This document shows positions 1 through 61,328 of a stretch of 61,328 bases of DNA, piece after piece. A program made the position numbers and the translations under genes. Below the pieces are notes generated by a model. It was given only the letters and a program-made list of their open reading frames with translations. It had not been told where the DNA came from and did no database searches. Within the stretch, counting starts at the first letter, position 1, and each line of letters opens with the position of its first letter. This DNA comes from an uncultured Bacteroidales bacterium (GTDB lineage: Bacteria > Bacteroidota > Bacteroidia > Bacteroidales > Bacteroidaceae): contig CADBQP010000065.1 of the NCBI GenBank assembly GCA_902796835.1, positions 1 through 61,328 of the forward strand, given 5' to 3'.

Positions 1-1
1 A

Positions 2-76
2 ACGGGCGACCAGTCGGGCGGCGTAGGCCAGCTCAGCAACGGCCTGCTCTGGGGCGACGAGGAAGAAGGCTTCTAA
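2..76 (+). CDS. 3' end of small acidic peptide gene, paralogue of 3902-4081
   Basis: Only the last 24 codons and the TAA stop are inside the window. They read TGDQSGGVGQLSNGLLWGDEEEGF, in two parts TGDQSGGVGQLSN and GLLWGDEEEGF. This matches the C-terminus of the 59-residue peptide at 3902-4081 with only three base differences over 75 positions, giving one Gly/Arg and one Asp/Glu change. The two genes are therefore a recent duplication or are kept alike. The function of this peptide type is not known to me. A terminator-like hairpin follows. Confidence 0.75.
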   Translation, partial: TGDQSGGVGQLSNGLLWGDEEEGF

Positions 77-105
77 GCCGCCGAACCGACACAAAACCAC
101 ACACA

Positions 106-143
106 AGAAAGGCTGCAACCCCGCCGAGGGCTGCAGCCTTTCT
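106..143 (+). terminator. hairpin after the small peptide gene
   Basis: A 12-bp perfect stem (106-117 with 132-143, AGAAAGGCTGCA) closes a GC-rich loop 30 bases after the stop codon. The following T-run is short, so it is a plausible rather than classical intrinsic terminator. From here to 395 there is no gene, only a possible promoter. Confidence 0.55.
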
Positions 144-270
144 CATTGGCAGGGAAGAGCGCAAAACGCCCGAACAAGGCGCATGCCCACGGACAAAGCA
201 CGAAAACCTCGCGGCACAGAAGAGATTAAAGATTAAGACAGCAAGCCGCATCGCTGTGGCAAATTATCCG

Positions 271-278
271 TAAATTTG
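271..278 (+). promoter_or_regulatory. possible -7 box for the methyltransferase gene
   Basis: TAAATTTG fits the Bacteroidetes -7 consensus TAnnTTTG and lies 117 bases before the start at 396. No clear -33 TTTG is seen at the right distance, so confidence is limited. Confidence 0.4.
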
Positions 279-395
279 TCCCACTGAAACATGACAGACA
301 CGACAATGAAGAAAATCATCTGAGCCTGCGCAGCGACCTGCAGTTCTTCATCGTCACAAAGCGCCCCGAGCGCATAAAAACCTCAACACCACGCC

Positions 396-1100
396 ATGAC
401 AGAAAGCCACGACCCCATGGGACGCGCCATCGCCGAATTTCACGAAACGGGGCGCGCCGCCCGCCTCAGGGTGTTCTCGCCCATGTTCGACGAAGACGAA
501 ATTCCCGTCCACACCCTGTTCCGCACCTTCGAGTCCATGCCCCTGCTTGAGCAGAGAGCTCTCTGCCTGGCCCGTGGCCGCACACTCGACGTGGGAGCCG
601 GAGCGGGCTGCCACACACTGGCCCTGCAGGAGCGCGGACTCGACGTGACGGCCATCGACATTTCGCCCCTCGCCGTAAAGACCATGAAAAGCCGCGGCGT
701 GGAAAAGGCCATTGAGCGCAACTTCTTCGACCTCGACGCCACCGGGCCATTCGACACCATAATCATGCTCATGAACGGCATCGGCATTGCCGGCACGCTC
801 AGCAAGCTCCCCCTTCTGTTCGACCAACTCGACAAGCTGATGGTCACGGGCGGACAGCTGCTCTGCGACTCGACAGACCTGAGCTATCTCTTCGACAGCG
901 ACGACGAAAAGCCCCACAACCAATACTACGGCGAGCTGTCCTACACCATGCAATACCGCCACACCATGGGCCGACCCTTCAACTGGCTCTACATAGACTT
1001 CGACACCCTTTCCGCTGTAGCCCGGCAGCAAGGTTTCAAAGCCGAACTCATAGCCAAAGGGCCGCACTTCGACTACCTGGCCCGCATCGTAAGGCCCTGA
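396..1100 (+). CDS. class I SAM-dependent methyltransferase
   Basis: This 234-residue soluble protein has a Rossmann-type methyltransferase core. The SAM-binding motif I is LDVGAGAGCHT (about residues 64-74), followed by the acidic end of strand 2 (VTAIDIS, about 84-90), where the Asp should hold the SAM ribose. A post-I motif with FDTIIMLMNGIG follows near residue 120. The N-terminal 55 residues (MTESHDPMGRAI...) would form the substrate cap. The substrate cannot be told from sequence. It sits alone between the two small-peptide copies, so it could have been carried in or duplicated with that locus, but no modification partnership is shown. Confidence 0.85.
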   Translation: MTESHDPMGRAIAEFHETGRAARLRVFSPMFDEDEIPVHTLFRTFESMPLLEQRALCLARGRTLDVGAGAGCHTLALQERGLDVTAIDISPLAVKTMKSRGVEKAIERNFFDLDATGPFDTIIMLMNGIGIAGTLSKLPLLFDQLDKLMVTGGQLLCDSTDLSYLFDSDDEKPHNQYYGELSYTMQYRHTMGRPFNWLYIDFDTLSAVARQQGFKAELIAKGPHFDYLARIVRP

Positions 1101-1132
1101 AAACCATAAAATGCAAAAAAAAACGCCTTTTG

Positions 1133-1163
1133 TTTGGTCTGCCAAAAAGTTTGCCTATCTTTG
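1133..1163 (+). promoter_or_regulatory. promoter of the 868-residue secreted protein gene
   Basis: TTTG (1133-1136), 19 bp, then TATCTTTG (1156-1163), an excellent match to the Bacteroidetes housekeeping promoter. It leaves an AT-rich leader of about 95 bases before the ATG at 1267. Confidence 0.75.
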
Positions 1164-1266
1164 TACTTGCCAAAACAGGTAGTTATGCACTTTGTGCAAG
1201 AACACACCTCTCCACCAAGCCACACTATACCATTTATATAATTACTAACCTCTAAAAACTAAAGAC

Positions 1267-3873
1267 ATGAGAAAAAAGACTCTACTCCTCTCATTGTTGT
1301 TTGCCTTTGTGGGAATTTTCTCCACAAATGCACAAGTAGTGACCAAGTGGACCAGTACACTCACCCCCGTTTCCCTTGCCGACCTCACGGCTTCGGCCGG
1401 AACTGGTGCACGCTATGCTTTCCGCATGCCTTCATGGTCACGCCCAGGATGGTGCGATTTTGTGAACCTCCCAGCCTACTACAACGAATCTGAGCCCTAC
1501 AACACGCTCACCCCCGACTTCCTGTTTACCATTAAAGCAGGCAGTGAAGAAGGAAAGTATTGGCTCACTCGTGCCAGCGACGGAAAATCGCTGAGCGGCA
1601 ACAGCTCCTTTGACGACGTTGGCATGGAGCTCACCCTGACCGACCGTCCACCCTCAAATGTGGATGACTACGACCAAGGATTGAGTGTAACATCACCCTA
1701 CGTGAGCTTCGACAACGCATCGGGCCAACACTATAACTGCGGCAACGGCGCGGGCGGACTGCAGTTCCGCGGCGGCACAGGCGGCTGGAGCGTATATGCA
1801 GCCTACGGCCCATTCTACGTCATCACCGTTGTGGCAAAAGACGAATCTGACAACGATCTGGGTGCAGCCCAAAAGCTCATTGCCTACGACGGCACCGTGA
1901 TCGATGCACCCTCACACATGGGCTATCGCGTCAAAAGCGGCGGCGAAACCTTCACCGTCAATGGAGCCGATGCCACCTGGAACCTCGTCTATGAACCCAG
2001 CGCAATCAACTATACCGTCAGCGTGACGAGCGAAAACGGCGACGACGTGCCCGCCACCATCAGCATTAAGGGCACAGACGTAACCACATCGCTGGCCTAC
2101 ACCAGCGACGCTGCCATCAGCGAGAGCGACGTCACCGTGCAGATTACCGACGACAGCTACTCATACTACACACCCCAGGTGACCCTCGACGGAACCACGG
2201 TGAAAGTATTCTTCAGCGACACACGCTGGCCCATCAACTTCCCCAAAGATCAAGTCTACACACGTACCGACCGCCACATCAACGGCATTGGACTGAAAAC
2301 CACCAGCGGCAGCAACGACAAAGCCATCAGCGGGCTCTACACCGACGCCAGCACCACTTGCTTCCTCAACCTCACCACGGGCACTGAAAAGTTCAGCTTC
2401 AAGGTGAGCGAAGAAGTAATTCCCTACTTCCAATGGACCGGCAACGCCATGCGCGGCTTCGTCTACATTGACCTCAACAACAACGGCTCGTTTGCCGACG
2501 AGGGCGAACTCGTTTCCTATGAGCTCACCAACCTCAGCGGCGACAGCGAGAAACCCGCCTTCGTATTGCCCGCCACGCCCGGCACCTTCCGCATGCGCTA
2601 TAAAGTAGACTGGAACAGCCTCGACCCAGGCGGCGAAGACAACAGCGGCAGCAACTACATCATCACCAACGGCGGCTCCATCACCGACGTGCTCATCGAG
2701 CTCACCGAAATGACCGACGAGGAGAAGCTCAACAATGCCTATGCCCGTCTGGAGCGCGCCATCAACGACGCCGCCGCCTTCGAGCTCTACCTTGGCCCCG
2801 ACTATGGCGACTATACAGCACCCGACGGATTTACCGACCTCCTCGACAATGCACGCAACATGTGGGAAGACAAGAGCTCCGCCGACTACAACGAGGTGAA
2901 CACCATGACCGACAACCTCGACAAACAGACCGCCCTCATCGGCATCAACCTGCCCGCAGCAGGCAGCTACCTGCGCATAGTTTCGACCAAGCATGCCGGT
3001 CAGTATCTCTCGGGCAGCAACAACGGCGAGGGCCGCATCGCCTTCACCAACGACGGTTCTGACAACGGAACAATTTATTACTTCGATGGCGCTGCGCTCA
3101 TCAACTATGCCACGGGCGACGTAGTGGCCGACAACGGACTCTTCACCCAACTGGGCGGTGCCAGTGCCACACCCAGCGTCATCAAGTTTGAAGGCTCCAC
3201 CGTCAAAGGAAACTACAACGTGATTTATCAGGACAACACACGCGCACTCTTCTGCATGAAGAACGGCGACAACTACTACACCGACGGAGCCGGCAACACC
3301 AACAAAGGCGACGGCTACGACTTCACCCTCGAAAAGGTGACCGAACTGCCCCTCACGATGACCACCGTGGCCGACGCCAACTACAGCACGCTCTATCTGC
3401 CCGTCAACGTGAAGGTTTCGGGAGCCGAAGTCTTTGGAGCCAAGCTCAGTGGCAGCAAGCTCGAGGCCGTGGCAGCAACCAATGGCGAAGTGCCCGCCAA
3501 TACGGGTGTCATCCTCAAGAGCAACAACACCACCGCCACTGCCACCATCGTCGAGACAGCCGCAGCCGTTGAAAGCGAGCTCGCAGGCGTTGTACGCACC
3601 ACCGCCACACCCGCCAACAGCTTCGTATTCAGCATCGTGGGCGGCGAACTGGGCTTCTACTCCTTCGGCGGCGACGAAATCAAAGCCAACAAGGCCTACT
3701 ACACCTCGACACTGCCCGTTCAGGGCTTCGGACTGAGCTTCGACGTAATCAACGCCATCAAGCAGGCCGAAACCACAAAGGCCGGCCAGGCCATCTACGA
3801 CCTGAGCGGACGCCGCGTGCAGAAAGCCGTGAAGGGTGTTTACATCGTTGGCGGCAAGAAAGTCATCAAATAA
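1267..3873 (+). CDS. large secreted protein with GEVED-like domain and Bacteroidales C-terminal tail
   Basis: The 868-residue product begins with a signal peptide (MRKKTLLLSLLFAFVGIFSTNAQ). The middle has a GEVED-like calcium-binding-type segment around residues 395-480 (FVYIDLNNNGSF ... GTFRMRYKVDW ... GGEDNSGS). A region near residues 560-700 (GSYLRIVSTKHAGQYLSG...) looks like a beta-rich carbohydrate- or surface-binding module. The last 30 residues (AIYDLSGRRVQ ... GVYIVGGKKVIK) form the short tail seen on many Prevotella/Bacteroides exported proteins, often annotated as a type IX secretion sorting domain. No catalytic domain is recognisable. It is followed 28 bases later by the small acidic peptide gene, probably in one transcript. 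Likely an adhesin or surface structural protein. Confidence 0.75.
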   Translation: MRKKTLLLSLLFAFVGIFSTNAQVVTKWTSTLTPVSLADLTASAGTGARYAFRMPSWSRPGWCDFVNLPAYYNESEPYNTLTPDFLFTIKAGSEEGKYWLTRASDGKSLSGNSSFDDVGMELTLTDRPPSNVDDYDQGLSVTSPYVSFDNASGQHYNCGNGAGGLQFRGGTGGWSVYAAYGPFYVITVVAKDESDNDLGAAQKLIAYDGTVIDAPSHMGYRVKSGGETFTVNGADATWNLVYEPSAINYTVSVTSENGDDVPATISIKGTDVTTSLAYTSDAAISESDVTVQITDDSYSYYTPQVTLDGTTVKVFFSDTRWPINFPKDQVYTRTDRHINGIGLKTTSGSNDKAISGLYTDASTTCFLNLTTGTEKFSFKVSEEVIPYFQWTGNAMRGFVYIDLNNNGSFADEGELVSYELTNLSGDSEKPAFVLPATPGTFRMRYKVDWNSLDPGGEDNSGSNYIITNGGSITDVLIELTEMTDEEKLNNAYARLERAINDAAAFELYLGPDYGDYTAPDGFTDLLDNARNMWEDKSSADYNEVNTMTDNLDKQTALIGINLPAAGSYLRIVSTKHAGQYLSGSNNGEGRIAFTNDGSDNGTIYYFDGAALINYATGDVVADNGLFTQLGGASATPSVIKFEGSTVKGNYNVIYQDNTRALFCMKNGDNYYTDGAGNTNKGDGYDFTLEKVTELPLTMTTVADANYSTLYLPVNVKVSGAEVFGAKLSGSKLEAVAATNGEVPANTGVILKSNNTTATATIVETAAAVESELAGVVRTTATPANSFVFSIVGGELGFYSFGGDEIKANKAYYTSTLPVQGFGLSFDVINAIKQAETTKAGQAIYDLSGRRVQKAVKGVYIVGGKKVIK

Positions 3874-3901
3874 CGTCAAACCTAAAAAACATTCGAATGC
3901 T

Positions 3902-4081
3902 ATGAACAAAACATATATTGCTCCCTCTATAGAGCTCGAAGACATGGGCCTTCAGAGCATGCTCAGCGTAAGCTATCAAGTTGACCCCACCAAAACCGTG
4001 GGCGGAACGGGCGACCAGTCGGGCGGCGTAGGCCAGCTCAGCAACCGCCTGCTCTGGGGCGAAGAAGAAGAAGGCTTCTAA
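3902..4081 (+). CDS. small acidic peptide of unknown function (59 aa)
   Basis: The start is ATG 3902, giving MNKTYIAPSIELEDM...; an upstream in-frame extension would run into the preceding gene. The N-terminal part resembles the MKKTYIxPxxE pattern of small Bacteroidales proteins encoded after exported proteins. The tail is Gly/Gln-rich and then acidic with an aromatic end (LLWGEEEEGF). There is no signal peptide, Cys residue or membrane segment. It has a near-identical paralogue at 2-76. Its co-directional position 28 bases after a secreted protein suggests a shared transcript. I do not recognise a function; a leader-bearing precursor peptide or an accessory of secretion are untested options. 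Confidence 0.7.
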   Translation: MNKTYIAPSIELEDMGLQSMLSVSYQVDPTKTVGGTGDQSGGVGQLSNRLLWGEEEEGF

Positions 4082-4118
4082 AGCCCTCCCCACAGAGGGA
4101 CACACACTCACATAGAAA

Positions 4119-4151
4119 GAGAGGATGCATCTGCAATGGATGCATCCTCTC
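4119..4151. terminator. strong hairpin terminator after the small peptide gene
   Basis: Perfect 13-bp stem GAGAGGATGCATC (4119-4131) with 4139-4151, loop of 7, followed by CTCCTTTAAT. It closes the upstream transcript and may also serve the convergent AsmA-like gene on the other strand. Confidence 0.75.
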
Positions 4152-4245
4152 TCCTTTAATCTATTAATACGCGCGCATCGCGCGCACGCGAGGCAGCAGA
4201 GACAGTCGACAGGCTCGCTGGCGCCGCTGCCTTCGGGCCGGTGGG

Positions 4246-6000
4246 TCAGCGCTGCTTGCCAGCCTTGCGCGCAGCCTTTTTCGAGGCTTTGGCGTCCTGC
4301 TTGGCATCTTTGGCATCAGGCTTTTTGTCGTCCTTCTTGCCAAACAAATGAAACTTCACGCCGGGCTTCACCGAAACGTGCGACATATTGTCGGTATCCG
4401 TAAAGGTGAAGTTACACACCAAATCGAGCAGCTTGCCTGACTGCGCCACCCTGCCCTGGGCCTCGGCCCCGTTGCTGTCGATGTGGCCCTCGATGTTGCG
4501 CACAGTCACCTTCTTGTAGCTCACCTGGTCCACTTTGGCGCTCACCGTGCCTATGGGCAATTTACCGCCCAGCTTGCGGCGCATGCGGGCAGTGCGAGGC
4601 TTGGAGGTATCCATGCGGAAGTTGGCCGAACAGGCTATCTTGCCAAGGTCGGGCAAATCCATCACGCGCCCCAGTTCGAGCCCCTTGGTAGAAAGGCTGC
4701 CCGAAAGGTACTTTTGATCGTCGTCGTTAGTAATACTGAAGTTAAAGCCGCCCTCGCGCGTGTTCATGTGGCCGGCAAACATCTCTTTGTGATAAAGTAT
4801 GTCGAAGTACCCGCGATAGTCGAGCTGGCCAAGCCGCTGCAACTGCTTGAGCATGAACTTGCGCACCGTAAACTGATTGATTATCTTCAAAACCGTCTGC
4901 GGATTTGTGTGCATACGCGACACGTCAAAGTGCACAATCAAATCCTGGGCCGGCGCAAAATTCTTCAGAAAGCCGTTGGCACGTATGTCGAGCAACCCTT
5001 GGGCAGAAGTCACATGGGCATTCTCAAACTTCAATCCGCCCTCGTCGCCGCTCACCTTGCAGGCAAAGCGGATGGGCACCACAAATGTGCGCAGCGGCGG
5101 AGCAAAGGCCTGGGCAATGTCCCGCAACTGCGTGCTACCCTCCACATGGGGCACCACAAAGCTAAAGCGGCGCCCCGTCGCCTTTTGAGGCATCTGGAGG
5201 GCTGCCTGCGGCACGGAAATCTGCGTATGGGCCAGCTTCACGGCAAGGTCGGAAACAAAAACACTGTCGCGCGCATAGAGCGCCTTGAGCTGCAGGTTTT
5301 CCACGCGAAGTCCCGAGCCACGGTCCTCCACCGAAAGGTTCTGCAATTCGCCCGCCACACCGCTGCTGTCTATCTGGTCAATGCGCAGCCTGAAGGAGGT
5401 CCAGGCATCGAGATGCCCCACGTCGAAAGCACCAAAGTGAGGCTTGCCGGCATTGTGGCGCGGCTTGTGGTTGTCGGTAAAGACATAGAGCGAGTCCATG
5501 TCTACCGAAAGCTGTCCAACCTGCAACTCCAAGGGGCTCGCGGCCGAGTCGGGACGCGAGGTGTCGCGCTGCTTCGACTTGTGCTTGAAGGCATCGACAA
5601 GGAATTGGAAGTTGGCCACACTGTCGCTGTCGGTGGCCGGCACATAGACCTGAGCTCTCACGCCATCGAGCGACGCACGCGTCACCACAATCTTCCTATC
5701 GAGCAATGCACGCAGGTTCATGCCCACACCAAGCTTATCTACTCTCAGCATAGGGCGGCCCTGATGGTCGTCCACACTCATGTCGCACAGTTCCAGGCTC
5801 TGATTGAGGAAACTAATGTCGACCTTGCCCACACTCACTTCCGTTTTCAGCTCCTCTTTGAGCACCTTCACGGCGCGCTGCACCAGATAGTTTTGAACGG
5901 CCCCCACCTGCAGCAGTGCAAGAGCACTGAGCATGAGCACAAGCAAAACGGCAAGCACAATGCCCGTTACTTTTAGAAAAATCGTGGCGTAACGTTTCAT
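4246..6000 (-). CDS. AsmA/TamB-like envelope protein
   Basis: 584 residues. The N-terminal membrane anchor (about residues 7-33, KVTGIVLAVLLVLMLSALALL) is followed by the AsmA/TamB N-terminal pattern VQNYLVQRAVKVLKEEL...VSVGKVDISF...LELCDMSVDD, and then long beta-repeat-like sequence facing the periplasm. The C-terminus is a Lys/Ala/Asp-rich tail (about residues 555-584) that looks disordered. Proteins of this group help move phospholipids or outer membrane proteins between membranes. It is much shorter than full-length Bacteroidetes TamB (well over 1000 residues) and lacks a recognisable C-terminal DUF490-type end. It lies 99 bases downstream of the HD hydrolase gene on the same strand. Confidence 0.7.
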   Translation of the reverse strand: MKRYATIFLKVTGIVLAVLLVLMLSALALLQVGAVQNYLVQRAVKVLKEELKTEVSVGKVDISFLNQSLELCDMSVDDHQGRPMLRVDKLGVGMNLRALLDRKIVVTRASLDGVRAQVYVPATDSDSVANFQFLVDAFKHKSKQRDTSRPDSAASPLELQVGQLSVDMDSLYVFTDNHKPRHNAGKPHFGAFDVGHLDAWTSFRLRIDQIDSSGVAGELQNLSVEDRGSGLRVENLQLKALYARDSVFVSDLAVKLAHTQISVPQAALQMPQKATGRRFSFVVPHVEGSTQLRDIAQAFAPPLRTFVVPIRFACKVSGDEGGLKFENAHVTSAQGLLDIRANGFLKNFAPAQDLIVHFDVSRMHTNPQTVLKIINQFTVRKFMLKQLQRLGQLDYRGYFDILYHKEMFAGHMNTREGGFNFSITNDDDQKYLSGSLSTKGLELGRVMDLPDLGKIACSANFRMDTSKPRTARMRRKLGGKLPIGTVSAKVDQVSYKKVTVRNIEGHIDSNGAEAQGRVAQSGKLLDLVCNFTFTDTDNMSHVSVKPGVKFHLFGKKDDKKPDAKDAKQDAKASKKAARKAGKQR

Positions 6001-6099
6001 ATCTAATCAATGTTTCACTTTTTTATTAAACCATACAAGACACATGGGCACGGCGCACATCAAACAACATGGCGCAGCCAGACGGGCCGCCACATCGCG

Positions 6100-7311
6100 T
6101 CAGAGCCGCTGGTGGAACAGGTAATGTTTCTCGTCGAGCAAGCCAGCCGTCTCGTTTCTCACCACGTGCGACACTTCGCTGAGCGGCCTCACGGTGCCGT
6201 CGATGTCGAGAATTTCAATGCCACCCGCCGTTTCGCTATAGAGCTCCGTCTTCACGCGGCGCGTCGACACCATCCATCGCGCCTCGTCGGCGGTGAGCCC
6301 CAGCGCCGAGGCAATTTCGTTCACATAGCCCTCCACAGCCTCGGCCGTGATCGGCTCATCGTGCACATCGACCTTGAACAGGCGGCGCTCCACGAAGTTT
6401 CTCGAAAGCGTGGCAAGCACCGCGTCGGGATAGAGTTCCCAGGCCTTCAGGGCACAAAGAATGTCGGAATCATCGAGGCGCGCAAAGTGGAACAAGAAGT
6501 CTTCATCGTCAAGACTGGGCACTTCGCTGCAATATAGGAAATAGCGCAAATCGTCGCTACACGGCAGCTCTTCGCCACGCTGAGCCAGCCATTTTGCCCT
6601 GCGCAAGGCCAGGCGCAACACCTCTTCGGCGCTCACCGTGGTTTTGTGAAGATACACCTGCCAATACATCAGGCGGCGCGTGAGCAGGTAGTTTTCCACG
6701 CTATATATACCTTTGTGATTCACCACAAGGCGGTCGTTGCAGACGGCAAGCATCTTAATAATGCGCTCGGCACCCACATTGCCCTCGCGCACTCCCGTAT
6801 AGAAAGAGTCGCGACACAGGTAGTCGAGCCTGTCGACGTCGAGCTGCGAGCTAAGCAGTTCGTGAAGCCATCGCTTGGGGTGCTCATCCTTGAAGATGCT
6901 CACCGCCATCGACAGTTCGCCATGCATTTCGTCGTTGATGCGCTCCATCATGCGCAGAGAAATCATCTCGTGGCTGATGCCCGGCGTAAACACACTTTCG
7001 AGCACATGCGAAAAAGGCCCATGCCCAAGGTCGTGCATCAAAATGGCCGCCTCGGTTTGCTCAACCTCGCTGTCAAAAAGAAACTCGCCCTTTTCGGCCA
7101 GCGAGCGAAAAGCCTCGACGCAAAGATGATAGGCTCCAAGACTATGGGCACGCCGAGTGTGGCGCGCACCCGGATAGACCACGGCCGACGTGCCCAGTTG
7201 GCTAATGCGGTCGAGGCGCTGAAAAAAAGGGTGGCCCACAATGCTGCGAAGCAGGCCCCGCGGAATGCTGATAAACCCGTAGACAGGGTCGTTGATAACG
7301 GTTTTCGACAT
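6100..7311 (-). CDS. HD-domain phosphohydrolase (SAMHD1/dNTPase-like)
   Basis: 403 residues from ATG 7311 (MSKTVINDPVYGF); an upstream TTG would add only four residues. The sequence NDPVYGFISIP...HPFFQRLDRISQLG...YPGARHTRRAHSLG is typical of the SAMHD1-like bacterial HD family. Metal ligands are visible as H56 (RAHSLG), H93-D94 (LMHDLGHGPFSH) and a later Asp in LDVDRLDYLCRDS. Family members hydrolyse dNTPs or other nucleotides; which one cannot be read here. Its promoter faces the deacetylase promoter, with a 21-bp repeat array between them. Confidence 0.8.
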   Translation of the reverse strand: MSKTVINDPVYGFISIPRGLLRSIVGHPFFQRLDRISQLGTSAVVYPGARHTRRAHSLGAYHLCVEAFRSLAEKGEFLFDSEVEQTEAAILMHDLGHGPFSHVLESVFTPGISHEMISLRMMERINDEMHGELSMAVSIFKDEHPKRWLHELLSSQLDVDRLDYLCRDSFYTGVREGNVGAERIIKMLAVCNDRLVVNHKGIYSVENYLLTRRLMYWQVYLHKTTVSAEEVLRLALRRAKWLAQRGEELPCSDDLRYFLYCSEVPSLDDEDFLFHFARLDDSDILCALKAWELYPDAVLATLSRNFVERRLFKVDVHDEPITAEAVEGYVNEIASALGLTADEARWMVSTRRVKTELYSETAGGIEILDIDGTVRPLSEVSHVVRNETAGLLDEKHYLFHQRL

Positions 7312-7354
7312 AAAAAATTCCAAGCAGAGCCAAAGGCAACCCTGCTCACGCCTA

Positions 7355-7362
7355 CAAAGTTA
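7355..7362 (-). promoter_or_regulatory. -7 box for the HD hydrolase gene
   Basis: On the minus strand TAACTTTG (7362 down to 7355) matches TAnnTTTG, 43 bases before the ATG. No good -33 TTTG is found at 19-21 bp; the CAAA at 7373-7376 is too close. Confidence 0.5.
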
Positions 7363-7372
7363 CGACATTTTT

Positions 7373-7414
7373 CAAACTATCGGCCACATAGCGGGGAATA
7401 TCTCCGAGATAATT
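7373..7414. repeat. 21-bp array, two clear units, between divergent genes
   Basis: Units begin at 7373 (CAAACTATCGG...) and 7394 (GGGAATATCTCCGAG...), with the TATC cores exactly 21 bp apart. Weaker in-phase resemblance may continue to about 7456. Same family as the arrays at 11538, 19177, 21668, 27867, 34447 and 39811. Confidence 0.6.
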
Positions 7415-7460
7415 CCAATAAAAACGCCTCCCGGGTTTCGCCCGTCCAAGCTTTTTTCGC

Positions 7461-7468
7461 TACTTTTG
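7461..7468 (+). promoter_or_regulatory. -7 box for the deacetylase-glycosyltransferase operon
   Basis: TACTTTTG matches TAnnTTTG, 30 bases before ATG 7499. The -33 region has TTTC rather than TTTG. Confidence 0.5.
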
Positions 7469-7498
7469 CCGAACAACCCAACACAGCAAGTTCAAAGC

Positions 7499-8284
7499 AT
7501 GATACTACTGAGTTTCGACACCGAAGAATTCGACGTGCCACGCGAGCATGGCGTAGACTTTCCCCTGAGCCAGGGCCTCAAGGTTTCGCGCGAGGGCACC
7601 CTGCGCATACTCCAGTGCCTCAACCAACATGGAGTCAGAGCCACCTTTTTCTGCACCTCAAACTTTGCCCAGGGCGAGCCCGACGTGATGCAGCGCATCA
7701 TAGCCGAGGGACACGAAGTGGCCTGCCACGGCTGCGACCACTGGAAACCGCAGCCCGAAGACGTTTTCCGCTCCAAGGAAATCATCGAACGCCAATGTGG
7801 CATCAAAATAGCGGGCTACCGGCAGCCACGCATGTTTCCCGTGAGCGACACCGACATCAGGCAGGCCGGCTATGCCTATAACTCCTCGCTCAACCCGGCC
7901 TTCATCCCGGGGCGCTACATGCACCTGAGCGCGCCGCGCACCTACTTCTGGCGCGACGGAGTGATGCAAATACCCGCCTCGGTCACACCGTGGCTGCGGT
8001 TCCCACTGTTCTGGCTCAGCCTCCACAACCTGCCCCAGGCAATGTATCACAGCATGGTGCGACGCGTATTGAAACACGACGGATATTTCGTTACCTACTT
8101 TCACCCCTGGGAATTCTACGACCTCAAGGAGCATCCCGAATTCAAAATGCCCTTCATCATACGCAACCACAGCGGCCAGCAAATGGTGGACAGGCTCAGC
8201 CGCCTCATTGCCATGCTCAAGGAGCGCGGACACCAGTTTGTCACCTACCACGAATTCACCCTACAAAAAACGCAAGAGAAATGA
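7499..8284 (+). CDS. polysaccharide deacetylase family protein
   Basis: 261 residues from ATG 7499; the open frame extends upstream, but that stretch carries the promoter and repeat array. NodB-type (CE4) motifs are visible: SFDTEEFD at residues 5-12 (metal or catalytic Asp), RATFFCTSNFA near 48-57, HEVACHGCDH at 72-81 with the paired His 77/81, and YRQPR at 107-111. Known members remove N- or O-acetyl groups from glycans or from polyprenyl-linked amino sugars. The ATGA overlap with the next gene (8281-8284) shows translational coupling to a polyprenyl-phosphate glycosyltransferase, which favours a lipid-linked sugar as substrate, as for ArnD or NaxD. The exact sugar is unknown. Confidence 0.8.
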   Translation: MILLSFDTEEFDVPREHGVDFPLSQGLKVSREGTLRILQCLNQHGVRATFFCTSNFAQGEPDVMQRIIAEGHEVACHGCDHWKPQPEDVFRSKEIIERQCGIKIAGYRQPRMFPVSDTDIRQAGYAYNSSLNPAFIPGRYMHLSAPRTYFWRDGVMQIPASVTPWLRFPLFWLSLHNLPQAMYHSMVRRVLKHDGYFVTYFHPWEFYDLKEHPEFKMPFIIRNHSGQQMVDRLSRLIAMLKERGHQFVTYHEFTLQKTQEK

Positions 8285-9222
8285 CAAAACTTGCCATCAT
8301 ATCGCCCTGCTACAACGAAGAAGACGTGCTCGAGCAATCTGCAGCCCGACTCACCACACTCTTCGACACACTCATCGCACAGGGCAGCCTGCATGCCGAC
8401 AGCAAAATATACTTTGTCAACGACGGCAGCACCGACCGCACATGGGAAATCATCGAGCGCCTGCACAAAGACAACCACTACGTGTGTGGCATCAACCTCA
8501 CCCATAATGTAGGCCACCAAAACGCCATCATGGCCGGCATGATGACCGTGCGCCGAAATTTCGACGCCGTCATCACCATCGACGCCGACCTTCAAGACGA
8601 CCTCGGCGCCATACCCCAGATGCTGGCAGCCCACGAGGCCGGAAGCGACGTGGTATATGGTGTGAAAGTCTCGCGCAAGGCCGACCCCGTGCTCAAGCGA
8701 ATGACGGCCATGGCCTTCTACAAGTTGCAGCGCCGCATGGGAGTGAACAGCGTATATAACCATGCCGACTACCGACTGCTCAGCCACAAGGCACTCGCCA
8801 TTCTCTCGGAATTCAAGGAGCGCAACCTCTATCTGCGAGGGCTCATCCCCCTCATGGGACTGCCCAGCGCCACCGTCGACGACGCCATCAGCGAGCGCAC
8901 GGCCGGCACCTCGAAATACACCTTCTCGAAGATGATGAACCTGGCCCTCGACGGCATCACATCGTTCTCGGTGAAACCCATTTTCGCCATCTTCTATCTG
9001 GGCATTTTCTTCCTCTTCATAAGCCTGCTCATAGCCATCTATGTAGTCCATGCACTCATTGTCCACACCGCCGCGCCAGGCTGGGCTTCGCTCATGCTCT
9101 CCACGTGGCTCGTGGGCGGATTCATACTCATGAGCATCGGCATCGTGGGCATATACATCGGGAAAATATACAACGAGGTGAAGCAACGGCCGCTCTATTC
9201 CGTAGAAAGCGTGCTCGAATAG
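8281..9222 (+). CDS. family 2 glycosyltransferase, GtrB/ArnC/DPM1-like
   Basis: 313 residues. The N-terminal GT-A domain has SPCYNEEDVL (8-17), VNDGSTDRT (46-54) and the metal site DADLQDD (101-107). Two C-terminal membrane helices (about 238-260 and 275-298) are typical of enzymes that load a sugar on undecaprenyl phosphate at the inner membrane. It overlaps the deacetylase gene by four bases and is followed 33 bases later by a GtrA flippase. The set fits loading, editing and flipping of one sugar for transfer outside the membrane. Confidence 0.88.
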   Translation: MTKLAIISPCYNEEDVLEQSAARLTTLFDTLIAQGSLHADSKIYFVNDGSTDRTWEIIERLHKDNHYVCGINLTHNVGHQNAIMAGMMTVRRNFDAVITIDADLQDDLGAIPQMLAAHEAGSDVVYGVKVSRKADPVLKRMTAMAFYKLQRRMGVNSVYNHADYRLLSHKALAILSEFKERNLYLRGLIPLMGLPSATVDDAISERTAGTSKYTFSKMMNLALDGITSFSVKPIFAIFYLGIFFLFISLLIAIYVVHALIVHTAAPGWASLMLSTWLVGGFILMSIGIVGIYIGKIYNEVKQRPLYSVESVLE

Positions 9223-9255
9223 CGCAGAGAACAGACCCGCCAAGCCACACACCAC

Positions 9256-9663
9256 ATGAAGCAACGCATAAACAACCTCTGGAGGCGCTGGCACACCGAC
9301 TTCTGGCGCATCTTCCGATTTGGCATCACCGGCACCGTTTCATCGCTCGTGCACTATGCTGCCTACTGCCTCATGCTGCTCGTGGCGGGCCCCAACCTTT
9401 CCTACACCGTGGGCTATGGCGTGGGGCTCATCTGCAACTACGTGCTCACCACCTACTTCACCTTCCACGAAGCCCCCACGCGACGCAACGCCGCCGGCTT
9501 CGTCATGAGCCACGTGCTCAACTACGCCCTCGAAATAGCCCTGCTCAACCTCTTCCTGTGGGTCGGCGCAAGCCAGTGGCTCGCACCCATCCTCGTCATG
9601 GTCGTCGTGGTGCCCATCAACTTCCTCATCCTGCGCTTTGTCTTCGTGGGAAGAGAGAAATGA
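9256..9663 (+). CDS. GtrA family membrane protein (probable lipid-linked sugar flippase)
   Basis: 135 residues with four predicted membrane helices and the family pattern RFGITGTVSSLVHYAAY near residue 22, NYVLTTYFTF near 61 and a final NFLILRFVFVGRE. GtrA proteins are thought to move polyprenyl-phosphate-linked sugars to the periplasmic face. It is the last gene of the deacetylase-GT2-GtrA operon and is closed by a strong terminator. Confidence 0.88.
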   Translation: MKQRINNLWRRWHTDFWRIFRFGITGTVSSLVHYAAYCLMLLVAGPNLSYTVGYGVGLICNYVLTTYFTFHEAPTRRNAAGFVMSHVLNYALEIALLNLFLWVGASQWLAPILVMVVVVPINFLILRFVFVGREK

Positions 9664-9697
9664 AGCAACAATCCACCACCCTATCGAGCAAAAGAAC

Positions 9698-9741
9698 AAA
9701 ACGCCCAAGCCAACGAAATGGAATGTTGGCTTGGGCGTTTT
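9698..9741. terminator. bidirectional terminator between convergent genes
   Basis: Perfect 17-bp stem (9698-9714 with 9725-9741, core ACGCCCAAGCCAAC) with A-run before and T-run after, so it can stop transcription from both the GtrA gene and the convergent glycosyltransferase gene. Confidence 0.85.
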
Positions 9742-9778
9742 CTCGATTCAGCCCTTGCAGAAGGCAAGAAGCCTTTGG

Positions 9779-11497
9779 CTACCTATCCTTCTCAAACTTA
9801 TATACCTGCATTTTGCGCTTGGGAGCATCATAGAGGTGGGAAAACCGATAGCCCCATTGCGAAAATTCCTCGCAACAAAGCTCCATGTCGGGCTGACTGA
9901 TGAGCAAGAAGCCCTCGAGCGGACGCTCCTTATAGAAGTTGCCGATGCGATTGTTCAGATAGAAGTTCACCTCGAAGAAGTGCACAGGGTCGCCCTTGGC
10001 CTTCACGCCCGCGTCGATATATTCATAGAGCGCGCCCTCGCCCTGAGGAGCCACACGGTCGATTTCGGCCGCGATTTCCTTCACCGACTTTGTGTTGAGC
10101 ACGGCTGGCGTATAAACCATGTCGACGGGCAGGTAAAGGGCAAACGTCATAAGCACAATGGCCCACACCGTGCGCCGGCCCGAGCGATTATGGCGCATGG
10201 CCAGCCACCACATCAGTCCCACGGCAAACGAGAGGGCAATGAGAAGCAACTGCCAAAGGCTGCCAATGTCCTCGAGCGCACGAAGCATGCGAAGATTGTC
10301 GGCCGCATGCTTGCCGTGGAATATGCCGTCGGGCACAAGGCCGGCCCTGAGCAGCAGGTAGGCCACAAAAAGCACAACCAGCAGCACACCCAGAAAATGG
10401 GCATAAAGCCGAAGCGCACGGGGCCGGAAGTCGGCCAGCCAAAGCATGTATTTGGCAATGAAATAGGCAATGAACGGATAGATGGGCATGAGATAGACGC
10501 TGCGCTTGCTCTGCGGAATGCAATAGAACACAAAGATGGCCACAATAGCCACGAGGCTATAGAGGTCTACATCGCTCATCGTCCTCACCTTTTGCCTCAG
10601 GCGACAGGCCCAGTCGGAAGCCGGACGCTTCAATCCCTTGTAGGAAAGGAAGAAGAGCGACACCACGAGCAAGAGGTTCCAGGGAATGTAGCCGCCCAGG
10701 AGCGTCACGAAATTATACCACCACGGATTGACACACGATTCGTAGGACATCGTGCTCGTCATGCGTCCAATGTTTTCCTCATACATCAGGTCGAGAAACT
10801 CCTGGCCGCCCTGCGCATAGGCCGCCCAGAACCACAGGGCATAGGGCAGCAGCGACAGCACTCCCCAAGCCACCATGAGGGCAAAAGCCCTGAAGAAATT
10901 CACACCGCGCAGCAACAAGAAAAGCCCCATGACCAGACAGGGAATAATACTCCCCACGGGGCCCTTGGTGAGTGTGCCCACAGCCATGAGCACAATGGCC
11001 ACCAGCGGCACACCGCGCATGCCTCGTTCATACCAAGAGTAAAGACTCAGCAGCGCGCCCACGGTGGCAGCCGTCAGCACCATGTCTACACGGCAGTTGG
11101 CCCCGGCCCGATGGAGCTCAAAGCTCGTAAAAGCCACAAAGGCCGTCAGCAGGGCCAATTCCGTAGCCCTGCGGCGGGCATAGAACACGAAGACGCCCAG
11201 CGTCATCAATATCAGCGCAATGGCCGATGGCAGTCGCGATGCCCCCTCGGTCACCTCGCCACGCACCAGACTCGCAGCAGCCACACACCAGTGGAAGAAG
11301 GGCGGCTTATAGGCCATCTCGCCGCCATTGTTGCGCGAGAGAATCCAATTGCCGTCAGAGAGCATGGCCTGGGCCACCACCGACTCGCGGGGCTCGCCCT
11401 TAGTGTGATAGTCTGAAAAGCCCAGATAGGGCAAGAGAGTCAGCGCACAAACAGCCAAAAGCAGCCAGAACACGCGCTTGTCGAGCATTTTATCCAT
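9779..11497 (-). CDS. ArnT-like family 39 glycosyltransferase
   Basis: 572 residues, about a dozen membrane helices. The first periplasmic loop has the conserved acidic motif (GFSDYHTKGEPRESVVAQAM, residues 26-45), then NGGEMAYKPPFFHW, typical of PMT/ArnT glycosyltransferases that use polyprenyl-phosphate sugars to modify lipid A, glycans or proteins. The C-terminal 150 residues form a soluble domain (about 430-572). It converges on the deacetylase-GT2-GtrA operon, which could supply its donor. Regulation is separate: its own promoter overlaps a 21-bp repeat array. The acceptor is not identifiable. Confidence 0.85.
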   Translation of the reverse strand: MDKMLDKRVFWLLLAVCALTLLPYLGFSDYHTKGEPRESVVAQAMLSDGNWILSRNNGGEMAYKPPFFHWCVAAASLVRGEVTEGASRLPSAIALILMTLGVFVFYARRRATELALLTAFVAFTSFELHRAGANCRVDMVLTAATVGALLSLYSWYERGMRGVPLVAIVLMAVGTLTKGPVGSIIPCLVMGLFLLLRGVNFFRAFALMVAWGVLSLLPYALWFWAAYAQGGQEFLDLMYEENIGRMTSTMSYESCVNPWWYNFVTLLGGYIPWNLLLVVSLFFLSYKGLKRPASDWACRLRQKVRTMSDVDLYSLVAIVAIFVFYCIPQSKRSVYLMPIYPFIAYFIAKYMLWLADFRPRALRLYAHFLGVLLVVLFVAYLLLRAGLVPDGIFHGKHAADNLRMLRALEDIGSLWQLLLIALSFAVGLMWWLAMRHNRSGRRTVWAIVLMTFALYLPVDMVYTPAVLNTKSVKEIAAEIDRVAPQGEGALYEYIDAGVKAKGDPVHFFEVNFYLNNRIGNFYKERPLEGFLLISQPDMELCCEEFSQWGYRFSHLYDAPKRKMQVYKFEKDR

Positions 11498-11530
11498 AAA
11501 GAGACAGAACTTTCAGTTTACGTTGCGCCG

Positions 11531-11562
11531 CAAAGATAAGAAAAACGCCGCAGTCGGACAAA
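11531..11562 (-). promoter_or_regulatory. promoter of the ArnT-like gene, overlapping the repeat array
   Basis: Minus strand TTTG (11562-11559), 20 bp, TATCTTTG (11538-11531): a full match to the Bacteroidetes promoter. The -33 TTTG is the complement of the CAAA that opens the repeat unit at 11559. Confidence 0.75.
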
Positions 11563-11642
11563 CAATCGCGGCAGTCGTGAAAAATATCGCCGAGCCCGTT
11601 GAAACGATCGCCGAACTTTTTCAAACAACCGGCTCAACCGTT
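11538..11642. repeat. 21-bp array, five units, between divergent promoters
   Basis: Units start at 11538, 11559, 11580, 11601 and 11622 with no indels. Cores read ACGCCGCAGTCG, ATCGCGGCAGTCG, TATCGCCGAGCCCG, GATCGCCGAAC and ACCGGCTCAACCG, each preceded by an A-rich AAAC/AAAA. The array fills the gap between the ArnT-like gene and serS. Confidence 0.75.
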
Positions 11643-11687
11643 TGAAACCCCTTTTTGGAAACTAAAGCGAAATGGCAGGAAGATTTC

Positions 11688-11718
11688 TTTGCCGACTGAC
11701 ACAGAATTTCTAACTTTG
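11688..11718 (+). promoter_or_regulatory. serS operon promoter
   Basis: TTTG (11688-11691), 19 bp, TAACTTTG (11711-11718), 31 bases before the serS ATG. Confidence 0.75.
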
Positions 11719-11749
11719 CACGTTAGAACAAGAAAACACAACATATCAT

Positions 11750-13024
11750 ATGCTTACCATAAAACAAATCACCGAAAACAAGGAGGCCGTAGTTCGCGGC
11801 CTCGAGAAGAAACATTTCGCCGACGCAGCCGCCGCCATCGACCGTGTGCTCGAATACAACGACATGCGCAAAAAGGCACAGGCCGAGCTCGACCAAACCC
11901 TTTCCGAACAGAAAGTGCTGGCCAAGAGCATAGGCCAGCTCATGAAAGAAGGCCGTCGCGACGAAGCCGAGAAGGCCAAAGAGCAAGTAGCGACCCTCAA
12001 AGACCGCTCGCGCGAACTGGAAGAAAGCATGAAGCGAACCCAAGAGGAACTCACCGCCCTGCTGCTCACCATTCCCAACGTGCCCTACGACCTCGTGCCC
12101 GAAGGCGCCACAGCCGAAGACAACCTCATCGTAAAGACAGGCGGCCACGACCTGCCGCTGCCCGAGAATGCACTGCCCCACTGGGAACTGGCAAAAAAAT
12201 ACAACCTCATAGACTTCGACCTGGGCGTGAAAATCAGCGGAGCCGGCTTCCCCGTATACATAGGCTGGGGAGCACGTCTGCAAAGAGCGCTCATCAACTT
12301 CTTCCTCGACGAGGCACGCGCCGCCGGATACGTCGAAATAATGCCGCCCACCGTGGTCAACGCCGCCTCGGGCTACGGCACCGGACAACTGCCCGACAAG
12401 GAAGGACAAATGTACCACTGCAACCTCGACGACCTCTATCTCATTCCCACAGCCGAGGTGCCCGTGACAAACATCTATCGCGACGTCATCATCGACGAGC
12501 GCGACCTCCCCATCAAGAACTGCGCCTACACACAGTGTTTCCGCCGCGAGGCAGGCTCCTACGGCAAAGACGTGCGCGGACTGAACCGGCTCCACGAATT
12601 CTCAAAAGTAGAACTCGTGCGCATCGACAAGCCCGAGCACTCCGAGCAGTCACACCAGGAAATGCTGGCCCACGTAGAAGGCCTGCTCCAAAAGCTCGAA
12701 CTGCCCTACCGCATCTTGCGGCTCTGCGGCGGCGACATGAGCTTCACGGCAGCCATCTGCTACGACTTCGAAGTATATAGCGAAGCACAGAAACGCTGGC
12801 TCGAAGTGAGCTCCGTCTCCAACTTCGACACCTATCAGGCCAACCGCCTGCACTGCCGCTATCGCAATGCCGACAAGAAAATAGAGCTGTGCCACACCCT
12901 CAACGGATCGGCACTGGCACTGCCCCGCATCGTGGCCGCACTGCTCGAAGACTTCCAGACACCCGACGGCATACGCATACCAAAAGCCCTGCAACCCTAC
13001 ATGGGCACCGACATCATCAGATAA
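11750..13024 (+). CDS. serS: serine--tRNA ligase
   Basis: 424 residues, the normal length. The N-terminal 110 residues are the antiparallel coiled-coil arm that holds the tRNA-Ser variable arm (MLTIKQITENKEAVVRGL...). The class II catalytic core follows, with motif 2 around FRREAGSYGKDVRGLNRLHEF and motif 3 near LNGSALALPRIVAALLE. It charges tRNA-Ser with serine in the cytoplasm. It leads a probable operon serS-ruvX-def-TPR with gaps of 13, 4 and 6 bases. Confidence 0.98.
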   Translation: MLTIKQITENKEAVVRGLEKKHFADAAAAIDRVLEYNDMRKKAQAELDQTLSEQKVLAKSIGQLMKEGRRDEAEKAKEQVATLKDRSRELEESMKRTQEELTALLLTIPNVPYDLVPEGATAEDNLIVKTGGHDLPLPENALPHWELAKKYNLIDFDLGVKISGAGFPVYIGWGARLQRALINFFLDEARAAGYVEIMPPTVVNAASGYGTGQLPDKEGQMYHCNLDDLYLIPTAEVPVTNIYRDVIIDERDLPIKNCAYTQCFRREAGSYGKDVRGLNRLHEFSKVELVRIDKPEHSEQSHQEMLAHVEGLLQKLELPYRILRLCGGDMSFTAAICYDFEVYSEAQKRWLEVSSVSNFDTYQANRLHCRYRNADKKIELCHTLNGSALALPRIVAALLEDFQTPDGIRIPKALQPYMGTDIIR

Positions 13025-13037
13025 AACCACCCAAGTC

Positions 13038-13451
13038 ATGGCACGACTGCTCTCCATCGACTATGGCAAACGCCGCTGCGGAATAGCCGTGAGCGACCCA
13101 CTCAAACTCATTGCCGGCGGACTATGCACCGTGGCCACCCACGAACTCACAAACTTCCTGAAAGACTATTTTCAGAAAGAAGACGTAGAAGCCGTGGTGC
13201 TGGGGCTGCCCACACAAACCAGCGGACAAGCCTCGGAAAACCAGCAGCGAGTGAGGCAATTTGCAGCCAGCTTCACAAAGCAGTTTCCCCACATACCGCT
13301 CCACTTCTACGACGAGCGCTTCACCAGTGTCATAGCCCATCGCGCCATGCTCGAAGGCGGACTCAAAAAGAGCCGGCGCCAAGACAAGGCACTCGTTGAC
13401 GAAATCAGCGCATGCATCATACTCGAAGACTACATGCAACACCACCAATAA
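13038..13451 (+). CDS. ruvX: RuvX/YqgF Holliday junction resolvase-like protein
   Basis: 137 residues with the RNase H-like YqgF fold: [17 protein letters not shown] at residues 4-20 with the first catalytic Asp, VLGLPT near 54, and YDERFTSV near 91. In E. coli YqgF/RuvX takes part in 16S rRNA 5'-end processing; a junction-resolving role has also been proposed. It sits 13 bases after serS and 4 bases before def. Confidence 0.93.
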
Positions 13452-13455
13452 ACAC

Positions 13456-14016
13456 ATGATACTACCCATCTACACCTACGGACAAAGCGTGCTGCGCAAG
13501 CAAGCCGAAGACATAGCCCCCGACTATCCCGAACTCAAAGAACTCATCGCCAACATGTTTGAAACGATGAACAAGAGCGAAGGCGTAGGGCTCGCAGCGC
13601 CACAGATAGGACTACCCATCCGCGTAGTAGTCATCACACTCGACCCACTCAAGGAAGACTTCCCCCAATATGCCGGATTCAACCACGCATACATCAACCC
13701 ACACATCCTCGAAGTCGACGAGAAAGCAGGCACCGAAACCCTCGAAGAAGGGTGCCTGAGCCTGCCCGGAGTGCACGAGCCAGTGAAGCGGCCCAAACGC
13801 ATCCGAGTGGAATGGCTCGACGAAGAAATGCAGCCACACAACGAATGGGTGGACGGCTATCTGGCACGAGTCATGCAACACGAGTTCGACCACCTCGAAG
13901 GCACACTCTTCACCGACCGCATATCGCCACTGAGAAAACAAATGGTGAAAAAGAAACTCTCGGCCATGGCCAAAGGAAAAGTGAGTTGCAGCTACAAAAT
14001 AAAGCCAGCCCACTAA
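13456..14016 (+). CDS. def: peptide deformylase
   Basis: 186 residues from ATG 13456 ([15 protein letters not shown]). All three family motifs are intact: [10 protein letters not shown] (43-52), EGCLSLPG (98-105) with metal ligand Cys100, and HEFDH (142-146) giving His142, catalytic Glu143 and His146. It removes the formyl group from new polypeptides. Third gene of the serS operon. Confidence 0.97.
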
Positions 14017-14022
14017 CACACC

Positions 14023-16023
14023 ATGACCCCACTTCTCACAACCCTCCGTCGCTATCAACGCAGGCTCGGCCTGAGTCTGCGGCAGAGGGTTGTGGCATTT
14101 TTATGCCTCACAGGCACCATAGCCGCCAGCCCACAGGTAAACACAGACAACGTAGTCCTCATGGGGCGCGCCGCCCTCAGCCTTTCCGACAACCTCACGG
14201 CCATACGCTACTTCAGTCAGGCCATCGAGTCGAAGCCCTATCTGGCCGCCGCCTGGTACTACAGAGCCTACGCCAAGTTCCAGCTCGACGACTACGAAGG
14301 AGCCCTTGCCGACTGCAACGAAAGCATACGCCTCAACCCCTACATCGTAGAAGTCTATCAGCTCAGGGGCCTCTGCCACATACGCACCGACAGCACAGCT
14401 CGCGCCATTGCCGACTATGACCGCGTGTTGAGCGAACTGCCCAACGACCAAAATGCACTCTACAACCGCGCCATCTGCCACCTTGAGCTCAAAAACTACG
14501 ACGAGGCCGACAAAGGCATCGACCAAGTGCTACACCGATGGCGAAACTACCGCAACGCCTATCTGGTGAAAGCACAAATAAACCTCGAGCGAAACGACAC
14601 GCTCAAGGCCGTGGCATGGATGGACAGCCTGCTGCAACTCAATCAACGCGAACCGCAAGCCTGGTCGTTCAAGGGCTCCTATGCCCTCGCCCACCAAAAC
14701 TATGCCGACGCCGATTCCTTCTTCACTCGCGCCATCAGCTACCAGCCAGAGCGCTACGAGCCCTATATGGGACGCGCCCAGGCACGCAATGCCGTCAGTC
14801 GATTTGGCGATGCCATCAGCGACTACGATGCCGTGATCAACATGGTGCCCGAACACTTCGTGGCCCACTACAACCGAGGGCTGCTCCGCGCCCTCGTAGG
14901 CGACAACAACCGCGCCATCAGCGACTTCGACTTCGTGCTCAAACAAGAGCCCGACAACACGCTGGCCCTCTACAACCGCGCACAATTGCGCGAAGAAACC
15001 GGAAACCTGCGCGGCGCCATTGCCGACTACACACGGCTTCTGAAAGAATATCCCCACTTCACCTACGGCTATGCCGCACGTGCCCGATTGCGACGCAAAG
15101 TGGGCGACAACAGGGGCGCACTGGCCGACGAAACCATCGTGGCACGATCGAACCTCGACCTCGCCTTCGGACAAAAGCGCCGACGCCCGGTCAAAGAAGT
15201 GCGCCGACGAAGCGACCATGAGCTCGAAAACTACCAGCAACTCATGGAAGACGACTCCGACACCGTGCGCTTCATTGGCGGAGACATGTATGGAAAAGTG
15301 CAAAACCTGCCCGCCGAGCGCAAACCACTGCCACAATTTGCACTGTCGCTCCACATCGTACCCGCCAAAGGCTACCACAGCGTGGCCTACTTGCCCGAAG
15401 TTGACGCCATTAACCGACATCACCACATCTCACGCCCCATGCAACTCACGGCCGAGCCACTGCTCTCCGAACAGCCACTGCCCGAAAGCGACATTGTGCT
15501 GCTTGCCGACGACAGCCCCACCCGCAACGTCGACACCATGCTGCTGCGCTCAGCCTACGAGTTCGACCGCTACAACCTCACGGCAGCCCTGCGCTGGGCC
15601 GAAGCCGCTGTGGGCGCCGACTCGCTCAACATGCTTGCCTATATGCAGCGCGCCGCAGTGCTAACCAGCCTGCACAGCACCACCACCCTGGCCCTGCAAG
15701 AAAGCGACGCGCCACGCATGGCATACATCGCACTGGCGCTCTCCGACCTCGAGCAAGCCGCAAAACTGCAGCCGGGATGCGTGCTCATATATTATAACAA
15801 GGCGTGTCTGCTCGCAGCCACAGGGCGCAACGAGGCAGCCCTCGAGGCCCTCAATACCGCCATCGGCATGGACAACCGAATGGCCGAAGCATACTACAAC
15901 CGCGCCCTGCTCCACATGCAGGCACAACGCACAACCGAGGCCGCAGCCGACTTTTCGCAGGCAGGAGCCCTGGGACTATACAAGGCCTACAACCTGCTCA
16001 AACAGCTGCGCAGCGAAAAATAG
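14023..16023 (+). CDS. tetratricopeptide repeat protein
   Basis: 666 residues. A hydrophobic N-terminal stretch (about 24-36, RVVAFLCLTGTIAAS) may be a signal peptide or anchor. From residue 40 to about 365 there are consecutive TPR units with patterns such as AAWYYRAYAKFQLDDYEGALADCNES and ALYNRAICHLELKNYDEA; a linker of about 150 residues follows, and more TPRs lie at the C-terminus (about 505-660). Such repeats mediate protein-protein contact. It follows def by six bases. No enzymatic domain is seen and the partner is unknown. Confidence 0.85.
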   Translation: MTPLLTTLRRYQRRLGLSLRQRVVAFLCLTGTIAASPQVNTDNVVLMGRAALSLSDNLTAIRYFSQAIESKPYLAAAWYYRAYAKFQLDDYEGALADCNESIRLNPYIVEVYQLRGLCHIRTDSTARAIADYDRVLSELPNDQNALYNRAICHLELKNYDEADKGIDQVLHRWRNYRNAYLVKAQINLERNDTLKAVAWMDSLLQLNQREPQAWSFKGSYALAHQNYADADSFFTRAISYQPERYEPYMGRAQARNAVSRFGDAISDYDAVINMVPEHFVAHYNRGLLRALVGDNNRAISDFDFVLKQEPDNTLALYNRAQLREETGNLRGAIADYTRLLKEYPHFTYGYAARARLRRKVGDNRGALADETIVARSNLDLAFGQKRRRPVKEVRRRSDHELENYQQLMEDDSDTVRFIGGDMYGKVQNLPAERKPLPQFALSLHIVPAKGYHSVAYLPEVDAINRHHHISRPMQLTAEPLLSEQPLPESDIVLLADDSPTRNVDTMLLRSAYEFDRYNLTAALRWAEAAVGADSLNMLAYMQRAAVLTSLHSTTTLALQESDAPRMAYIALALSDLEQAAKLQPGCVLIYYNKACLLAATGRNEAALEALNTAIGMDNRMAEAYYNRALLHMQAQRTTEAAADFSQAGALGLYKAYNLLKQLRSEK

Positions 16024-16054
16024 AAAGCCTTGTGCAAAGAAATCTAACCACTGA

Positions 16055-19176
<3,122 letters not shown>

Positions 19177-19177
<1 letters not shown>

Positions 19178-19239
19178 AAACTGTTGAGCCAACTCTTAAA
19201 ACTATCTCCGAGCTAATTTCAACAAGCTCGGAGATAGTT
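19177..19239. repeat. 21-bp array, three units, between convergent genes
   Basis: Units start at 19177 (GAAACTGTTGAGCC...), 19198 (AAAACTATCTCCGAG...) and 19219 (TCAACAAGCTCGGAG...), spaced exactly 21. The first unit begins on the last base of the lacZ stop codon. Confidence 0.75.
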
Positions 19240-19241
19240 TT
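19198..19241. terminator. terminator hairpin built from two repeat units
   Basis: A perfect 17-bp stem (19198-19214 with 19225-19241) flanked by A-run and T-run, 20 bases after the lacZ stop. The two arms are adjacent 21-bp repeat units. Confidence 0.85.
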
Positions 19242-19264
19242 CTTTTAGGAAGCTCACAAAAAAA

Positions 19265-19312
19265 AGGCCGTGCCAACGGAATGTCTGATTTCGGACATCG
19301 TTAGCACGGCCT
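19265..19312 (-). terminator. ackA terminator
   Basis: Stem AGGCCGTGC (19265-19273) with 19304-19312, extended by AACG/CGTT and an inner ATGTC/GACAT pairing. On the minus strand the stem is followed by a run of T, 17 bases after the ackA stop. Confidence 0.8.
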
Positions 19313-19328
19313 GCCGTTTGAAAGGGAA

Positions 19329-20519
19329 TTATACCAGCGCCAGGGTGTCGCGGGCTATGAGCAATTCCTCGTCTGTGGGAATTACACACACAGTGACCTT
19401 GCTGTCGGGCGCCGAAATAACGGCCTCCTCGCCATTCACCTGCCTGTTTTTCTCCACATCGAGCTTAATGCCCAGATACTCCATGTCGGTGAGCGCTCCC
19501 TCGCGCACATCCCACTGGTGTTCGCCCACACCGGCCGTAAAGACGATGATGTCAACGCCTCCCATGGCGGCCGAGTAGCTGCCAATGTACTTCTTGATGC
19601 GGTAGTTGTACATTTCGAGGGCAATCTTGCAACGCTCGTTGCCAGCCTCTATGGCAGCGCCCACTTCGCGCATGTCGCTCGAAACTCCTGTAAAGCCCAT
19701 CATGCCGCTCTTCTTGTTCAGAAGGTCGTTGGCCTCGTGGGTGGTGAGACCTTCCTTTTCCATAATGGTGAGAATGGCGCTCGAATCGATGTCGCCCGTG
19801 CGAGTGCCCATCATAAGGCCCTCGAGCGGAGTGAGACCCATGGAGGTATCGACACACTTGCCGTACTTCACGGCGCTGATCGAGGCTCCGTTGCCAATGT
19901 GGCAGGTAATGATTTTCTTTGTCGTCACGTCCACACCCAAGTATTCGCCCACGCGTGCCGTCACGAAGCGGTGGCTCGTGCCATGGGCGCCGTAGCGGCG
20001 AATGTGATAGTCAGTATAGTACTTATAAGGCAGTGCATAATAGAAAGCCTTGGGGGGCATGGTTTGATGGAAGGCCGTGTCGAACACAAACACCTGCTTC
20101 AGGTTGGGCAGCAGTGCCTTCACAGCTTCGTAGCCCTTGAGGTGGGCAGGACTGTGAAGGGGCGCCAGTCCCATGAAGGGCTTCCAGCCTTCGAGCATCT
20201 GAGGCGTGACCACCTGACTCTCCGTATAGGTTCCGCCAGCCACAATGCGGTGGCCGGCCGCGCCGATCTCGTCGAGACTCTTGATGGCTCCCACTTCGGG
20301 GCTGAGCAAGGTGTCGAACATGAGGCGTATGCCTTCGGTGTGAGTGGGCAGAGAAGCCATTTTCTTCACGGTTTCGCCGTTGGGAAGCTTGTATTTAATA
20401 AAAGCGCCCTCAAGGCCAATTTTTTCAATGCCGCCCTGGGCCAGCACTTCTTCGCCGTTCATTTCATAAAGTTTGTACTTTATCGATGAACTGCCGCAGT
20501 TTACTACGAGTATCTTCAT
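19329..20519 (-). CDS. ackA: acetate kinase
   Basis: 396 residues, normal length. The N-terminal signature VVNCGSSSIKYKLYE and later GAHGTSHRF, CHIGNGASISAV and GTRTGDID motifs are all typical. It converts acetyl phosphate and ADP to acetate and ATP, or the reverse. It is 15 bases downstream of pta, so the pair forms the acetate fermentation operon. Confidence 0.97.
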   Translation of the reverse strand: MKILVVNCGSSSIKYKLYEMNGEEVLAQGGIEKIGLEGAFIKYKLPNGETVKKMASLPTHTEGIRLMFDTLLSPEVGAIKSLDEIGAAGHRIVAGGTYTESQVVTPQMLEGWKPFMGLAPLHSPAHLKGYEAVKALLPNLKQVFVFDTAFHQTMPPKAFYYALPYKYYTDYHIRRYGAHGTSHRFVTARVGEYLGVDVTTKKIITCHIGNGASISAVKYGKCVDTSMGLTPLEGLMMGTRTGDIDSSAILTIMEKEGLTTHEANDLLNKKSGMMGFTGVSSDMREVGAAIEAGNERCKIALEMYNYRIKKYIGSYSAAMGGVDIIVFTAGVGEHQWDVREGALTDMEYLGIKLDVEKNRQVNGEEAVISAPDSKVTVCVIPTDEELLIARDTLALV

Positions 20520-20534
20520 TGCTGTAAGTTTTAT

Positions 20535-21545
20535 TTATGCTTGTTTTGCGGCTATTGCCTGATTGGCGGTGATGGCCACCATCATGTAAACATCGTCGAC
20601 CGAGCAACCGCGGCTCAGGTCGTTCACAGGGCGTGCTATGCCCTGGAGAATGGGGCCTATAGCCGTGGCATGGCCCAGGCGCTGCACGAGCTTGTAGCCT
20701 ATGTTGCCCACTTCGAGGCTCGGAGCCACGAGCACGTTGGCATGTCCGGCCACTGTGGAACCCGGGGCCTTGCTCTCGCCCACACTGGGCACGAGGGCTG
20801 CATCGGCCTGCAGTTCTCCGTCGAGCTGAAGGGCGGGGTCCATTTCGCGAGCCAGGCGTGTGGCTTCCACCACCTTGTCCACCACCTCATGCTTGGCACT
20901 TCCCTTAGTCGAGAAACTGAGCATGGCCACGCGAGGCTCCATGCCCGTAATAGCCTTGGCCGTGCGCGCCGTAGAAACAGCTATGGTGGCCAGTTGCTCG
21001 GCGTCGGGAACGGGAAGAACAGCCACGTCGCCCATCACTACCACACCGTTTTCGCCAAATTCCTTGGCTTCGGTAATCAGCAGCATGGCACCGCTCACAC
21101 ACGAGATGCCTGGCGCCGTCTTGATGATTTGCAGGGCGGGACGAAGCACGTTGCCCGTGGTGTTGCGAGCACCAGCCAGCTGGCCGTCGGCCTCGCCGCT
21201 CTTGATGATGAGGCAGCCAATGTAGAGGGGGTCGCGAGCCAGAAGGCGAGCCTCCTCGATAGTCATACCTTTCTTCTTGCGCAATTCGCAAAGTAACTGA
21301 GAATATTCCTCGTGCTTGGCATAGTTCTCAGGGTCGAGTATGGTAGCCTTGCCAATGTGTTTGAGACCGTGCTTTTGGGCCAGGGCCTCGATTTCGGAAG
21401 GATTGCCAATCAGAATAAGTTCGGCCACTCCGTCGGCCAACACGCGGTCGGCAGCCCGAAGGGTGCGCTCTTCGGTGCCCTCGGGCAACACAATGCGTTG
21501 CTTCTGTGACTGGGCACGAGCCACAATTTCTTCGATAAGTGTCAT
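20535..21545 (-). CDS. pta: phosphate acetyltransferase
   Basis: 336 residues, the short class of enzyme with only the catalytic PTA_PTB domain and no N-terminal regulatory region. Typical segments are RIVLPEGTEERTLRAAD near the start, GLIIKSG-type LIIKSGEADGQLAGA, and TVAGHANVLVAPSLEVGN near the end. It exchanges CoA for phosphate on acetyl-CoA. First gene of the pta-ackA operon. Confidence 0.96.
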   Translation of the reverse strand: MTLIEEIVARAQSQKQRIVLPEGTEERTLRAADRVLADGVAELILIGNPSEIEALAQKHGLKHIGKATILDPENYAKHEEYSQLLCELRKKKGMTIEEARLLARDPLYIGCLIIKSGEADGQLAGARNTTGNVLRPALQIIKTAPGISCVSGAMLLITEAKEFGENGVVVMGDVAVLPVPDAEQLATIAVSTARTAKAITGMEPRVAMLSFSTKGSAKHEVVDKVVEATRLAREMDPALQLDGELQADAALVPSVGESKAPGSTVAGHANVLVAPSLEVGNIGYKLVQRLGHATAIGPILQGIARPVNDLSRGCSVDDVYMMVAITANQAIAAKQA

Positions 21546-21574
21546 ATAAAATTGAGTTTTTTTGATTCGTCGTG

Positions 21575-21582
21575 CAAAATTA
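21575..21582 (-). promoter_or_regulatory. pta-ackA promoter -7 box
   Basis: Minus-strand TAATTTTG (21582-21575), 29 bases before the pta ATG, with TTTCG about 18 bp upstream as an imperfect -33. Confidence 0.6.
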
Positions 21583-21667
21583 AATCAAACCCCGCGCTAA
21601 CGAAAGAAAAAAAGCAGATTTCTTTTCTCTGCCCACCGACATCATGCTCCACAGGGGCCGCAGCCTT

Positions 21668-21793
21668 CAAACAAACGGCAGACTATTTTAAAATATCTCG
21701 GAGACAATTTGAACTATCGCCGCGCTATTTTTAACTATCGGCTCGATTGTTTTTGCGCCAGTGCACACTATTTAAAAATATATGCCTATATTT
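21668..21793. repeat. 21-bp array, four clear and two weak units, between pta and pyrH
   Basis: Units start at 21668, 21689, 21710 and 21731 (cores ACGGCAGACTATTT, TATCTCGGAGACAATT, TATCGCCGCGCTATTT, TATCGGCTCGATTGTT), with weaker in-phase units at 21752 and 21773. The last one runs into the pyrH -7 box. The 320-base gap between pta and pyrH holds this array and the two divergent promoters, and no gene. Confidence 0.7.
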
Positions 21794-21794
21794 G
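21787..21794 (+). promoter_or_regulatory. pyrH promoter -7 box
   Basis: TATATTTG matches TAnnTTTG, 72 bases before ATG 21867. The expected -33 position falls in the last repeat units and has no TTTG. Confidence 0.5.
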
Positions 21795-21866
21795 CCGCAA
21801 TTAGGGCATCGCGAGTGTTTCTCCTGCCAAAACCGACATTTTTTTCACACTATAAGATTTTCAACT

Positions 21867-22577
21867 ATGCCACGATTCAAGAGAATATTGCTCAAGCTCA
21901 GCGGCGAGAGCCTGCAAGGCGAACAGGGCTACGGCATCGACGTGAAGCGCCTGAACGAATATGCCACGCAAATCAAGGAAGTGCTCAATATGGGCGTAGA
22001 AATAGGCATCGTCATTGGCGGCGGAAACATTTTTCGCGGCCTGAGCGGAGCCGGCAAAGGATTCGACCGCGTGAAGGGCGACCAAATGGGCATGTGCGCC
22101 ACCGTCATCAACTCGCTCGCCCTGAGCAGCGCGCTGGGCGCCATCGGTGTGAAGAGCCGCGTGCTCACCGCCATTCGCATGGAGCCCATCGGCGAATTCT
22201 ACACCAAGTGGCGAGCCATCGAAGCCATGGAGAGCGGCGAAGTGGCCATCATGAGTTGCGGCACCAGCCAGCCCTACTTCACCACCGACACGGGCTCGTC
22301 GCTCAGAGGCATTGAAATCGAAGCCGACGTCATGCTCAAAGGCACACGCGTGGACGGCGTCTACACAGCTGACCCCGAAAAAGACCCCACTGCCACAAAA
22401 TTCAGCGACATAAGCTACGACGAAGTGCTCAGCCGAGGCCTGCGCGTCATGGACATCACGGCCACAGCCATGTGTAAGGAAAACAACCTGCCCATCTACG
22501 TCTTCAACATGGACATCGTGGGAAACCTCAAACGCGTCATGGCAGGCGAACCCATCGGAACCCTCGTACATCCATAG
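21867..22577 (+). CDS. pyrH: uridylate kinase
   Basis: 236 residues from ATG 21867 (MPRFKRILLKLSGESL). The upstream part of the open frame overlaps the promoter, so this start is preferred. The amino-acid-kinase fold is clear: KLSGES, IGIVIGGGNIFRG near residue 50, TGSSLRGIEIEADVMLKGTRVDGVYTADPEKDP. It phosphorylates UMP to UDP and is the bacterial hexameric type. Confidence 0.97.
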   Translation: MPRFKRILLKLSGESLQGEQGYGIDVKRLNEYATQIKEVLNMGVEIGIVIGGGNIFRGLSGAGKGFDRVKGDQMGMCATVINSLALSSALGAIGVKSRVLTAIRMEPIGEFYTKWRAIEAMESGEVAIMSCGTSQPYFTTDTGSSLRGIEIEADVMLKGTRVDGVYTADPEKDPTATKFSDISYDEVLSRGLRVMDITATAMCKENNLPIYVFNMDIVGNLKRVMAGEPIGTLVHP

Positions 22578-22684
22578 CGCCGCGACAATAGCAGCCACAA
22601 ACGCCTTTTGAGAACTTCACACGTCAAAACCAAACGAAATGCAAAGCAGTATTTCGGAAGTTTTGTCCATATTTTCTTTTTTTC

Positions 22685-22715
22685 TTGCACGAACACGAGA
22701 AAACCAATAGCTTTG
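22685..22715 (+). promoter_or_regulatory. promoter of the TolC/ABC exporter operon
   Basis: TTG (22685-22687), 20 bp, TAGCTTTG (22708-22715), 25 bases before ATG 22741. Confidence 0.7.
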
Positions 22716-22740
22716 TCGAAAAGAAAAAGAAAGAGACAGC

Positions 22741-24225
22741 ATGAAAAAAATACTACTGGCCACACTCCTGAGCGTAACCGCATCCACGCTATGGGCACAA
22801 CGCACACTCACACTCGATGAGTGCAGACAGCTGGCGCTCACCGGCAACAAAGAGATAGCCATGAGCCGCCAAAAAATGGTCAAAGCCGAAAACGAACAGC
22901 AAGCTGCCCGCACCAACTACCTGCCCAAAATTTCTCTCAGGGCAGGCTACGTGCGCACAGGGCGCGAAATTTCAATCTTGAGCGACGAGCAGAAAAGCGC
23001 ACTGCGCAACCTGGGAACCAACCTGGGCACGACCCTCACCCCGTTGGCCATGCAGTTCATGCAACAGGCGCAGCCCATTCTGGCGCAACACCCTGAACTG
23101 GCACAACTCCTCAATGGCGCAGCACAATATGCCCCAGCCGCCGTGCAAGCCCTCAACAGCGCAGGCACAAGTGTGGCCAAAGCCTTCGAAACCGACACGC
23201 GCAACATTGGCGGAGCCGCACTCATGCTCACACAGCCCCTCTACATGGGCGGCAAAATCAGAGCCTACGACCGCATCACCCAATATAGCAAAGAACTGGC
23301 CGGACTGCAGCTCAGCGCCACCCAGCAAGAAACCATATTGAGCGTGGATCAGGCCTACTGGCAAGTCATCTCGCTTGCCGGAAAGCAACGCCTGGCAAAG
23401 CAATACCTCGAAATGCTGCAAAACATGCTCAGCGACACCAAGGCCATGGTAGCCGAAGGCGTGGCCACCCATGCCAACGAACTCACCGTCAACGTCAAGG
23501 TGAACGAAGCCGAAATGACGCTCACCAAAATCGACGACGGACTGCAACTCTCGCGCATGTTGCTCTGCCAACTGTGCAACCTGCCGCTCAGCAGCGACAT
23601 CACCCTGGCCGACGAAACGGCAACCACCATCACCAGCGGCACAGCCCCCGTCACACCCGACACAATAACAGCGCTGAGAAACCGCCCCGAACTCGCACAG
23701 CTGCAGACAGCCATCAACATCTACAAGGAAAAAGAAAAAATAGAGCGCGCAGCCTATCTGCCACAGGTGGCCCTCGTTGGCGGATACGGCTTCACCACGC
23801 CAAACCTGTACAACGGCTTTTCCAATAAACTCAAGGGCGACTGGGCCGTGGGCGTCACACTCTCTCTGCCCGTATGGAACTGGGGCGAAACACGCTATAA
23901 GCTCAATGCCGCCCGTGCCGAAACCCGCATGCAGCAACTCAGGCTCGAAGAAGCCGGCGAAAAAATCTCGCTGCAAGTGAACCAGACAGCCCTGCAGCTC
24001 AACCAAGCCAACAAAAAGCTTCACTACAGCCAGAAAAACCTGGAAAAGGCCGAAGAAAACCTGCGCATAGCCAACGTAGGCTTCCGCGAAGGCGTAATTA
24101 CAACAAGCGACGCCCTTGCTGCCCAAACAGCGTGGATGCAGGCTCAGAGCGACTACGTTGACGCTCAGGTTGACCTGCGCCTCTGCCAAAGCCTCTACCA
24201 AAAAGCGCTGGGCCTGCTCAGATAA
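22741..24225 (+). CDS. TolC family outer membrane efflux protein
   Basis: 494 residues with a signal peptide (MKKILLATLLSVTASTLWAQ). Two OEP repeats are visible, beginning TLDECRQLALTGNKEIAMSRQ (about 23-43) and, in the second half, LRNRPELAQLQTAINIYKEKEKIERAAYLPQVAL (about 314-347), with long helices between. It should form the trimeric outer membrane duct. First gene of an operon with a membrane fusion protein and two ABC-2 permeases. Confidence 0.93.
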   Translation: MKKILLATLLSVTASTLWAQRTLTLDECRQLALTGNKEIAMSRQKMVKAENEQQAARTNYLPKISLRAGYVRTGREISILSDEQKSALRNLGTNLGTTLTPLAMQFMQQAQPILAQHPELAQLLNGAAQYAPAAVQALNSAGTSVAKAFETDTRNIGGAALMLTQPLYMGGKIRAYDRITQYSKELAGLQLSATQQETILSVDQAYWQVISLAGKQRLAKQYLEMLQNMLSDTKAMVAEGVATHANELTVNVKVNEAEMTLTKIDDGLQLSRMLLCQLCNLPLSSDITLADETATTITSGTAPVTPDTITALRNRPELAQLQTAINIYKEKEKIERAAYLPQVALVGGYGFTTPNLYNGFSNKLKGDWAVGVTLSLPVWNWGETRYKLNAARAETRMQQLRLEEAGEKISLQVNQTALQLNQANKKLHYSQKNLEKAEENLRIANVGFREGVITTSDALAAQTAWMQAQSDYVDAQVDLRLCQSLYQKALGLLR

Positions 24226-24287
24226 CATACCCCGCAACAATAGAAAAGCCAATCGCCAAACGACAAACATAAAAAACTCATAAAAAT

Positions 24288-25277
24288 ATGTCCAACCAAC
24301 TCGAAAAAAAGCCCAACCTGCTCATTCCCATCCTTATTGTGGTAGCCGTAGTGCTGCTTGTGGCAGGCGGCAGCTACTTTGCCTTTCGCGAACAAACCGA
24401 GATTATTCAAGGCCAAGCCGAAGTCACGGAATACCGAGTGTCGAGCAAAGTGCCTTCGCGCATCATGGAAATTCGCGTAAAAGCAGGCGACTATGTGCAT
24501 GCCGGCGACACGCTGGCACTGCTCGAAGCCCCTGAGGTCGATGCCAAACTTCAGCAGGCCCGCGCCGTGCAGGCCGCCGCACAAGCCCAAGAGAGCAAGG
24601 CCGAAAAAGGCGCCCGCGAGGAACAGATCAGGGGAGCCTACGAAATGTGGCAAAAGGCGAAAGCCGGAGTGGAGATTGCAGAAAAATCGTATACCCGCAT
24701 TAAAAACCTGTTTGAGCAAGGCGTCGTAACAGCCCAGAAACTCGACGAAGTGACGGCCCAGCGCGATGCCGCCATAGCCACCGAACGCGCAGCCCAGTCG
24801 CAATATGACATGGCCAAGAACGGAGCACAAACCGAAGACAAGTCGGCCGCACGCGCACTTGTGGAGCAAGCCCGAGGTGCCGTGCGCGAAGTGAATGCCT
24901 ACGTGCGCGAAACGGTGCTCGTGGCCCAAAAAGACGGAGAGGTGACCGATGTGTATCCCGAAGTTGGGGAACTCGTAGGAACCGGCGCGCCCATCATGAG
25001 CATTGCAGAGACAAACGACATATGGGTGACCTTCAATGTGCGCGAAGACCACCTGCAAAAATTTGCCATGAACCAGATAATCGAAGCCAGCGTGCCCGCT
25101 GTAGACGACAAACCCCATAAATTCATTGTCTACTACTCGAAAGACCTTGGCACCTACGCAGCCTGGAAGGCCACCAAAACGACCGGACAATATGACATGA
25201 AGACATTCGAAGTGCGCGCGCGGCCCGCCGACAAGATTGAGGGCCTAAGAGCTGGAATGTCGGTTCTGCTCAAATAA
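24288..25277 (+). CDS. HlyD family membrane fusion protein
   Basis: 329 residues. One N-terminal membrane helix (about 11-31), then a biotinyl-lipoyl-like half (VSSKVPSRIMEIRVKAGDYVHAGDTLALLEAPEVDAKL), a helical hairpin with coiled-coil character (about 85-205), the second lipoyl half (VLVAQKDGEVTDVYPEVGELVGTGAPIMSI) and a beta-barrel C-terminus. It bridges the inner-membrane permeases to the TolC protein. Confidence 0.92.
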   Translation: MSNQLEKKPNLLIPILIVVAVVLLVAGGSYFAFREQTEIIQGQAEVTEYRVSSKVPSRIMEIRVKAGDYVHAGDTLALLEAPEVDAKLQQARAVQAAAQAQESKAEKGAREEQIRGAYEMWQKAKAGVEIAEKSYTRIKNLFEQGVVTAQKLDEVTAQRDAAIATERAAQSQYDMAKNGAQTEDKSAARALVEQARGAVREVNAYVRETVLVAQKDGEVTDVYPEVGELVGTGAPIMSIAETNDIWVTFNVREDHLQKFAMNQIIEASVPAVDDKPHKFIVYYSKDLGTYAAWKATKTTGQYDMKTFEVRARPADKIEGLRAGMSVLLK

Positions 25278-25343
25278 AGAGAGGCGAATGATTCAGCGAA
25301 GTCCGCAAAAAGAATAAAAGGTAACCGGTTGTCAGCAAAACAT

Positions 25344-26588
25344 ATGTTGTTTGAGTCAAAACTTCTGCGCTATTTGCGCGTGCAATTCTATCGTGGCACG
25401 GGCATCGTGGGCAAGAGTGTGCGCCAGGCCATCATGACGGCGCGCCTTTTCCGCCGCGAATTTATTCGCATGGCGGAGCGCCCGGTCTATTGGTTTGTCA
25501 TGGTATTTGCGCCCTTGGTGTGCTACGCTTTTTTCGTCACACTGATGAAAACGGGACTGCCCCAAGATTTGCCCATCGGGCTCGTAGACCTCGACAACAC
25601 CACGACTTCGCGAAGCATTGCGCGCAATCTCGATGCCATGCAGCAATCGCACATCACACAACGCTTTGCCAACATCACCGACGCCCGCCGCGCCATGCAG
25701 CGTGGCGAGATATATGCCTTTTTCTACATTCCCCGCGGCACCACCCACAAGGCTAACCGGCAGGAACAGCCCACAATTTCGTGCTACATCAACTATGCGT
25801 ATCTCATAGCCGGCTCGCTCACCTATCGCGACATGCGAATGATGTCGGAACTGGCCTCGGGCGCTGCAGCGCGCAAGGTGCTCTATGCCAAAGGGGCAGG
25901 CGAGCGCCAGGCGATGGCTTTCTTGCAACCCATCGTCGTGGAGACGCATGCCATCAACAACCCGTGGCTTAACTATAGTGTGTATCTGAACAACACCCTG
26001 CTGCCAGGCATGCTCATACTCCTGATTTCGATGCTCACAGCCTATGGCATCGGCACCGAAATCAAGGATGGCGAGGCGCACGAGTGGCTCACGATGGCCG
26101 GCGGAAGCATAAGAAGGGCGCTGCTGGTGAAACTCGTGCCGCAGTTCGTCATATTCTGGCTCATGGGTGCGCTCTACGTTTTCCTGCTCTACGGCTACCT
26201 GCAGTTTCCCTGCCACTGCGGCATTCCAGTCATGCTGCTCAACATGACGCTTCTGGTTGTTGCCAGTCAGGGGTTGGGAGTGTTGCTTTTTGCCATACTG
26301 CCCTCGCTGCGCATGAGCATGAGCGTATGCGCATTGTGGGGAGTGCTGGGATTCAGCATGAGCGGCATGTCCTATCCCGTGCTGGCCATGCACCCCGCCG
26401 TGCAGGGGCTGAGTGTTTTATTCCCCCTGCGCCATTACTTCCTGCTCTACGTGAATTGCGCACTCAACGGATTTCCGCTCCAATATGCCTGGACAAACGT
26501 ATTGGCGCTGCTGCTCTTCTCGCTGGTGCCACACTTTTTCCTTGGGCGGCTTAAGTATTCGTTGCTAAACTACACCTACGTTCCCTAA
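25344..26588 (+). CDS. ABC-2 type permease, first of pair
   Basis: 414 residues from ATG 25344; a TTG 15 bases upstream is a less likely start. One membrane helix near residue 50, a large extracytoplasmic domain (about 70-220), then five or six helices (about 220-395), the YhhJ/YbhS-like architecture. It would export a substrate through the fusion protein and TolC. No ATP-binding domain is fused to it or encoded next to it. Confidence 0.85.
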   Translation: MLFESKLLRYLRVQFYRGTGIVGKSVRQAIMTARLFRREFIRMAERPVYWFVMVFAPLVCYAFFVTLMKTGLPQDLPIGLVDLDNTTTSRSIARNLDAMQQSHITQRFANITDARRAMQRGEIYAFFYIPRGTTHKANRQEQPTISCYINYAYLIAGSLTYRDMRMMSELASGAAARKVLYAKGAGERQAMAFLQPIVVETHAINNPWLNYSVYLNNTLLPGMLILLISMLTAYGIGTEIKDGEAHEWLTMAGGSIRRALLVKLVPQFVIFWLMGALYVFLLYGYLQFPCHCGIPVMLLNMTLLVVASQGLGVLLFAILPSLRMSMSVCALWGVLGFSMSGMSYPVLAMHPAVQGLSVLFPLRHYFLLYVNCALNGFPLQYAWTNVLALLLFSLVPHFFLGRLKYSLLNYTYVP

Positions 26589-26605
26589 CTTAGTCATTCA
26601 AAGCT

Positions 26606-27856
26606 ATGCTCAACCAATTCTACAGGAAATATTGGCGCGAAAGTTTTCAAGACTGGCTCTTCATTGTGGGCCGCGAGGCGCGTAGGGTTTTTCGCGACGA
26701 AGGTGCGTTGCTATTCTTCATATTTCTTCCCCTCTTCTACCCCGTTCTTTATAGTCTTATCTACACTACCGAAACTATTAAGCAAGTTCCGGTGGCCGTG
26801 GTCGACGACAGCCGCACCAACCTCAGCCGCGAGTATTTGAGAAAAGTCGATGCCACGCGCGATGTCCGCATTGTGTCGGTTTGTGCCAACATGGAGGAGG
26901 CTAAGGAGCTCGTGAGACGCCGCGAAGCCTACGGCATCATTTTTGTGCCCTCAGGTTTCAAAAACGACATTGTGGCCCATCGCCAGAGTCGCGTCCACAT
27001 CTTTTGCGACATGAGCGGTCTGCTCTACTACAAAGCCATTCTGACAGCCAACACCGACGTTTCGCTCACCATGAACGCGCACATCAAAGCCGAACGTGCC
27101 GGAAACTTTACGGCCGAGCAGGACAAGATGACGCAGCAGCCCATTGCCTACGAAACCGTGAGCATCTATAACCCACAGACAGGCATGGCCTCGTTCATAT
27201 TGCCGGCCGTGCTCATTCTCATTCTGCAGCAATCACTGCTGCTGGGCGTGGGGTTGCTGGCCGGAACGACGCGCGAAAAAAACACGCTGCGCGAACTCAT
27301 TCCCGTAGAGCACCACCACAACGGGCTCCTGCGCATCGTCTTTGGCAAAGCCTTTGTCTATCTGACCATCTACGTGGTGCAGAGTGTCTATTGCCTGGGC
27401 ATCATCCCTCGCGTGTTCGCCTTGCCGCAGATTGGCAATCCGCTCACACTGGCATTCTTCCTACTGCCGTTCCTGCTGAGTGTAGTGTTTTTTGCCATGA
27501 CGCTGAGCGCCCTCATCCGCGAGCGCGAAAACGTGATCCTCATCCTTGTCTTCACCAGCCTCATCCTGCTCTTCATCAGCGGCATATCATGGCCCAGCGC
27601 CGTGGTGCCCAAATTCTGGAAAATGCTCAGCTACATATTCCCCTCCACCTTCGGCATAAACGGATTCGTGCGCATCAACACGATGGGGGCCGACCTTCTC
27701 TCCGTGCGCAAGGAATGGGATGCGCTGTGGCTGCTCACGGCCTTCTATTTCATCACCTGTTGCATCAGCTTCCGCGTGCGCATTCTCCGAGCCCGTGCCA
27801 AAACGTATAATGCCATACTCGAGAAACGCCATGAAAAGACAGTAGGCGCCCACTGA
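26606..27856 (+). CDS. ABC-2 type permease, second of pair
   Basis: 416 residues with the same layout as its neighbour: helix near residues 35-55 (ALLFFIFLPLFYPVLYSLIY), extracytoplasmic domain, then C-terminal helices containing FILPAVLILILQQSLLLGVGLLAGTTREKNTLREL. The pair probably forms a heterodimer. It ends the operon and is closed by a hairpin made of repeat units. Confidence 0.87.
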   Translation: MLNQFYRKYWRESFQDWLFIVGREARRVFRDEGALLFFIFLPLFYPVLYSLIYTTETIKQVPVAVVDDSRTNLSREYLRKVDATRDVRIVSVCANMEEAKELVRRREAYGIIFVPSGFKNDIVAHRQSRVHIFCDMSGLLYYKAILTANTDVSLTMNAHIKAERAGNFTAEQDKMTQQPIAYETVSIYNPQTGMASFILPAVLILILQQSLLLGVGLLAGTTREKNTLRELIPVEHHHNGLLRIVFGKAFVYLTIYVVQSVYCLGIIPRVFALPQIGNPLTLAFFLLPFLLSVVFFAMTLSALIRERENVILILVFTSLILLFISGISWPSAVVPKFWKMLSYIFPSTFGINGFVRINTMGADLLSVRKEWDALWLLTAFYFITCCISFRVRILRARAKTYNAILEKRHEKTVGAH

Positions 27857-27866
27857 GCCAATCCGA

Positions 27867-27950
27867 AAAACTATCGGGCCGACTGTTTCAACAACTGCCG
27901 CGATCGTAAAAAATATCTCCGAGCTAATTTGAATTAGCTCGGAGATATTT
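27867..27950. repeat. 21-bp array, four units, between convergent genes
   Basis: Units start at 27867 (AAAACTATCGGGCCG...), 27888 (TCAACAACTGCCGCG...), 27909 (AAAAATATCTCCGAG...) and 27930 (TGAATTAGCTCGGAG...), all 21 apart. The third shares 13 consecutive bases (TATCTCCGAGCTA) with the unit at 19198. Confidence 0.75.
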
Positions 27951-27952
27951 TT
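27909..27952. terminator. bidirectional terminator made of two repeat units
   Basis: A perfect 20-bp stem (27909-27928 with 27933-27952) around a TTGA loop, with A5 and T5 at its ends. It separates the exporter operon from the convergent MATE gene. Confidence 0.88.
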
Positions 27953-27991
27953 ATGCAGCAGGCCTGCCGTTTTCCAAGACAAGCATCTCGG

Positions 27992-29338
27992 CTATTCAGC
28001 CAGCTGGCGCAAAATGCGGGGATAGAGCACGGCCTGAACCAGTCCGCGCACAGAAAGGAAGGCAAGCAGGGAAAGCCACAATCCGGCGTTGCCCATCACG
28101 GGCATGAGGGCTGCACACAGGGCAAAGTAGACTATGGCAGCCAGCAAGACGGCCACCAGCATTTGGCGCGTGGCGATGAGGCCCACAAAAAGGCCGTCGA
28201 AGAGGAAGGCTGCACAGCCACAGGCTGGAATGAGCACGGCAAAGAGCAGATATGGCTCGGCAGCCTCTACGACTGTAGCATTATCGGTGAGCAGCGACAA
28301 GAAGGGCGCACCGCCCAGCCAATAGACGAGCATGAAAAGGGCTGTGAGAGCCACTCCCCAAACAAAGAGGCAGAGTGTGAGGCGCCGAAGCGACGTGAAG
28401 TCGCGCCCTCCGGCAAAACGCCCCGCCAGGGCCTCTCCGGCATAGGCAAAACCATCCATGAAATAGGAGAAGAGCAAGAAGAGTTGCATCAGCAGGGCAT
28501 TGACTGCAAGGATGGTGTCGCCCTGATGGGCACCTCTCGACGTGAACCACACCTGCACTGCCACCATGAAGAGCGTGCGCAGAAAAATGTCGGAATTAGC
28601 CGAAAAGAAACGCGCCAGTGCATTGTCCTTCCATAGGCTGCGAAAGTCCATATGCTGCCAGGGCGCGCCGTAAAGTCGCACACAGAAGGCCACACTGAGC
28701 ACCACGCCCACGTATTGCGCAATGAGTGTGCCAAGGGCCACGCCTTCGACTTTCATGCCGAGGCCCACCACAAAGAGCAGGCTCAGCAGAATGTTTACCA
28801 CGTTTTGGGTAATGGCCACAATCATGGGGACACGCGCATTTTGCATGCCAAGAAACCACCCGTTGAACACAAAGGTGGCCAGCACCGCAGGTGCACCCCA
28901 CACGAGCACGGCAAAGTATTGAAGCACGTAGCTTTCGACCATGGGCGAAGGCGACATGATGAAGAGCGCCAGCGAGCGTATGGGAATTTGAAAGACTATG
29001 AACAGGAGGCCAAGGCCGAGCGCCACTTGCAGAGCTCGCAGCAACACTCGCCGCGACTCGTCGGCAAGCCCTGCGCCATAGGCTTGCGAGGCAAAGCCGC
29101 CGGTGCTCATCCGCAAGAAGCCGCAGAGCCAATACATCATGTTGAAAATCATGCCGCCCACGGCTATGGCGCCTATGTAGGCGGCTGCTCCCATGTGGCC
29201 CGTGATGGTTACATCTACCAGTCCGAGGAGCGGCACCGTGACGTTCGACACGATGCTGGGCACGGCAATGCGAAGAATGTCGCGGTGCATGACGCGGTCG
29301 CGCCACGTGCCATTGGCTTTTTGAAGAGTTTCAGTCAT
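27992..29338 (-). CDS. MATE family efflux transporter (DinF-like)
   Basis: 448 residues, twelve predicted helices. The N-terminal half shows RIAVPSIVSNVTVPLLGLVDVTITGHMG, typical of the DinF branch, and the second half repeats the fold. MATE proteins export drugs or metabolites using sodium or proton gradients. It is the last gene of the minus-strand run that includes birA. Confidence 0.9.
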   Translation of the reverse strand: MTETLQKANGTWRDRVMHRDILRIAVPSIVSNVTVPLLGLVDVTITGHMGAAAYIGAIAVGGMIFNMMYWLCGFLRMSTGGFASQAYGAGLADESRRVLLRALQVALGLGLLFIVFQIPIRSLALFIMSPSPMVESYVLQYFAVLVWGAPAVLATFVFNGWFLGMQNARVPMIVAITQNVVNILLSLLFVVGLGMKVEGVALGTLIAQYVGVVLSVAFCVRLYGAPWQHMDFRSLWKDNALARFFSANSDIFLRTLFMVAVQVWFTSRGAHQGDTILAVNALLMQLFLLFSYFMDGFAYAGEALAGRFAGGRDFTSLRRLTLCLFVWGVALTALFMLVYWLGGAPFLSLLTDNATVVEAAEPYLLFAVLIPACGCAAFLFDGLFVGLIATRQMLVAVLLAAIVYFALCAALMPVMGNAGLWLSLLAFLSVRGLVQAVLYPRILRQLAE

Positions 29339-29359
29339 ATTTTACCAAAAGGCTGTTGG

Positions 29360-30172
29360 TTATATTTTTGAAGGGGCTCCGAGTACATGGCTCACTTCCT
29401 TGAACGCATAGGTGCGCTCGCTGTCATCGCGCAGGCACAGGGTGAGCATGCCATCGGGCGAAACACGGGCCACCCGTGCCTCGAAAAATCCACGGGCATC
29501 GCGGTAAGGGTGCCAACCGTCGCGCCAATACAGATGGGCAAGGTATTCGGCATGGACATCGGGCGCGGCGCCTTGTTGCAAGCGGTCGTAGAGCCGGAGG
29601 AAACAGACGCAAAACTCTCGGCAGAGCCTGTCGGTCGAAACCGGGCTACCCAAGATTTGAGCCAGAGAGATGGGATTAGGCGCATCGCTCTCAAAACGCT
29701 GCTGATTGACGTTGATGCCCACACCGGCCACGGTCGTGTCGAGCTGGCCACCCACTACGTTGTGCTCAATGAGCATGCCGCAAATCTTATGGTCACCATA
29801 ATAGATGTCGTTGGGCCATTTCACGGAGAAATCGGCTTCGCCTGCACCCCTCCCTTCGACTTCGCAGAACGCATTTCTGAGAGTTTCGCACACGGCGAGC
29901 GCACAGATTTCGCTCAAGGCGAACTGGCGGCAAGGAGCGAGGAAACGAGGATGGAAGAGCAGGCTGAAAAGCAGATTGCTGCCGCGCTCCGACTCCCAGT
30001 GGTTGCCGCGCTGCCCACGGCCAGCCGTCTGGAAATCGGCCGAGAGGAGCACAAATTCTCTGTCGGGCCACTGAGTTGCCACAAGCCGCACATGCTGCAT
30101 CGTGCTGTCGGTCTCGGCCACATGCACGTGAACCATGCGATGGCCTACCTCAGTGGCGGTTCCGGTATTCAT
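29360..30172 (-). CDS. birA: biotin--[acetyl-CoA-carboxylase] ligase
   Basis: 270 residues from ATG 30172, which overlaps the end of yraN by 23 bases; ATG 30136 (MVHVHVAETDSTM) avoids the overlap and is an equally good start. The catalytic domain has AETDSTMQHVR, the biotinyl-AMP loop GRGQRGNHWES, and VKWPNDIYYGDHKICGMLIE. There is no N-terminal helix-turn-helix, so this is an enzyme only and not a biotin repressor. It biotinylates carboxylase carrier proteins. Confidence 0.93.
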   Translation of the reverse strand: MNTGTATEVGHRMVHVHVAETDSTMQHVRLVATQWPDREFVLLSADFQTAGRGQRGNHWESERGSNLLFSLLFHPRFLAPCRQFALSEICALAVCETLRNAFCEVEGRGAGEADFSVKWPNDIYYGDHKICGMLIEHNVVGGQLDTTVAGVGINVNQQRFESDAPNPISLAQILGSPVSTDRLCREFCVCFLRLYDRLQQGAAPDVHAEYLAHLYWRDGWHPYRDARGFFEARVARVSPDGMLTLCLRDDSERTYAFKEVSHVLGAPSKI

Positions 30173-30524
30173 AGGCACGTTTCAAGTGTTCCACGCTGTA
30201 ATTATTTTCATCGCCCACCACGGTTATGATGTCAAAGCGATAGGGCATTTCGGTGAGGCCCCTCTCCATGCGATAAGCGGCGGCAGCCTCAATGATATTT
30301 CGCTGCTTCTCGGCGTCAACGGCATCGACGGCGCGCTCAAAGGCTTCAGAGCGGCGGGTCTTTACTTCTACGAAAATCAGCTCGCCAAACCATTCGGCAA
30401 TGAGGTCGATTTCGAGATGGCCCACGGTCCAGTTTCGCGCCAACAGCGCATAATCGTGGCGCACAAGGTATTCTGCCGCCACTTGCTCGCCCCAGTCTCC
30501 AAAGCGCCGCCTTGCAGTTTTCAT
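30150..30524 (-). CDS. yraN: YraN/UPF0102 family endonuclease-like protein
   Basis: 124 residues. The family pattern is clear: GDWGEQVAAEYLVRHDYALLARNW at residues 9-32, then the nuclease-fold triad region HLEIDLIAEWFGELIFVEVKTRRS with the E, D and ExK positions present. The cellular role of this family is poorly known. Lies between tadA and birA. Confidence 0.9.
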   Translation of the reverse strand: MKTARRRFGDWGEQVAAEYLVRHDYALLARNWTVGHLEIDLIAEWFGELIFVEVKTRRSEAFERAVDAVDAEKQRNIIEAAAAYRMERGLTEMPYRFDIITVVGDENNYSVEHLKRAYEYRNRH

Positions 30525-30537
30525 TGGTTGCCCTCCG

Positions 30538-30990
30538 CTATCGCTTGCGCTTGAAGAATTCGCTCATCAGCGCGCCACATTCCTCCTCGAGCACGCCTCC
30601 GAGCACCTCGGTCTTGGGATGGAGCGCCTGCGGAGCAAAGGTAGAAAATCCGCGCTTGGGGTCGGGCGCGCCATAGACGAGCCGTCCCAACTGGGCCCAG
30701 CCCAGCGCACCGGCACACATGGTGCAAGGCTCCACGGTGACGTAGAGCGTGCACACGTCGAGGTATTTGCCGCCCAGCGAATCGGCAGCCGCAGTCACGG
30801 CCTGCATTTCGGCATGGGCCGTCACGTCGTTGAGCAATTCGGTGAGGTTATGCGCACGCGCTATGATGCGGTCGCCACACACCACGACGGCTCCCACGGG
30901 CACTTCATCTTTGTCGTAGGCCTCGCGAGCCTGCTCCAGGGCTTTGCGCATAAAGGCTTCGTCGCGCTGCCGAAGGTCTTGATTGCTCAT
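30538..30990 (-). CDS. tadA: tRNA-specific adenosine deaminase
   Basis: 150 residues from ATG 30990, which overlaps the stop of the upstream permease gene as ATGA; an ATG five codons earlier is possible. Zinc motifs of the cytidine-deaminase fold are HAE (59-61) and PCTMC (88-92). It converts A34 to inosine in tRNA-Arg. Confidence 0.93.
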   Translation of the reverse strand: MSNQDLRQRDEAFMRKALEQAREAYDKDEVPVGAVVVCGDRIIARAHNLTELLNDVTAHAEMQAVTAAADSLGGKYLDVCTLYVTVEPCTMCAGALGWAQLGRLVYGAPDPKRGFSTFAPQALHPKTEVLGGVLEEECGALMSEFFKRKR

Positions 30991-32294
30991 TGGTAGCGCA
31001 TCCATTTAATCATTTCCTTAATACTCGGTTTCTTGCCGTACATCAGAATTCCCACACGGTATATTTTGGCGCTGACCCATACGAACAAAATGGCGGTTCC
31101 GTAGAGTATGGCCAGCGAGAGCAGCTCCTCCCAAAGCGGAACGTTGAAAGGTATGCGTATCATCATGACAATGGGCGAAGTGAGGGGGAACATTGAGGCC
31201 CAGAAGGCGAGCGGCCCATTAGTATTCTCGATGCTATACATGGCAGCGTAAAGGCCAAAGACCATAAGCATCACCACGGGCATCATGAACTGAGAGCTGT
31301 CTTCTTGCTCGTTGACACTGGCTCCCACCGCGGCAAAAAACGAGGCATAGAGCAGGTAGCCGCCCACGAAATAGAGCACGAACATGAGGCACAACTCGCC
31401 ATAGGGCAGATTGGCCAATGCCGTAACGATTTCCTGCGACTCTGAGAGCTCGGGCATGGGTTGCTGCATGGCTGCCGCGCCAGCCACATTCATTTCGGCC
31501 CCTTGCATAATGTTCACGCCAAAGACAAGGCCACACACGGCAAGGATAGCCGTGAGCATGATGCCCCAAATGAGCAATTGCGCAAAGCCCACGAGGGCTA
31601 TGCCAACGATTTTTCCCATCATCAGCTGGAAGGGTTTCACAGACGACACCATGAGTTCTACGATGCGGTTGGCTTTCTCTTCAACCACGCTCGACATCAC
31701 CATGCCGCCGTAGGCCATCACGAAACCATAGATTAGGAAGGTGAAGATGAAGCCGGCCGCAATGGCTATGCCCGTATTCGACGACGTTTCGCCGCCTTCT
31801 TTATCCCACTTCACAGTCGATATGCTGAACTCCTTCTGCACGTCGGAAATAATTTTGTCGAGCTCTGGCACATTGTAGGCCCGAAGCTTCTGGCTGCGCA
31901 CGGCATCGTTGAGCGTACGTTCCACCAGCGAGAGCAGTTCCTGCTTCACCTCGCTATGGGAGTATATGGTTACGGCGCGCGGGTTTTCTACAAGATTTCC
32001 GGTGATGCAGACCACGGCTTCGACTGGCGAATCTGATGTTTTATATTCGGGCCTAATGTCGGTGTCCTCCACGAAGGCGTAGTATTTGTCGGACTTGAAG
32101 AGCGGCATGTACTCGCCAGTTTTGTCGATTACGACTACTTGCTTTTGGTTGTCGTCCTTAATTTGCGACAGAAGCAGGGGCACGAAGATGAGGGCCGCCA
32201 TGATGAACGGCATGAGCACGGTGAGAATGATGAACGACTTTTTGCTGACGCGGTTCAGGAACTCACGGCGTATGATAATCAATGTTTTTTTCAT
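30987..32294 (-). CDS. ABC-2 permease, NatB/YhaP-like
   Basis: 435 residues. One helix near residues 22-45, an extracytoplasmic domain (about 50-180), then five or six helices with VVEEKANRIVELMVSSVKPFQLMMGKIVGI, the family signature. It pairs with the ATPase gene seven bases upstream and probably exports ions or small molecules. Its stop overlaps the tadA start. Confidence 0.88.
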   Translation of the reverse strand: MKKTLIIIRREFLNRVSKKSFIILTVLMPFIMAALIFVPLLLSQIKDDNQKQVVVIDKTGEYMPLFKSDKYYAFVEDTDIRPEYKTSDSPVEAVVCITGNLVENPRAVTIYSHSEVKQELLSLVERTLNDAVRSQKLRAYNVPELDKIISDVQKEFSISTVKWDKEGGETSSNTGIAIAAGFIFTFLIYGFVMAYGGMVMSSVVEEKANRIVELMVSSVKPFQLMMGKIVGIALVGFAQLLIWGIMLTAILAVCGLVFGVNIMQGAEMNVAGAAAMQQPMPELSESQEIVTALANLPYGELCLMFVLYFVGGYLLYASFFAAVGASVNEQEDSSQFMMPVVMLMVFGLYAAMYSIENTNGPLAFWASMFPLTSPIVMMIRIPFNVPLWEELLSLAILYGTAILFVWVSAKIYRVGILMYGKKPSIKEMIKWMRYQ

Positions 32295-32301
32295 AATGTC
32301 G

Positions 32302-33231
32302 TTACTGGTTTAGGGTGGCGTTGTTGGCTTCTACCGTACGTATGAAGATTTCGTTCATTGTGGGCATCTGCTCGTTGAAGGTTCTGATTTCGTTGTTACG
32401 GGCGAGCATGGCAATGAGTTCGGAGTTGCTCATTGCATCGAATTTATGCAACAGGTAGCGCCACAGGTGGCCACGCTCTTCGCGCGCTATCACTTCGAAT
32501 TTTTCGGGTGTGCTTTCTATTGCCGACGAGGTGCACACCAGTTCGTACACTCCCGTACGGAAGCGGTCCTTTACCTCCGAAACGTCTCCGCTCAATACGA
32601 CACGGCCATGATTGATGAGGGCTATCTCGTCGCACACCTCCTCGACCGAGGCCATATTGTGGGTCGAGAAAATCACGGTGTGCCCTTTGTCGCGCAACTC
32701 CAGTATTTCTCGCTTCAGCCTCTCGGCATTCACGGGGTCGAAGCCGCTGAAGGGCTCATCGAAGATAAGGAGTTGAGGAGCGTGGAGCACGGTGATGATG
32801 AATTGCACCTTTTGTTGCATTCCTTTCGACAACTCTTCGAGTTTTTTGTTCCACCATGGCAGGATTTCGAACTTTTCGAACCAGGCTCGCAGGCGCTTTT
32901 CGGCTTCGGATCGCGAGAGTCCTTTGAGCTGGGCCAGGTAGATGGCTTGCTCGCCCACTTTCATTTTTTTGTAGAGTCCTCGCTCCTCGGGCAGATAGCC
33001 TATGCGCTGCACATCGTCGGGCATAAACTCGCGCCCGTCGAAGCTCACAGTGCCGCTATCGGGGGCCGTGATGCGATTGATAATGCGTATGAGGGTGGTC
33101 TTGCCGGCTCCGTTGGGGCCCAGCAGGCCAAAGATGCGGCCGCGCGGCACGGCTATGCTCACTTCGTCGAGCGCCGTATGCTCGGCAAAGCGTTTGCTGA
33201 CGCGCTGCACGTTGAGAAAAATGTCGGTCAT
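32302..33231 (-). CDS. ABC transporter ATP-binding protein, NatA-like
   Basis: 309 residues from ATG 33231; the longer open frame upstream overlaps lpxH. Walker A is GPNGAGKTT (38-46), the signature is LSKGMQQ, Walker B is LLIFDEPFSG, followed by the switch His in FSTHNM. The C-terminal extension (about 215-309) is common in exporters of this type. It energises the permease at 30987-32294. Confidence 0.92.
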   Translation of the reverse strand: MTDIFLNVQRVSKRFAEHTALDEVSIAVPRGRIFGLLGPNGAGKTTLIRIINRITAPDSGTVSFDGREFMPDDVQRIGYLPEERGLYKKMKVGEQAIYLAQLKGLSRSEAEKRLRAWFEKFEILPWWNKKLEELSKGMQQKVQFIITVLHAPQLLIFDEPFSGFDPVNAERLKREILELRDKGHTVIFSTHNMASVEEVCDEIALINHGRVVLSGDVSEVKDRFRTGVYELVCTSSAIESTPEKFEVIAREERGHLWRYLLHKFDAMSNSELIAMLARNNEIRTFNEQMPTMNEIFIRTVEANNATLNQ

Positions 33232-33271
33232 AGGAATGTTTGAAAATATAGGGTTTAATGAGGCGAATGCC

Positions 33272-34033
33272 TTAGGGTTGCGTTTCGCCTTCGATGTATC
33301 TTTCCATGAACAGGTGCTCTCCGTCGAAGACGGCATAGGTGAAAAGCCTCACCCAATCGCCCAGAACGAGCATGCGTGCCTCGTGAGGCAGTTCAAGGTC
33401 GAGTTCTATGTGGCGGTGGCCGAAGATGAAATAGTTCACGTCGGGATGGGTTTCGAGGTAGCCCTTGGCATAGACCACGAGGTCTTCCTTGTCTTCACCG
33501 AAATAGTCGGGTTCGGCCGGTTCATGCTTCATGCGGCTGTGTTTGGCCCAATTCAGCCCGAAGTCTACGCCCCATCGCGGATGCAAGGCCGCAAAAAGGC
33601 GCTGACAGACGGGGTTGTGGAACATGCTTCTGAGAAAAAGGAAGCGGCGGTCGCGCGAACCGAGTCCGTCGCCGTGGGCCAGATAGAACACCTTGCCGTA
33701 GAGTTCCACTACGGAATCCTTGCGGTGCATCACGACTCCGCACTCGCGCTCCAGATAGTCGTGCATCCACATGTCGTGGTTGCCGGTAAAATAATGCACC
33801 TCAACACCGCTGTCGGTGAGCTCGCTGATTTTTCCGAGGAAGCGCGTAAAGCCTTTTGGCACCACGTTCTTGTATTCGAACCAGAAGTCGAACATGTCGC
33901 CGAGCATATAGACGGCGGCGGCACTGCGCTTGATGTTGTCGAGAAAGTTGACGAGCCTGCGTTCCTGCATGCGCCGATGCTTCAGCGCGCGGCAACCCAG
34001 GTGGGCATCCGAAAGGAAATATATGTTCTTCAT
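33272..34033 (-). CDS. lpxH: UDP-2,3-diacylglucosamine diphosphatase (LpxH-type)
   Basis: 253 residues from ATG 34033. Metallophosphoesterase motifs occur in order: SDAHLGC, GDMFDFWFE, GNHDMW, LAHGDGLG and FGHRHIE. Together with the size they fit the LpxH step of lipid A synthesis, removal of UMP from UDP-diacylglucosamine. A related YbbF-type esterase is the main alternative. Confidence 0.85.
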   Translation of the reverse strand: MKNIYFLSDAHLGCRALKHRRMQERRLVNFLDNIKRSAAAVYMLGDMFDFWFEYKNVVPKGFTRFLGKISELTDSGVEVHYFTGNHDMWMHDYLERECGVVMHRKDSVVELYGKVFYLAHGDGLGSRDRRFLFLRSMFHNPVCQRLFAALHPRWGVDFGLNWAKHSRMKHEPAEPDYFGEDKEDLVVYAKGYLETHPDVNYFIFGHRHIELDLELPHEARMLVLGDWVRLFTYAVFDGEHLFMERYIEGETQP

Positions 34034-34085
34034 GCCTTTGTCGTTTTGTATGTTTGGCGTTGCTTGTTTCGTATGCGGCCGTCGG

Positions 34086-34406
34086 CTACATGAAGCCAAG
34101 GTCGAGTTTGGCTTCTTCGCTCATCATGTCTTTATGCCATTCGGGTTCGAACACGAGGTTGACTTTTACGCTCTCGATGCCTTCGATTCCCTCGAGCTTG
34201 AGTCGCACGTCCTCCATGATGAAGTCGGCTGCCGGACAGTTGGGCGCCGTCATGGTCATGTCCACCTCGAGGCTGGCGTCGTCGCGCAGGTCAATCTTGT
34301 AGATGAGGCCAAGGTTGTAGACGTCGACAGGGATTTCGGGGTCGAACACCGTTTTGAGCACCTCGACGATGCGTTCCTCTAACTTTTCTTTTTCGGCTGT
34401 TGTCAT
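34086..34406 (-). CDS. MIP18/DUF59 family iron-sulfur assembly protein (SufT-like)
   Basis: 106 residues with the family core VFDPEIPVDVYNLGLIYKI near 20-38 and MTAPNCPAADFI with the conserved Cys near 56. Such proteins help mature iron-sulfur proteins. A possible promoter (TAATTTTC, 34430-34423 on the minus strand) and the 34447 repeat array lie just upstream. Confidence 0.88.
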   Translation of the reverse strand: MTTAEKEKLEERIVEVLKTVFDPEIPVDVYNLGLIYKIDLRDDASLEVDMTMTAPNCPAADFIMEDVRLKLEGIEGIESVKVNLVFEPEWHKDMMSEEAKLDLGFM

Positions 34407-34446
34407 TCGGTTATACTATGTGGAAAATTATTCTTAGGAGCTTCTT

Positions 34447-34509
34447 GAAACTGTTGGCTCAACTCTTTTTCCTGTTGGCTCAACTTTTTTTCTTCCTGGC
34501 CCGGTCCTA
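34447..34509. repeat. 21-bp array, near-perfect tandem pair plus a weaker unit
   Basis: The stretches 34451-34471 and 34472-34492 (CTGTTGGCTCAACT plus a pyrimidine run) differ at one base in 21. In the family frame the units start at 34447 and 34468, and a weaker one at 34489 ends over the radC stop codon. This is the least diverged array of the window. Confidence 0.7.
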
Positions 34510-35199
34510 CAGCTTTCCTTCGTCTGCATAACTATAGAAACGGCCTTCAGAAATGATAAGGTGGTCGATGACTCTGATGTTGAGCAGTTCGGCCGCCTGC
34601 TTGATGCGCTGCGTGAGTTTATCGTCCTCGAGGCTCGGCCTGAGACCGCCGCCGGGATGATTATGGCAGAGGGCTATGCACGTGGCCCCGGCAAGAAGAG
34701 CCTCTTTGAGCAACACGCGCACATCGACCGCCGTGCTCGAAATGCCGCCGCGGCTGACGAGTTTCGAGTCGATGAACCTCAGGTTTTGCGTGAGCAACAT
34801 GACATGGAATTCCTCAATGGGAAGGTCTTGCATGCGCTCTATGTAGAACTGAAAGATGTCGGCCGACGAGGCTATCTGGGGCTTCTGCGAGTCCATCTCT
34901 GAGGCTCTGCGCCTTCCGAACTCGCATGCTGCCATAATCGTCACGGCCTTGGCCTGCCCGATGCCTTTATACTGGCAGAGCTCGGCCACTGTCATGCGCC
35001 CCAGCCTCTTCAGGCTTTCGCGGCAGTCGCTCAGCAAGCGCCGCGTCAGGTCCACGGCGCTTTCGCTGGGGCTGCCGCTTCCTATGAGTATGGCCAGCAG
35101 CTCGGCCGACGAGAGTGCCTGAGGCCCCTGAGCCATGAGTTTCTCGCGCGGGCGGTCGGCTTCGTTCCACTGTGTGATGCTGAGTTTTTCGGCGCTCAT
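34507..35199 (-). CDS. radC: RadC/MPN domain protein
   Basis: 230 residues. The N-terminal helix-hairpin-helix-like half (LCQYKGIGQAKA near 75-84) precedes the JAB/MPN domain with metal ligands H179 and H181 in CHNHPGG and Asp192. The usual HNHPSG is HNHPGG here. Despite the name, a role in repair is not established for the family. Its start overlaps the stop of the glycosyltransferase gene as ATGA. Confidence 0.92.
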   Translation of the reverse strand: MSAEKLSITQWNEADRPREKLMAQGPQALSSAELLAILIGSGSPSESAVDLTRRLLSDCRESLKRLGRMTVAELCQYKGIGQAKAVTIMAACEFGRRRASEMDSQKPQIASSADIFQFYIERMQDLPIEEFHVMLLTQNLRFIDSKLVSRGGISSTAVDVRVLLKEALLAGATCIALCHNHPGGGLRPSLEDDKLTQRIKQAAELLNIRVIDHLIISEGRFYSYADEGKL

Positions 35200-36185
35200 T
35201 TGTAGAAATTCTTTTTGAAGGCCTCAAACTCATCGCGCCCTCTCACCATGCGCTGCCACCAGGCACGCAAAAAGCCCGTGCCGTAGCCCAACAGCTGCAC
35301 AAACGAAGCGGCTACAGCCCGCACACCTACTGCTACACTGCCCTCGCGCAGCGAGGCGTCGGCAAAGATTAACGCGGCAAAGAGCGCCAGCGGAAGCCAG
35401 AACCAGGGGCAGAAAAATCCCAAAACGAGCAACAGGACACAGCCCACGGTGAAGACGGCGGGCAGAAGGTGCACCAGTTTCAAAGTTCCGGGATGGCGCT
35501 TCGTCAGATTGATGCGCGCGATGCCTGAATTGTGCACCTGCTTGAAAAACTGGCGCAGGTTGGCCCTTCGCTTGTGCCACACCCACGCCTCGGGAAAGAG
35601 CCTGCACGAATAGCCGCCCTTGAAAATGCGTGTACTGAAGTCGATGTCTTCGCCAAACCGCATCTTCGAAAAGCCGCCAAGCGCATTATAGACTTCGCGA
35701 CGCACACCCATATTGAACGAACGCGGATAGAATTTGTCCATCTTGCGCTTTCCGCCGCGTATGCCGCCCGTGGTGAAAAACGAGGTCATGGCATAGTTAA
35801 TCGCCTTCTGCATGGGGCTGAACGAGGGATGGGCCCTGTCGGGGCCGCCAAAGGCATCGCATGGCGAAGCGCTTAGTTCGCGCTCCACTTCGAGCAGATA
35901 GCCTTCGGGCACCACCACGTCGCTGTCGAGAATGAGCACATAGTCGGCCGCGGAACGCTCCACGCCATAATTGCGCGTCTGGCCCGGACCACTGTTGGCC
36001 TTCGTGAAATAACGGATGGCGAGTTTGTCGGCATAGCGTGCCACCACGTCGGCACAGGGCACACTGCTTCCGTCTTCCACAACCACGACGTCGAAATCGG
36101 TAAAGCGCTGCGTGCAAAGACTTGCAAGGAGCTCGTCGACTTCGTCGGGACGATTGTAGACAGGAATGACAAAAGAATACTTCAT
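35196..36185 (-). CDS. family 2 glycosyltransferase with C-terminal membrane helices
   Basis: 329 residues from ATG 36185 (MKYSFVIPVYNRPDE). The GT-A domain has VVEDGSS near 45, LDSDVVVP near 92 and FGEDIDFSTRI near 184. Three or four hydrophobic segments follow (about 245-305), so it is anchored in the inner membrane. Such enzymes build surface polysaccharide or glycolipid; the product is unknown. Confidence 0.88.
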   Translation of the reverse strand: MKYSFVIPVYNRPDEVDELLASLCTQRFTDFDVVVVEDGSSVPCADVVARYADKLAIRYFTKANSGPGQTRNYGVERSAADYVLILDSDVVVPEGYLLEVERELSASPCDAFGGPDRAHPSFSPMQKAINYAMTSFFTTGGIRGGKRKMDKFYPRSFNMGVRREVYNALGGFSKMRFGEDIDFSTRIFKGGYSCRLFPEAWVWHKRRANLRQFFKQVHNSGIARINLTKRHPGTLKLVHLLPAVFTVGCVLLLVLGFFCPWFWLPLALFAALIFADASLREGSVAVGVRAVAASFVQLLGYGTGFLRAWWQRMVRGRDEFEAFKKNFYK

Positions 36186-36192
36186 AACAGCG

Positions 36193-36200
36193 CGAAGATA
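36193..36200 (-). promoter_or_regulatory. possible -7 box for the glycosyltransferase-radC pair
   Basis: Minus-strand TATCTTCG (36200-36193), one base from TAnnTTTG, just 7 bases before the ATG, so the message would be nearly leaderless. The same variant precedes folP. Confidence 0.35.
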
Positions 36201-36205
36201 TAAAA

Positions 36206-36237
36206 AAAAGCCGATAGGCAAACGTGCCGCGGCTTTT
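36206..36237 (-). terminator. terminator after the DUF4834 gene
   Basis: Stem AAAAGCCG (36206-36213) with 36230-36237 and an inner GGCA/TGCC pairing; on the minus strand it is followed by eight T. It separates the psd-pssA-DUF4834 operon from the glycosyltransferase gene. Confidence 0.75.
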
Positions 36238-36248
36238 ATTATGCTTTT

Positions 36249-36482
36249 TCAGTCGGTCACTTCTTCAAAGTCCACATATTTTCCTTTCGACTTGTCGAAA
36301 TGCGGCTCTGCAGGCGCTCCGGGTTTCATGCTCGGGCCTTCAGCTTCGGCGCCGGGCATGCCTTCGGGGGAAAACGGGGTGCCAAAAAGGCTTCTCACCC
36401 AGTTAAAAACTCCCAGGGCAAGGGCCACTACAAAAAAGAGGGCGAAAAAAACTACCGAAAACAGGCAACCGAGTAACTGCAT
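36249..36482 (-). CDS. small membrane protein, DUF4834-like
   Basis: 77 residues: one N-terminal membrane helix (about 5-27), a juxtamembrane FNWVRSLFG segment and a hydrophilic tail ending KGKYVDFEEVTD. It resembles the DUF4834 proteins found after phosphatidylserine synthase in Bacteroidetes. The function is unknown; the position suggests a link with lipid synthesis. Confidence 0.65.
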   Translation of the reverse strand: MQLLGCLFSVVFFALFFVVALALGVFNWVRSLFGTPFSPEGMPGAEAEGPSMKPGAPAEPHFDKSKGKYVDFEEVTD

Positions 36483-36512
36483 GGCTCAATCAGAATAGCT
36501 AATGAAACACAT

Positions 36513-37214
36513 TTAGTACCTGCTGCCGCGTCGGCGCTTCGCTGTGAGGGCCATAATTACGGAAACTACCACATAGAGTAACACCACAAGCCAGATGCCA
36601 TCAACGCGCAGCCACACCAAGATTGCTGCCGACACGAGCAAAAAGCCATAGCGCACACCGTTGCCCTGAAGGCCAAAGTTTTTGAACTTGAGCGCAAACA
36701 TCGGAATTTCGGAAACAAGCAGCAGGCACGACAAGGCCACACCTATTAATATTATATAGGCCATTGTCTTGCTATCGGTCCACTCGGGGCGCGACATGAG
36801 CAGGCTGGCCCAAAACAAGGCGTTTGCCGGTGTGGGCAAACCCAGGAAGGTGGTTTGCTGGCGGGTGTCGAGGTTGAACTTGGCGAGGCGCAGCGCCGAG
36901 AAGGCCGCCATCACGAGGGAACTGACTGCCACCCAATGGGGCACCGCGCCGAGCTCCTTCACAAAAGTATAGACCATGACGCTCGGGGCCAGCCCAAAGG
37001 TTATTACGTCGGCCAGTGAGTCGAGTTCCTTGCCTATGGGCGACGACACACCCAAGAGGCGGGCCACCATGCCGTCGAAGAAATCGAAAATGGCGCCAAG
37101 CACAATGAAGGCAAGTGCCATGTCGGCTTGTCCGCCCTTGGTGGCAAGTATCACGGCTACGGCTCCGCAGAGCAGGTTGCAGCACGTAATGGCATTGGGA
37201 ATGTGTTTAATCAT
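36513..37214 (-). CDS. pssA: CDP-diacylglycerol--serine O-phosphatidyltransferase
   Basis: 233 residues, an integral membrane CDP-alcohol phosphotransferase. The complete active-site motif is present: D47-G48, A51-R52, G61, D65 and D69. It makes phosphatidylserine, the substrate of the psd product encoded 46 bases upstream. Confidence 0.95.
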   Translation of the reverse strand: MIKHIPNAITCCNLLCGAVAVILATKGGQADMALAFIVLGAIFDFFDGMVARLLGVSSPIGKELDSLADVITFGLAPSVMVYTFVKELGAVPHWVAVSSLVMAAFSALRLAKFNLDTRQQTTFLGLPTPANALFWASLLMSRPEWTDSKTMAYIILIGVALSCLLLVSEIPMFALKFKNFGLQGNGVRYGFLLVSAAILVWLRVDGIWLVVLLYVVVSVIMALTAKRRRGSRY

Positions 37215-37260
37215 GATGTTCTAAGGTTTTCTGCGAAGACTGTGTTCGCCTGGTTTTTGT

Positions 37261-37956
37261 CTATGGCTTGAGGCGCGCCACCACGGTTTGATTGCCCACC
37301 GTGGCTTGGCCAAACTCTACGTTTACTACGCTGTTGAGCGGCAGGAAGAGGTCGACGCGCGAACCAAACTTGATGAAGCCCAGATGTTCGTCGATGAAGC
37401 AGTGGTCGTCGGGCCGGGCATAGGTGACGATGCGGCGTGCCATGGCACCCGCTACCTGGCGCACGAGCACCTCCTGGCCGCCTGGGGTTTCTATCAGCAC
37501 GTCGGCGCGTTCGTTCTCGTTGCTTGCCTTGGGCAGCCAGGCTTTATAGAAATTTCCGTTGCGGTGGTTCACGTTCTTGACTACGCCCTCTACGGGAAAC
37601 CAGTTGGCATGGACGTTTGTGAGCGACATGAAGATGGAAATCATGAGCCGGCGGTCGTGAAAGTATTCGTTTTCGTCGACCTCTTCGACCACTACCACTT
37701 TTCCGTCGGCCGGAGCCACCACCGTGTTTTCGGTTTCGTCGTCGAAAACACGGATGGGACAGCGAAAGAAGTTGACTATGATTAAAAATACGAGCACGCT
37801 GATTGCCGCCACTGCGTAGAAGGCCCAAGGGGCATTGGGCTTCAGGGCATAATAGGTGGCCACATTGAGCGCCAAGAGTGCTAAGAAACTAAGTATGAGT
37901 GTGTTTGTACCTTCGCGGTGCAAACGTATTTTTTTCAATCGTTTTCCTCTTGCCAT
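37261..37956 (-). CDS. psd: phosphatidylserine decarboxylase
   Basis: 231 residues, the short class of the enzyme. Two N-terminal hydrophobic segments (about 21-60), then the catalytic domain with [14 protein letters not shown] and the self-cleavage site FGSR, in which Ser199 should become the pyruvoyl group. It converts phosphatidylserine to phosphatidylethanolamine at the inner membrane. First gene of psd-pssA-DUF4834. Confidence 0.95.
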
Positions 37957-37978
37957 TTTTAAGGGTGATTTACAGATG

Positions 37979-38010
37979 CAAATGTAGGAATAATTTTTAT
38001 AACTGCCAAA
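37979..38010 (-). promoter_or_regulatory. psd operon promoter
   Basis: Minus-strand TTTG (38010-38007), 20 bp, TACATTTG (37986-37979), a full consensus match directly after the cdaA stop codon and 22 bases before the psd start. Confidence 0.75.
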
Positions 38011-38019
38011 CCATTTTTA

Positions 38020-38784
38020 TCAAGACCACTTTTCGCGCAAGAAACTTTCGAGTTCGTCGCTCGAGAGTCGCAGTTTGAAATGCCCGCTCTCGGCCACTGA
38101 AATGCCGCCCGTCTCTTCGCTCACGATGATGGCCAGGCAGTCGCTTTTTTCGGTCACTCCCAGTGCCGAGCGATGGCGCAGGCCGAGGGATTTCGGTATG
38201 TCGGCCGAGTGGGACACGGGCAGTATGCAGCCGGCAGCGCGCAGGCGCCGATGAGAGATGACGAGGGCGCCGTCGTGAAGGGGCGAGTTCTTGAAAAATA
38301 TGTTTTCGATTAGGCGCTGGTTCACGTTGGCGTTGATGACCTCGCCCGTCTTTATTTCGTCCGACAGGCTCACTCCGCGCTCTATGACGATGAGTGCTCC
38401 CACCTTCTGCTTGCTCATGCTCAGACAGGCCATGACGATGGGCATGATGACTTCGCTGCCGGGCGACTGCTTGTCGCCATGGCGAAACATGCGCGAAAAA
38501 GTACTGAAGAAGCGGCGTTTGCCGATGGTGGAAAAGAAGTTGCGGATTTCTTCTTGAAAGATGATGACGATGGCCAGCACACCGATGTTCATGAGCTGGT
38601 CCATGATGCCGCCCAGCAGCCGCATGTTGAACACGTGGGTGACGAGCAGCCACACCATGACGAAGATGATGATGCCCGAAAACACGTTGGCCGAGCGCGT
38701 TTCGCGCATCAGGCTGTAGATGTAGTAGAGCAGGAAGGACACCAGCAGGATGTCGATGATATCGGTCAGTCCGAAACTAAACAT
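38020..38784 (-). CDS. cdaA: diadenylate cyclase CdaA
   Basis: 254 residues. Three membrane helices in the first 80 residues, then the DAC domain with the DGA motif (171-173, SPLHDGALV) and the RHR motif (203-205, GLRHRSALG), both intact. It makes cyclic di-AMP from two ATP. In Firmicutes the partner is cdaR-glmM; here the upstream gene is folP, 53 bases away, and no CdaR-like gene follows. Confidence 0.94.
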   Translation of the reverse strand: MFSFGLTDIIDILLVSFLLYYIYSLMRETRSANVFSGIIIFVMVWLLVTHVFNMRLLGGIMDQLMNIGVLAIVIIFQEEIRNFFSTIGKRRFFSTFSRMFRHGDKQSPGSEVIMPIVMACLSMSKQKVGALIVIERGVSLSDEIKTGEVINANVNQRLIENIFFKNSPLHDGALVISHRRLRAAGCILPVSHSADIPKSLGLRHRSALGVTEKSDCLAIIVSEETGGISVAESGHFKLRLSSDELESFLREKWS

Positions 38785-38837
38785 GTGGGTCTATGGTTTT
38801 TCTATCTGCCGCCTTCGGTTGGCGGAGATGCTTAGCG

Positions 38838-39686
38838 TTATTCTATGTCTTGGGGATGGTTCACGGCCTGCCACAGGGCTATGGCTTCGCGGGCGGCTCC
38901 TGCGTCGTGCACGCGCAAGATGCTGGCTCCGCGCTCGAGGGCCATGACGTGGAGTGCCGTAGTGGCCGAGAGGGCCTCGTCGGGCTTAATTTTGAGGAGT
39001 TTGGTAAGCATGCTCTTGCGCGAGACTCCCACCAGCACGGGGCAGCCCGTTTCGCCCATGTAGTCGAGGTGGTGCATGAGCTCGTAGTTCTGTCGCAGGT
39101 TCTTGCCGAAACCGAAGCCGGGGTCGACAATCACATCGGCCACGCCCTGGCTGCGAAGTTCGGAAAGGCGGCTCGCGAAAAAGAGCATCACGCTACGCAC
39201 CACGTCGTCGTCGCCACTCTCGGCCGTCGGTGGCAGGGGCAACCGAGGCGAGTGGGTGAGCACATAGGGCACGCGCAAACTGGCCATCATGCCAAACATG
39301 GCGGCATCCATCTGCCCGCCCGAGACGTCGTTGACCATGCCGACACCATATTCCTCCACGCTCATGCGCGCCACGTCGGCCCTGAACGTGTCGACCGACA
39401 CGATGGCCTCGGGCCACTCGCTCACGACTATAGGCAAGGCCCATCGCAGGCGCTCCATTTCCTCAGCCTCTGTGGCCAGAACACCGCCGGGGCGCGTGGA
39501 GCAGGCTCCCACGTCGACAAAGGTGGCCCCTTCGCTGCGCAGCTGCGCCACGCGGCTGCGAAGGTCCGACTCGGTGAATACACGACTGCCGGCATAGAAG
39601 GAATCGGGCGTAGCGTTGAGAATGCCCATCACCCGAGGCGTGGACAGACTGAGCAGACGACCCTGACAATTGAGCGTGAAATTCAT
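38838..39686 (-). CDS. folP: dihydropteroate synthase
   Basis: 282 residues from ATG 39686 (MNFTLNCQGRLLSL); the longer frame crosses the promoter. Pterin-site motifs are RVMGILNATPDSFYAGSR, DVGACSTRPGG, VSVDTFRADVA, VNDVSGG, and later DPGFGFGKN and VGVSRKSML. It joins p-aminobenzoate to the pterin in folate synthesis. It probably shares a transcript with cdaA. Confidence 0.96.
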   Translation of the reverse strand: MNFTLNCQGRLLSLSTPRVMGILNATPDSFYAGSRVFTESDLRSRVAQLRSEGATFVDVGACSTRPGGVLATEAEEMERLRWALPIVVSEWPEAIVSVDTFRADVARMSVEEYGVGMVNDVSGGQMDAAMFGMMASLRVPYVLTHSPRLPLPPTAESGDDDVVRSVMLFFASRLSELRSQGVADVIVDPGFGFGKNLRQNYELMHHLDYMGETGCPVLVGVSRKSMLTKLLKIKPDEALSATTALHVMALERGASILRVHDAGAAREAIALWQAVNHPQDIE

Positions 39687-39707
39687 GCGGCAAAGCATTT
39701 TGTGCTG

Positions 39708-39715
39708 CGAAGATA
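39708..39715 (-). promoter_or_regulatory. folP-cdaA promoter -7 box
   Basis: Minus-strand TATCTTCG (39715-39708), one mismatch to TAnnTTTG, 21 bases before the folP ATG. Confidence 0.4.
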
Positions 39716-39810
39716 GTGAAAAAACCGAAAGATAGAGCAACTTGCCGCATATTTTCTCGTTGTTCGGACAAACAGCAGGCGCCTGGGCCACTTCTTGCTC
39801 CAACCTTTGA

Positions 39811-39894
39811 GAAACGAGCGCCGAGATATTTTAAACTATCGCGGCAGTTGTGGAAACTATCGCGGCGATAGTTTCTACGCCCGCGGCGGTTGTG
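39811..39894. repeat. 21-bp array, four units, between folP and murF
   Basis: Units start at 39811 (GAAACGAGCGCCGAG...), 39832 (TAAACTATCGCGGCAG...), 39853 (GAAACTATCGCGGCGATAG...) and 39874 (TCTACGCCCGCGGCGG...). The third is almost a perfect palindrome. A fifth, shifted by one base, may start near 39894. Confidence 0.75.
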
Positions 39895-39951
39895 AGAAAG
39901 ACGCGGCCCACTCTTTTCGGGCTTGGGGCTTCGCATTTCGCACATTATGCT

Positions 39952-39959
39952 TAAATTTG
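39952..39959 (+). promoter_or_regulatory. murF promoter -7 box
   Basis: TAAATTTG matches TAnnTTTG, 35 bases before the ATG. No well-spaced -33 TTTG. Confidence 0.55.
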
Positions 39960-39994
39960 CGGCAAACTATCAGTCATAAAAACGCTTAACCACC

Positions 39995-41341
39995 ATGACT
40001 TCACTACAAACCATCTACGACATATTCTGCGAGCATCGTGCCGTGGTCACCGACACGCGCCAAATTGTGCCGAGCGCCTTGTTTTTTGCCCTTCGCGGCA
40101 GCAATTTCAACGGCAACGACTTTGCAGCCCAGGCCCTTGAGGCGGGTTGTGCCTATGCCGTGGTCGACGATGCCGAGGTGGCGCAACGCGACGCACGCAT
40201 GCTGCTCGTCGACGATGTGCTCGCCACCCTACAACAACTCGCTGCCTACCATCGCCGTCAGCTGCGCACTCCCATTTTGCAAATAACGGGCACCAACGGA
40301 AAGACTACCACCAAGGAACTTTGCGCCGCCGTGCTCAGCCAGCGCTACAACGTGCTCTACACGCAGGGCAACCTGAACAACCACATTGGCGTGCCGCTCA
40401 CACTGCTGCGCCTCGATGCGTCGCACGACGTGGCCGTCATAGAAACGGGCGCCAACCACCCCGGCGAAATCAAGGCCCTGGCCCAGATTGTGGATGCCGA
40501 CTGCGGACTCATCACCAACGTGGGGCGCGCTCACCTTGAGGGTTTCGGCTCGTTTGAGGGCGTGATGAAAACCAAGGGCGAGCTCTACGATTATTTGCGC
40601 ACCAAGCCCCAGGGCTTCATTTTTGTCGATGCCGACAACGAACACCTCATGGGCATGGCTCACGACCTGCCGCACATCACCTATGGACGGCCTGGACAGG
40701 ACTACGACGTGGAAGGCGAAGCCACAGACGGCAGCGCCATGCTGAAACTGCGCTTTCGCACCCGCGAAAGTCAATGGCACACTGTGGAGACCCACCTTAT
40801 TGGTGCCTACAACGCCACCAATGCCCTTGCCGCCGCAGCCGTGGGCTCGCACTTCGGTGTTTCGGCCAGCCAGATAGCAGCTGCCCTCGAGCAATATCGC
40901 CCCACCAACAACCGCTCTGAGTTGAGACGCACCGAGGCCAACACCCTCATTGTCGATGCCTATAACGCCAACCCCACCAGCATGGCTGCCGCGCTCGACA
41001 ACTTTGAGACTACTCACCATCCACACAAGATGGCCATTCTCGGCGAAATGCGCGAACTGGGGCAAGCCACCCTTGAGGAACACTGCCGCATCATTGAGCG
41101 CCTGCCGAACCTTGGCTGCGAGCAGGTGTGGCTCGTGGGGCAGGCCTTTGCCCAGGCCGAAACCTTCTGTGCCCTGAAGCGGGCACGCCAGGGGCAGAAG
41201 ACTCCTGGAGTGGCTACCCTACTGTTTAAGGACGCCGAAGACGTGAAGCAACACCTGCTGGCCCACAAGCCCACAGGCTGCCTCATACTCATAAAAGGCT
41301 CAAACGGCACCCGGCTCTTTGAGCTTCCACAGGAGCTCTGA
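39995..41341 (+). CDS. murF: UDP-N-acetylmuramoyl-tripeptide--D-alanyl-D-alanine ligase
   Basis: 448 residues. The N-terminal substrate domain (TDTRQIVPSALFFALRG) is followed by the ATP-binding motif ITGTNGKTTTKE (97-108), ETGANHPGEI, TNVGRAHLEGFGS, NNRSELRR and DAYNANPTSM, all typical of MurF. It adds D-Ala-D-Ala to the peptidoglycan precursor. It stands alone here, away from any mur cluster, which is usual in Bacteroidetes. Confidence 0.96.
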   Translation: MTSLQTIYDIFCEHRAVVTDTRQIVPSALFFALRGSNFNGNDFAAQALEAGCAYAVVDDAEVAQRDARMLLVDDVLATLQQLAAYHRRQLRTPILQITGTNGKTTTKELCAAVLSQRYNVLYTQGNLNNHIGVPLTLLRLDASHDVAVIETGANHPGEIKALAQIVDADCGLITNVGRAHLEGFGSFEGVMKTKGELYDYLRTKPQGFIFVDADNEHLMGMAHDLPHITYGRPGQDYDVEGEATDGSAMLKLRFRTRESQWHTVETHLIGAYNATNALAAAAVGSHFGVSASQIAAALEQYRPTNNRSELRRTEANTLIVDAYNANPTSMAAALDNFETTHHPHKMAILGEMRELGQATLEEHCRIIERLPNLGCEQVWLVGQAFAQAETFCALKRARQGQKTPGVATLLFKDAEDVKQHLLAHKPTGCLILIKGSNGTRLFELPQEL

Positions 41342-41526
41342 GCACGAGGGCCTCATAATGGCCGGAAAGAAACATTGCTGCACGCAATGTTTAGCCTACA
41401 GCAACGCACAAAAGAACTGGGCTGCTCCATGCCGAAGACGGAGCTGAGTAGTTCGCTCCAAAGCAGCCGGGTGTGGCCTCACTCGTAGCCACGCCCGGCC
41501 CAGCGCTCGGCAAGGGCAGCGGATGC
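41342..41526 (+). other. non-coding, hairpin-rich stretch after murF
   Basis: No open reading frame fits. Several stems are visible: AAACATTGC (41370-41378) with 41384-41392; GGCTGCT with AGCAGCC around 41428-41475; and an 11-base arm GGGTGTGGC-like with GCCACGCCC around 41467-41500. A strong intrinsic terminator follows at once. It may be a structured 3' UTR or a small RNA; I see no promoter box inside it. Confidence 0.35.
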
Positions 41527-41561
41527 AACCGCCATTTGTTGTTCTTTCACAAATGGCGGTT
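41527..41561. terminator. terminator between murF and the convergent GH2 gene
   Basis: Perfect 13-bp stem AACCGCCATTTGT (41527-41539) with 41549-41561, then a T-run reaching 41568, which overlaps the stop of the minus-strand GH2 gene. Confidence 0.88.
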
Positions 41562-41565
41562 TTTT

Positions 41566-45792
<4,227 letters not shown>

Positions 45793-45800
45793 CTAAATTC

Positions 45801-45817
45801 TCGGCACGGCCTTTGCA
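45801..45817 (+). promoter_or_regulatory. sigma-54 type promoter upstream of hsp20
   Basis: TCGGCACGGCCTTTGCA fits the sigma-54 consensus YTGGCACGrNNNTTGCW with one mismatch (C for the T before GG). GG and GC are at the required spacing. Transcription would start near 45828, leaving a leader of about 138 bases with a GGTC/GACC hairpin. No TAnnTTTG box is seen in the gap. The rest of the 45565-45965 gap holds the divergent GH2 promoter and operator. Confidence 0.55.
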
Positions 45818-45965
45818 CAATATAGGGCGAAGGTCGCTCAGACCAAGAGCGCAGAAGCAAGAAAGGGAGGGCGGCCTTCAAAAAACCTTTTTGCCGACGA
45901 AGACACTCACAGTTGGTAATCGGTTATAAGAAAAGAACATTATTAACAATTAAAACACAAACATT

Positions 45966-46397
45966 ATGGCACTCATCAGAAAGTACAACAACGAATGGCT
46001 TCCGTCGATTTTCGACGATTTTCTTGACAACAACTGGATGCCCCGCACGGGTCGCACTGCCCCGGCCATCAACGTGATTGAAGCCGAAAAGGAATATAAG
46101 GTAGAAGTGGCTGCTCCCGGCATGACGAAAGACGATTTCCAAATCCATGTTGACGCCGACCAAAATTTGGTTATCTCCATGGAAAAGAAGCAAGAGTCGC
46201 AAGAAGGCGGCGACAACAAGCGCTACCTGCGCCGCGAGTTCAGCTTCGCCAAGTTCCAGCAAACGCTTATCCTTCCCGACGATGTAGACAAAGATCAGAT
46301 TGGTGCTCGTGTGGCCGACGGTGTGCTCATCATCACCCTGCCCAAGCTGGCTCCCGAGAAGCAGGAACCTGTGAAACGCAACATCTGCATTGAATAA
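45966..46397 (+). CDS. Hsp20/alpha-crystallin small heat shock protein
   Basis: 143 residues. After a short N-terminal arm (about 1-32), the alpha-crystallin domain runs from PAINVIEAEKEYKVEVAAPGM to DGVLIITLPKLAPEK (about 34-130), with the GVLxxxxPK motif. It should be an ATP-independent holdase that binds unfolding proteins. It is monocistronic, with its own terminator and a sigma-54-like promoter. Confidence 0.93.
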   Translation: MALIRKYNNEWLPSIFDDFLDNNWMPRTGRTAPAINVIEAEKEYKVEVAAPGMTKDDFQIHVDADQNLVISMEKKQESQEGGDNKRYLRREFSFAKFQQTLILPDDVDKDQIGARVADGVLIITLPKLAPEKQEPVKRNICIE

Positions 46398-46434
46398 GAG
46401 GCTCGGAAGAGCAACAAGTTTTTTAAGTGAACAC

Positions 46435-46469
46435 AGCGAGGAGACTTCCCGAAAGGAAATCTCCTCGCT
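46435..46469 (+). terminator. hsp20 terminator
   Basis: Stem AGCGAGGAGA (46435-46444) with 46460-46469, an inner TTCC/GGAA pairing, and a following T6 run, 38 bases after the stop. Confidence 0.88.
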
Positions 46470-46505
46470 TTTTTGTATTCTAATGGGTCGATTTAGGGCT
46501 CCCGG

Positions 46506-46808
46506 CTATTTAAATTCGAAAAGACTGGAGAAACCCGTCATGTTGAACACACTTTGCAAGTTGCTGTTCAAACCGCGAATGAACACATGGCCTCCCTTGG
46601 ACTTGGCCGACTTGAGCAAACCCAAGAACAGACGCAGGCCGCTCGACGAAATATATTCCAGGTGGGTGCAATCGAGCATAATGTCGCGGTCTGTGCAGTC
46701 GTAGAGGGGCCGCATGTCTGCCTCGGTTTGCACGGCGGCAGCTGTGTCGAGACGACCTTCAAGATACATTACAATGATATCGTTTTCCTCCTTAATTAAT
46801 GTCTTCAT
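46506..46808 (-). CDS. STAS domain protein (anti-sigma factor antagonist-like)
   Basis: 100 residues forming one STAS domain. The phosphorylation loop is EYISSSGLRLF with candidate Ser54-Ser56, as in SpoIIAA/RsbV. By family rules, the unphosphorylated form would bind the RsbW-like kinase domain encoded upstream, and the SpoIIE phosphatase would reset it. It is last of the three-gene partner-switching module. No sigma factor is encoded nearby, so the final target is unknown. Confidence 0.88.
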   Translation of the reverse strand: MKTLIKEENDIIVMYLEGRLDTAAAVQTEADMRPLYDCTDRDIMLDCTHLEYISSSGLRLFLGLLKSAKSKGGHVFIRGLNSNLQSVFNMTGFSSLFEFK

Positions 46809-46887
46809 AAAGTTGCTTGTTGTGTATGTTGTTTGCTATTCTGACTTTTTGTGAAAATGTGGCTGGCCCATGCGGGAGACTCAAGGT

Positions 46888-49089
46888 TCAAAGTTTTTTG
46901 CGGAGCGTGAGCACGTTTTGCCCATCAACACGCTCGTAGTTGATGCTGTCCATGAGTTGGCGCACGAGGTAGATGCCCAGTCCGCCAATGCGGCGTTCCT
47001 CTGCGCTGAGTGTGATGTCTGCATCCTCCTGTGCGGTGGGGTCGAATGGCATGCCGCTGTCGATGATTACAAACTTGAGGCGCTGGTCGTTGGCCTGTGC
47101 CTCAATTTTTACATCGCCCTCCGTGCCAGCAGGATAGGCGTAGTTCATGACATTGACCACGGCCTCCTCGATGGCAAGGTTCATTTGCATGGTTGTGGCA
47201 GGGTCGAAACTAAGCCTTTCGCACACTTGGTCTACAAAGGTGGCGAGTTTGGGCACTTCTTGCACGTCGTTCTTGAGAATGATGATGCTCGAGAACCTGA
47301 TGTCGAGCTGCTGCTTGGTGTAGTGTATGGCCAGCATGGTGAGGTCGTCGCTCTGCTCGGCGTCTCCGACAAACTGCTTCGCGGCATCGGCCATGGCATG
47401 CACAAACCTGTGGGGCCTATGTTCGGCCGAAATGGCTACTTTTTTGATGCGCTCGTTGCCGAAGAGTTCGTGTGCGGCATTCTCGGCCTCCGTCAGGCCG
47501 TCGGTATAGAGGAATATCGTGGTGTCGGTGTAGATTATAGCCTCCTGTGCCGTAAACTTCCAATCGGGCATCACGCCAACGGGCAGGTTAGGGTCGCAAG
47601 GCAGCTGGCCCACGTGTTCGCCAGCCAGCAACGGGGCGTCGTGACCGGCATTGCAATAGCGCAGGCGCCCGGTGGGAAGATCGAGCACACCGACAAACAG
47701 GGTGACAAACATGTTTGACTCGTTGTCTTGGGCTATCGTGTCGTTGAGCAGGGTCATAATGTGGGCTGGATGGGCTTCGTGGGCCGACACTGTGCGGAAG
47801 AGGGCTCGCGTCACGGCCATGAGCAGCGAGGCAGGCACGCCCTTTCCCGAGACATCGCCTATGCAGAAAAAGAGTTTCTCGTCGCGAATGTAGAAATCGA
47901 AGAGGTCGCCGCCCACAGCCTTGGCTGGGAGCAACAGGCCATAGATGTCTACGTCGTCGCGGTCGGGATAGGGCGGGAAAATCTTGGGCAGCATGGCCAT
48001 CTGAATGTTGTTGGCCACTCGCAGTTCGCTCTCCATCGAGGCTCTCTGCTCGCCCATTTCGCGAAGGTGGCGGGCCGAGCGAACCGTGCGCCACACAATA
48101 AATCCGAGCAGCAACATGCCCAACAGCATGGGAAGCAATAAGCTCATGGTAGTGGCGCGAAGGTCGGCATAGACCTCGCGATCGGGGCATACAACAGCCA
48201 TAGACCATCCCGTATTTCCCTCGACAGGGGCATAGAACACATAGTTTTTCTCGCCTTTGTTGTTGACAATGGTTGCAGTGCCGCTCTGTCCGGCTTTCAT
48301 GTTGATGTTGAGCGACTTGACGGCGGTGTCGGACATTTTGGCTGTGACATCCTCAATGGTATGGCGCAACACGAGGGTTTCAATGGGGCTGGCCATTATT
48401 TGTCCGCTGCGCGAGAGCATGATGTTGTATGAAGAGGGATAGAGGGGCTTGGCGTTCATGATTTTGCCGAGCCACTCGAGCGACACGTCGGCCACAAAGA
48501 TGCCCACCACGCGGCCCTCGCGGTCGCGGATTTGCTGGGTATAGGAACTAAGCATCTGCAAGGCGCCGGCTTCATCGTAGTAGGGTTCACTCCAATATCC
48601 GTTGGGGCTCGCAAGTCCTTTGAGATACCAGTCGAATTGCAGGTAGTCGTGAGAGGCTGAGCCTATCTGCTTGTGTACGAATTGGCCAGTAGAATCAGTG
48701 GTGACGTAGGGTTCATACCAACGTCCCTTCTGCGGATAGAAGTTGGCGACAAAGAGTGCCGCTGCTCCCACGATGGCTTCGTTGGTGCTAACGAGGCGTT
48801 CGGCCACTTCGTAGAAATCGTCGGGATCGGACAGGCCCTTTTCGATGGCCCAGTCCATGTTCTGCATGGCCACCTCTACGCTGCTGAGCACTTTCTGTAT
48901 TTCGAGCTGCTTCACCTTGAGTTCGGCCTTGGCTCGCTGCTCCACTTCGAGCCGGATGCCCTTGCTGGCAGACCAATACTGAAATCCCCACAAGCCTACG
49001 ATGAGCAGGGCCGCACAAGCTATGACGGCTATGGTGGAGCGGCGGGACAGTTGCTGCGACGTGAGGGGTTTACGCTTGAATACTTGCAT
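46888..49089 (-). CDS. membrane sensor, SpoIIE-type phosphatase fused to RsbW-type kinase
   Basis: 733 residues. First membrane helix at about 19-38, an extracytoplasmic Cache-like sensor (about 45-305), second helix at about 314-334, then a PP2C/SpoIIE domain (about 355-590) with GGDLFD (393-398), GDVSGKG (411-417), YTDG (528-531) and the metal pair D581-D582. The C-terminus (about 600-733) is a GHKL kinase with the N box EEAVVNVMNYAY (641-652), DSGMPFDP (677-684) and GGLGIYL (702-708). So phosphatase and kinase for the same kind of STAS partner are on one chain, under one sensor. It lies 12 bases after the STAS-kinase fusion gene. Confidence 0.88.
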   Translation of the reverse strand: MQVFKRKPLTSQQLSRRSTIAVIACAALLIVGLWGFQYWSASKGIRLEVEQRAKAELKVKQLEIQKVLSSVEVAMQNMDWAIEKGLSDPDDFYEVAERLVSTNEAIVGAAALFVANFYPQKGRWYEPYVTTDSTGQFVHKQIGSASHDYLQFDWYLKGLASPNGYWSEPYYDEAGALQMLSSYTQQIRDREGRVVGIFVADVSLEWLGKIMNAKPLYPSSYNIMLSRSGQIMASPIETLVLRHTIEDVTAKMSDTAVKSLNINMKAGQSGTATIVNNKGEKNYVFYAPVEGNTGWSMAVVCPDREVYADLRATTMSLLLPMLLGMLLLGFIVWRTVRSARHLREMGEQRASMESELRVANNIQMAMLPKIFPPYPDRDDVDIYGLLLPAKAVGGDLFDFYIRDEKLFFCIGDVSGKGVPASLLMAVTRALFRTVSAHEAHPAHIMTLLNDTIAQDNESNMFVTLFVGVLDLPTGRLRYCNAGHDAPLLAGEHVGQLPCDPNLPVGVMPDWKFTAQEAIIYTDTTIFLYTDGLTEAENAAHELFGNERIKKVAISAEHRPHRFVHAMADAAKQFVGDAEQSDDLTMLAIHYTKQQLDIRFSSIIILKNDVQEVPKLATFVDQVCERLSFDPATTMQMNLAIEEAVVNVMNYAYPAGTEGDVKIEAQANDQRLKFVIIDSGMPFDPTAQEDADITLSAEERRIGGLGIYLVRQLMDSINYERVDGQNVLTLRKKL

Positions 49090-49101
49090 GCTGATTTTTG
49101 T

Positions 49102-50307
49102 TTAGAGGGTCCAGTCGTGGAAGGTGCGGCATACGTCGTAAAGATGTTCCTTCTGATTGCGCAGGCGTTCGGTGGCCAAGGAACGTACTTGGGCGATGAG
49201 CGACTCGGGAAAGCTTTCGCTTAGCGAGAGCCAGCTGAAGTTGCGCACCACGGCCACTGTCTGGATCTGCTGCAGGCGATGTGCCACGAGGTCGGCAGGC
49301 TGTCCTTCGAAATAGAACTCGCTCATTTTGTGCCATACTTGCGAAGCCATTTCGCTGGTAAGGCCGATGATTTGCATGCTGTCGCCCACGAGTTTCACCA
49401 TGGAAGAGTAGCAAAAGCCAAGGTCTATCATGGGATGGCCGTAGCCCACTTCGCCCATATCGATGAGCATGGGCTCGTCGCCCTGCATCATGATGTTTTT
49501 GGTTTGCAGGTCGCAATGCAAGAGACGGTTGGCCTCGGGAATGCTGTCGACGATGTGGAGCATAATGTCTATGTCTTGAGCCTCGAGATAGCGCGCGGTG
49601 AACTCAACGGCCTTGACCGCCACAGCCTTGGCCGAAGGGATGGTGCTGTCGGGCGGCACTTCGAGGGTGTGCATGTGGCGCATCATATCGGCATAGTGTC
49701 TGGAAAAAGCATCGATCTGGTCGGGATGTCGCCTGATGCAGGCACTCATGGTGTCGGCCCTAAGGAGTTCGTAAACCAAACCGTACTGACTGCCCACTCG
49801 AACCATGTCGAACGAGATGGCTGTGGGCATTCCCAGCACGAAGGCCTTCTTGGCCATGTCCACTTCGCGCTGAACATCGGACTGCGTGGTGCCTTCGCGA
49901 AAAACTTTGACTATGGTCTCATCGTCCACGCGATAGACTATGCCCACGCCGCCGCGGCCTATTTCCTCACAGCCCTCGATGGAGAGGCGGCGAAGGGCAC
50001 GTGTGATGTTGACGATTTTGGTGAAACCCGTGATTTCGAACACATGGTAGACTTCATCGTTGGCCTCGGTGACGCGCAGGGCACGAAAACGCTTTGCAAG
50101 CCCCAACACGATGCGGAGGCCGGAACTTGAGATGTAGTCGAGCTCACCAATGTTGAGCACCACGGGAAAATCGGGCGAAACGCCTTGCAAGGCTGCATCG
50201 AGCTTTTGCTTTACGTGGTCGGAGGAGGCGGTGTCGAGCCTGCCACTCAAAATTAATTCCACGTGGCCGGCATGGCCGGGGGCGCTAAGTAATTGAACGT
50301 CTGCCAT
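49102..50307 (-). CDS. STAS domain fused to aminoglycoside phosphotransferase-like kinase
   Basis: 401 residues from ATG 50307 (MADVQLLSAPG). Residues 1-105 are a STAS domain with DYISSSGLRIV (candidate Ser60-62). Residues 110-401 are a kinase of the APH/eukaryotic-like fold: glycine loop GRGGVGIVYR (117-126), VKVF with Lys134, catalytic loop HCDLQTKN (264-271) and metal site LIDMGEVG (281-288). The substrate is unknown: protein or small molecule. First gene of the module, so a switch between kinase states through the STAS domain is a fair inference. Confidence 0.82.
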   Translation of the reverse strand: MADVQLLSAPGHAGHVELILSGRLDTASSDHVKQKLDAALQGVSPDFPVVLNIGELDYISSSGLRIVLGLAKRFRALRVTEANDEVYHVFEITGFTKIVNITRALRRLSIEGCEEIGRGGVGIVYRVDDETIVKVFREGTTQSDVQREVDMAKKAFVLGMPTAISFDMVRVGSQYGLVYELLRADTMSACIRRHPDQIDAFSRHYADMMRHMHTLEVPPDSTIPSAKAVAVKAVEFTARYLEAQDIDIMLHIVDSIPEANRLLHCDLQTKNIMMQGDEPMLIDMGEVGYGHPMIDLGFCYSSMVKLVGDSMQIIGLTSEMASQVWHKMSEFYFEGQPADLVAHRLQQIQTVAVVRNFSWLSLSESFPESLIAQVRSLATERLRNQKEHLYDVCRTFHDWTL

Positions 50308-50337
50308 ATTCCTGCTTTTTTTATAGGGTTTACTGCG

Positions 50338-50345
50338 CAAAGGTA
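50338..50345 (-). promoter_or_regulatory. -7 box for the partner-switching operon
   Basis: Minus-strand TACCTTTG (50345-50338), 30 bases before the ATG at 50307. No well-placed -33 TTTG. Confidence 0.5.
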
Positions 50346-50498
50346 ACGAAACTTGGAAAAAAAATTTATATCCTCTCAAAAAAAATATTTGGGCTCCTCG
50401 TGAGGATATGCAAGAGGGCTGTGCGCATTTTTTGATGACGACGACGGGTCATCGCATGTGGCTTTAAGGAAAGAGCAAGCGGCACTTCGTTGAATTCT

Positions 50499-50574
50499 CA
50501 CCACGGTGGGAAAACTTTTTCATCGGGGTGGAAAAACTTTTTCACCGCGGTGAGAAAACTTTCCCACCGCGGTG
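50499..50574. repeat. 22-bp array of CACCGCGGTG palindromes
   Basis: Four units start at 50499 (CACCACGGTG), 50521 (CATCGGGGTG), 50543 and 50565 (both CACCGCGGTG), exactly 22 apart, separated by A/T-rich GAAAACTTTTT-type linkers. They lie between nuoN and the partner-switching operon. The rest of this 335-base gap has two hairpins next to nuoN (50588-50601 and 50613-50634) that may end the nuo transcript, and a promoter box, but no gene. Confidence 0.8.
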
Positions 50575-50643
50575 AAATTTCTGTTAAAGCCGATGTCGGC
50601 TGAAAAATTGGGGCAGTTCGCTGACGGACTGCCTGGTGACTAT

Positions 50644-52107
50644 CTACAAAATGGTGTCGAGGCCGTAGCTCAGGGTGTCGATATAGTTGTAAACCCATCC
50701 GGCTATGCCGAGCAGCACGACGCCGAGCAGACAGATGATGAGCGCGGCGCGACTGTAGTTGTCGCTGCGGAAGGTGGGTATGGGCTGATCGTTAGGACTG
50801 ATGTACATGGCCTTGACGATGAGCAGATAGTAGTAGAGCGAGATGATGGTGTTGACCAAAGCTATGAACACCAGCAGACGGAAGCCTGCGTTGAAAGCCG
50901 CCATGAAGATGAAGAACTTCGAGAAGAAGCCTGCAAAGGGCGGAATGCCTGCCAGCGAGAAGAGGCAGAGTGTCATGAGGAAGGCCAACTTGGGGTTGGT
51001 TTGATAGAGGTTGTTGTAGTCGGCTATGCCGAGTTTTCCGCTATTTTGCTCCACTACGTTGATCACGGCAAAGGCGCCGAAATTGGCTACGAGATAGACG
51101 AGCAGATAGAACACCATGGCTGTCATGCCCTGGGCCGTGCCTCCCATGGCGCCGAGCACCAGGTAGCCTGCTTGCGAAATGGCGCTGAAGGCCATGAATC
51201 GTTTCAGGTTCTTTTGGCGGAGGGCAAAAAGGTTGGCAATGGTGATGCTGGCAATAATGATCCAGAAAAGGCCAATGTTCCAATCGGTGAACAACTGGCC
51301 TACGGAGAAGACCTTGATGAGCACCGTAAAGAGCACGAATGCTGCCGAGCCTTTCGACACCACGCTCAGGTAGCTCGTTACAACGGTGGGAGCACCTTCA
51401 TAGGTATCGGCCGTCCAAAGATGGAAGGGAACCAATGAGATTTTGAAACCCATGCCTGCAAGGAAGAGGGTGAGCCCGAGCAGGCTCAGCAGGCTATTGC
51501 CAGAGAGCAGCGCACCGATTTGGCTAAAGTAGAGCGAGCCGGTGCCGCCATAGATGAAGGAGATGCCATAGAGCAGCAGGGCGCTTGAGAAGAGGGCCAG
51601 CAGAATATACTTGGCTCCGGCCTCTGCGCTTTCGTAGCGATACTTGTCGAAGGCTATGAGCGCACACATAGGAACGCTGGCCAGCTCGAGTCCGATGAAG
51701 AACATGAGGAAGTGACCGCTCGATATCATGAAATACATGCCCAAAAGGGTGAAGAGTGTCACGATGTAGAACTCGCCCTGCTTCACTTTGTTTTCGGGAC
51801 GCGACAACCAGCCGTGGGCCATGAGGAACACGAGGATGACTCCTATGTTGAGCACGCTCTTGACGATGGTCATCATAGGGGCATACTGATACATGCCGCC
51901 AAAGGCCTCGCAAGCCTGTGCTCCACAACAAGGGAGCAGGTTTACGATGGTCAGCACCGACATAAGCACTACGGGAAGGGCCGTATTGTAGACGCCCTTG
52001 CCGCTCTTTTTGTCGGGACACATAAAGAGGTCGGCCACAAACAATATCAGGATCACGAGGAGCAGGGAGAGTTCCTCGCGCATATAGAGAAATTGTGAAT
52101 AATCCAT
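50644..52107 (-). CDS. nuoN: NADH-quinone oxidoreductase subunit N
   Basis: 487 residues, about 14 helices, antiporter-like family. Segments such as [19 protein letters not shown] and [33 protein letters not shown] carry the conserved Glu and Lys residues of the proton channel. Last gene of the operon, 20 bases after nuoM. Confidence 0.96.
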
Positions 52108-52127
52108 GTTTTTTCAGTTTTTACAGA

Positions 52128-53642
52128 TTAGAGAAACGGATTACTTTTGGAGGCCACGTAGCCTATGTGCTCGATGATGGGGGTTACACCGCCATTGACG
52201 AGGTCGCTCACAAAGAAGGGAGCCAGGCCGATGCCTGCGATGCAACAGATGAGCACTATCACGGGGAAGCGCTCCACGAGGGTGGCGTCGGTGAGCTTGA
52301 GGTGGTGTTCGTTGGTGCATGTTCCAAAGAGGATTTTGCCCACCATGCGCAAAATGTAGACTGCCGTGATGACGATGCTCGAGCAGGCTGCAATTGTGAG
52401 CACGCGATAGAAGGTTTCCTCGTGCTGGAACGAACCTACGAAGATGGTCATTTCGGCCACAAAGCCGCTGAGGCCGGGCAGGCCCAGGTTTCCGAGACCG
52501 GCTATGACGTAGCATACCGAGAGGAAGGGCATGATACGCATGAGGCCGTTGAGCTCGCGAATGTCGCGGGTGTGGGTGCGGCCGTAGATCATGCCGATGA
52601 GGGCAAAGAAAAGGGCCGTCATCAATCCGTGGCTGAGCATCTGAATCACTGCACCCGTGGCTGCTGTCTGGTTAATCATGAGCAGGGCGAAGAGCACCAG
52701 TCCGCAGTGGGACACCGACGAGTAGGCATTGATATACTTCATGTCGGTCTGCACACAGGCCGAGAAGGCTCCATATACCACCGAGATGCCCGTGAGGATG
52801 AGGAAGATCCAAGCCAGTTCGTTGGCTGCCTGCGGCATGAGATACATGGCAATGCGGAAACAGCCGTATCCTCCCAACTTCATGAGCACTCCGGCATGGA
52901 GCATCGACACGGCTGTGGGGGCCGAGGCATGACCATCGGGCGACCATGTGTGGAAGGGGAAAAGGGCTCCGAGTACACCAAATCCGACAAAGGTCATTGG
53001 GAACCAGATGTATTGCTGGCTGATGTCGATGGCATGGGCGCCATTCTGAAGGTTGGCGATGTCGAGGATGTTCATGGTCTGACCGCCGGCGCCATAGAAG
53101 ATGCCAAAGATACCACACATGAGGAAGGCCGAGCCGCCCATGAGCATCAGTGTGAGCTTCATGGCCGAGTATTCCTTCTTGCCAGTTCCCCATACGCCAA
53201 TAAGCAGGTACATGGGGATGAGGGCCACCTCGTAGAACATGAACATGGTGAACATGTCGATCGAGATGAAGAAGCCGAACACTCCGAGGCTGAGCAGTGT
53301 GAACCAAAGGAAGTATTCCTTGCACATGTCCCAGCTCACGAAGGTACCGGTGAAGACGATGATTCCCGAAAGCAGGAGCATGGCTACGGATATGCCGTCG
53401 ACTCCCACGGAATAGTAGATATGGAGGGGCTCGAACCAGGAGAACGAGGCCGTATAGAGCATTTCGGCAGTGTTGCCGGCTGCACGGTCGGCAAGGAATT
53501 GCACCGTGAGACAGATGGCCGAGGCCAGCAAAGCCGTGCTACCAATGACCATCACCGCGCGTATGCCCTTCTGACCCTTGACGAGCCACAAACCGAGCAG
53601 CATCAGCAAGGGGATAAATACGAAAATAGATAAGAAATTCAT
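52128..53642 (-). CDS. nuoM: NADH-quinone oxidoreductase subunit M
   Basis: 504 residues, about 14 helices. Conserved segments include MFYEVALIPMYLLIGVWG with the key Glu, FHTWSPDGHASAPTAVSMLHAGVLMKLGGYG and SVSHCGLVLFALL. A proton-pumping antiporter-like subunit of the membrane arm. Confidence 0.97.
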   Translation of the reverse strand: MNFLSIFVFIPLLMLLGLWLVKGQKGIRAVMVIGSTALLASAICLTVQFLADRAAGNTAEMLYTASFSWFEPLHIYYSVGVDGISVAMLLLSGIIVFTGTFVSWDMCKEYFLWFTLLSLGVFGFFISIDMFTMFMFYEVALIPMYLLIGVWGTGKKEYSAMKLTLMLMGGSAFLMCGIFGIFYGAGGQTMNILDIANLQNGAHAIDISQQYIWFPMTFVGFGVLGALFPFHTWSPDGHASAPTAVSMLHAGVLMKLGGYGCFRIAMYLMPQAANELAWIFLILTGISVVYGAFSACVQTDMKYINAYSSVSHCGLVLFALLMINQTAATGAVIQMLSHGLMTALFFALIGMIYGRTHTRDIRELNGLMRIMPFLSVCYVIAGLGNLGLPGLSGFVAEMTIFVGSFQHEETFYRVLTIAACSSIVITAVYILRMVGKILFGTCTNEHHLKLTDATLVERFPVIVLICCIAGIGLAPFFVSDLVNGGVTPIIEHIGYVASKSNPFL

Positions 53643-53655
53643 ATGGGTTTCTCTT

Positions 53656-55596
53656 TTAGATAATCATAATGAAGAACAACACCACTGCACCAAGGAAGAA
53701 CACATAGGCGTATTGTTGCACGCGTCCGCTCTGCAGGGGACGTATGCGCTCGCCAATGCCATTGGCACCGCTGGCCAGGCCGTTGAGCGCGCCGTCGACA
53801 ATGTGACGGTCGAACCAGGCCAGGGGACGGCTGATGTAGGCAAAGATGATGCGATGGGTGATGAATTGATAGATCTCGTCAATATAGAAACGGCGGTAGG
53901 CCCACTCGTGCAAACGGGGGAAGGCTGCCTTCATGCGCTCGGCCACGGGCTGACTGCTGCGGGCGTAGATCCAGGTGGCAAGCAGGATGCTGGCCACGGC
54001 GATGACTACGCTGGTGATGGCAATCTTGGGGTCGAGGTGAATGACGTAGGCCTGGCCGGTGGCGCTGACGTAGGAACCGAATGTTCCGGGCAGCGTCCAT
54101 CCCACAAAGATGGTGATGATCGTGAGAAGAATGAGCGGCAGCGTCATAACCAGAGGCGCCTCTCCCAGATGGCCGTGTGCCTTAATCTCTTCGTGGTATT
54201 CCTTATTCTCTGTGCCCCAGAATATGCCGTAGTATACGCGGAACATATAGAAGGCCGTCATGGCAGCGATGCCGGTCATTACCCAACCCATCAAGGGGCT
54301 GTATTGGAACGAGGCGGCAAGGATTTCGTCTTTCGAGAAGAAGCCGGAGAAGGGCGGTATGCCCGATATGGCCAAGGTGGCAATGAGGAAAGTGATGTTG
54401 GTGACGGGCATGTATTTGCGCATGCCGCCCATCATCGACATCTCGTTGCTGTGCACTGCATGGATGATGCAGCCGGCACATAGGAAGAGCGTGGCCTTGA
54501 ACATGGCATGGGTGAAGAGATGATACATCGACGCCATGTAGCCCAGGCTTCCGTGGTTGTCGATGATGGCATGCTCTCCGGGAATGCATACGCCGAGGGC
54601 CACCATCATGAAGGCTATCTGCGAAATGGTGGAGAAGGCAAGAACGCGCTTAATGTCGCTCTGAGCACAAGCCACCGCGGCAGCATAGAAGGCTGTGAAG
54701 GCGCCAATCCAGGCCACTACGTGGAGCGTCTCGGGGGCATAGGTTATCCAGAGCGGGAAGAGGCGTGCCACTTGGAACACACCGGCTACAACCATTGTGG
54801 CAGCATGGATGAGGGCACTCACTGGCGTGGGGCCTTCCATGGCATCGGGCAGCCAAATGTGGAGGGGGAACATGGCACTCTTACCGGCACCGCCAATGAA
54901 CATAAGGAACAAGGCCGTGGGAAGAATGAAGCTGGCACCGGCAAATTCGCGCACAGAGCCACTCACCGTGAAGTCGAAACTGAACGTGCCAGTATAGAAC
55001 CCGTAGATGAGGATACCCACCAGGAAGCCGAGGTCGGCAAAGCGAGTCACGATAAAGGCCTTTTTCGATGCCGACACGGCAGGGGCCGTGGTGTAGTAGA
55101 AACCAATAAGCAAATAGGAGCACACACCCACCAGCTCCCAGAACATATACATTTGGAAGATGTTGGTGGCTACCACCAGTCCGAGCATGGACATGGTGAA
55201 TAGGCTCAGGAAGGCGTAGTATCTTTGGAAACCACGCTCGCCGTGCATGTAGCCAAAAGAATAGATGTGAACCATGAGCGACACGGTGGTAATCACAATG
55301 AGCATCATCACCGTGATGGGGTCGAGCATGATTCCCATGTCAAAATGCAAATTCCCTATGTAGAAGGGCAGCCACGTAAAATTGTAGGGCAACTCGGTAG
55401 CAAACGTGCCGTCAGCGTCGCGACCAGCTCCGAAATAGGCATAAGCCGTATAGAAGGCCAGACAGGCCACCACGCCGATGCTAACTGTGCCGATGATTCC
55501 TGCAACCTTGTGGCTCATCCACTTTCCGAACAATCCAAGAACCAGGAACGAAAGGAAGGGAAGCAACAATATCAGTAGCGTATATTGATAATCCAT
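53656..55596 (-). CDS. nuoL: NADH-quinone oxidoreductase subunit L
   Basis: 646 residues, the longest antiporter-like subunit. Motifs include FWELVGVCSYLLIGFYY, FPLHIWLPDAMEGPTPVSALIHAATMVVAGVF and FSTISQIAFMMVALG. The C-terminal part (about 560-646) should form the lateral helix and its anchor. It lies 13 bases before nuoM. Confidence 0.97.
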   Translation of the reverse strand: MDYQYTLLILLLPFLSFLVLGLFGKWMSHKVAGIIGTVSIGVVACLAFYTAYAYFGAGRDADGTFATELPYNFTWLPFYIGNLHFDMGIMLDPITVMMLIVITTVSLMVHIYSFGYMHGERGFQRYYAFLSLFTMSMLGLVVATNIFQMYMFWELVGVCSYLLIGFYYTTAPAVSASKKAFIVTRFADLGFLVGILIYGFYTGTFSFDFTVSGSVREFAGASFILPTALFLMFIGGAGKSAMFPLHIWLPDAMEGPTPVSALIHAATMVVAGVFQVARLFPLWITYAPETLHVVAWIGAFTAFYAAAVACAQSDIKRVLAFSTISQIAFMMVALGVCIPGEHAIIDNHGSLGYMASMYHLFTHAMFKATLFLCAGCIIHAVHSNEMSMMGGMRKYMPVTNITFLIATLAISGIPPFSGFFSKDEILAASFQYSPLMGWVMTGIAAMTAFYMFRVYYGIFWGTENKEYHEEIKAHGHLGEAPLVMTLPLILLTIITIFVGWTLPGTFGSYVSATGQAYVIHLDPKIAITSVVIAVASILLATWIYARSSQPVAERMKAAFPRLHEWAYRRFYIDEIYQFITHRIIFAYISRPLAWFDRHIVDGALNGLASGANGIGERIRPLQSGRVQQYAYVFFLGAVVLFFIMII

Positions 55597-55619
55597 TGTT
55601 GTTCGTTATTTTAATGTTT

Positions 55620-55928
55620 TTACCACTTGAGTTTCTGAAGCTTATCGATGGAGATATCTTTCATCTGTCGGTAGATGTTAATCATAATGGCGATGGCAAT
55701 GGCACTCTCGGCTGCCGAAATGGCAATGGAGAAGAGCGAAAAGAAATAGCCTTCATGGCCAGCAGGATACATCAACCGATTGAACACAGCAAAGTTTATG
55801 TCGGTGGCATTGAGCATCAACTCTATCGACAGCAGAATGGCAAGCGTGCTGCGACGCGTGAGGAAACCGAAGATTCCGGCAAACATCATGACAGCGGCCA
55901 CAATTAAAAAATATTCTATTTGTATCAT
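55620..55928 (-). CDS. nuoK: NADH-quinone oxidoreductase subunit K
   Basis: 102 residues from ATG 55928; a TTG three codons upstream is less likely. Three helices with the conserved Glu in LLSIELMLNATDINF and the second acidic site in SAAESAIAIAIMI. Part of the proton path of the membrane arm. Confidence 0.95.
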   Translation of the reverse strand: MIQIEYFLIVAAVMMFAGIFGFLTRRSTLAILLSIELMLNATDINFAVFNRLMYPAGHEGYFFSLFSIAISAAESAIAIAIMINIYRQMKDISIDKLQKLKW

Positions 55929-55950
55929 AATCTGCAAATGTTTTAAGAGT

Positions 55951-56463
55951 TTAACGCTTACGTGCTATCATCAGCCCGGCCACGATGCATGCCAGCAGTA
56001 ATACGCTGACAGCCTCGAAGGGCAACAGGTAGCCCCCCTGGTCGGTAGAGAGCATGTTGGTGCCTATTTGCTGCATGGTGAGCACACTTTCGTTGGGCGC
56101 TGCGAGCACTTCGGCCTTGAACTGCTGTATGAAAATCAGATAGGCCGCCAATCCGAACCCAACGAGCGACAAGACGGCGCTGAGAATGATTTTTGACTTG
56201 GTGTTTTCGCTGAGCGAATCTTTCGTACCACGCGTCAGCAGAATTGCAAACACATAGAGCACGATGATGCCGCCAGCATAAACCATCACTTGTACGGCGC
56301 CAAGGAAAGTATAGCCCATCAGGAAATAGAGCCCGGCTGTTCCCAACAGGGTGAAGAACAGATAGGTGGCAGCGCGCATGATGCTTCGCGTCACGACAGT
56401 GAGTACCGACGAGAGGGTAATCACTACTGCCAATACGATGAACATTATGTTTTGTGAGTCCAT
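55951..56463 (-). CDS. nuoJ: NADH-quinone oxidoreductase subunit J
   Basis: 170 residues, five helices. The segment YFLMGYTFLGAVQVMVYAGGIIVLYVFAILLT is the typical NuoJ helix 3 region with the pi-bulge Tyr/Gly residues. Between nuoI and nuoK. Confidence 0.94.
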   Translation of the reverse strand: MDSQNIMFIVLAVVITLSSVLTVVTRSIMRAATYLFFTLLGTAGLYFLMGYTFLGAVQVMVYAGGIIVLYVFAILLTRGTKDSLSENTKSKIILSAVLSLVGFGLAAYLIFIQQFKAEVLAAPNESVLTMQQIGTNMLSTDQGGYLLPFEAVSVLLLACIVAGLMIARKR

Positions 56464-56489
56464 TTTATTGAATGTTTTTTTCCTTTCTT

Positions 56490-57095
56490 TTAGTTTTCCG
56501 CCTTAGCCTCTGTAGCCTCATCGGTCGCTGGCTGCGGTTTTTCGGCTTTTGCTTGATCAGGTGCAGCTTGAGCTACCGACGCTTCGGCATCCTTTGCTGC
56601 AGGCTTAGCCACTGCCGGACGCGCAGGCATCGGCTTTTCGGCCACCTTGCTGCCAGGCTTGTTGAGTTGCTTGATGAGTTTACTGCGATCGAACACGGCA
56701 TTTTCGAAACTTTGGTCGAAAGTAATGGCATCGTGGGGGCAAGCATTCACGCAGAGCATGCAGAACATGCACGACCCGAGGTTGTACTCGTAGCGTACAA
56801 GTTGCTTTTTCTTCTTGCCGTCCACTTCTACCATTTCGCTCACCACATTGATGCTGTCGTTGGGACATTGCATCTGGCAAATGCCGCAGGCCACGCACTT
56901 ATGTTCGTTCTTTTCGTTGTGGGGCATGGTGAGCGAGCCACGGAAACGGTCGAACATTTTGAGTTCCTTGCGGTTTTCTGGATACTGTTCGGTGATTTTG
57001 GGAGTAAAAAACTCGCGCATGGTGGTCTTCAGTCCGATACAAATCGACTTGATGCCACAGAACAGACCGCTGAAATAACTTTTATCTTGATACAT
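56490..57095 (-). CDS. nuoI: NADH-quinone oxidoreductase subunit I
   Basis: 201 residues. Two 4Fe-4S motifs, CVACGICQMQCP and CMFCMLCVNACP, hold clusters N6a and N6b that feed electrons to NuoB. A C-terminal tail of about 50 residues, rich in Ala, Lys and Pro, is unusual for the subunit and looks disordered. Confidence 0.96.
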   Translation of the reverse strand: MYQDKSYFSGLFCGIKSICIGLKTTMREFFTPKITEQYPENRKELKMFDRFRGSLTMPHNEKNEHKCVACGICQMQCPNDSINVVSEMVEVDGKKKKQLVRYEYNLGSCMFCMLCVNACPHDAITFDQSFENAVFDRSKLIKQLNKPGSKVAEKPMPARPAVAKPAAKDAEASVAQAAPDQAKAEKPQPATDEATEAKAEN

Positions 57096-57116
57096 AATTA
57101 TTCCTGTTGTTCGGTT

Positions 57117-58196
57117 TTATAGGTAGAGTTTAAAGGCCACCACGAGTGCCATCAGCACGAGGTTTGCCATGCTTATGGGCATCAGATACTTCCATTCCAG
57201 AGAGAGAATGTTGTCAATTCTCAGTCGGGGCAGTGTCCAACGTTCCCACATAAATAGGAATACCACGAAGAAAGTTTTTCCGAGGAACCATACAATTCCG
57301 GGAATGGCATCCATCACTCCGTTGAAACCGTCGAGGCCCGCAATGTGCAGGGGAGCCCATCCTCCGAGGAAGATGGTTGAGGCTATTCCGGCAGCAATGA
57401 AAAGGTTGAGGTATTCGGCCAGATAGAAGTAGCCAAAATGCATGCCCGAGTATTCGGTGTGGTAACCAGCCGTCAGCTCGCTTTCGGCTTCGGGAAGGTC
57501 GAACGGACCACGGTTACACTCGGCATTGCCGGCTATCAGATAAATCACGAAAGCTATCAAGGCCGGCACATGTCCGCGGAATATATTCCAGCCTTCGGCA
57601 GCCTGTTGCTCCACAATTTCAGAAATCTGCATGGTGCCCGTGAGACATATCATGGTGAGCATGGTAAGTCCGATAGAAAGCTCGTAACTGATGATTTGGG
57701 CTCCGCTACGCATAGCGCCTATTAGGGGATACTTGCTGTTACTGCCCCACCCTGCCAGCAAAATTCCTACAACTCCCACGCTCGAAACGGCCAGGATGAA
57801 GAATATGCCGATATTAAAGTCGATCATGTGAGCGCCCTTGTTCCAGGGCAGACAGGCAAATGTCAGCATCGAAGCCGTCACCACGAAAAACGGGGCCAGG
57901 TCGTGAAGAAAGCGGTCGGTTTGACGCATTTTGATGATTTCTTTCTGCAGCATCTTAAACACGTCGGCAAACACCTGCAGCAATCCCCACTTTCCCACTC
58001 GGTTGGGGCCGAGTCGGCACTGAAAGAAGCCGCAGATTTTGCGCTCCATATATATCAGCACTATGGCAAAGACGGCATAAAGCGTGATGATGACCAGGGC
58101 TACCAACACGCTCTCAATCAATATGGCGGCCCACTCGGGCACTATAGAGAGCAGCAGGTTGTGCAGCCATTGGGATATTACACTAAAGTCAAACAT
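57117..58196 (-). CDS. nuoH: NADH-quinone oxidoreductase subunit H
   Basis: 359 residues, eight helices. Signature segments are [54 protein letters not shown] and [13 protein letters not shown]. It forms part of the quinone chamber. Confidence 0.97.
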
Positions 58197-58230
58197 AGTT
58201 TTCTTTTATTATTCTATTCTTGTGTTTTCT

Positions 58231-59796
58231 TTATCTGTCAATGTCGGGAACTACATAGTCGAGCGTTCCGCCAATGGTCACGAGGTCGGCAATGAGGTTT
58301 CCGCGACAAACGGTGTCCATGGCATAGACCAGCGGCAGACCCGTTGAGCGATAGTGTATGCGATAGGGGAACTTGTCGCCACGGCTCTCGAGAAACACTC
58401 CAAACTGTCCGCGACTGCCCTCTACTGCACTGTAATACGTTCCTTCAGGCACCTTTATGATAGGTTTCATCTTTTCTTGATAGGACCCCTCGGGAATGTT
58501 GTCGATGAGTTGCTCAATAATCTTCAGGCTCTCTTCGATTTCGAGCAGACGCACCATATAACGGGCAAAGCTGTCTCCCTTTTCGAAGGTTATTTCCTTG
58601 AAGTCCACTCGGTCGTAGGCGTCGTAGGGACGCAACTTGCGCAGGTCGTTGTGCCAACCCGAGGCGCGGCCCGTACCGCCCGTGCAGCCCATGGCAATCA
58701 CTTGATCTTTGGTAAGGATGCCCACACCTTCCATGCGGTTGCGGGCTATCACGTTGCCTGTGAATATGTCGTTATATTCCTTCAGGCCCTTGCGCATTAC
58801 GGGAATAAATTCCTTCACGCGACGCACAAAGTTGGGATGAAGGTCGGCCTGAACACCGCCAATGGTGTTGTAGTTAAGGATGAGACGTCCGCCACAGGTT
58901 TCTTCAAAAATGTCGAGCACCTTTTCGCGGTCGCGGAATCCGTAGAGGAAGGCCGTAGTGGCACCAAGGTCTTGGCAAAGACAGGAGAAGAAGAGTATGT
59001 GAGAGTCGATACGCTGCAACTCGTCCATGATTGTGCGAATCACCTTCACGCGGTCGCTCACTTCCACGCCCATGGCTTCTTCAATGACTTTGCAGAGGGC
59101 ATGGCGGTTTTGCATGGCGCCAAGGTAGTCCATGCGGTCGGTCAGCGCCAGTGTTTGCGGATAGGTCATGCTCTCGTTCATTTTTTCGATGCCGCGGTGA
59201 ATATATCCCAGCACGGGGTCCACTTTCTTAATCCGCTCGCCCTCGAGGGCCACACGGAAGTGGAGCACTCCATGGGTTGAAGGGTGCTGAGGACCCATGT
59301 TCACCACATAGTCGTCCTGCTCAAAAATCACGTTCTTGCGCTTTACGAGCTTTCCGTCCTCACCCATTTCATAGCACACGGTTTCGTCGCTCAGAGGAAC
59401 GGCGTCCATGCGGAGGGGATTCTGCTCTTCGGGCTTGTCGTCCTTGCGCAGGGGATAGCCCACCCAGTCTTCGCGCAGATAGATGCGGCGCATGTCGGGA
59501 TGACCAGTGAAAATGATGCCCAGGAAGTCGTAGACCTCGCGCTCATAAATGTTGGCAATGTCCCAAATGTCGCTCACCGTTGGCAGCGTGGGGTTCTCTC
59601 TGTCGGCACAAATGGCCTTGATATTTATCTGTTCCCCCGTTTGGGTCGACTCGAGCTGATAAACTACTCCGAAGCCCTCCTCTCCCCAGTCCATACCTGT
59701 GAGATTCACGAGGAAATCCATTCCTTTCTCGGCGCGCAGGCGCAGCATCTCTTGATGCAAGTCGGCAGGCGCAATAATTTGATAGTCTAATACCAT
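58231..59796 (-). CDS. nuoC/nuoD: fused NADH-quinone oxidoreductase subunit C/D
   Basis: 521 residues. Residues 1-130 are the NuoC (30 kDa) domain with EREVYDFLGIIFTGHPDMRRIYLREDW. Residues about 160-521 are the NuoD (49 kDa) domain with NMGPQHPSTHGVLHF and the C-terminal GTLDYVVPDIDR. Both lie in the peripheral arm next to the quinone site. The fusion also occurs in E. coli. Confidence 0.96.
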   Translation of the reverse strand: MVLDYQIIAPADLHQEMLRLRAEKGMDFLVNLTGMDWGEEGFGVVYQLESTQTGEQINIKAICADRENPTLPTVSDIWDIANIYEREVYDFLGIIFTGHPDMRRIYLREDWVGYPLRKDDKPEEQNPLRMDAVPLSDETVCYEMGEDGKLVKRKNVIFEQDDYVVNMGPQHPSTHGVLHFRVALEGERIKKVDPVLGYIHRGIEKMNESMTYPQTLALTDRMDYLGAMQNRHALCKVIEEAMGVEVSDRVKVIRTIMDELQRIDSHILFFSCLCQDLGATTAFLYGFRDREKVLDIFEETCGGRLILNYNTIGGVQADLHPNFVRRVKEFIPVMRKGLKEYNDIFTGNVIARNRMEGVGILTKDQVIAMGCTGGTGRASGWHNDLRKLRPYDAYDRVDFKEITFEKGDSFARYMVRLLEIEESLKIIEQLIDNIPEGSYQEKMKPIIKVPEGTYYSAVEGSRGQFGVFLESRGDKFPYRIHYRSTGLPLVYAMDTVCRGNLIADLVTIGGTLDYVVPDIDR

Positions 59797-59804
59797 ATAT
59801 ATAT

Positions 59805-60434
59805 TTATGCCTCCTCCTGCGACGCTAAGATTTTTTCACTTCTTTCTTCATATTCTTTCTTGAATGGGTCGCGCTCCTTGCGGTTGGTGGTTCCAAAGAA
59901 GTTTTCCACCTTCACAATGCGCTGCAGCTGCATCATGCCATAGAGGAATGCCTCTGGACGGGGCGGACAGCCAGGCACATAGACATCTACTGGGATAATC
60001 TCGTCGACACCCATCACCACATGATATGACTTGCGGAACGGACCGCCCGAGATGGAGCAGCCGCCAATGGCGATGACATACTTCGGATCGGCCATCTGGT
60101 CGTAGAGTCGTTTCAACACGGGCGCCATCTTTTTCACAATGGTGCCGCTCACCAAAATCACGTCGGCATGGCGAGGACTGTTGCGCGTCACTTCAAAGCC
60201 AAAGCGGGCAATGTCATAACGAGCCGCACAAACGGCCATAAACTCGATGCCACAGCAACTGGTGGCAAAGGTCAGCGGCCACAAACTGTTGCTACGGCCC
60301 CAGTCAAAGAGGTCGTCGAGCGACTTTACCACAATGTTCACGCCGTTCTCGTTCAGTTTCTGGACAAGGCTCTCAAACGTTTCATTGTCGTTGAATTCCT
60401 CATAGGGAATCGACTTAATCTTAGGTTTTTTCAT
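59805..60434 (-). CDS. nuoB: NADH-quinone oxidoreductase subunit B
   Basis: 209 residues from ATG 60434, overlapping the nuoA stop as TAATG; ATG 60443 adds three residues. Cluster N2 ligands are in TFATSCCGIEFMA, VSGTI and GGCSISGGPF, CPPRPEAF. It passes electrons to quinone. The C-terminal end is longer than usual and charged. Confidence 0.96.
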   Translation of the reverse strand: MKKPKIKSIPYEEFNDNETFESLVQKLNENGVNIVVKSLDDLFDWGRSNSLWPLTFATSCCGIEFMAVCAARYDIARFGFEVTRNSPRHADVILVSGTIVKKMAPVLKRLYDQMADPKYVIAIGGCSISGGPFRKSYHVVMGVDEIIPVDVYVPGCPPRPEAFLYGMMQLQRIVKVENFFGTTNRKERDPFKKEYEERSEKILASQEEA

Positions 60435-60784
60435 TATTGCCATTTCAGTGCTCCTTTCCTCCAGGCATAGGCTAAACCCAGAACTAAAACAAACAAGAAG
60501 AAGAGTACGCTGAAAAGACCTGCTGCCGACATACTCTTCATCACTACTGCCCACGGAAAGAGGAACATAGTTTCCACATCGAACATCAAAAAGAGGATAG
60601 CAAACAAATAGTAGCCAACCCTGAACTGCATCCACGAGCGGCCGCGCGTGGGAACACCGCATTCATAGGGCTCCTCCTTTTGAGCATTGAAACTGCGCGG
60701 AGCCAGCAATGTAGCCAAAATAATTACTATGGCTACGAAGGCACAGCCAGTCAGCAAAGCTGTTACAAACAAGGTAAAATTCAT
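60434..60784 (-). CDS. nuoA: NADH-quinone oxidoreductase subunit A
   Basis: 116 residues, three helices. Motif KEEPYECGVPTRG and the FDVETMFLFPWA helix with its conserved Glu are intact. First gene of the operon nuoA-B-CD-H-I-J-K-L-M-N. No nuoE, nuoF or nuoG gene follows or precedes within the window. Confidence 0.96.
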   Translation of the reverse strand: MNFTLFVTALLTGCAFVAIVIILATLLAPRSFNAQKEEPYECGVPTRGRSWMQFRVGYYLFAILFLMFDVETMFLFPWAVVMKSMSAAGLFSVLFFLFVLVLGLAYAWRKGALKWQ

Positions 60785-61328
60785 TGCTCTTGAGTGTTGT
60801 TATAATTAATATTATTTATTGTCTCTCATGCGTGTTTGTGGGCATATAAACAGAGTTGAAAAGTAAAGATGCTCCGAAAAGAGCACAAGATGAAATCAAG
60901 CGCAAAGACATGAGTTCGGCCCAAACTCGCACAGGTCAGCCGACGCCACAAACTACCACGCAGAGCACGCCTGCCCCACGCTGCACATTTGTCAACATAC
61001 TTTATAACAAGTATTGCCCTTTTTCACATCTTTTTGCTTTTCAGCGTGCAAAATTAGTAAAAACGCACTCAACAAAAAAGCATTCCAAGCTTTTTTTGCC
61101 CATCTACGCGCCTCAAACTGTTAAAAAATCTTTTTTCAAAAAAATCACTTCGCCAGTGGCCATTCGGGCTGGCGGAGTGTTTTTGCCGACCGAAGCCGCC
61201 ACGTCAGCCCTGAGGGACGAAGTTCCGAGGAGGCTGGGGCAAAAAAGCGAAGGGAGGTAATTAAACTCATTCTAAACGAAACAACAAAAACTTAGAAAAC
61301 CTCAGTAAAACATAAGAAACTGAAAGAA
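60785..61328. other. gene-free region upstream of the nuo operon
   Basis: No convincing gene. It contains a -7 box for nuoA (61056-61049), a strong hairpin (61146-61156 with 61169-61179, CACTTCGCCAG) with T-runs on both strands that probably ends a transcript, and an AT-rich right end. Confidence 0.5.
61049..61056 (-). promoter_or_regulatory. possible nuo operon promoter -7 box
   Basis: Minus-strand TAATTTTG (61056-61049) matches TAnnTTTG. It would give a leader of about 260 bases before nuoA. The -33 spacing is poor. Confidence 0.4.

Follow-up and report, generated by a model that had tools for sequence, protein, structure and literature searches.

Two-turn-phased palindromic arrays in the genome of an uncultured Bacteroidales bacterium and a candidate link to HU-wHTH proteins

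Arrays in the window

The window, meaning the whole stretch of 61,328 nucleotides analysed here from the draft genome of an uncultured Bacteroidales bacterium (the source genome, G000), holds seven arrays of a 21-bp unit and one array of a second, 22-bp family (Table 1), and the genes flanking such arrays are ordinary, unrelated, housekeeping ones (names assigned by eye). All seven sites of the original prediction carry the unit in register when the window is read in 21-base slices. Once the profile had been retrained on 439 kb of the source genome, five of the seven stood as strong arrays and two graded as weak, one of which (34447-34509) fell below the cut and is absent among the arrays called after retraining. 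The array beginning at 21668 had been drawn too long, to 21793; positions 21752-21793 are not units and its true end is 21751. The period-22 palindromes at 50498-50585 had been missed in the earlier reading. At about 19258-19312, between the 19177 array and the acetate kinase gene, inspection by eye shows an independent hairpin that has an A/T run.

Table 1. Palindromic arrays of the window, with unit scores in bits and the grade reached with the retrained profile
Feature	Position	Strand	Setting	Units	Grade
Weak 21-bp-family member	7352..7414	.	Divergent gap	3.3, 7.2, 17.3; single clear unit 7394-7414	Weak
21-bp palindrome array	11538..11642	.	Divergent gap preceding serS-like gene (named by eye)	4 clear units from 11559: 14.1, 19.8, 17.9, 12.3; weak unit at 11538	Strong (11559-11642)
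21-bp array	19177..19239	.	Convergent gap, beta-galactosidase gene and acetate kinase gene	3 units: 12.4, 24.0, 23.6	Strong
21-bp array	21668..21751	.	Divergent gap	4 units: 4.5, 24.3, 23.6, 22.5	Strong
21-bp array	27867..27950	.	Convergent gap	4 units	Strong
Weak array, GTTGGCTCAAC core type	34447..34509	.		2 units: 13.6, 8.3 (window-trained profile)	Weak
21-bp array	39811..39894	.	Divergent gap preceding Mur ligase gene	3 strong units and 1 weak; exact consensus palindrome at 39854-39874	Strong
Second family, 22-bp even-centred palindrome array, TCACCRYGGTGA core	50498..50585	.		4 units	

The unit had been described as nearly palindromic, a wording that can be strengthened: across 159 distinct units the excess of matching pairs within a unit peaks centrally (z 9.5 for positions 10-14 and 8.8 for 11-13), and the 21-bp unit is a true palindrome whose central bases covary. 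Adjacent units are just 61% identical, yet the register is still kept by weak outer units, with 37 of the 41 weak flanking units of at least 6 bits in register and not one indel between strongly diverged neighbours. Identical adjacent units also occur and point to recent 21-bp duplications (C37:144034, for example), and arrays of the family begin with A runs and finish with T runs. A symmetric profile trained on the window gave 41 peaks of at least 8 bits there, compared with 19 when the window was reversed and 6-20 apiece in 20 Markov sequences, but this count comes from the training data, so that the real test is provided by held-out contigs.

Occurrence across the source genome and its relatives

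The held-out sample comprised three large contigs of the source genome chosen non-randomly (C37, C52 and C48; 378 kb), which contained 69, 41 and 22 hits of at least 12 bits, while their reversed versions gave 3, 2 and 3. Neighbouring hits no more than 70 bp apart lay exactly 21 bp from one another in 76 of 77 cases, the remaining distance being 42, and the pattern AAACTATCGCSGCGATAGTTT with up to three mismatches was found at 51 places in the genome as opposed to 0 for its reverse. The prediction of real, phased arrays thus survived the genome scan that had been proposed to refute it, in both number and spacing. With short weak gene calls discarded, 44 of 45 multi-unit arrays proved intergenic; they occupy 14 convergent, 15 divergent and 15 tandem gaps, at 2.04, 1.27 and 0.83 arrays per kb, respectively. 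The overall density is 45 arrays per 439 kb, or about one per 10 kb, a little below the one per 8 kb first estimated. The family is thus dispersed, tandem and palindromic, and falls within a wider class of arrays with a unit period of 21-23 bp.

That class extends to related genomes. Of 34 sampled congeners, 22 carry tandem arrays with a period of 21-23 bp, many of which are palindromic and which are mostly built of different words. The 34 congeners together gave 61 arrays of this period per 1.34 Mb and 12 genomes of 12 other families 1 per 0.39 Mb, the congener sample being non-random in that the stretches of G009, G011 and G022 were picked at pattern hits and several others lie around acetate kinase genes; with G009, G011 and G022 removed, 47 arrays remained in 1.14 Mb. 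The period histogram is restricted to 21-23, and a dyad z above 2 was reached by 34 of 62 arrays of period 21-23 versus 5 of 34 at other periods, a clear dyad being missing in the other 28 of the 62; these counts take in genic (4/44) and non-palindromic arrays. An exact step of 21 bp is accordingly a property of the first family and not a general law, the second family keeping 22 and the relatives 21-23. The words of the arrays turn over between species and the step stays at 21-23 bp, which suggests that geometry is kept by selection and sequence is free to change.

The second family of the source genome has a period of 22 bp, with five arrays in 439 kb and dyad z values of 2.0-3.6. The words of the array at 50498-50585 recur upstream of the only HU-wHTH gene of this genome, on contig C61, where a TTTCACCACGGTGAGAAAGTTT array stands at -220 of the 194-aa gene; the 22-bp family thus fits the proposed class of HU-wHTH-linked phased arrays both as a palindrome of period 21-23 and by having its own word upstream of an HU-wHTH gene.

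Arrays upstream of HU-wHTH genes

Here HU-wHTH denotes long PF18291 proteins, namely an HU domain followed by a winged helix. All nine aligned long proteins match PF18291, their C-terminal parts give weak winged-helix matches (best HTH_11, 2.5e-4), and a PDB sequence search returned HU/IHF chains together with Lrp-type winged helices. An array of period 21-23 bp (z of at least 5.5, no more than 350 bp upstream) precedes 31 of 42 HU-wHTH genes, close paralogues included (9/9 in the discovery set and 22/33 in the follow-up), compared with 58 of 891 other genes (p about 2e-25), a control set that itself includes three HU-wHTH genes. Two further HU-wHTH genes with less than 150 bp of upstream sequence were excluded. 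None of the 20 HU-only PF18291 rows, which represent 19 genes because G011 C138 was counted twice, has such an array, and HU-only proteins were rejected as the binder. The association was seen in one genome of another family (G059, 7/9 genes) and not in a second (G047, 0/3), as well as at 3/3 named homologues from Bacteroides finegoldii and Phocaeicola massiliensis and 2/3 genes on phage-labelled faecal scaffolds; the B. finegoldii homologue is WP_195399327.1. A -7-like box, TAnnTTTG, lies close to where the array begins in 6 of 31 cases against 7 of 314 control windows. Promoter-like strings of this kind and the HU-HIG proteins also suggest a Bacteroidales host.

Upstream and dispersed arrays can share a word. 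In five genomes (G000 through its second family, G019, G020, G027 and G036), ten arrays carry one word in both settings with at least 15 of 16 bases in common. Other figures speak against the link: only 11 of 59 dispersed arrays match the upstream arrays of their own genome best, where about 3 would be expected by chance; the association is weak between whole genomes, an HU-wHTH gene having been found in 14 of 22 congeners with arrays and 4 of 12 without (p 0.15); and the correlation between protein and array similarity is weak (rho 0.10, 465 pairs). The zero count in G047 and the 28 arrays that show no clear dyad weigh in the same direction. The source genome, a draft that is 94% complete, has a single full-length HU-wHTH match, whose array is of the 22-bp family, leaving the 21-bp family unmatched; no regulator adjoins the 21-bp-family arrays among the listed neighbours, and profiles built from either half of HU-wHTH, run against 1467 called proteins, returned the known HU-wHTH genes, a 42-aa fragment and a short HU gene, with no new candidate for this family. 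The word of the 21-bp-family array expected upstream of such a gene is AACTATCG.

A proposed binding system and its alternatives

A strict phase combined with a loose sequence is best explained by a protein that binds at constant helical intervals, and on balance we lean towards reading the arrays, scattered as they are through the genome, as phased sites for dimeric proteins of the HU-wHTH type. The original prediction of a binding protein can be taken as far as a nameable candidate kind with its own array upstream, the part still missing being a member for the 21-bp family in the source genome; from these patterns we infer binding, cooperativity, repression and any role for the dispersed copies. 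In such a system the two winged helices of a dimer would read the two arms of the palindrome and the HU part would keep the dimer on the DNA, with adjacent dimers touching every two helical turns, a distance of 21-23 bp that would depend on the protein. Every HU-wHTH protein would read a word of its own. The array just upstream of its gene would then serve as an autoregulatory operator, and the copies in gaps across the chromosome could form protein-coated stretches between genes, with a nucleoid-type or insulating role. The protein of the 21-bp family would be of this kind too, one not found in the G000 assembly. HU-type proteins are textbook packagers of bacterial DNA with little sequence preference, and an HU branch in which every member has a winged helix and a phased palindrome array to itself would package DNA sequence-specifically and evolve fast. 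An unexplained dispersed repeat would thereby become a testable protein-site system in which cooperative binding at a two-turn step can be addressed directly.

Several known systems resemble parts of this arrangement. The long proteins match HU-HIG (Pfam PF18291, 'HU domain fused to wHTH, Ig, or Glycine-rich motif'), a Bacteroidetes expansion that Burroughs and co-workers reportedly predicted in 2017 to recognize invading DNA. HU-HIG records give no DNA site, and the Pfam entry of this large family names domains only; what is new is the phased array in front of the gene, together with its copies elsewhere, and these offer candidate sites. A search of open-licence papers, which is not proof of absence, found no description of HU-wHTH sites. 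The ARG boxes of ArgR and the met boxes of MetJ are likewise tandem palindromes on one helical face, bound cooperatively and often autoregulatory, by proteins of other folds whose sites are confined to regulons. The likeness lies in the tandem phased palindromes, cooperative binding being putative here; unlike those sites, the present arrays flank unrelated housekeeping genes and their neighbours are not conserved (3/11 versus 60/142), and a regulon of particular genes was rejected on these grounds. The earlier statement that neither terminator nor operator alone explains the arrays stands for the dispersed copies. According to PMC4596501, the BrickBuilt repeats of Porphyromonas gingivalis occupy 19 loci between genes, where a 23-nt unit is repeated in tandem; one of them, BrickBuilt_14, lies between PGN_0871 (-) and PGN_0872 (+), the latter a PF00216 (HU-type) DNA-binding protein; they thus share the tandem intergenic form and, for one copy, an adjoining HU-type gene. 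Many BrickBuilt copies have a leader, a tail and IS5-like terminal repeats, and their indels run at 0-6%; our arrays showed none of these features. HU-wHTH binding may explain the 22-23 nt tandem repeats of Porphyromonas. A broader and more speculative version, which we hold only tentatively, is a private code in which HU-wHTH paralogues with their own words seed hundreds of two-turn-phased intergenic arrays for species-specific chromosome coating, nucleoid organization or self-DNA marking, word and winged helix changing together and BrickBuilt and its like being other words.

Of the rival explanations, the most durable, though unlikely, is that the arrays are selfish REP- or MITE-like repeats multiplied by a transposase or ectopic copying, with protein binding incidental or absent. 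The turnover of words between species and insertion between ordinary genes would fit, as would the 57 and 47 exact bp shared by arrays at separate loci (the 47 by the 27867..27950 array and one on contig C52), the likeness stopping at the array edges; BrickBuilt arrays, too, lie within a MITE according to PMC4596501. Like the arrays, REP/BIME elements with RAYT are, according to PMC3733652, small, species-specific, multi-copy extragenic palindromes, and they differ in that the source genome lacks a PF01797 gene and the arrays keep a strict two-turn tandem phase. The Y1 transposase PF01797 (RAYT), present in 37 of 61 genomes searched, has 0 matches in the source genome and does not track the arrays, being present in array-less G004 and absent from array-rich G011, G013, G016, G019 and G027, and was rejected as the driver. 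Target duplications or inverted repeats of 7 bp or more were not found in the flanks, where direct and inverted repeats of 7-10 bp are at chance level (6-bp direct repeats number 25 versus 18.5 ± 3.2), and selfish spread leaves unexplained both the phase at 61% identity and the placement before HU-wHTH genes. Searches for mobile carriers gave one match among genome contigs, in a Lachnospiraceae MAG, and two among viral contigs, each of the three being a single unit; one array searched against plasmids and phages gave zero matches.

We also consider it rather improbable that the 21-bp family is read by some other host protein, for instance a nucleoid protein or repressor with a different fold, with the HU-wHTH rule applying to other families only. 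This would account for the 21-bp family in G000, G011 and G016, where a matching HU-wHTH gene is missing (related 21-bp arrays occur in G011 and G016, yet HU-wHTH hits are zero), but the architecture and step are those of HU-wHTH arrays and the three assemblies are drafts with completeness of 94, 86 and 90%. Several HU-wHTH genes elsewhere lie at contig edges (G022 C265, G030 C260, G031 C74), where an upstream array would break assembly.

Transcribed stem-loops acting as terminators, RNA stabilizers or sponges are a very unlikely explanation, which would draw on the foldability of all units, the A-run starts and T-run ends and the greater density in convergent gaps. Against it, the symmetry continues through the centre, where the hairpin loop would lie (pair 11-13), G-T pairs show no excess on the sense strand in tandem gaps (40 G-T versus 56 A-C mismatched pairs), 15 arrays sit in divergent gaps, a distinct hairpin already adjoins the 19177 array, and the window has no Rfam match at gathering score. 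The central symmetry, the mismatch counts and that separate hairpin led to its rejection as the main reading, and neither a hairpin constraint on the transcribed strand nor a gene-end position, as in intrinsic terminators, was found.

That slippage and palindrome correction left functionless palindromic minisatellites is scarcely credible. The recent duplications among identical neighbours would fit, and quasi-palindrome correction could bring central pairs into agreement, but periods held to 21-23, rarity in other families and the lack of indels between strongly diverged neighbours speak against it. Between adjacent units, inverted matches at lag 1 number 1463 (1383 expected) and direct matches 1444 (1386 expected); the direct matches rise as much as the inverted ones, so hairpins between units are inseparable from duplication.

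Register and symmetry of the 21-bp arrays

All seven places between positions 7373 and 39894 of the window for which the original prediction had described 21-bp arrays show a register of 21 bases, five of them strongly and two weakly, and the observation is confirmed. The symmetric consensus of this family, TAAACTATCGCCGCGATAGTT, is an odd-centred palindrome, and AAACTATCGCSGCGATAGTTT, allowing up to three mismatches, is found at 51 places in the 2.0-Mb genome, against none for the reversed pattern. On three contigs held out from profile training (378 kb), matches of at least 12 bits number 69, 41 and 22, compared with 3, 2 and 3 in reversed sequence, and 76 of the 77 neighbour distances of up to 70 bp there are exactly 21, the remaining one being 42. 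In 439 kb, including the window, we count 45 arrays of two to six units each; 44 lie between called genes. They occupy 44 of the 167 gaps of at least 63 bp (convergent, 14/33; divergent, 15/34; tandem, 15/100). By eye, units with a GGCTC/GAGCC core often stand at one end of an array, for example at C37:82051 and C52:17816, and GCSGC and TCSGA cores tend toward opposite ends.

Adjacent units are on average only 61% identical (129 pairs), yet a scan of 150 bp either side of strong units that presupposed no register places 37 of its 41 further peaks (at least 6 bits) in the 21-bp register, with one peak off by +1, one by -2 and two by -9; spacing is therefore kept much more tightly than the bases, the strict phase with loose sequence that had been proposed. 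Fixed spacing is expected if a bound protein sets it. It would also follow from array growth by whole-unit copying, a process that does occur, as identical neighbouring units attest. The ARG and met boxes are known examples of palindromes in tandem to which proteins bind in phase.

In the set of 159 distinct units, agreement between the palindrome's two halves exceeds the level set by column composition, chiefly near the centre: pair z scores, inflated by common ancestry of unit types, are 9.5 (positions 10-14), 8.8 (11-13), 4.2 (9-15) and 3.3 (5-19), and at most 2.5 elsewhere. Because a hairpin could not pair position 11 with 13, the central symmetry looks like a constraint on double-stranded DNA. 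In tandem gaps, the mismatched pairs of the sense strand comprise 40 G-T and 56 A-C (p = 0.13), the opposite of the trace expected from an RNA stem.

Arrays in relatives and HU-winged-helix genes

Tandem-repeat scans of 1.34 Mb from 34 congeners give 61 arrays with a period of 21-23, spread over 22 genomes (4.6 per 100 kb); in 12 genomes, one from each of 12 other families (394 kb), there is a single such array. Hardly any array has a period of 19-20 or 24-25. Many of the relatives' words are palindromic, with mostly unrelated sequences, and of 62 arrays with a period of 21-23, 34 have more dyad symmetry than shuffled columns (z > 2), versus 5 of 34 of other periods. The genome of the window, G000, has a second family of period 22 (five arrays in 439 kb). 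A different repeat class, of heptamer-like or 16-mer tandem arrays with periods of 7, 14, 16 and multiples, occupies gaps of some congeners.

Arrays, words and side-by-side PF18291 matches in G000 and its relatives
Feature	Genome	Location	Period or word
Second-family array	G000	window 50498-50585	22; core TCACCRYGGTGA
Example word	G036		TTAATTTGTACAAACTAAGCC
Example word	G019		TTCATGGCCATGAA
Example word	G020		GCAATATATATTGC
Example word	G027		AAATTGCATWATGCAATTT
Heptamer-like / 16-mer arrays	G012	L120, L124, L052	
Heptamer-like / 16-mer arrays	G033	L128	
Heptamer-like / 16-mer arrays	G009	L046, near 13587	
Side-by-side weak PF18291 matches	G000	C40:5743-6312	
Side-by-side weak PF18291 matches	G011	C66:16069-16650	
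Side-by-side weak PF18291 matches	G016	C1:157719-158284	

Of the DNA-binding families tested across relatives, PF18291 (HU-HIG) has strong matches in most congeners and seldom in other families. Three PF18291 genes in the initial stretches had an array directly upstream; after 20 further neighbourhoods were added and the set was split by protein length, a 21-22-bp array preceded all nine genes for long proteins (194-210 aa) and none of the 14 for shorter ones. All nine long proteins match PF18291, described as 'HU domain fused to wHTH, Ig, or Glycine-rich motif', their C-terminal parts match winged-helix models weakly, and sequence matches in the PDB are to HU/IHF over the first part and to Lrp-type regulators over the second, so that the long form joins an HU domain to a C-terminal winged helix (HU-wHTH).

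By a fixed rule that takes the best lag between 15 and 40 within 350 bp upstream and counts as success a lag of 21-23 with z of at least 5.5, 31 of 42 HU-wHTH genes succeed (discovery genes, 9/9; later ones, 22/33) versus 58 of 891 called genes, and HU-only PF18291 genes succeed in 0 of 20 rows (19 genes). Seven of nine succeed in G059, from another family, and none of three in G047. With 400 bp of upstream sequence from database records, success is 3/3 for plasmid-labelled records of Bacteroides finegoldii and Phocaeicola massiliensis and 2/3 for phage-labelled faecal scaffolds, the best lag being 22 in all six. In 6 of 31 cases a -7-like TAnnTTTG lies close to where the array starts, versus 7 of 314 control windows, which is what an autoregulated promoter would have and is suggestive only. 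The BrickBuilt element of P. gingivalis is a 23-nt tandem repeat, intergenic at 19 loci, with one copy between a minus-strand gene and PGN_0872 (+), in the upstream gap of the latter, which is annotated as a PF00216 DNA-binding protein (PMC4596501). This copy would fit the rule of an array upstream of an HU-wHTH gene, if PGN_0872 is one.

Several further features were noted. On Bacteroides finegoldii plasmid 11 (L284), a second 22-bp array with another word lies at 3123-3183, downstream of the HU-wHTH gene and directly before a gene for an ATP-binding protein. Four of the five HU-wHTH genes in G066 stand no more than 620 bp from position 1 of their contigs (C136, C92, C151 and C16). G000 contigs C1 and C11 encode HU-only PF18291 proteins lacking both winged helix and upstream array. 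Weak PF18291 matches also occur side by side, inside or beside longer open frames (see table), which we take to be possible tandem-HU proteins of the CCDC81 type.

Candidate proteins for the dispersed arrays

Ten dispersed arrays agree, at no fewer than 15 of 16 bases, with an upstream array in the genome that carries them: G000 has five (second family), G036 has two, and G019, G020 and G027 have one each; for three of the five in G000 one foreign upstream array also agrees. For 11 of 59 dispersed arrays, where chance would give about 3, no foreign upstream array matches as well as one from the same genome. Dispersed arrays thus share upstream words in part; the other 48, including 13 listed of the 21-bp family, are not explained by the HU-wHTH genes found. 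Words agree at a mean of 11.75 of 14 bases for protein pairs at least 50% identical in the C-terminal part (eight pairs) and 9.6 for those below 30% (394 pairs). Like proteins tend toward like words, but with a weak overall correlation (rho = 0.10), and some 80%-identical HU-wHTH pairs in G059 carry differing words.

The sole full-length HU-wHTH gene of G000, on contig C61, carries the second-family word upstream; a protein for the 21-bp family, with its roughly 45 arrays in 439 kb, was not found there. G011 and G016 have related 21-bp arrays and no HU-wHTH match. G004, a complete congener, is a natural absence case: 160 kb of it holds no array with a period of 21-23, and the genome has no full-length HU-wHTH match and no strong PF18291 match (best, 1.9e-8). 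HU-wHTH genes occur in 14 of 22 genomes with arrays versus 4 of 12 without (p = 0.15, under very uneven sampling), and at the genome level the two are only weakly linked. We lean slightly towards the view that the HU-wHTH gene of the 21-bp family is missing from the drafts, its highly repeated upstream array breaking assembly (HU-wHTH genes adjoin contig starts, within 120 bp, in G022, G030 and G031); alternatively, a protein of another kind serves this family. The earlier proposal of phased protein binding is thus supported and extended to HU-wHTH proteins for several families, though not yet for the 21-bp family itself, and binding, cooperativity and a function of the dispersed copies are what we infer.

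Dispersal of array pieces

Arrays at separate loci share exact identity of up to 57 and 47 bp, and the likeness stops at the array edges, which shows that multi-unit pieces have spread. Neither target duplications nor inverted repeats of at least 7 bp are seen in the array flanks; a Y1 transposase was not found in G000, nor does its occurrence across relatives track the arrays. Genes adjoining the arrays look ordinary, and array neighbours are not conserved more often than others, array-side genes of relatives having an array-side G000 orthologue in 3 of 11 cases versus 60 of 142 for other genes. An exception that points to short-term stability is provided by the close relatives G008 and G020, in which an array of the same word precedes the same gene.
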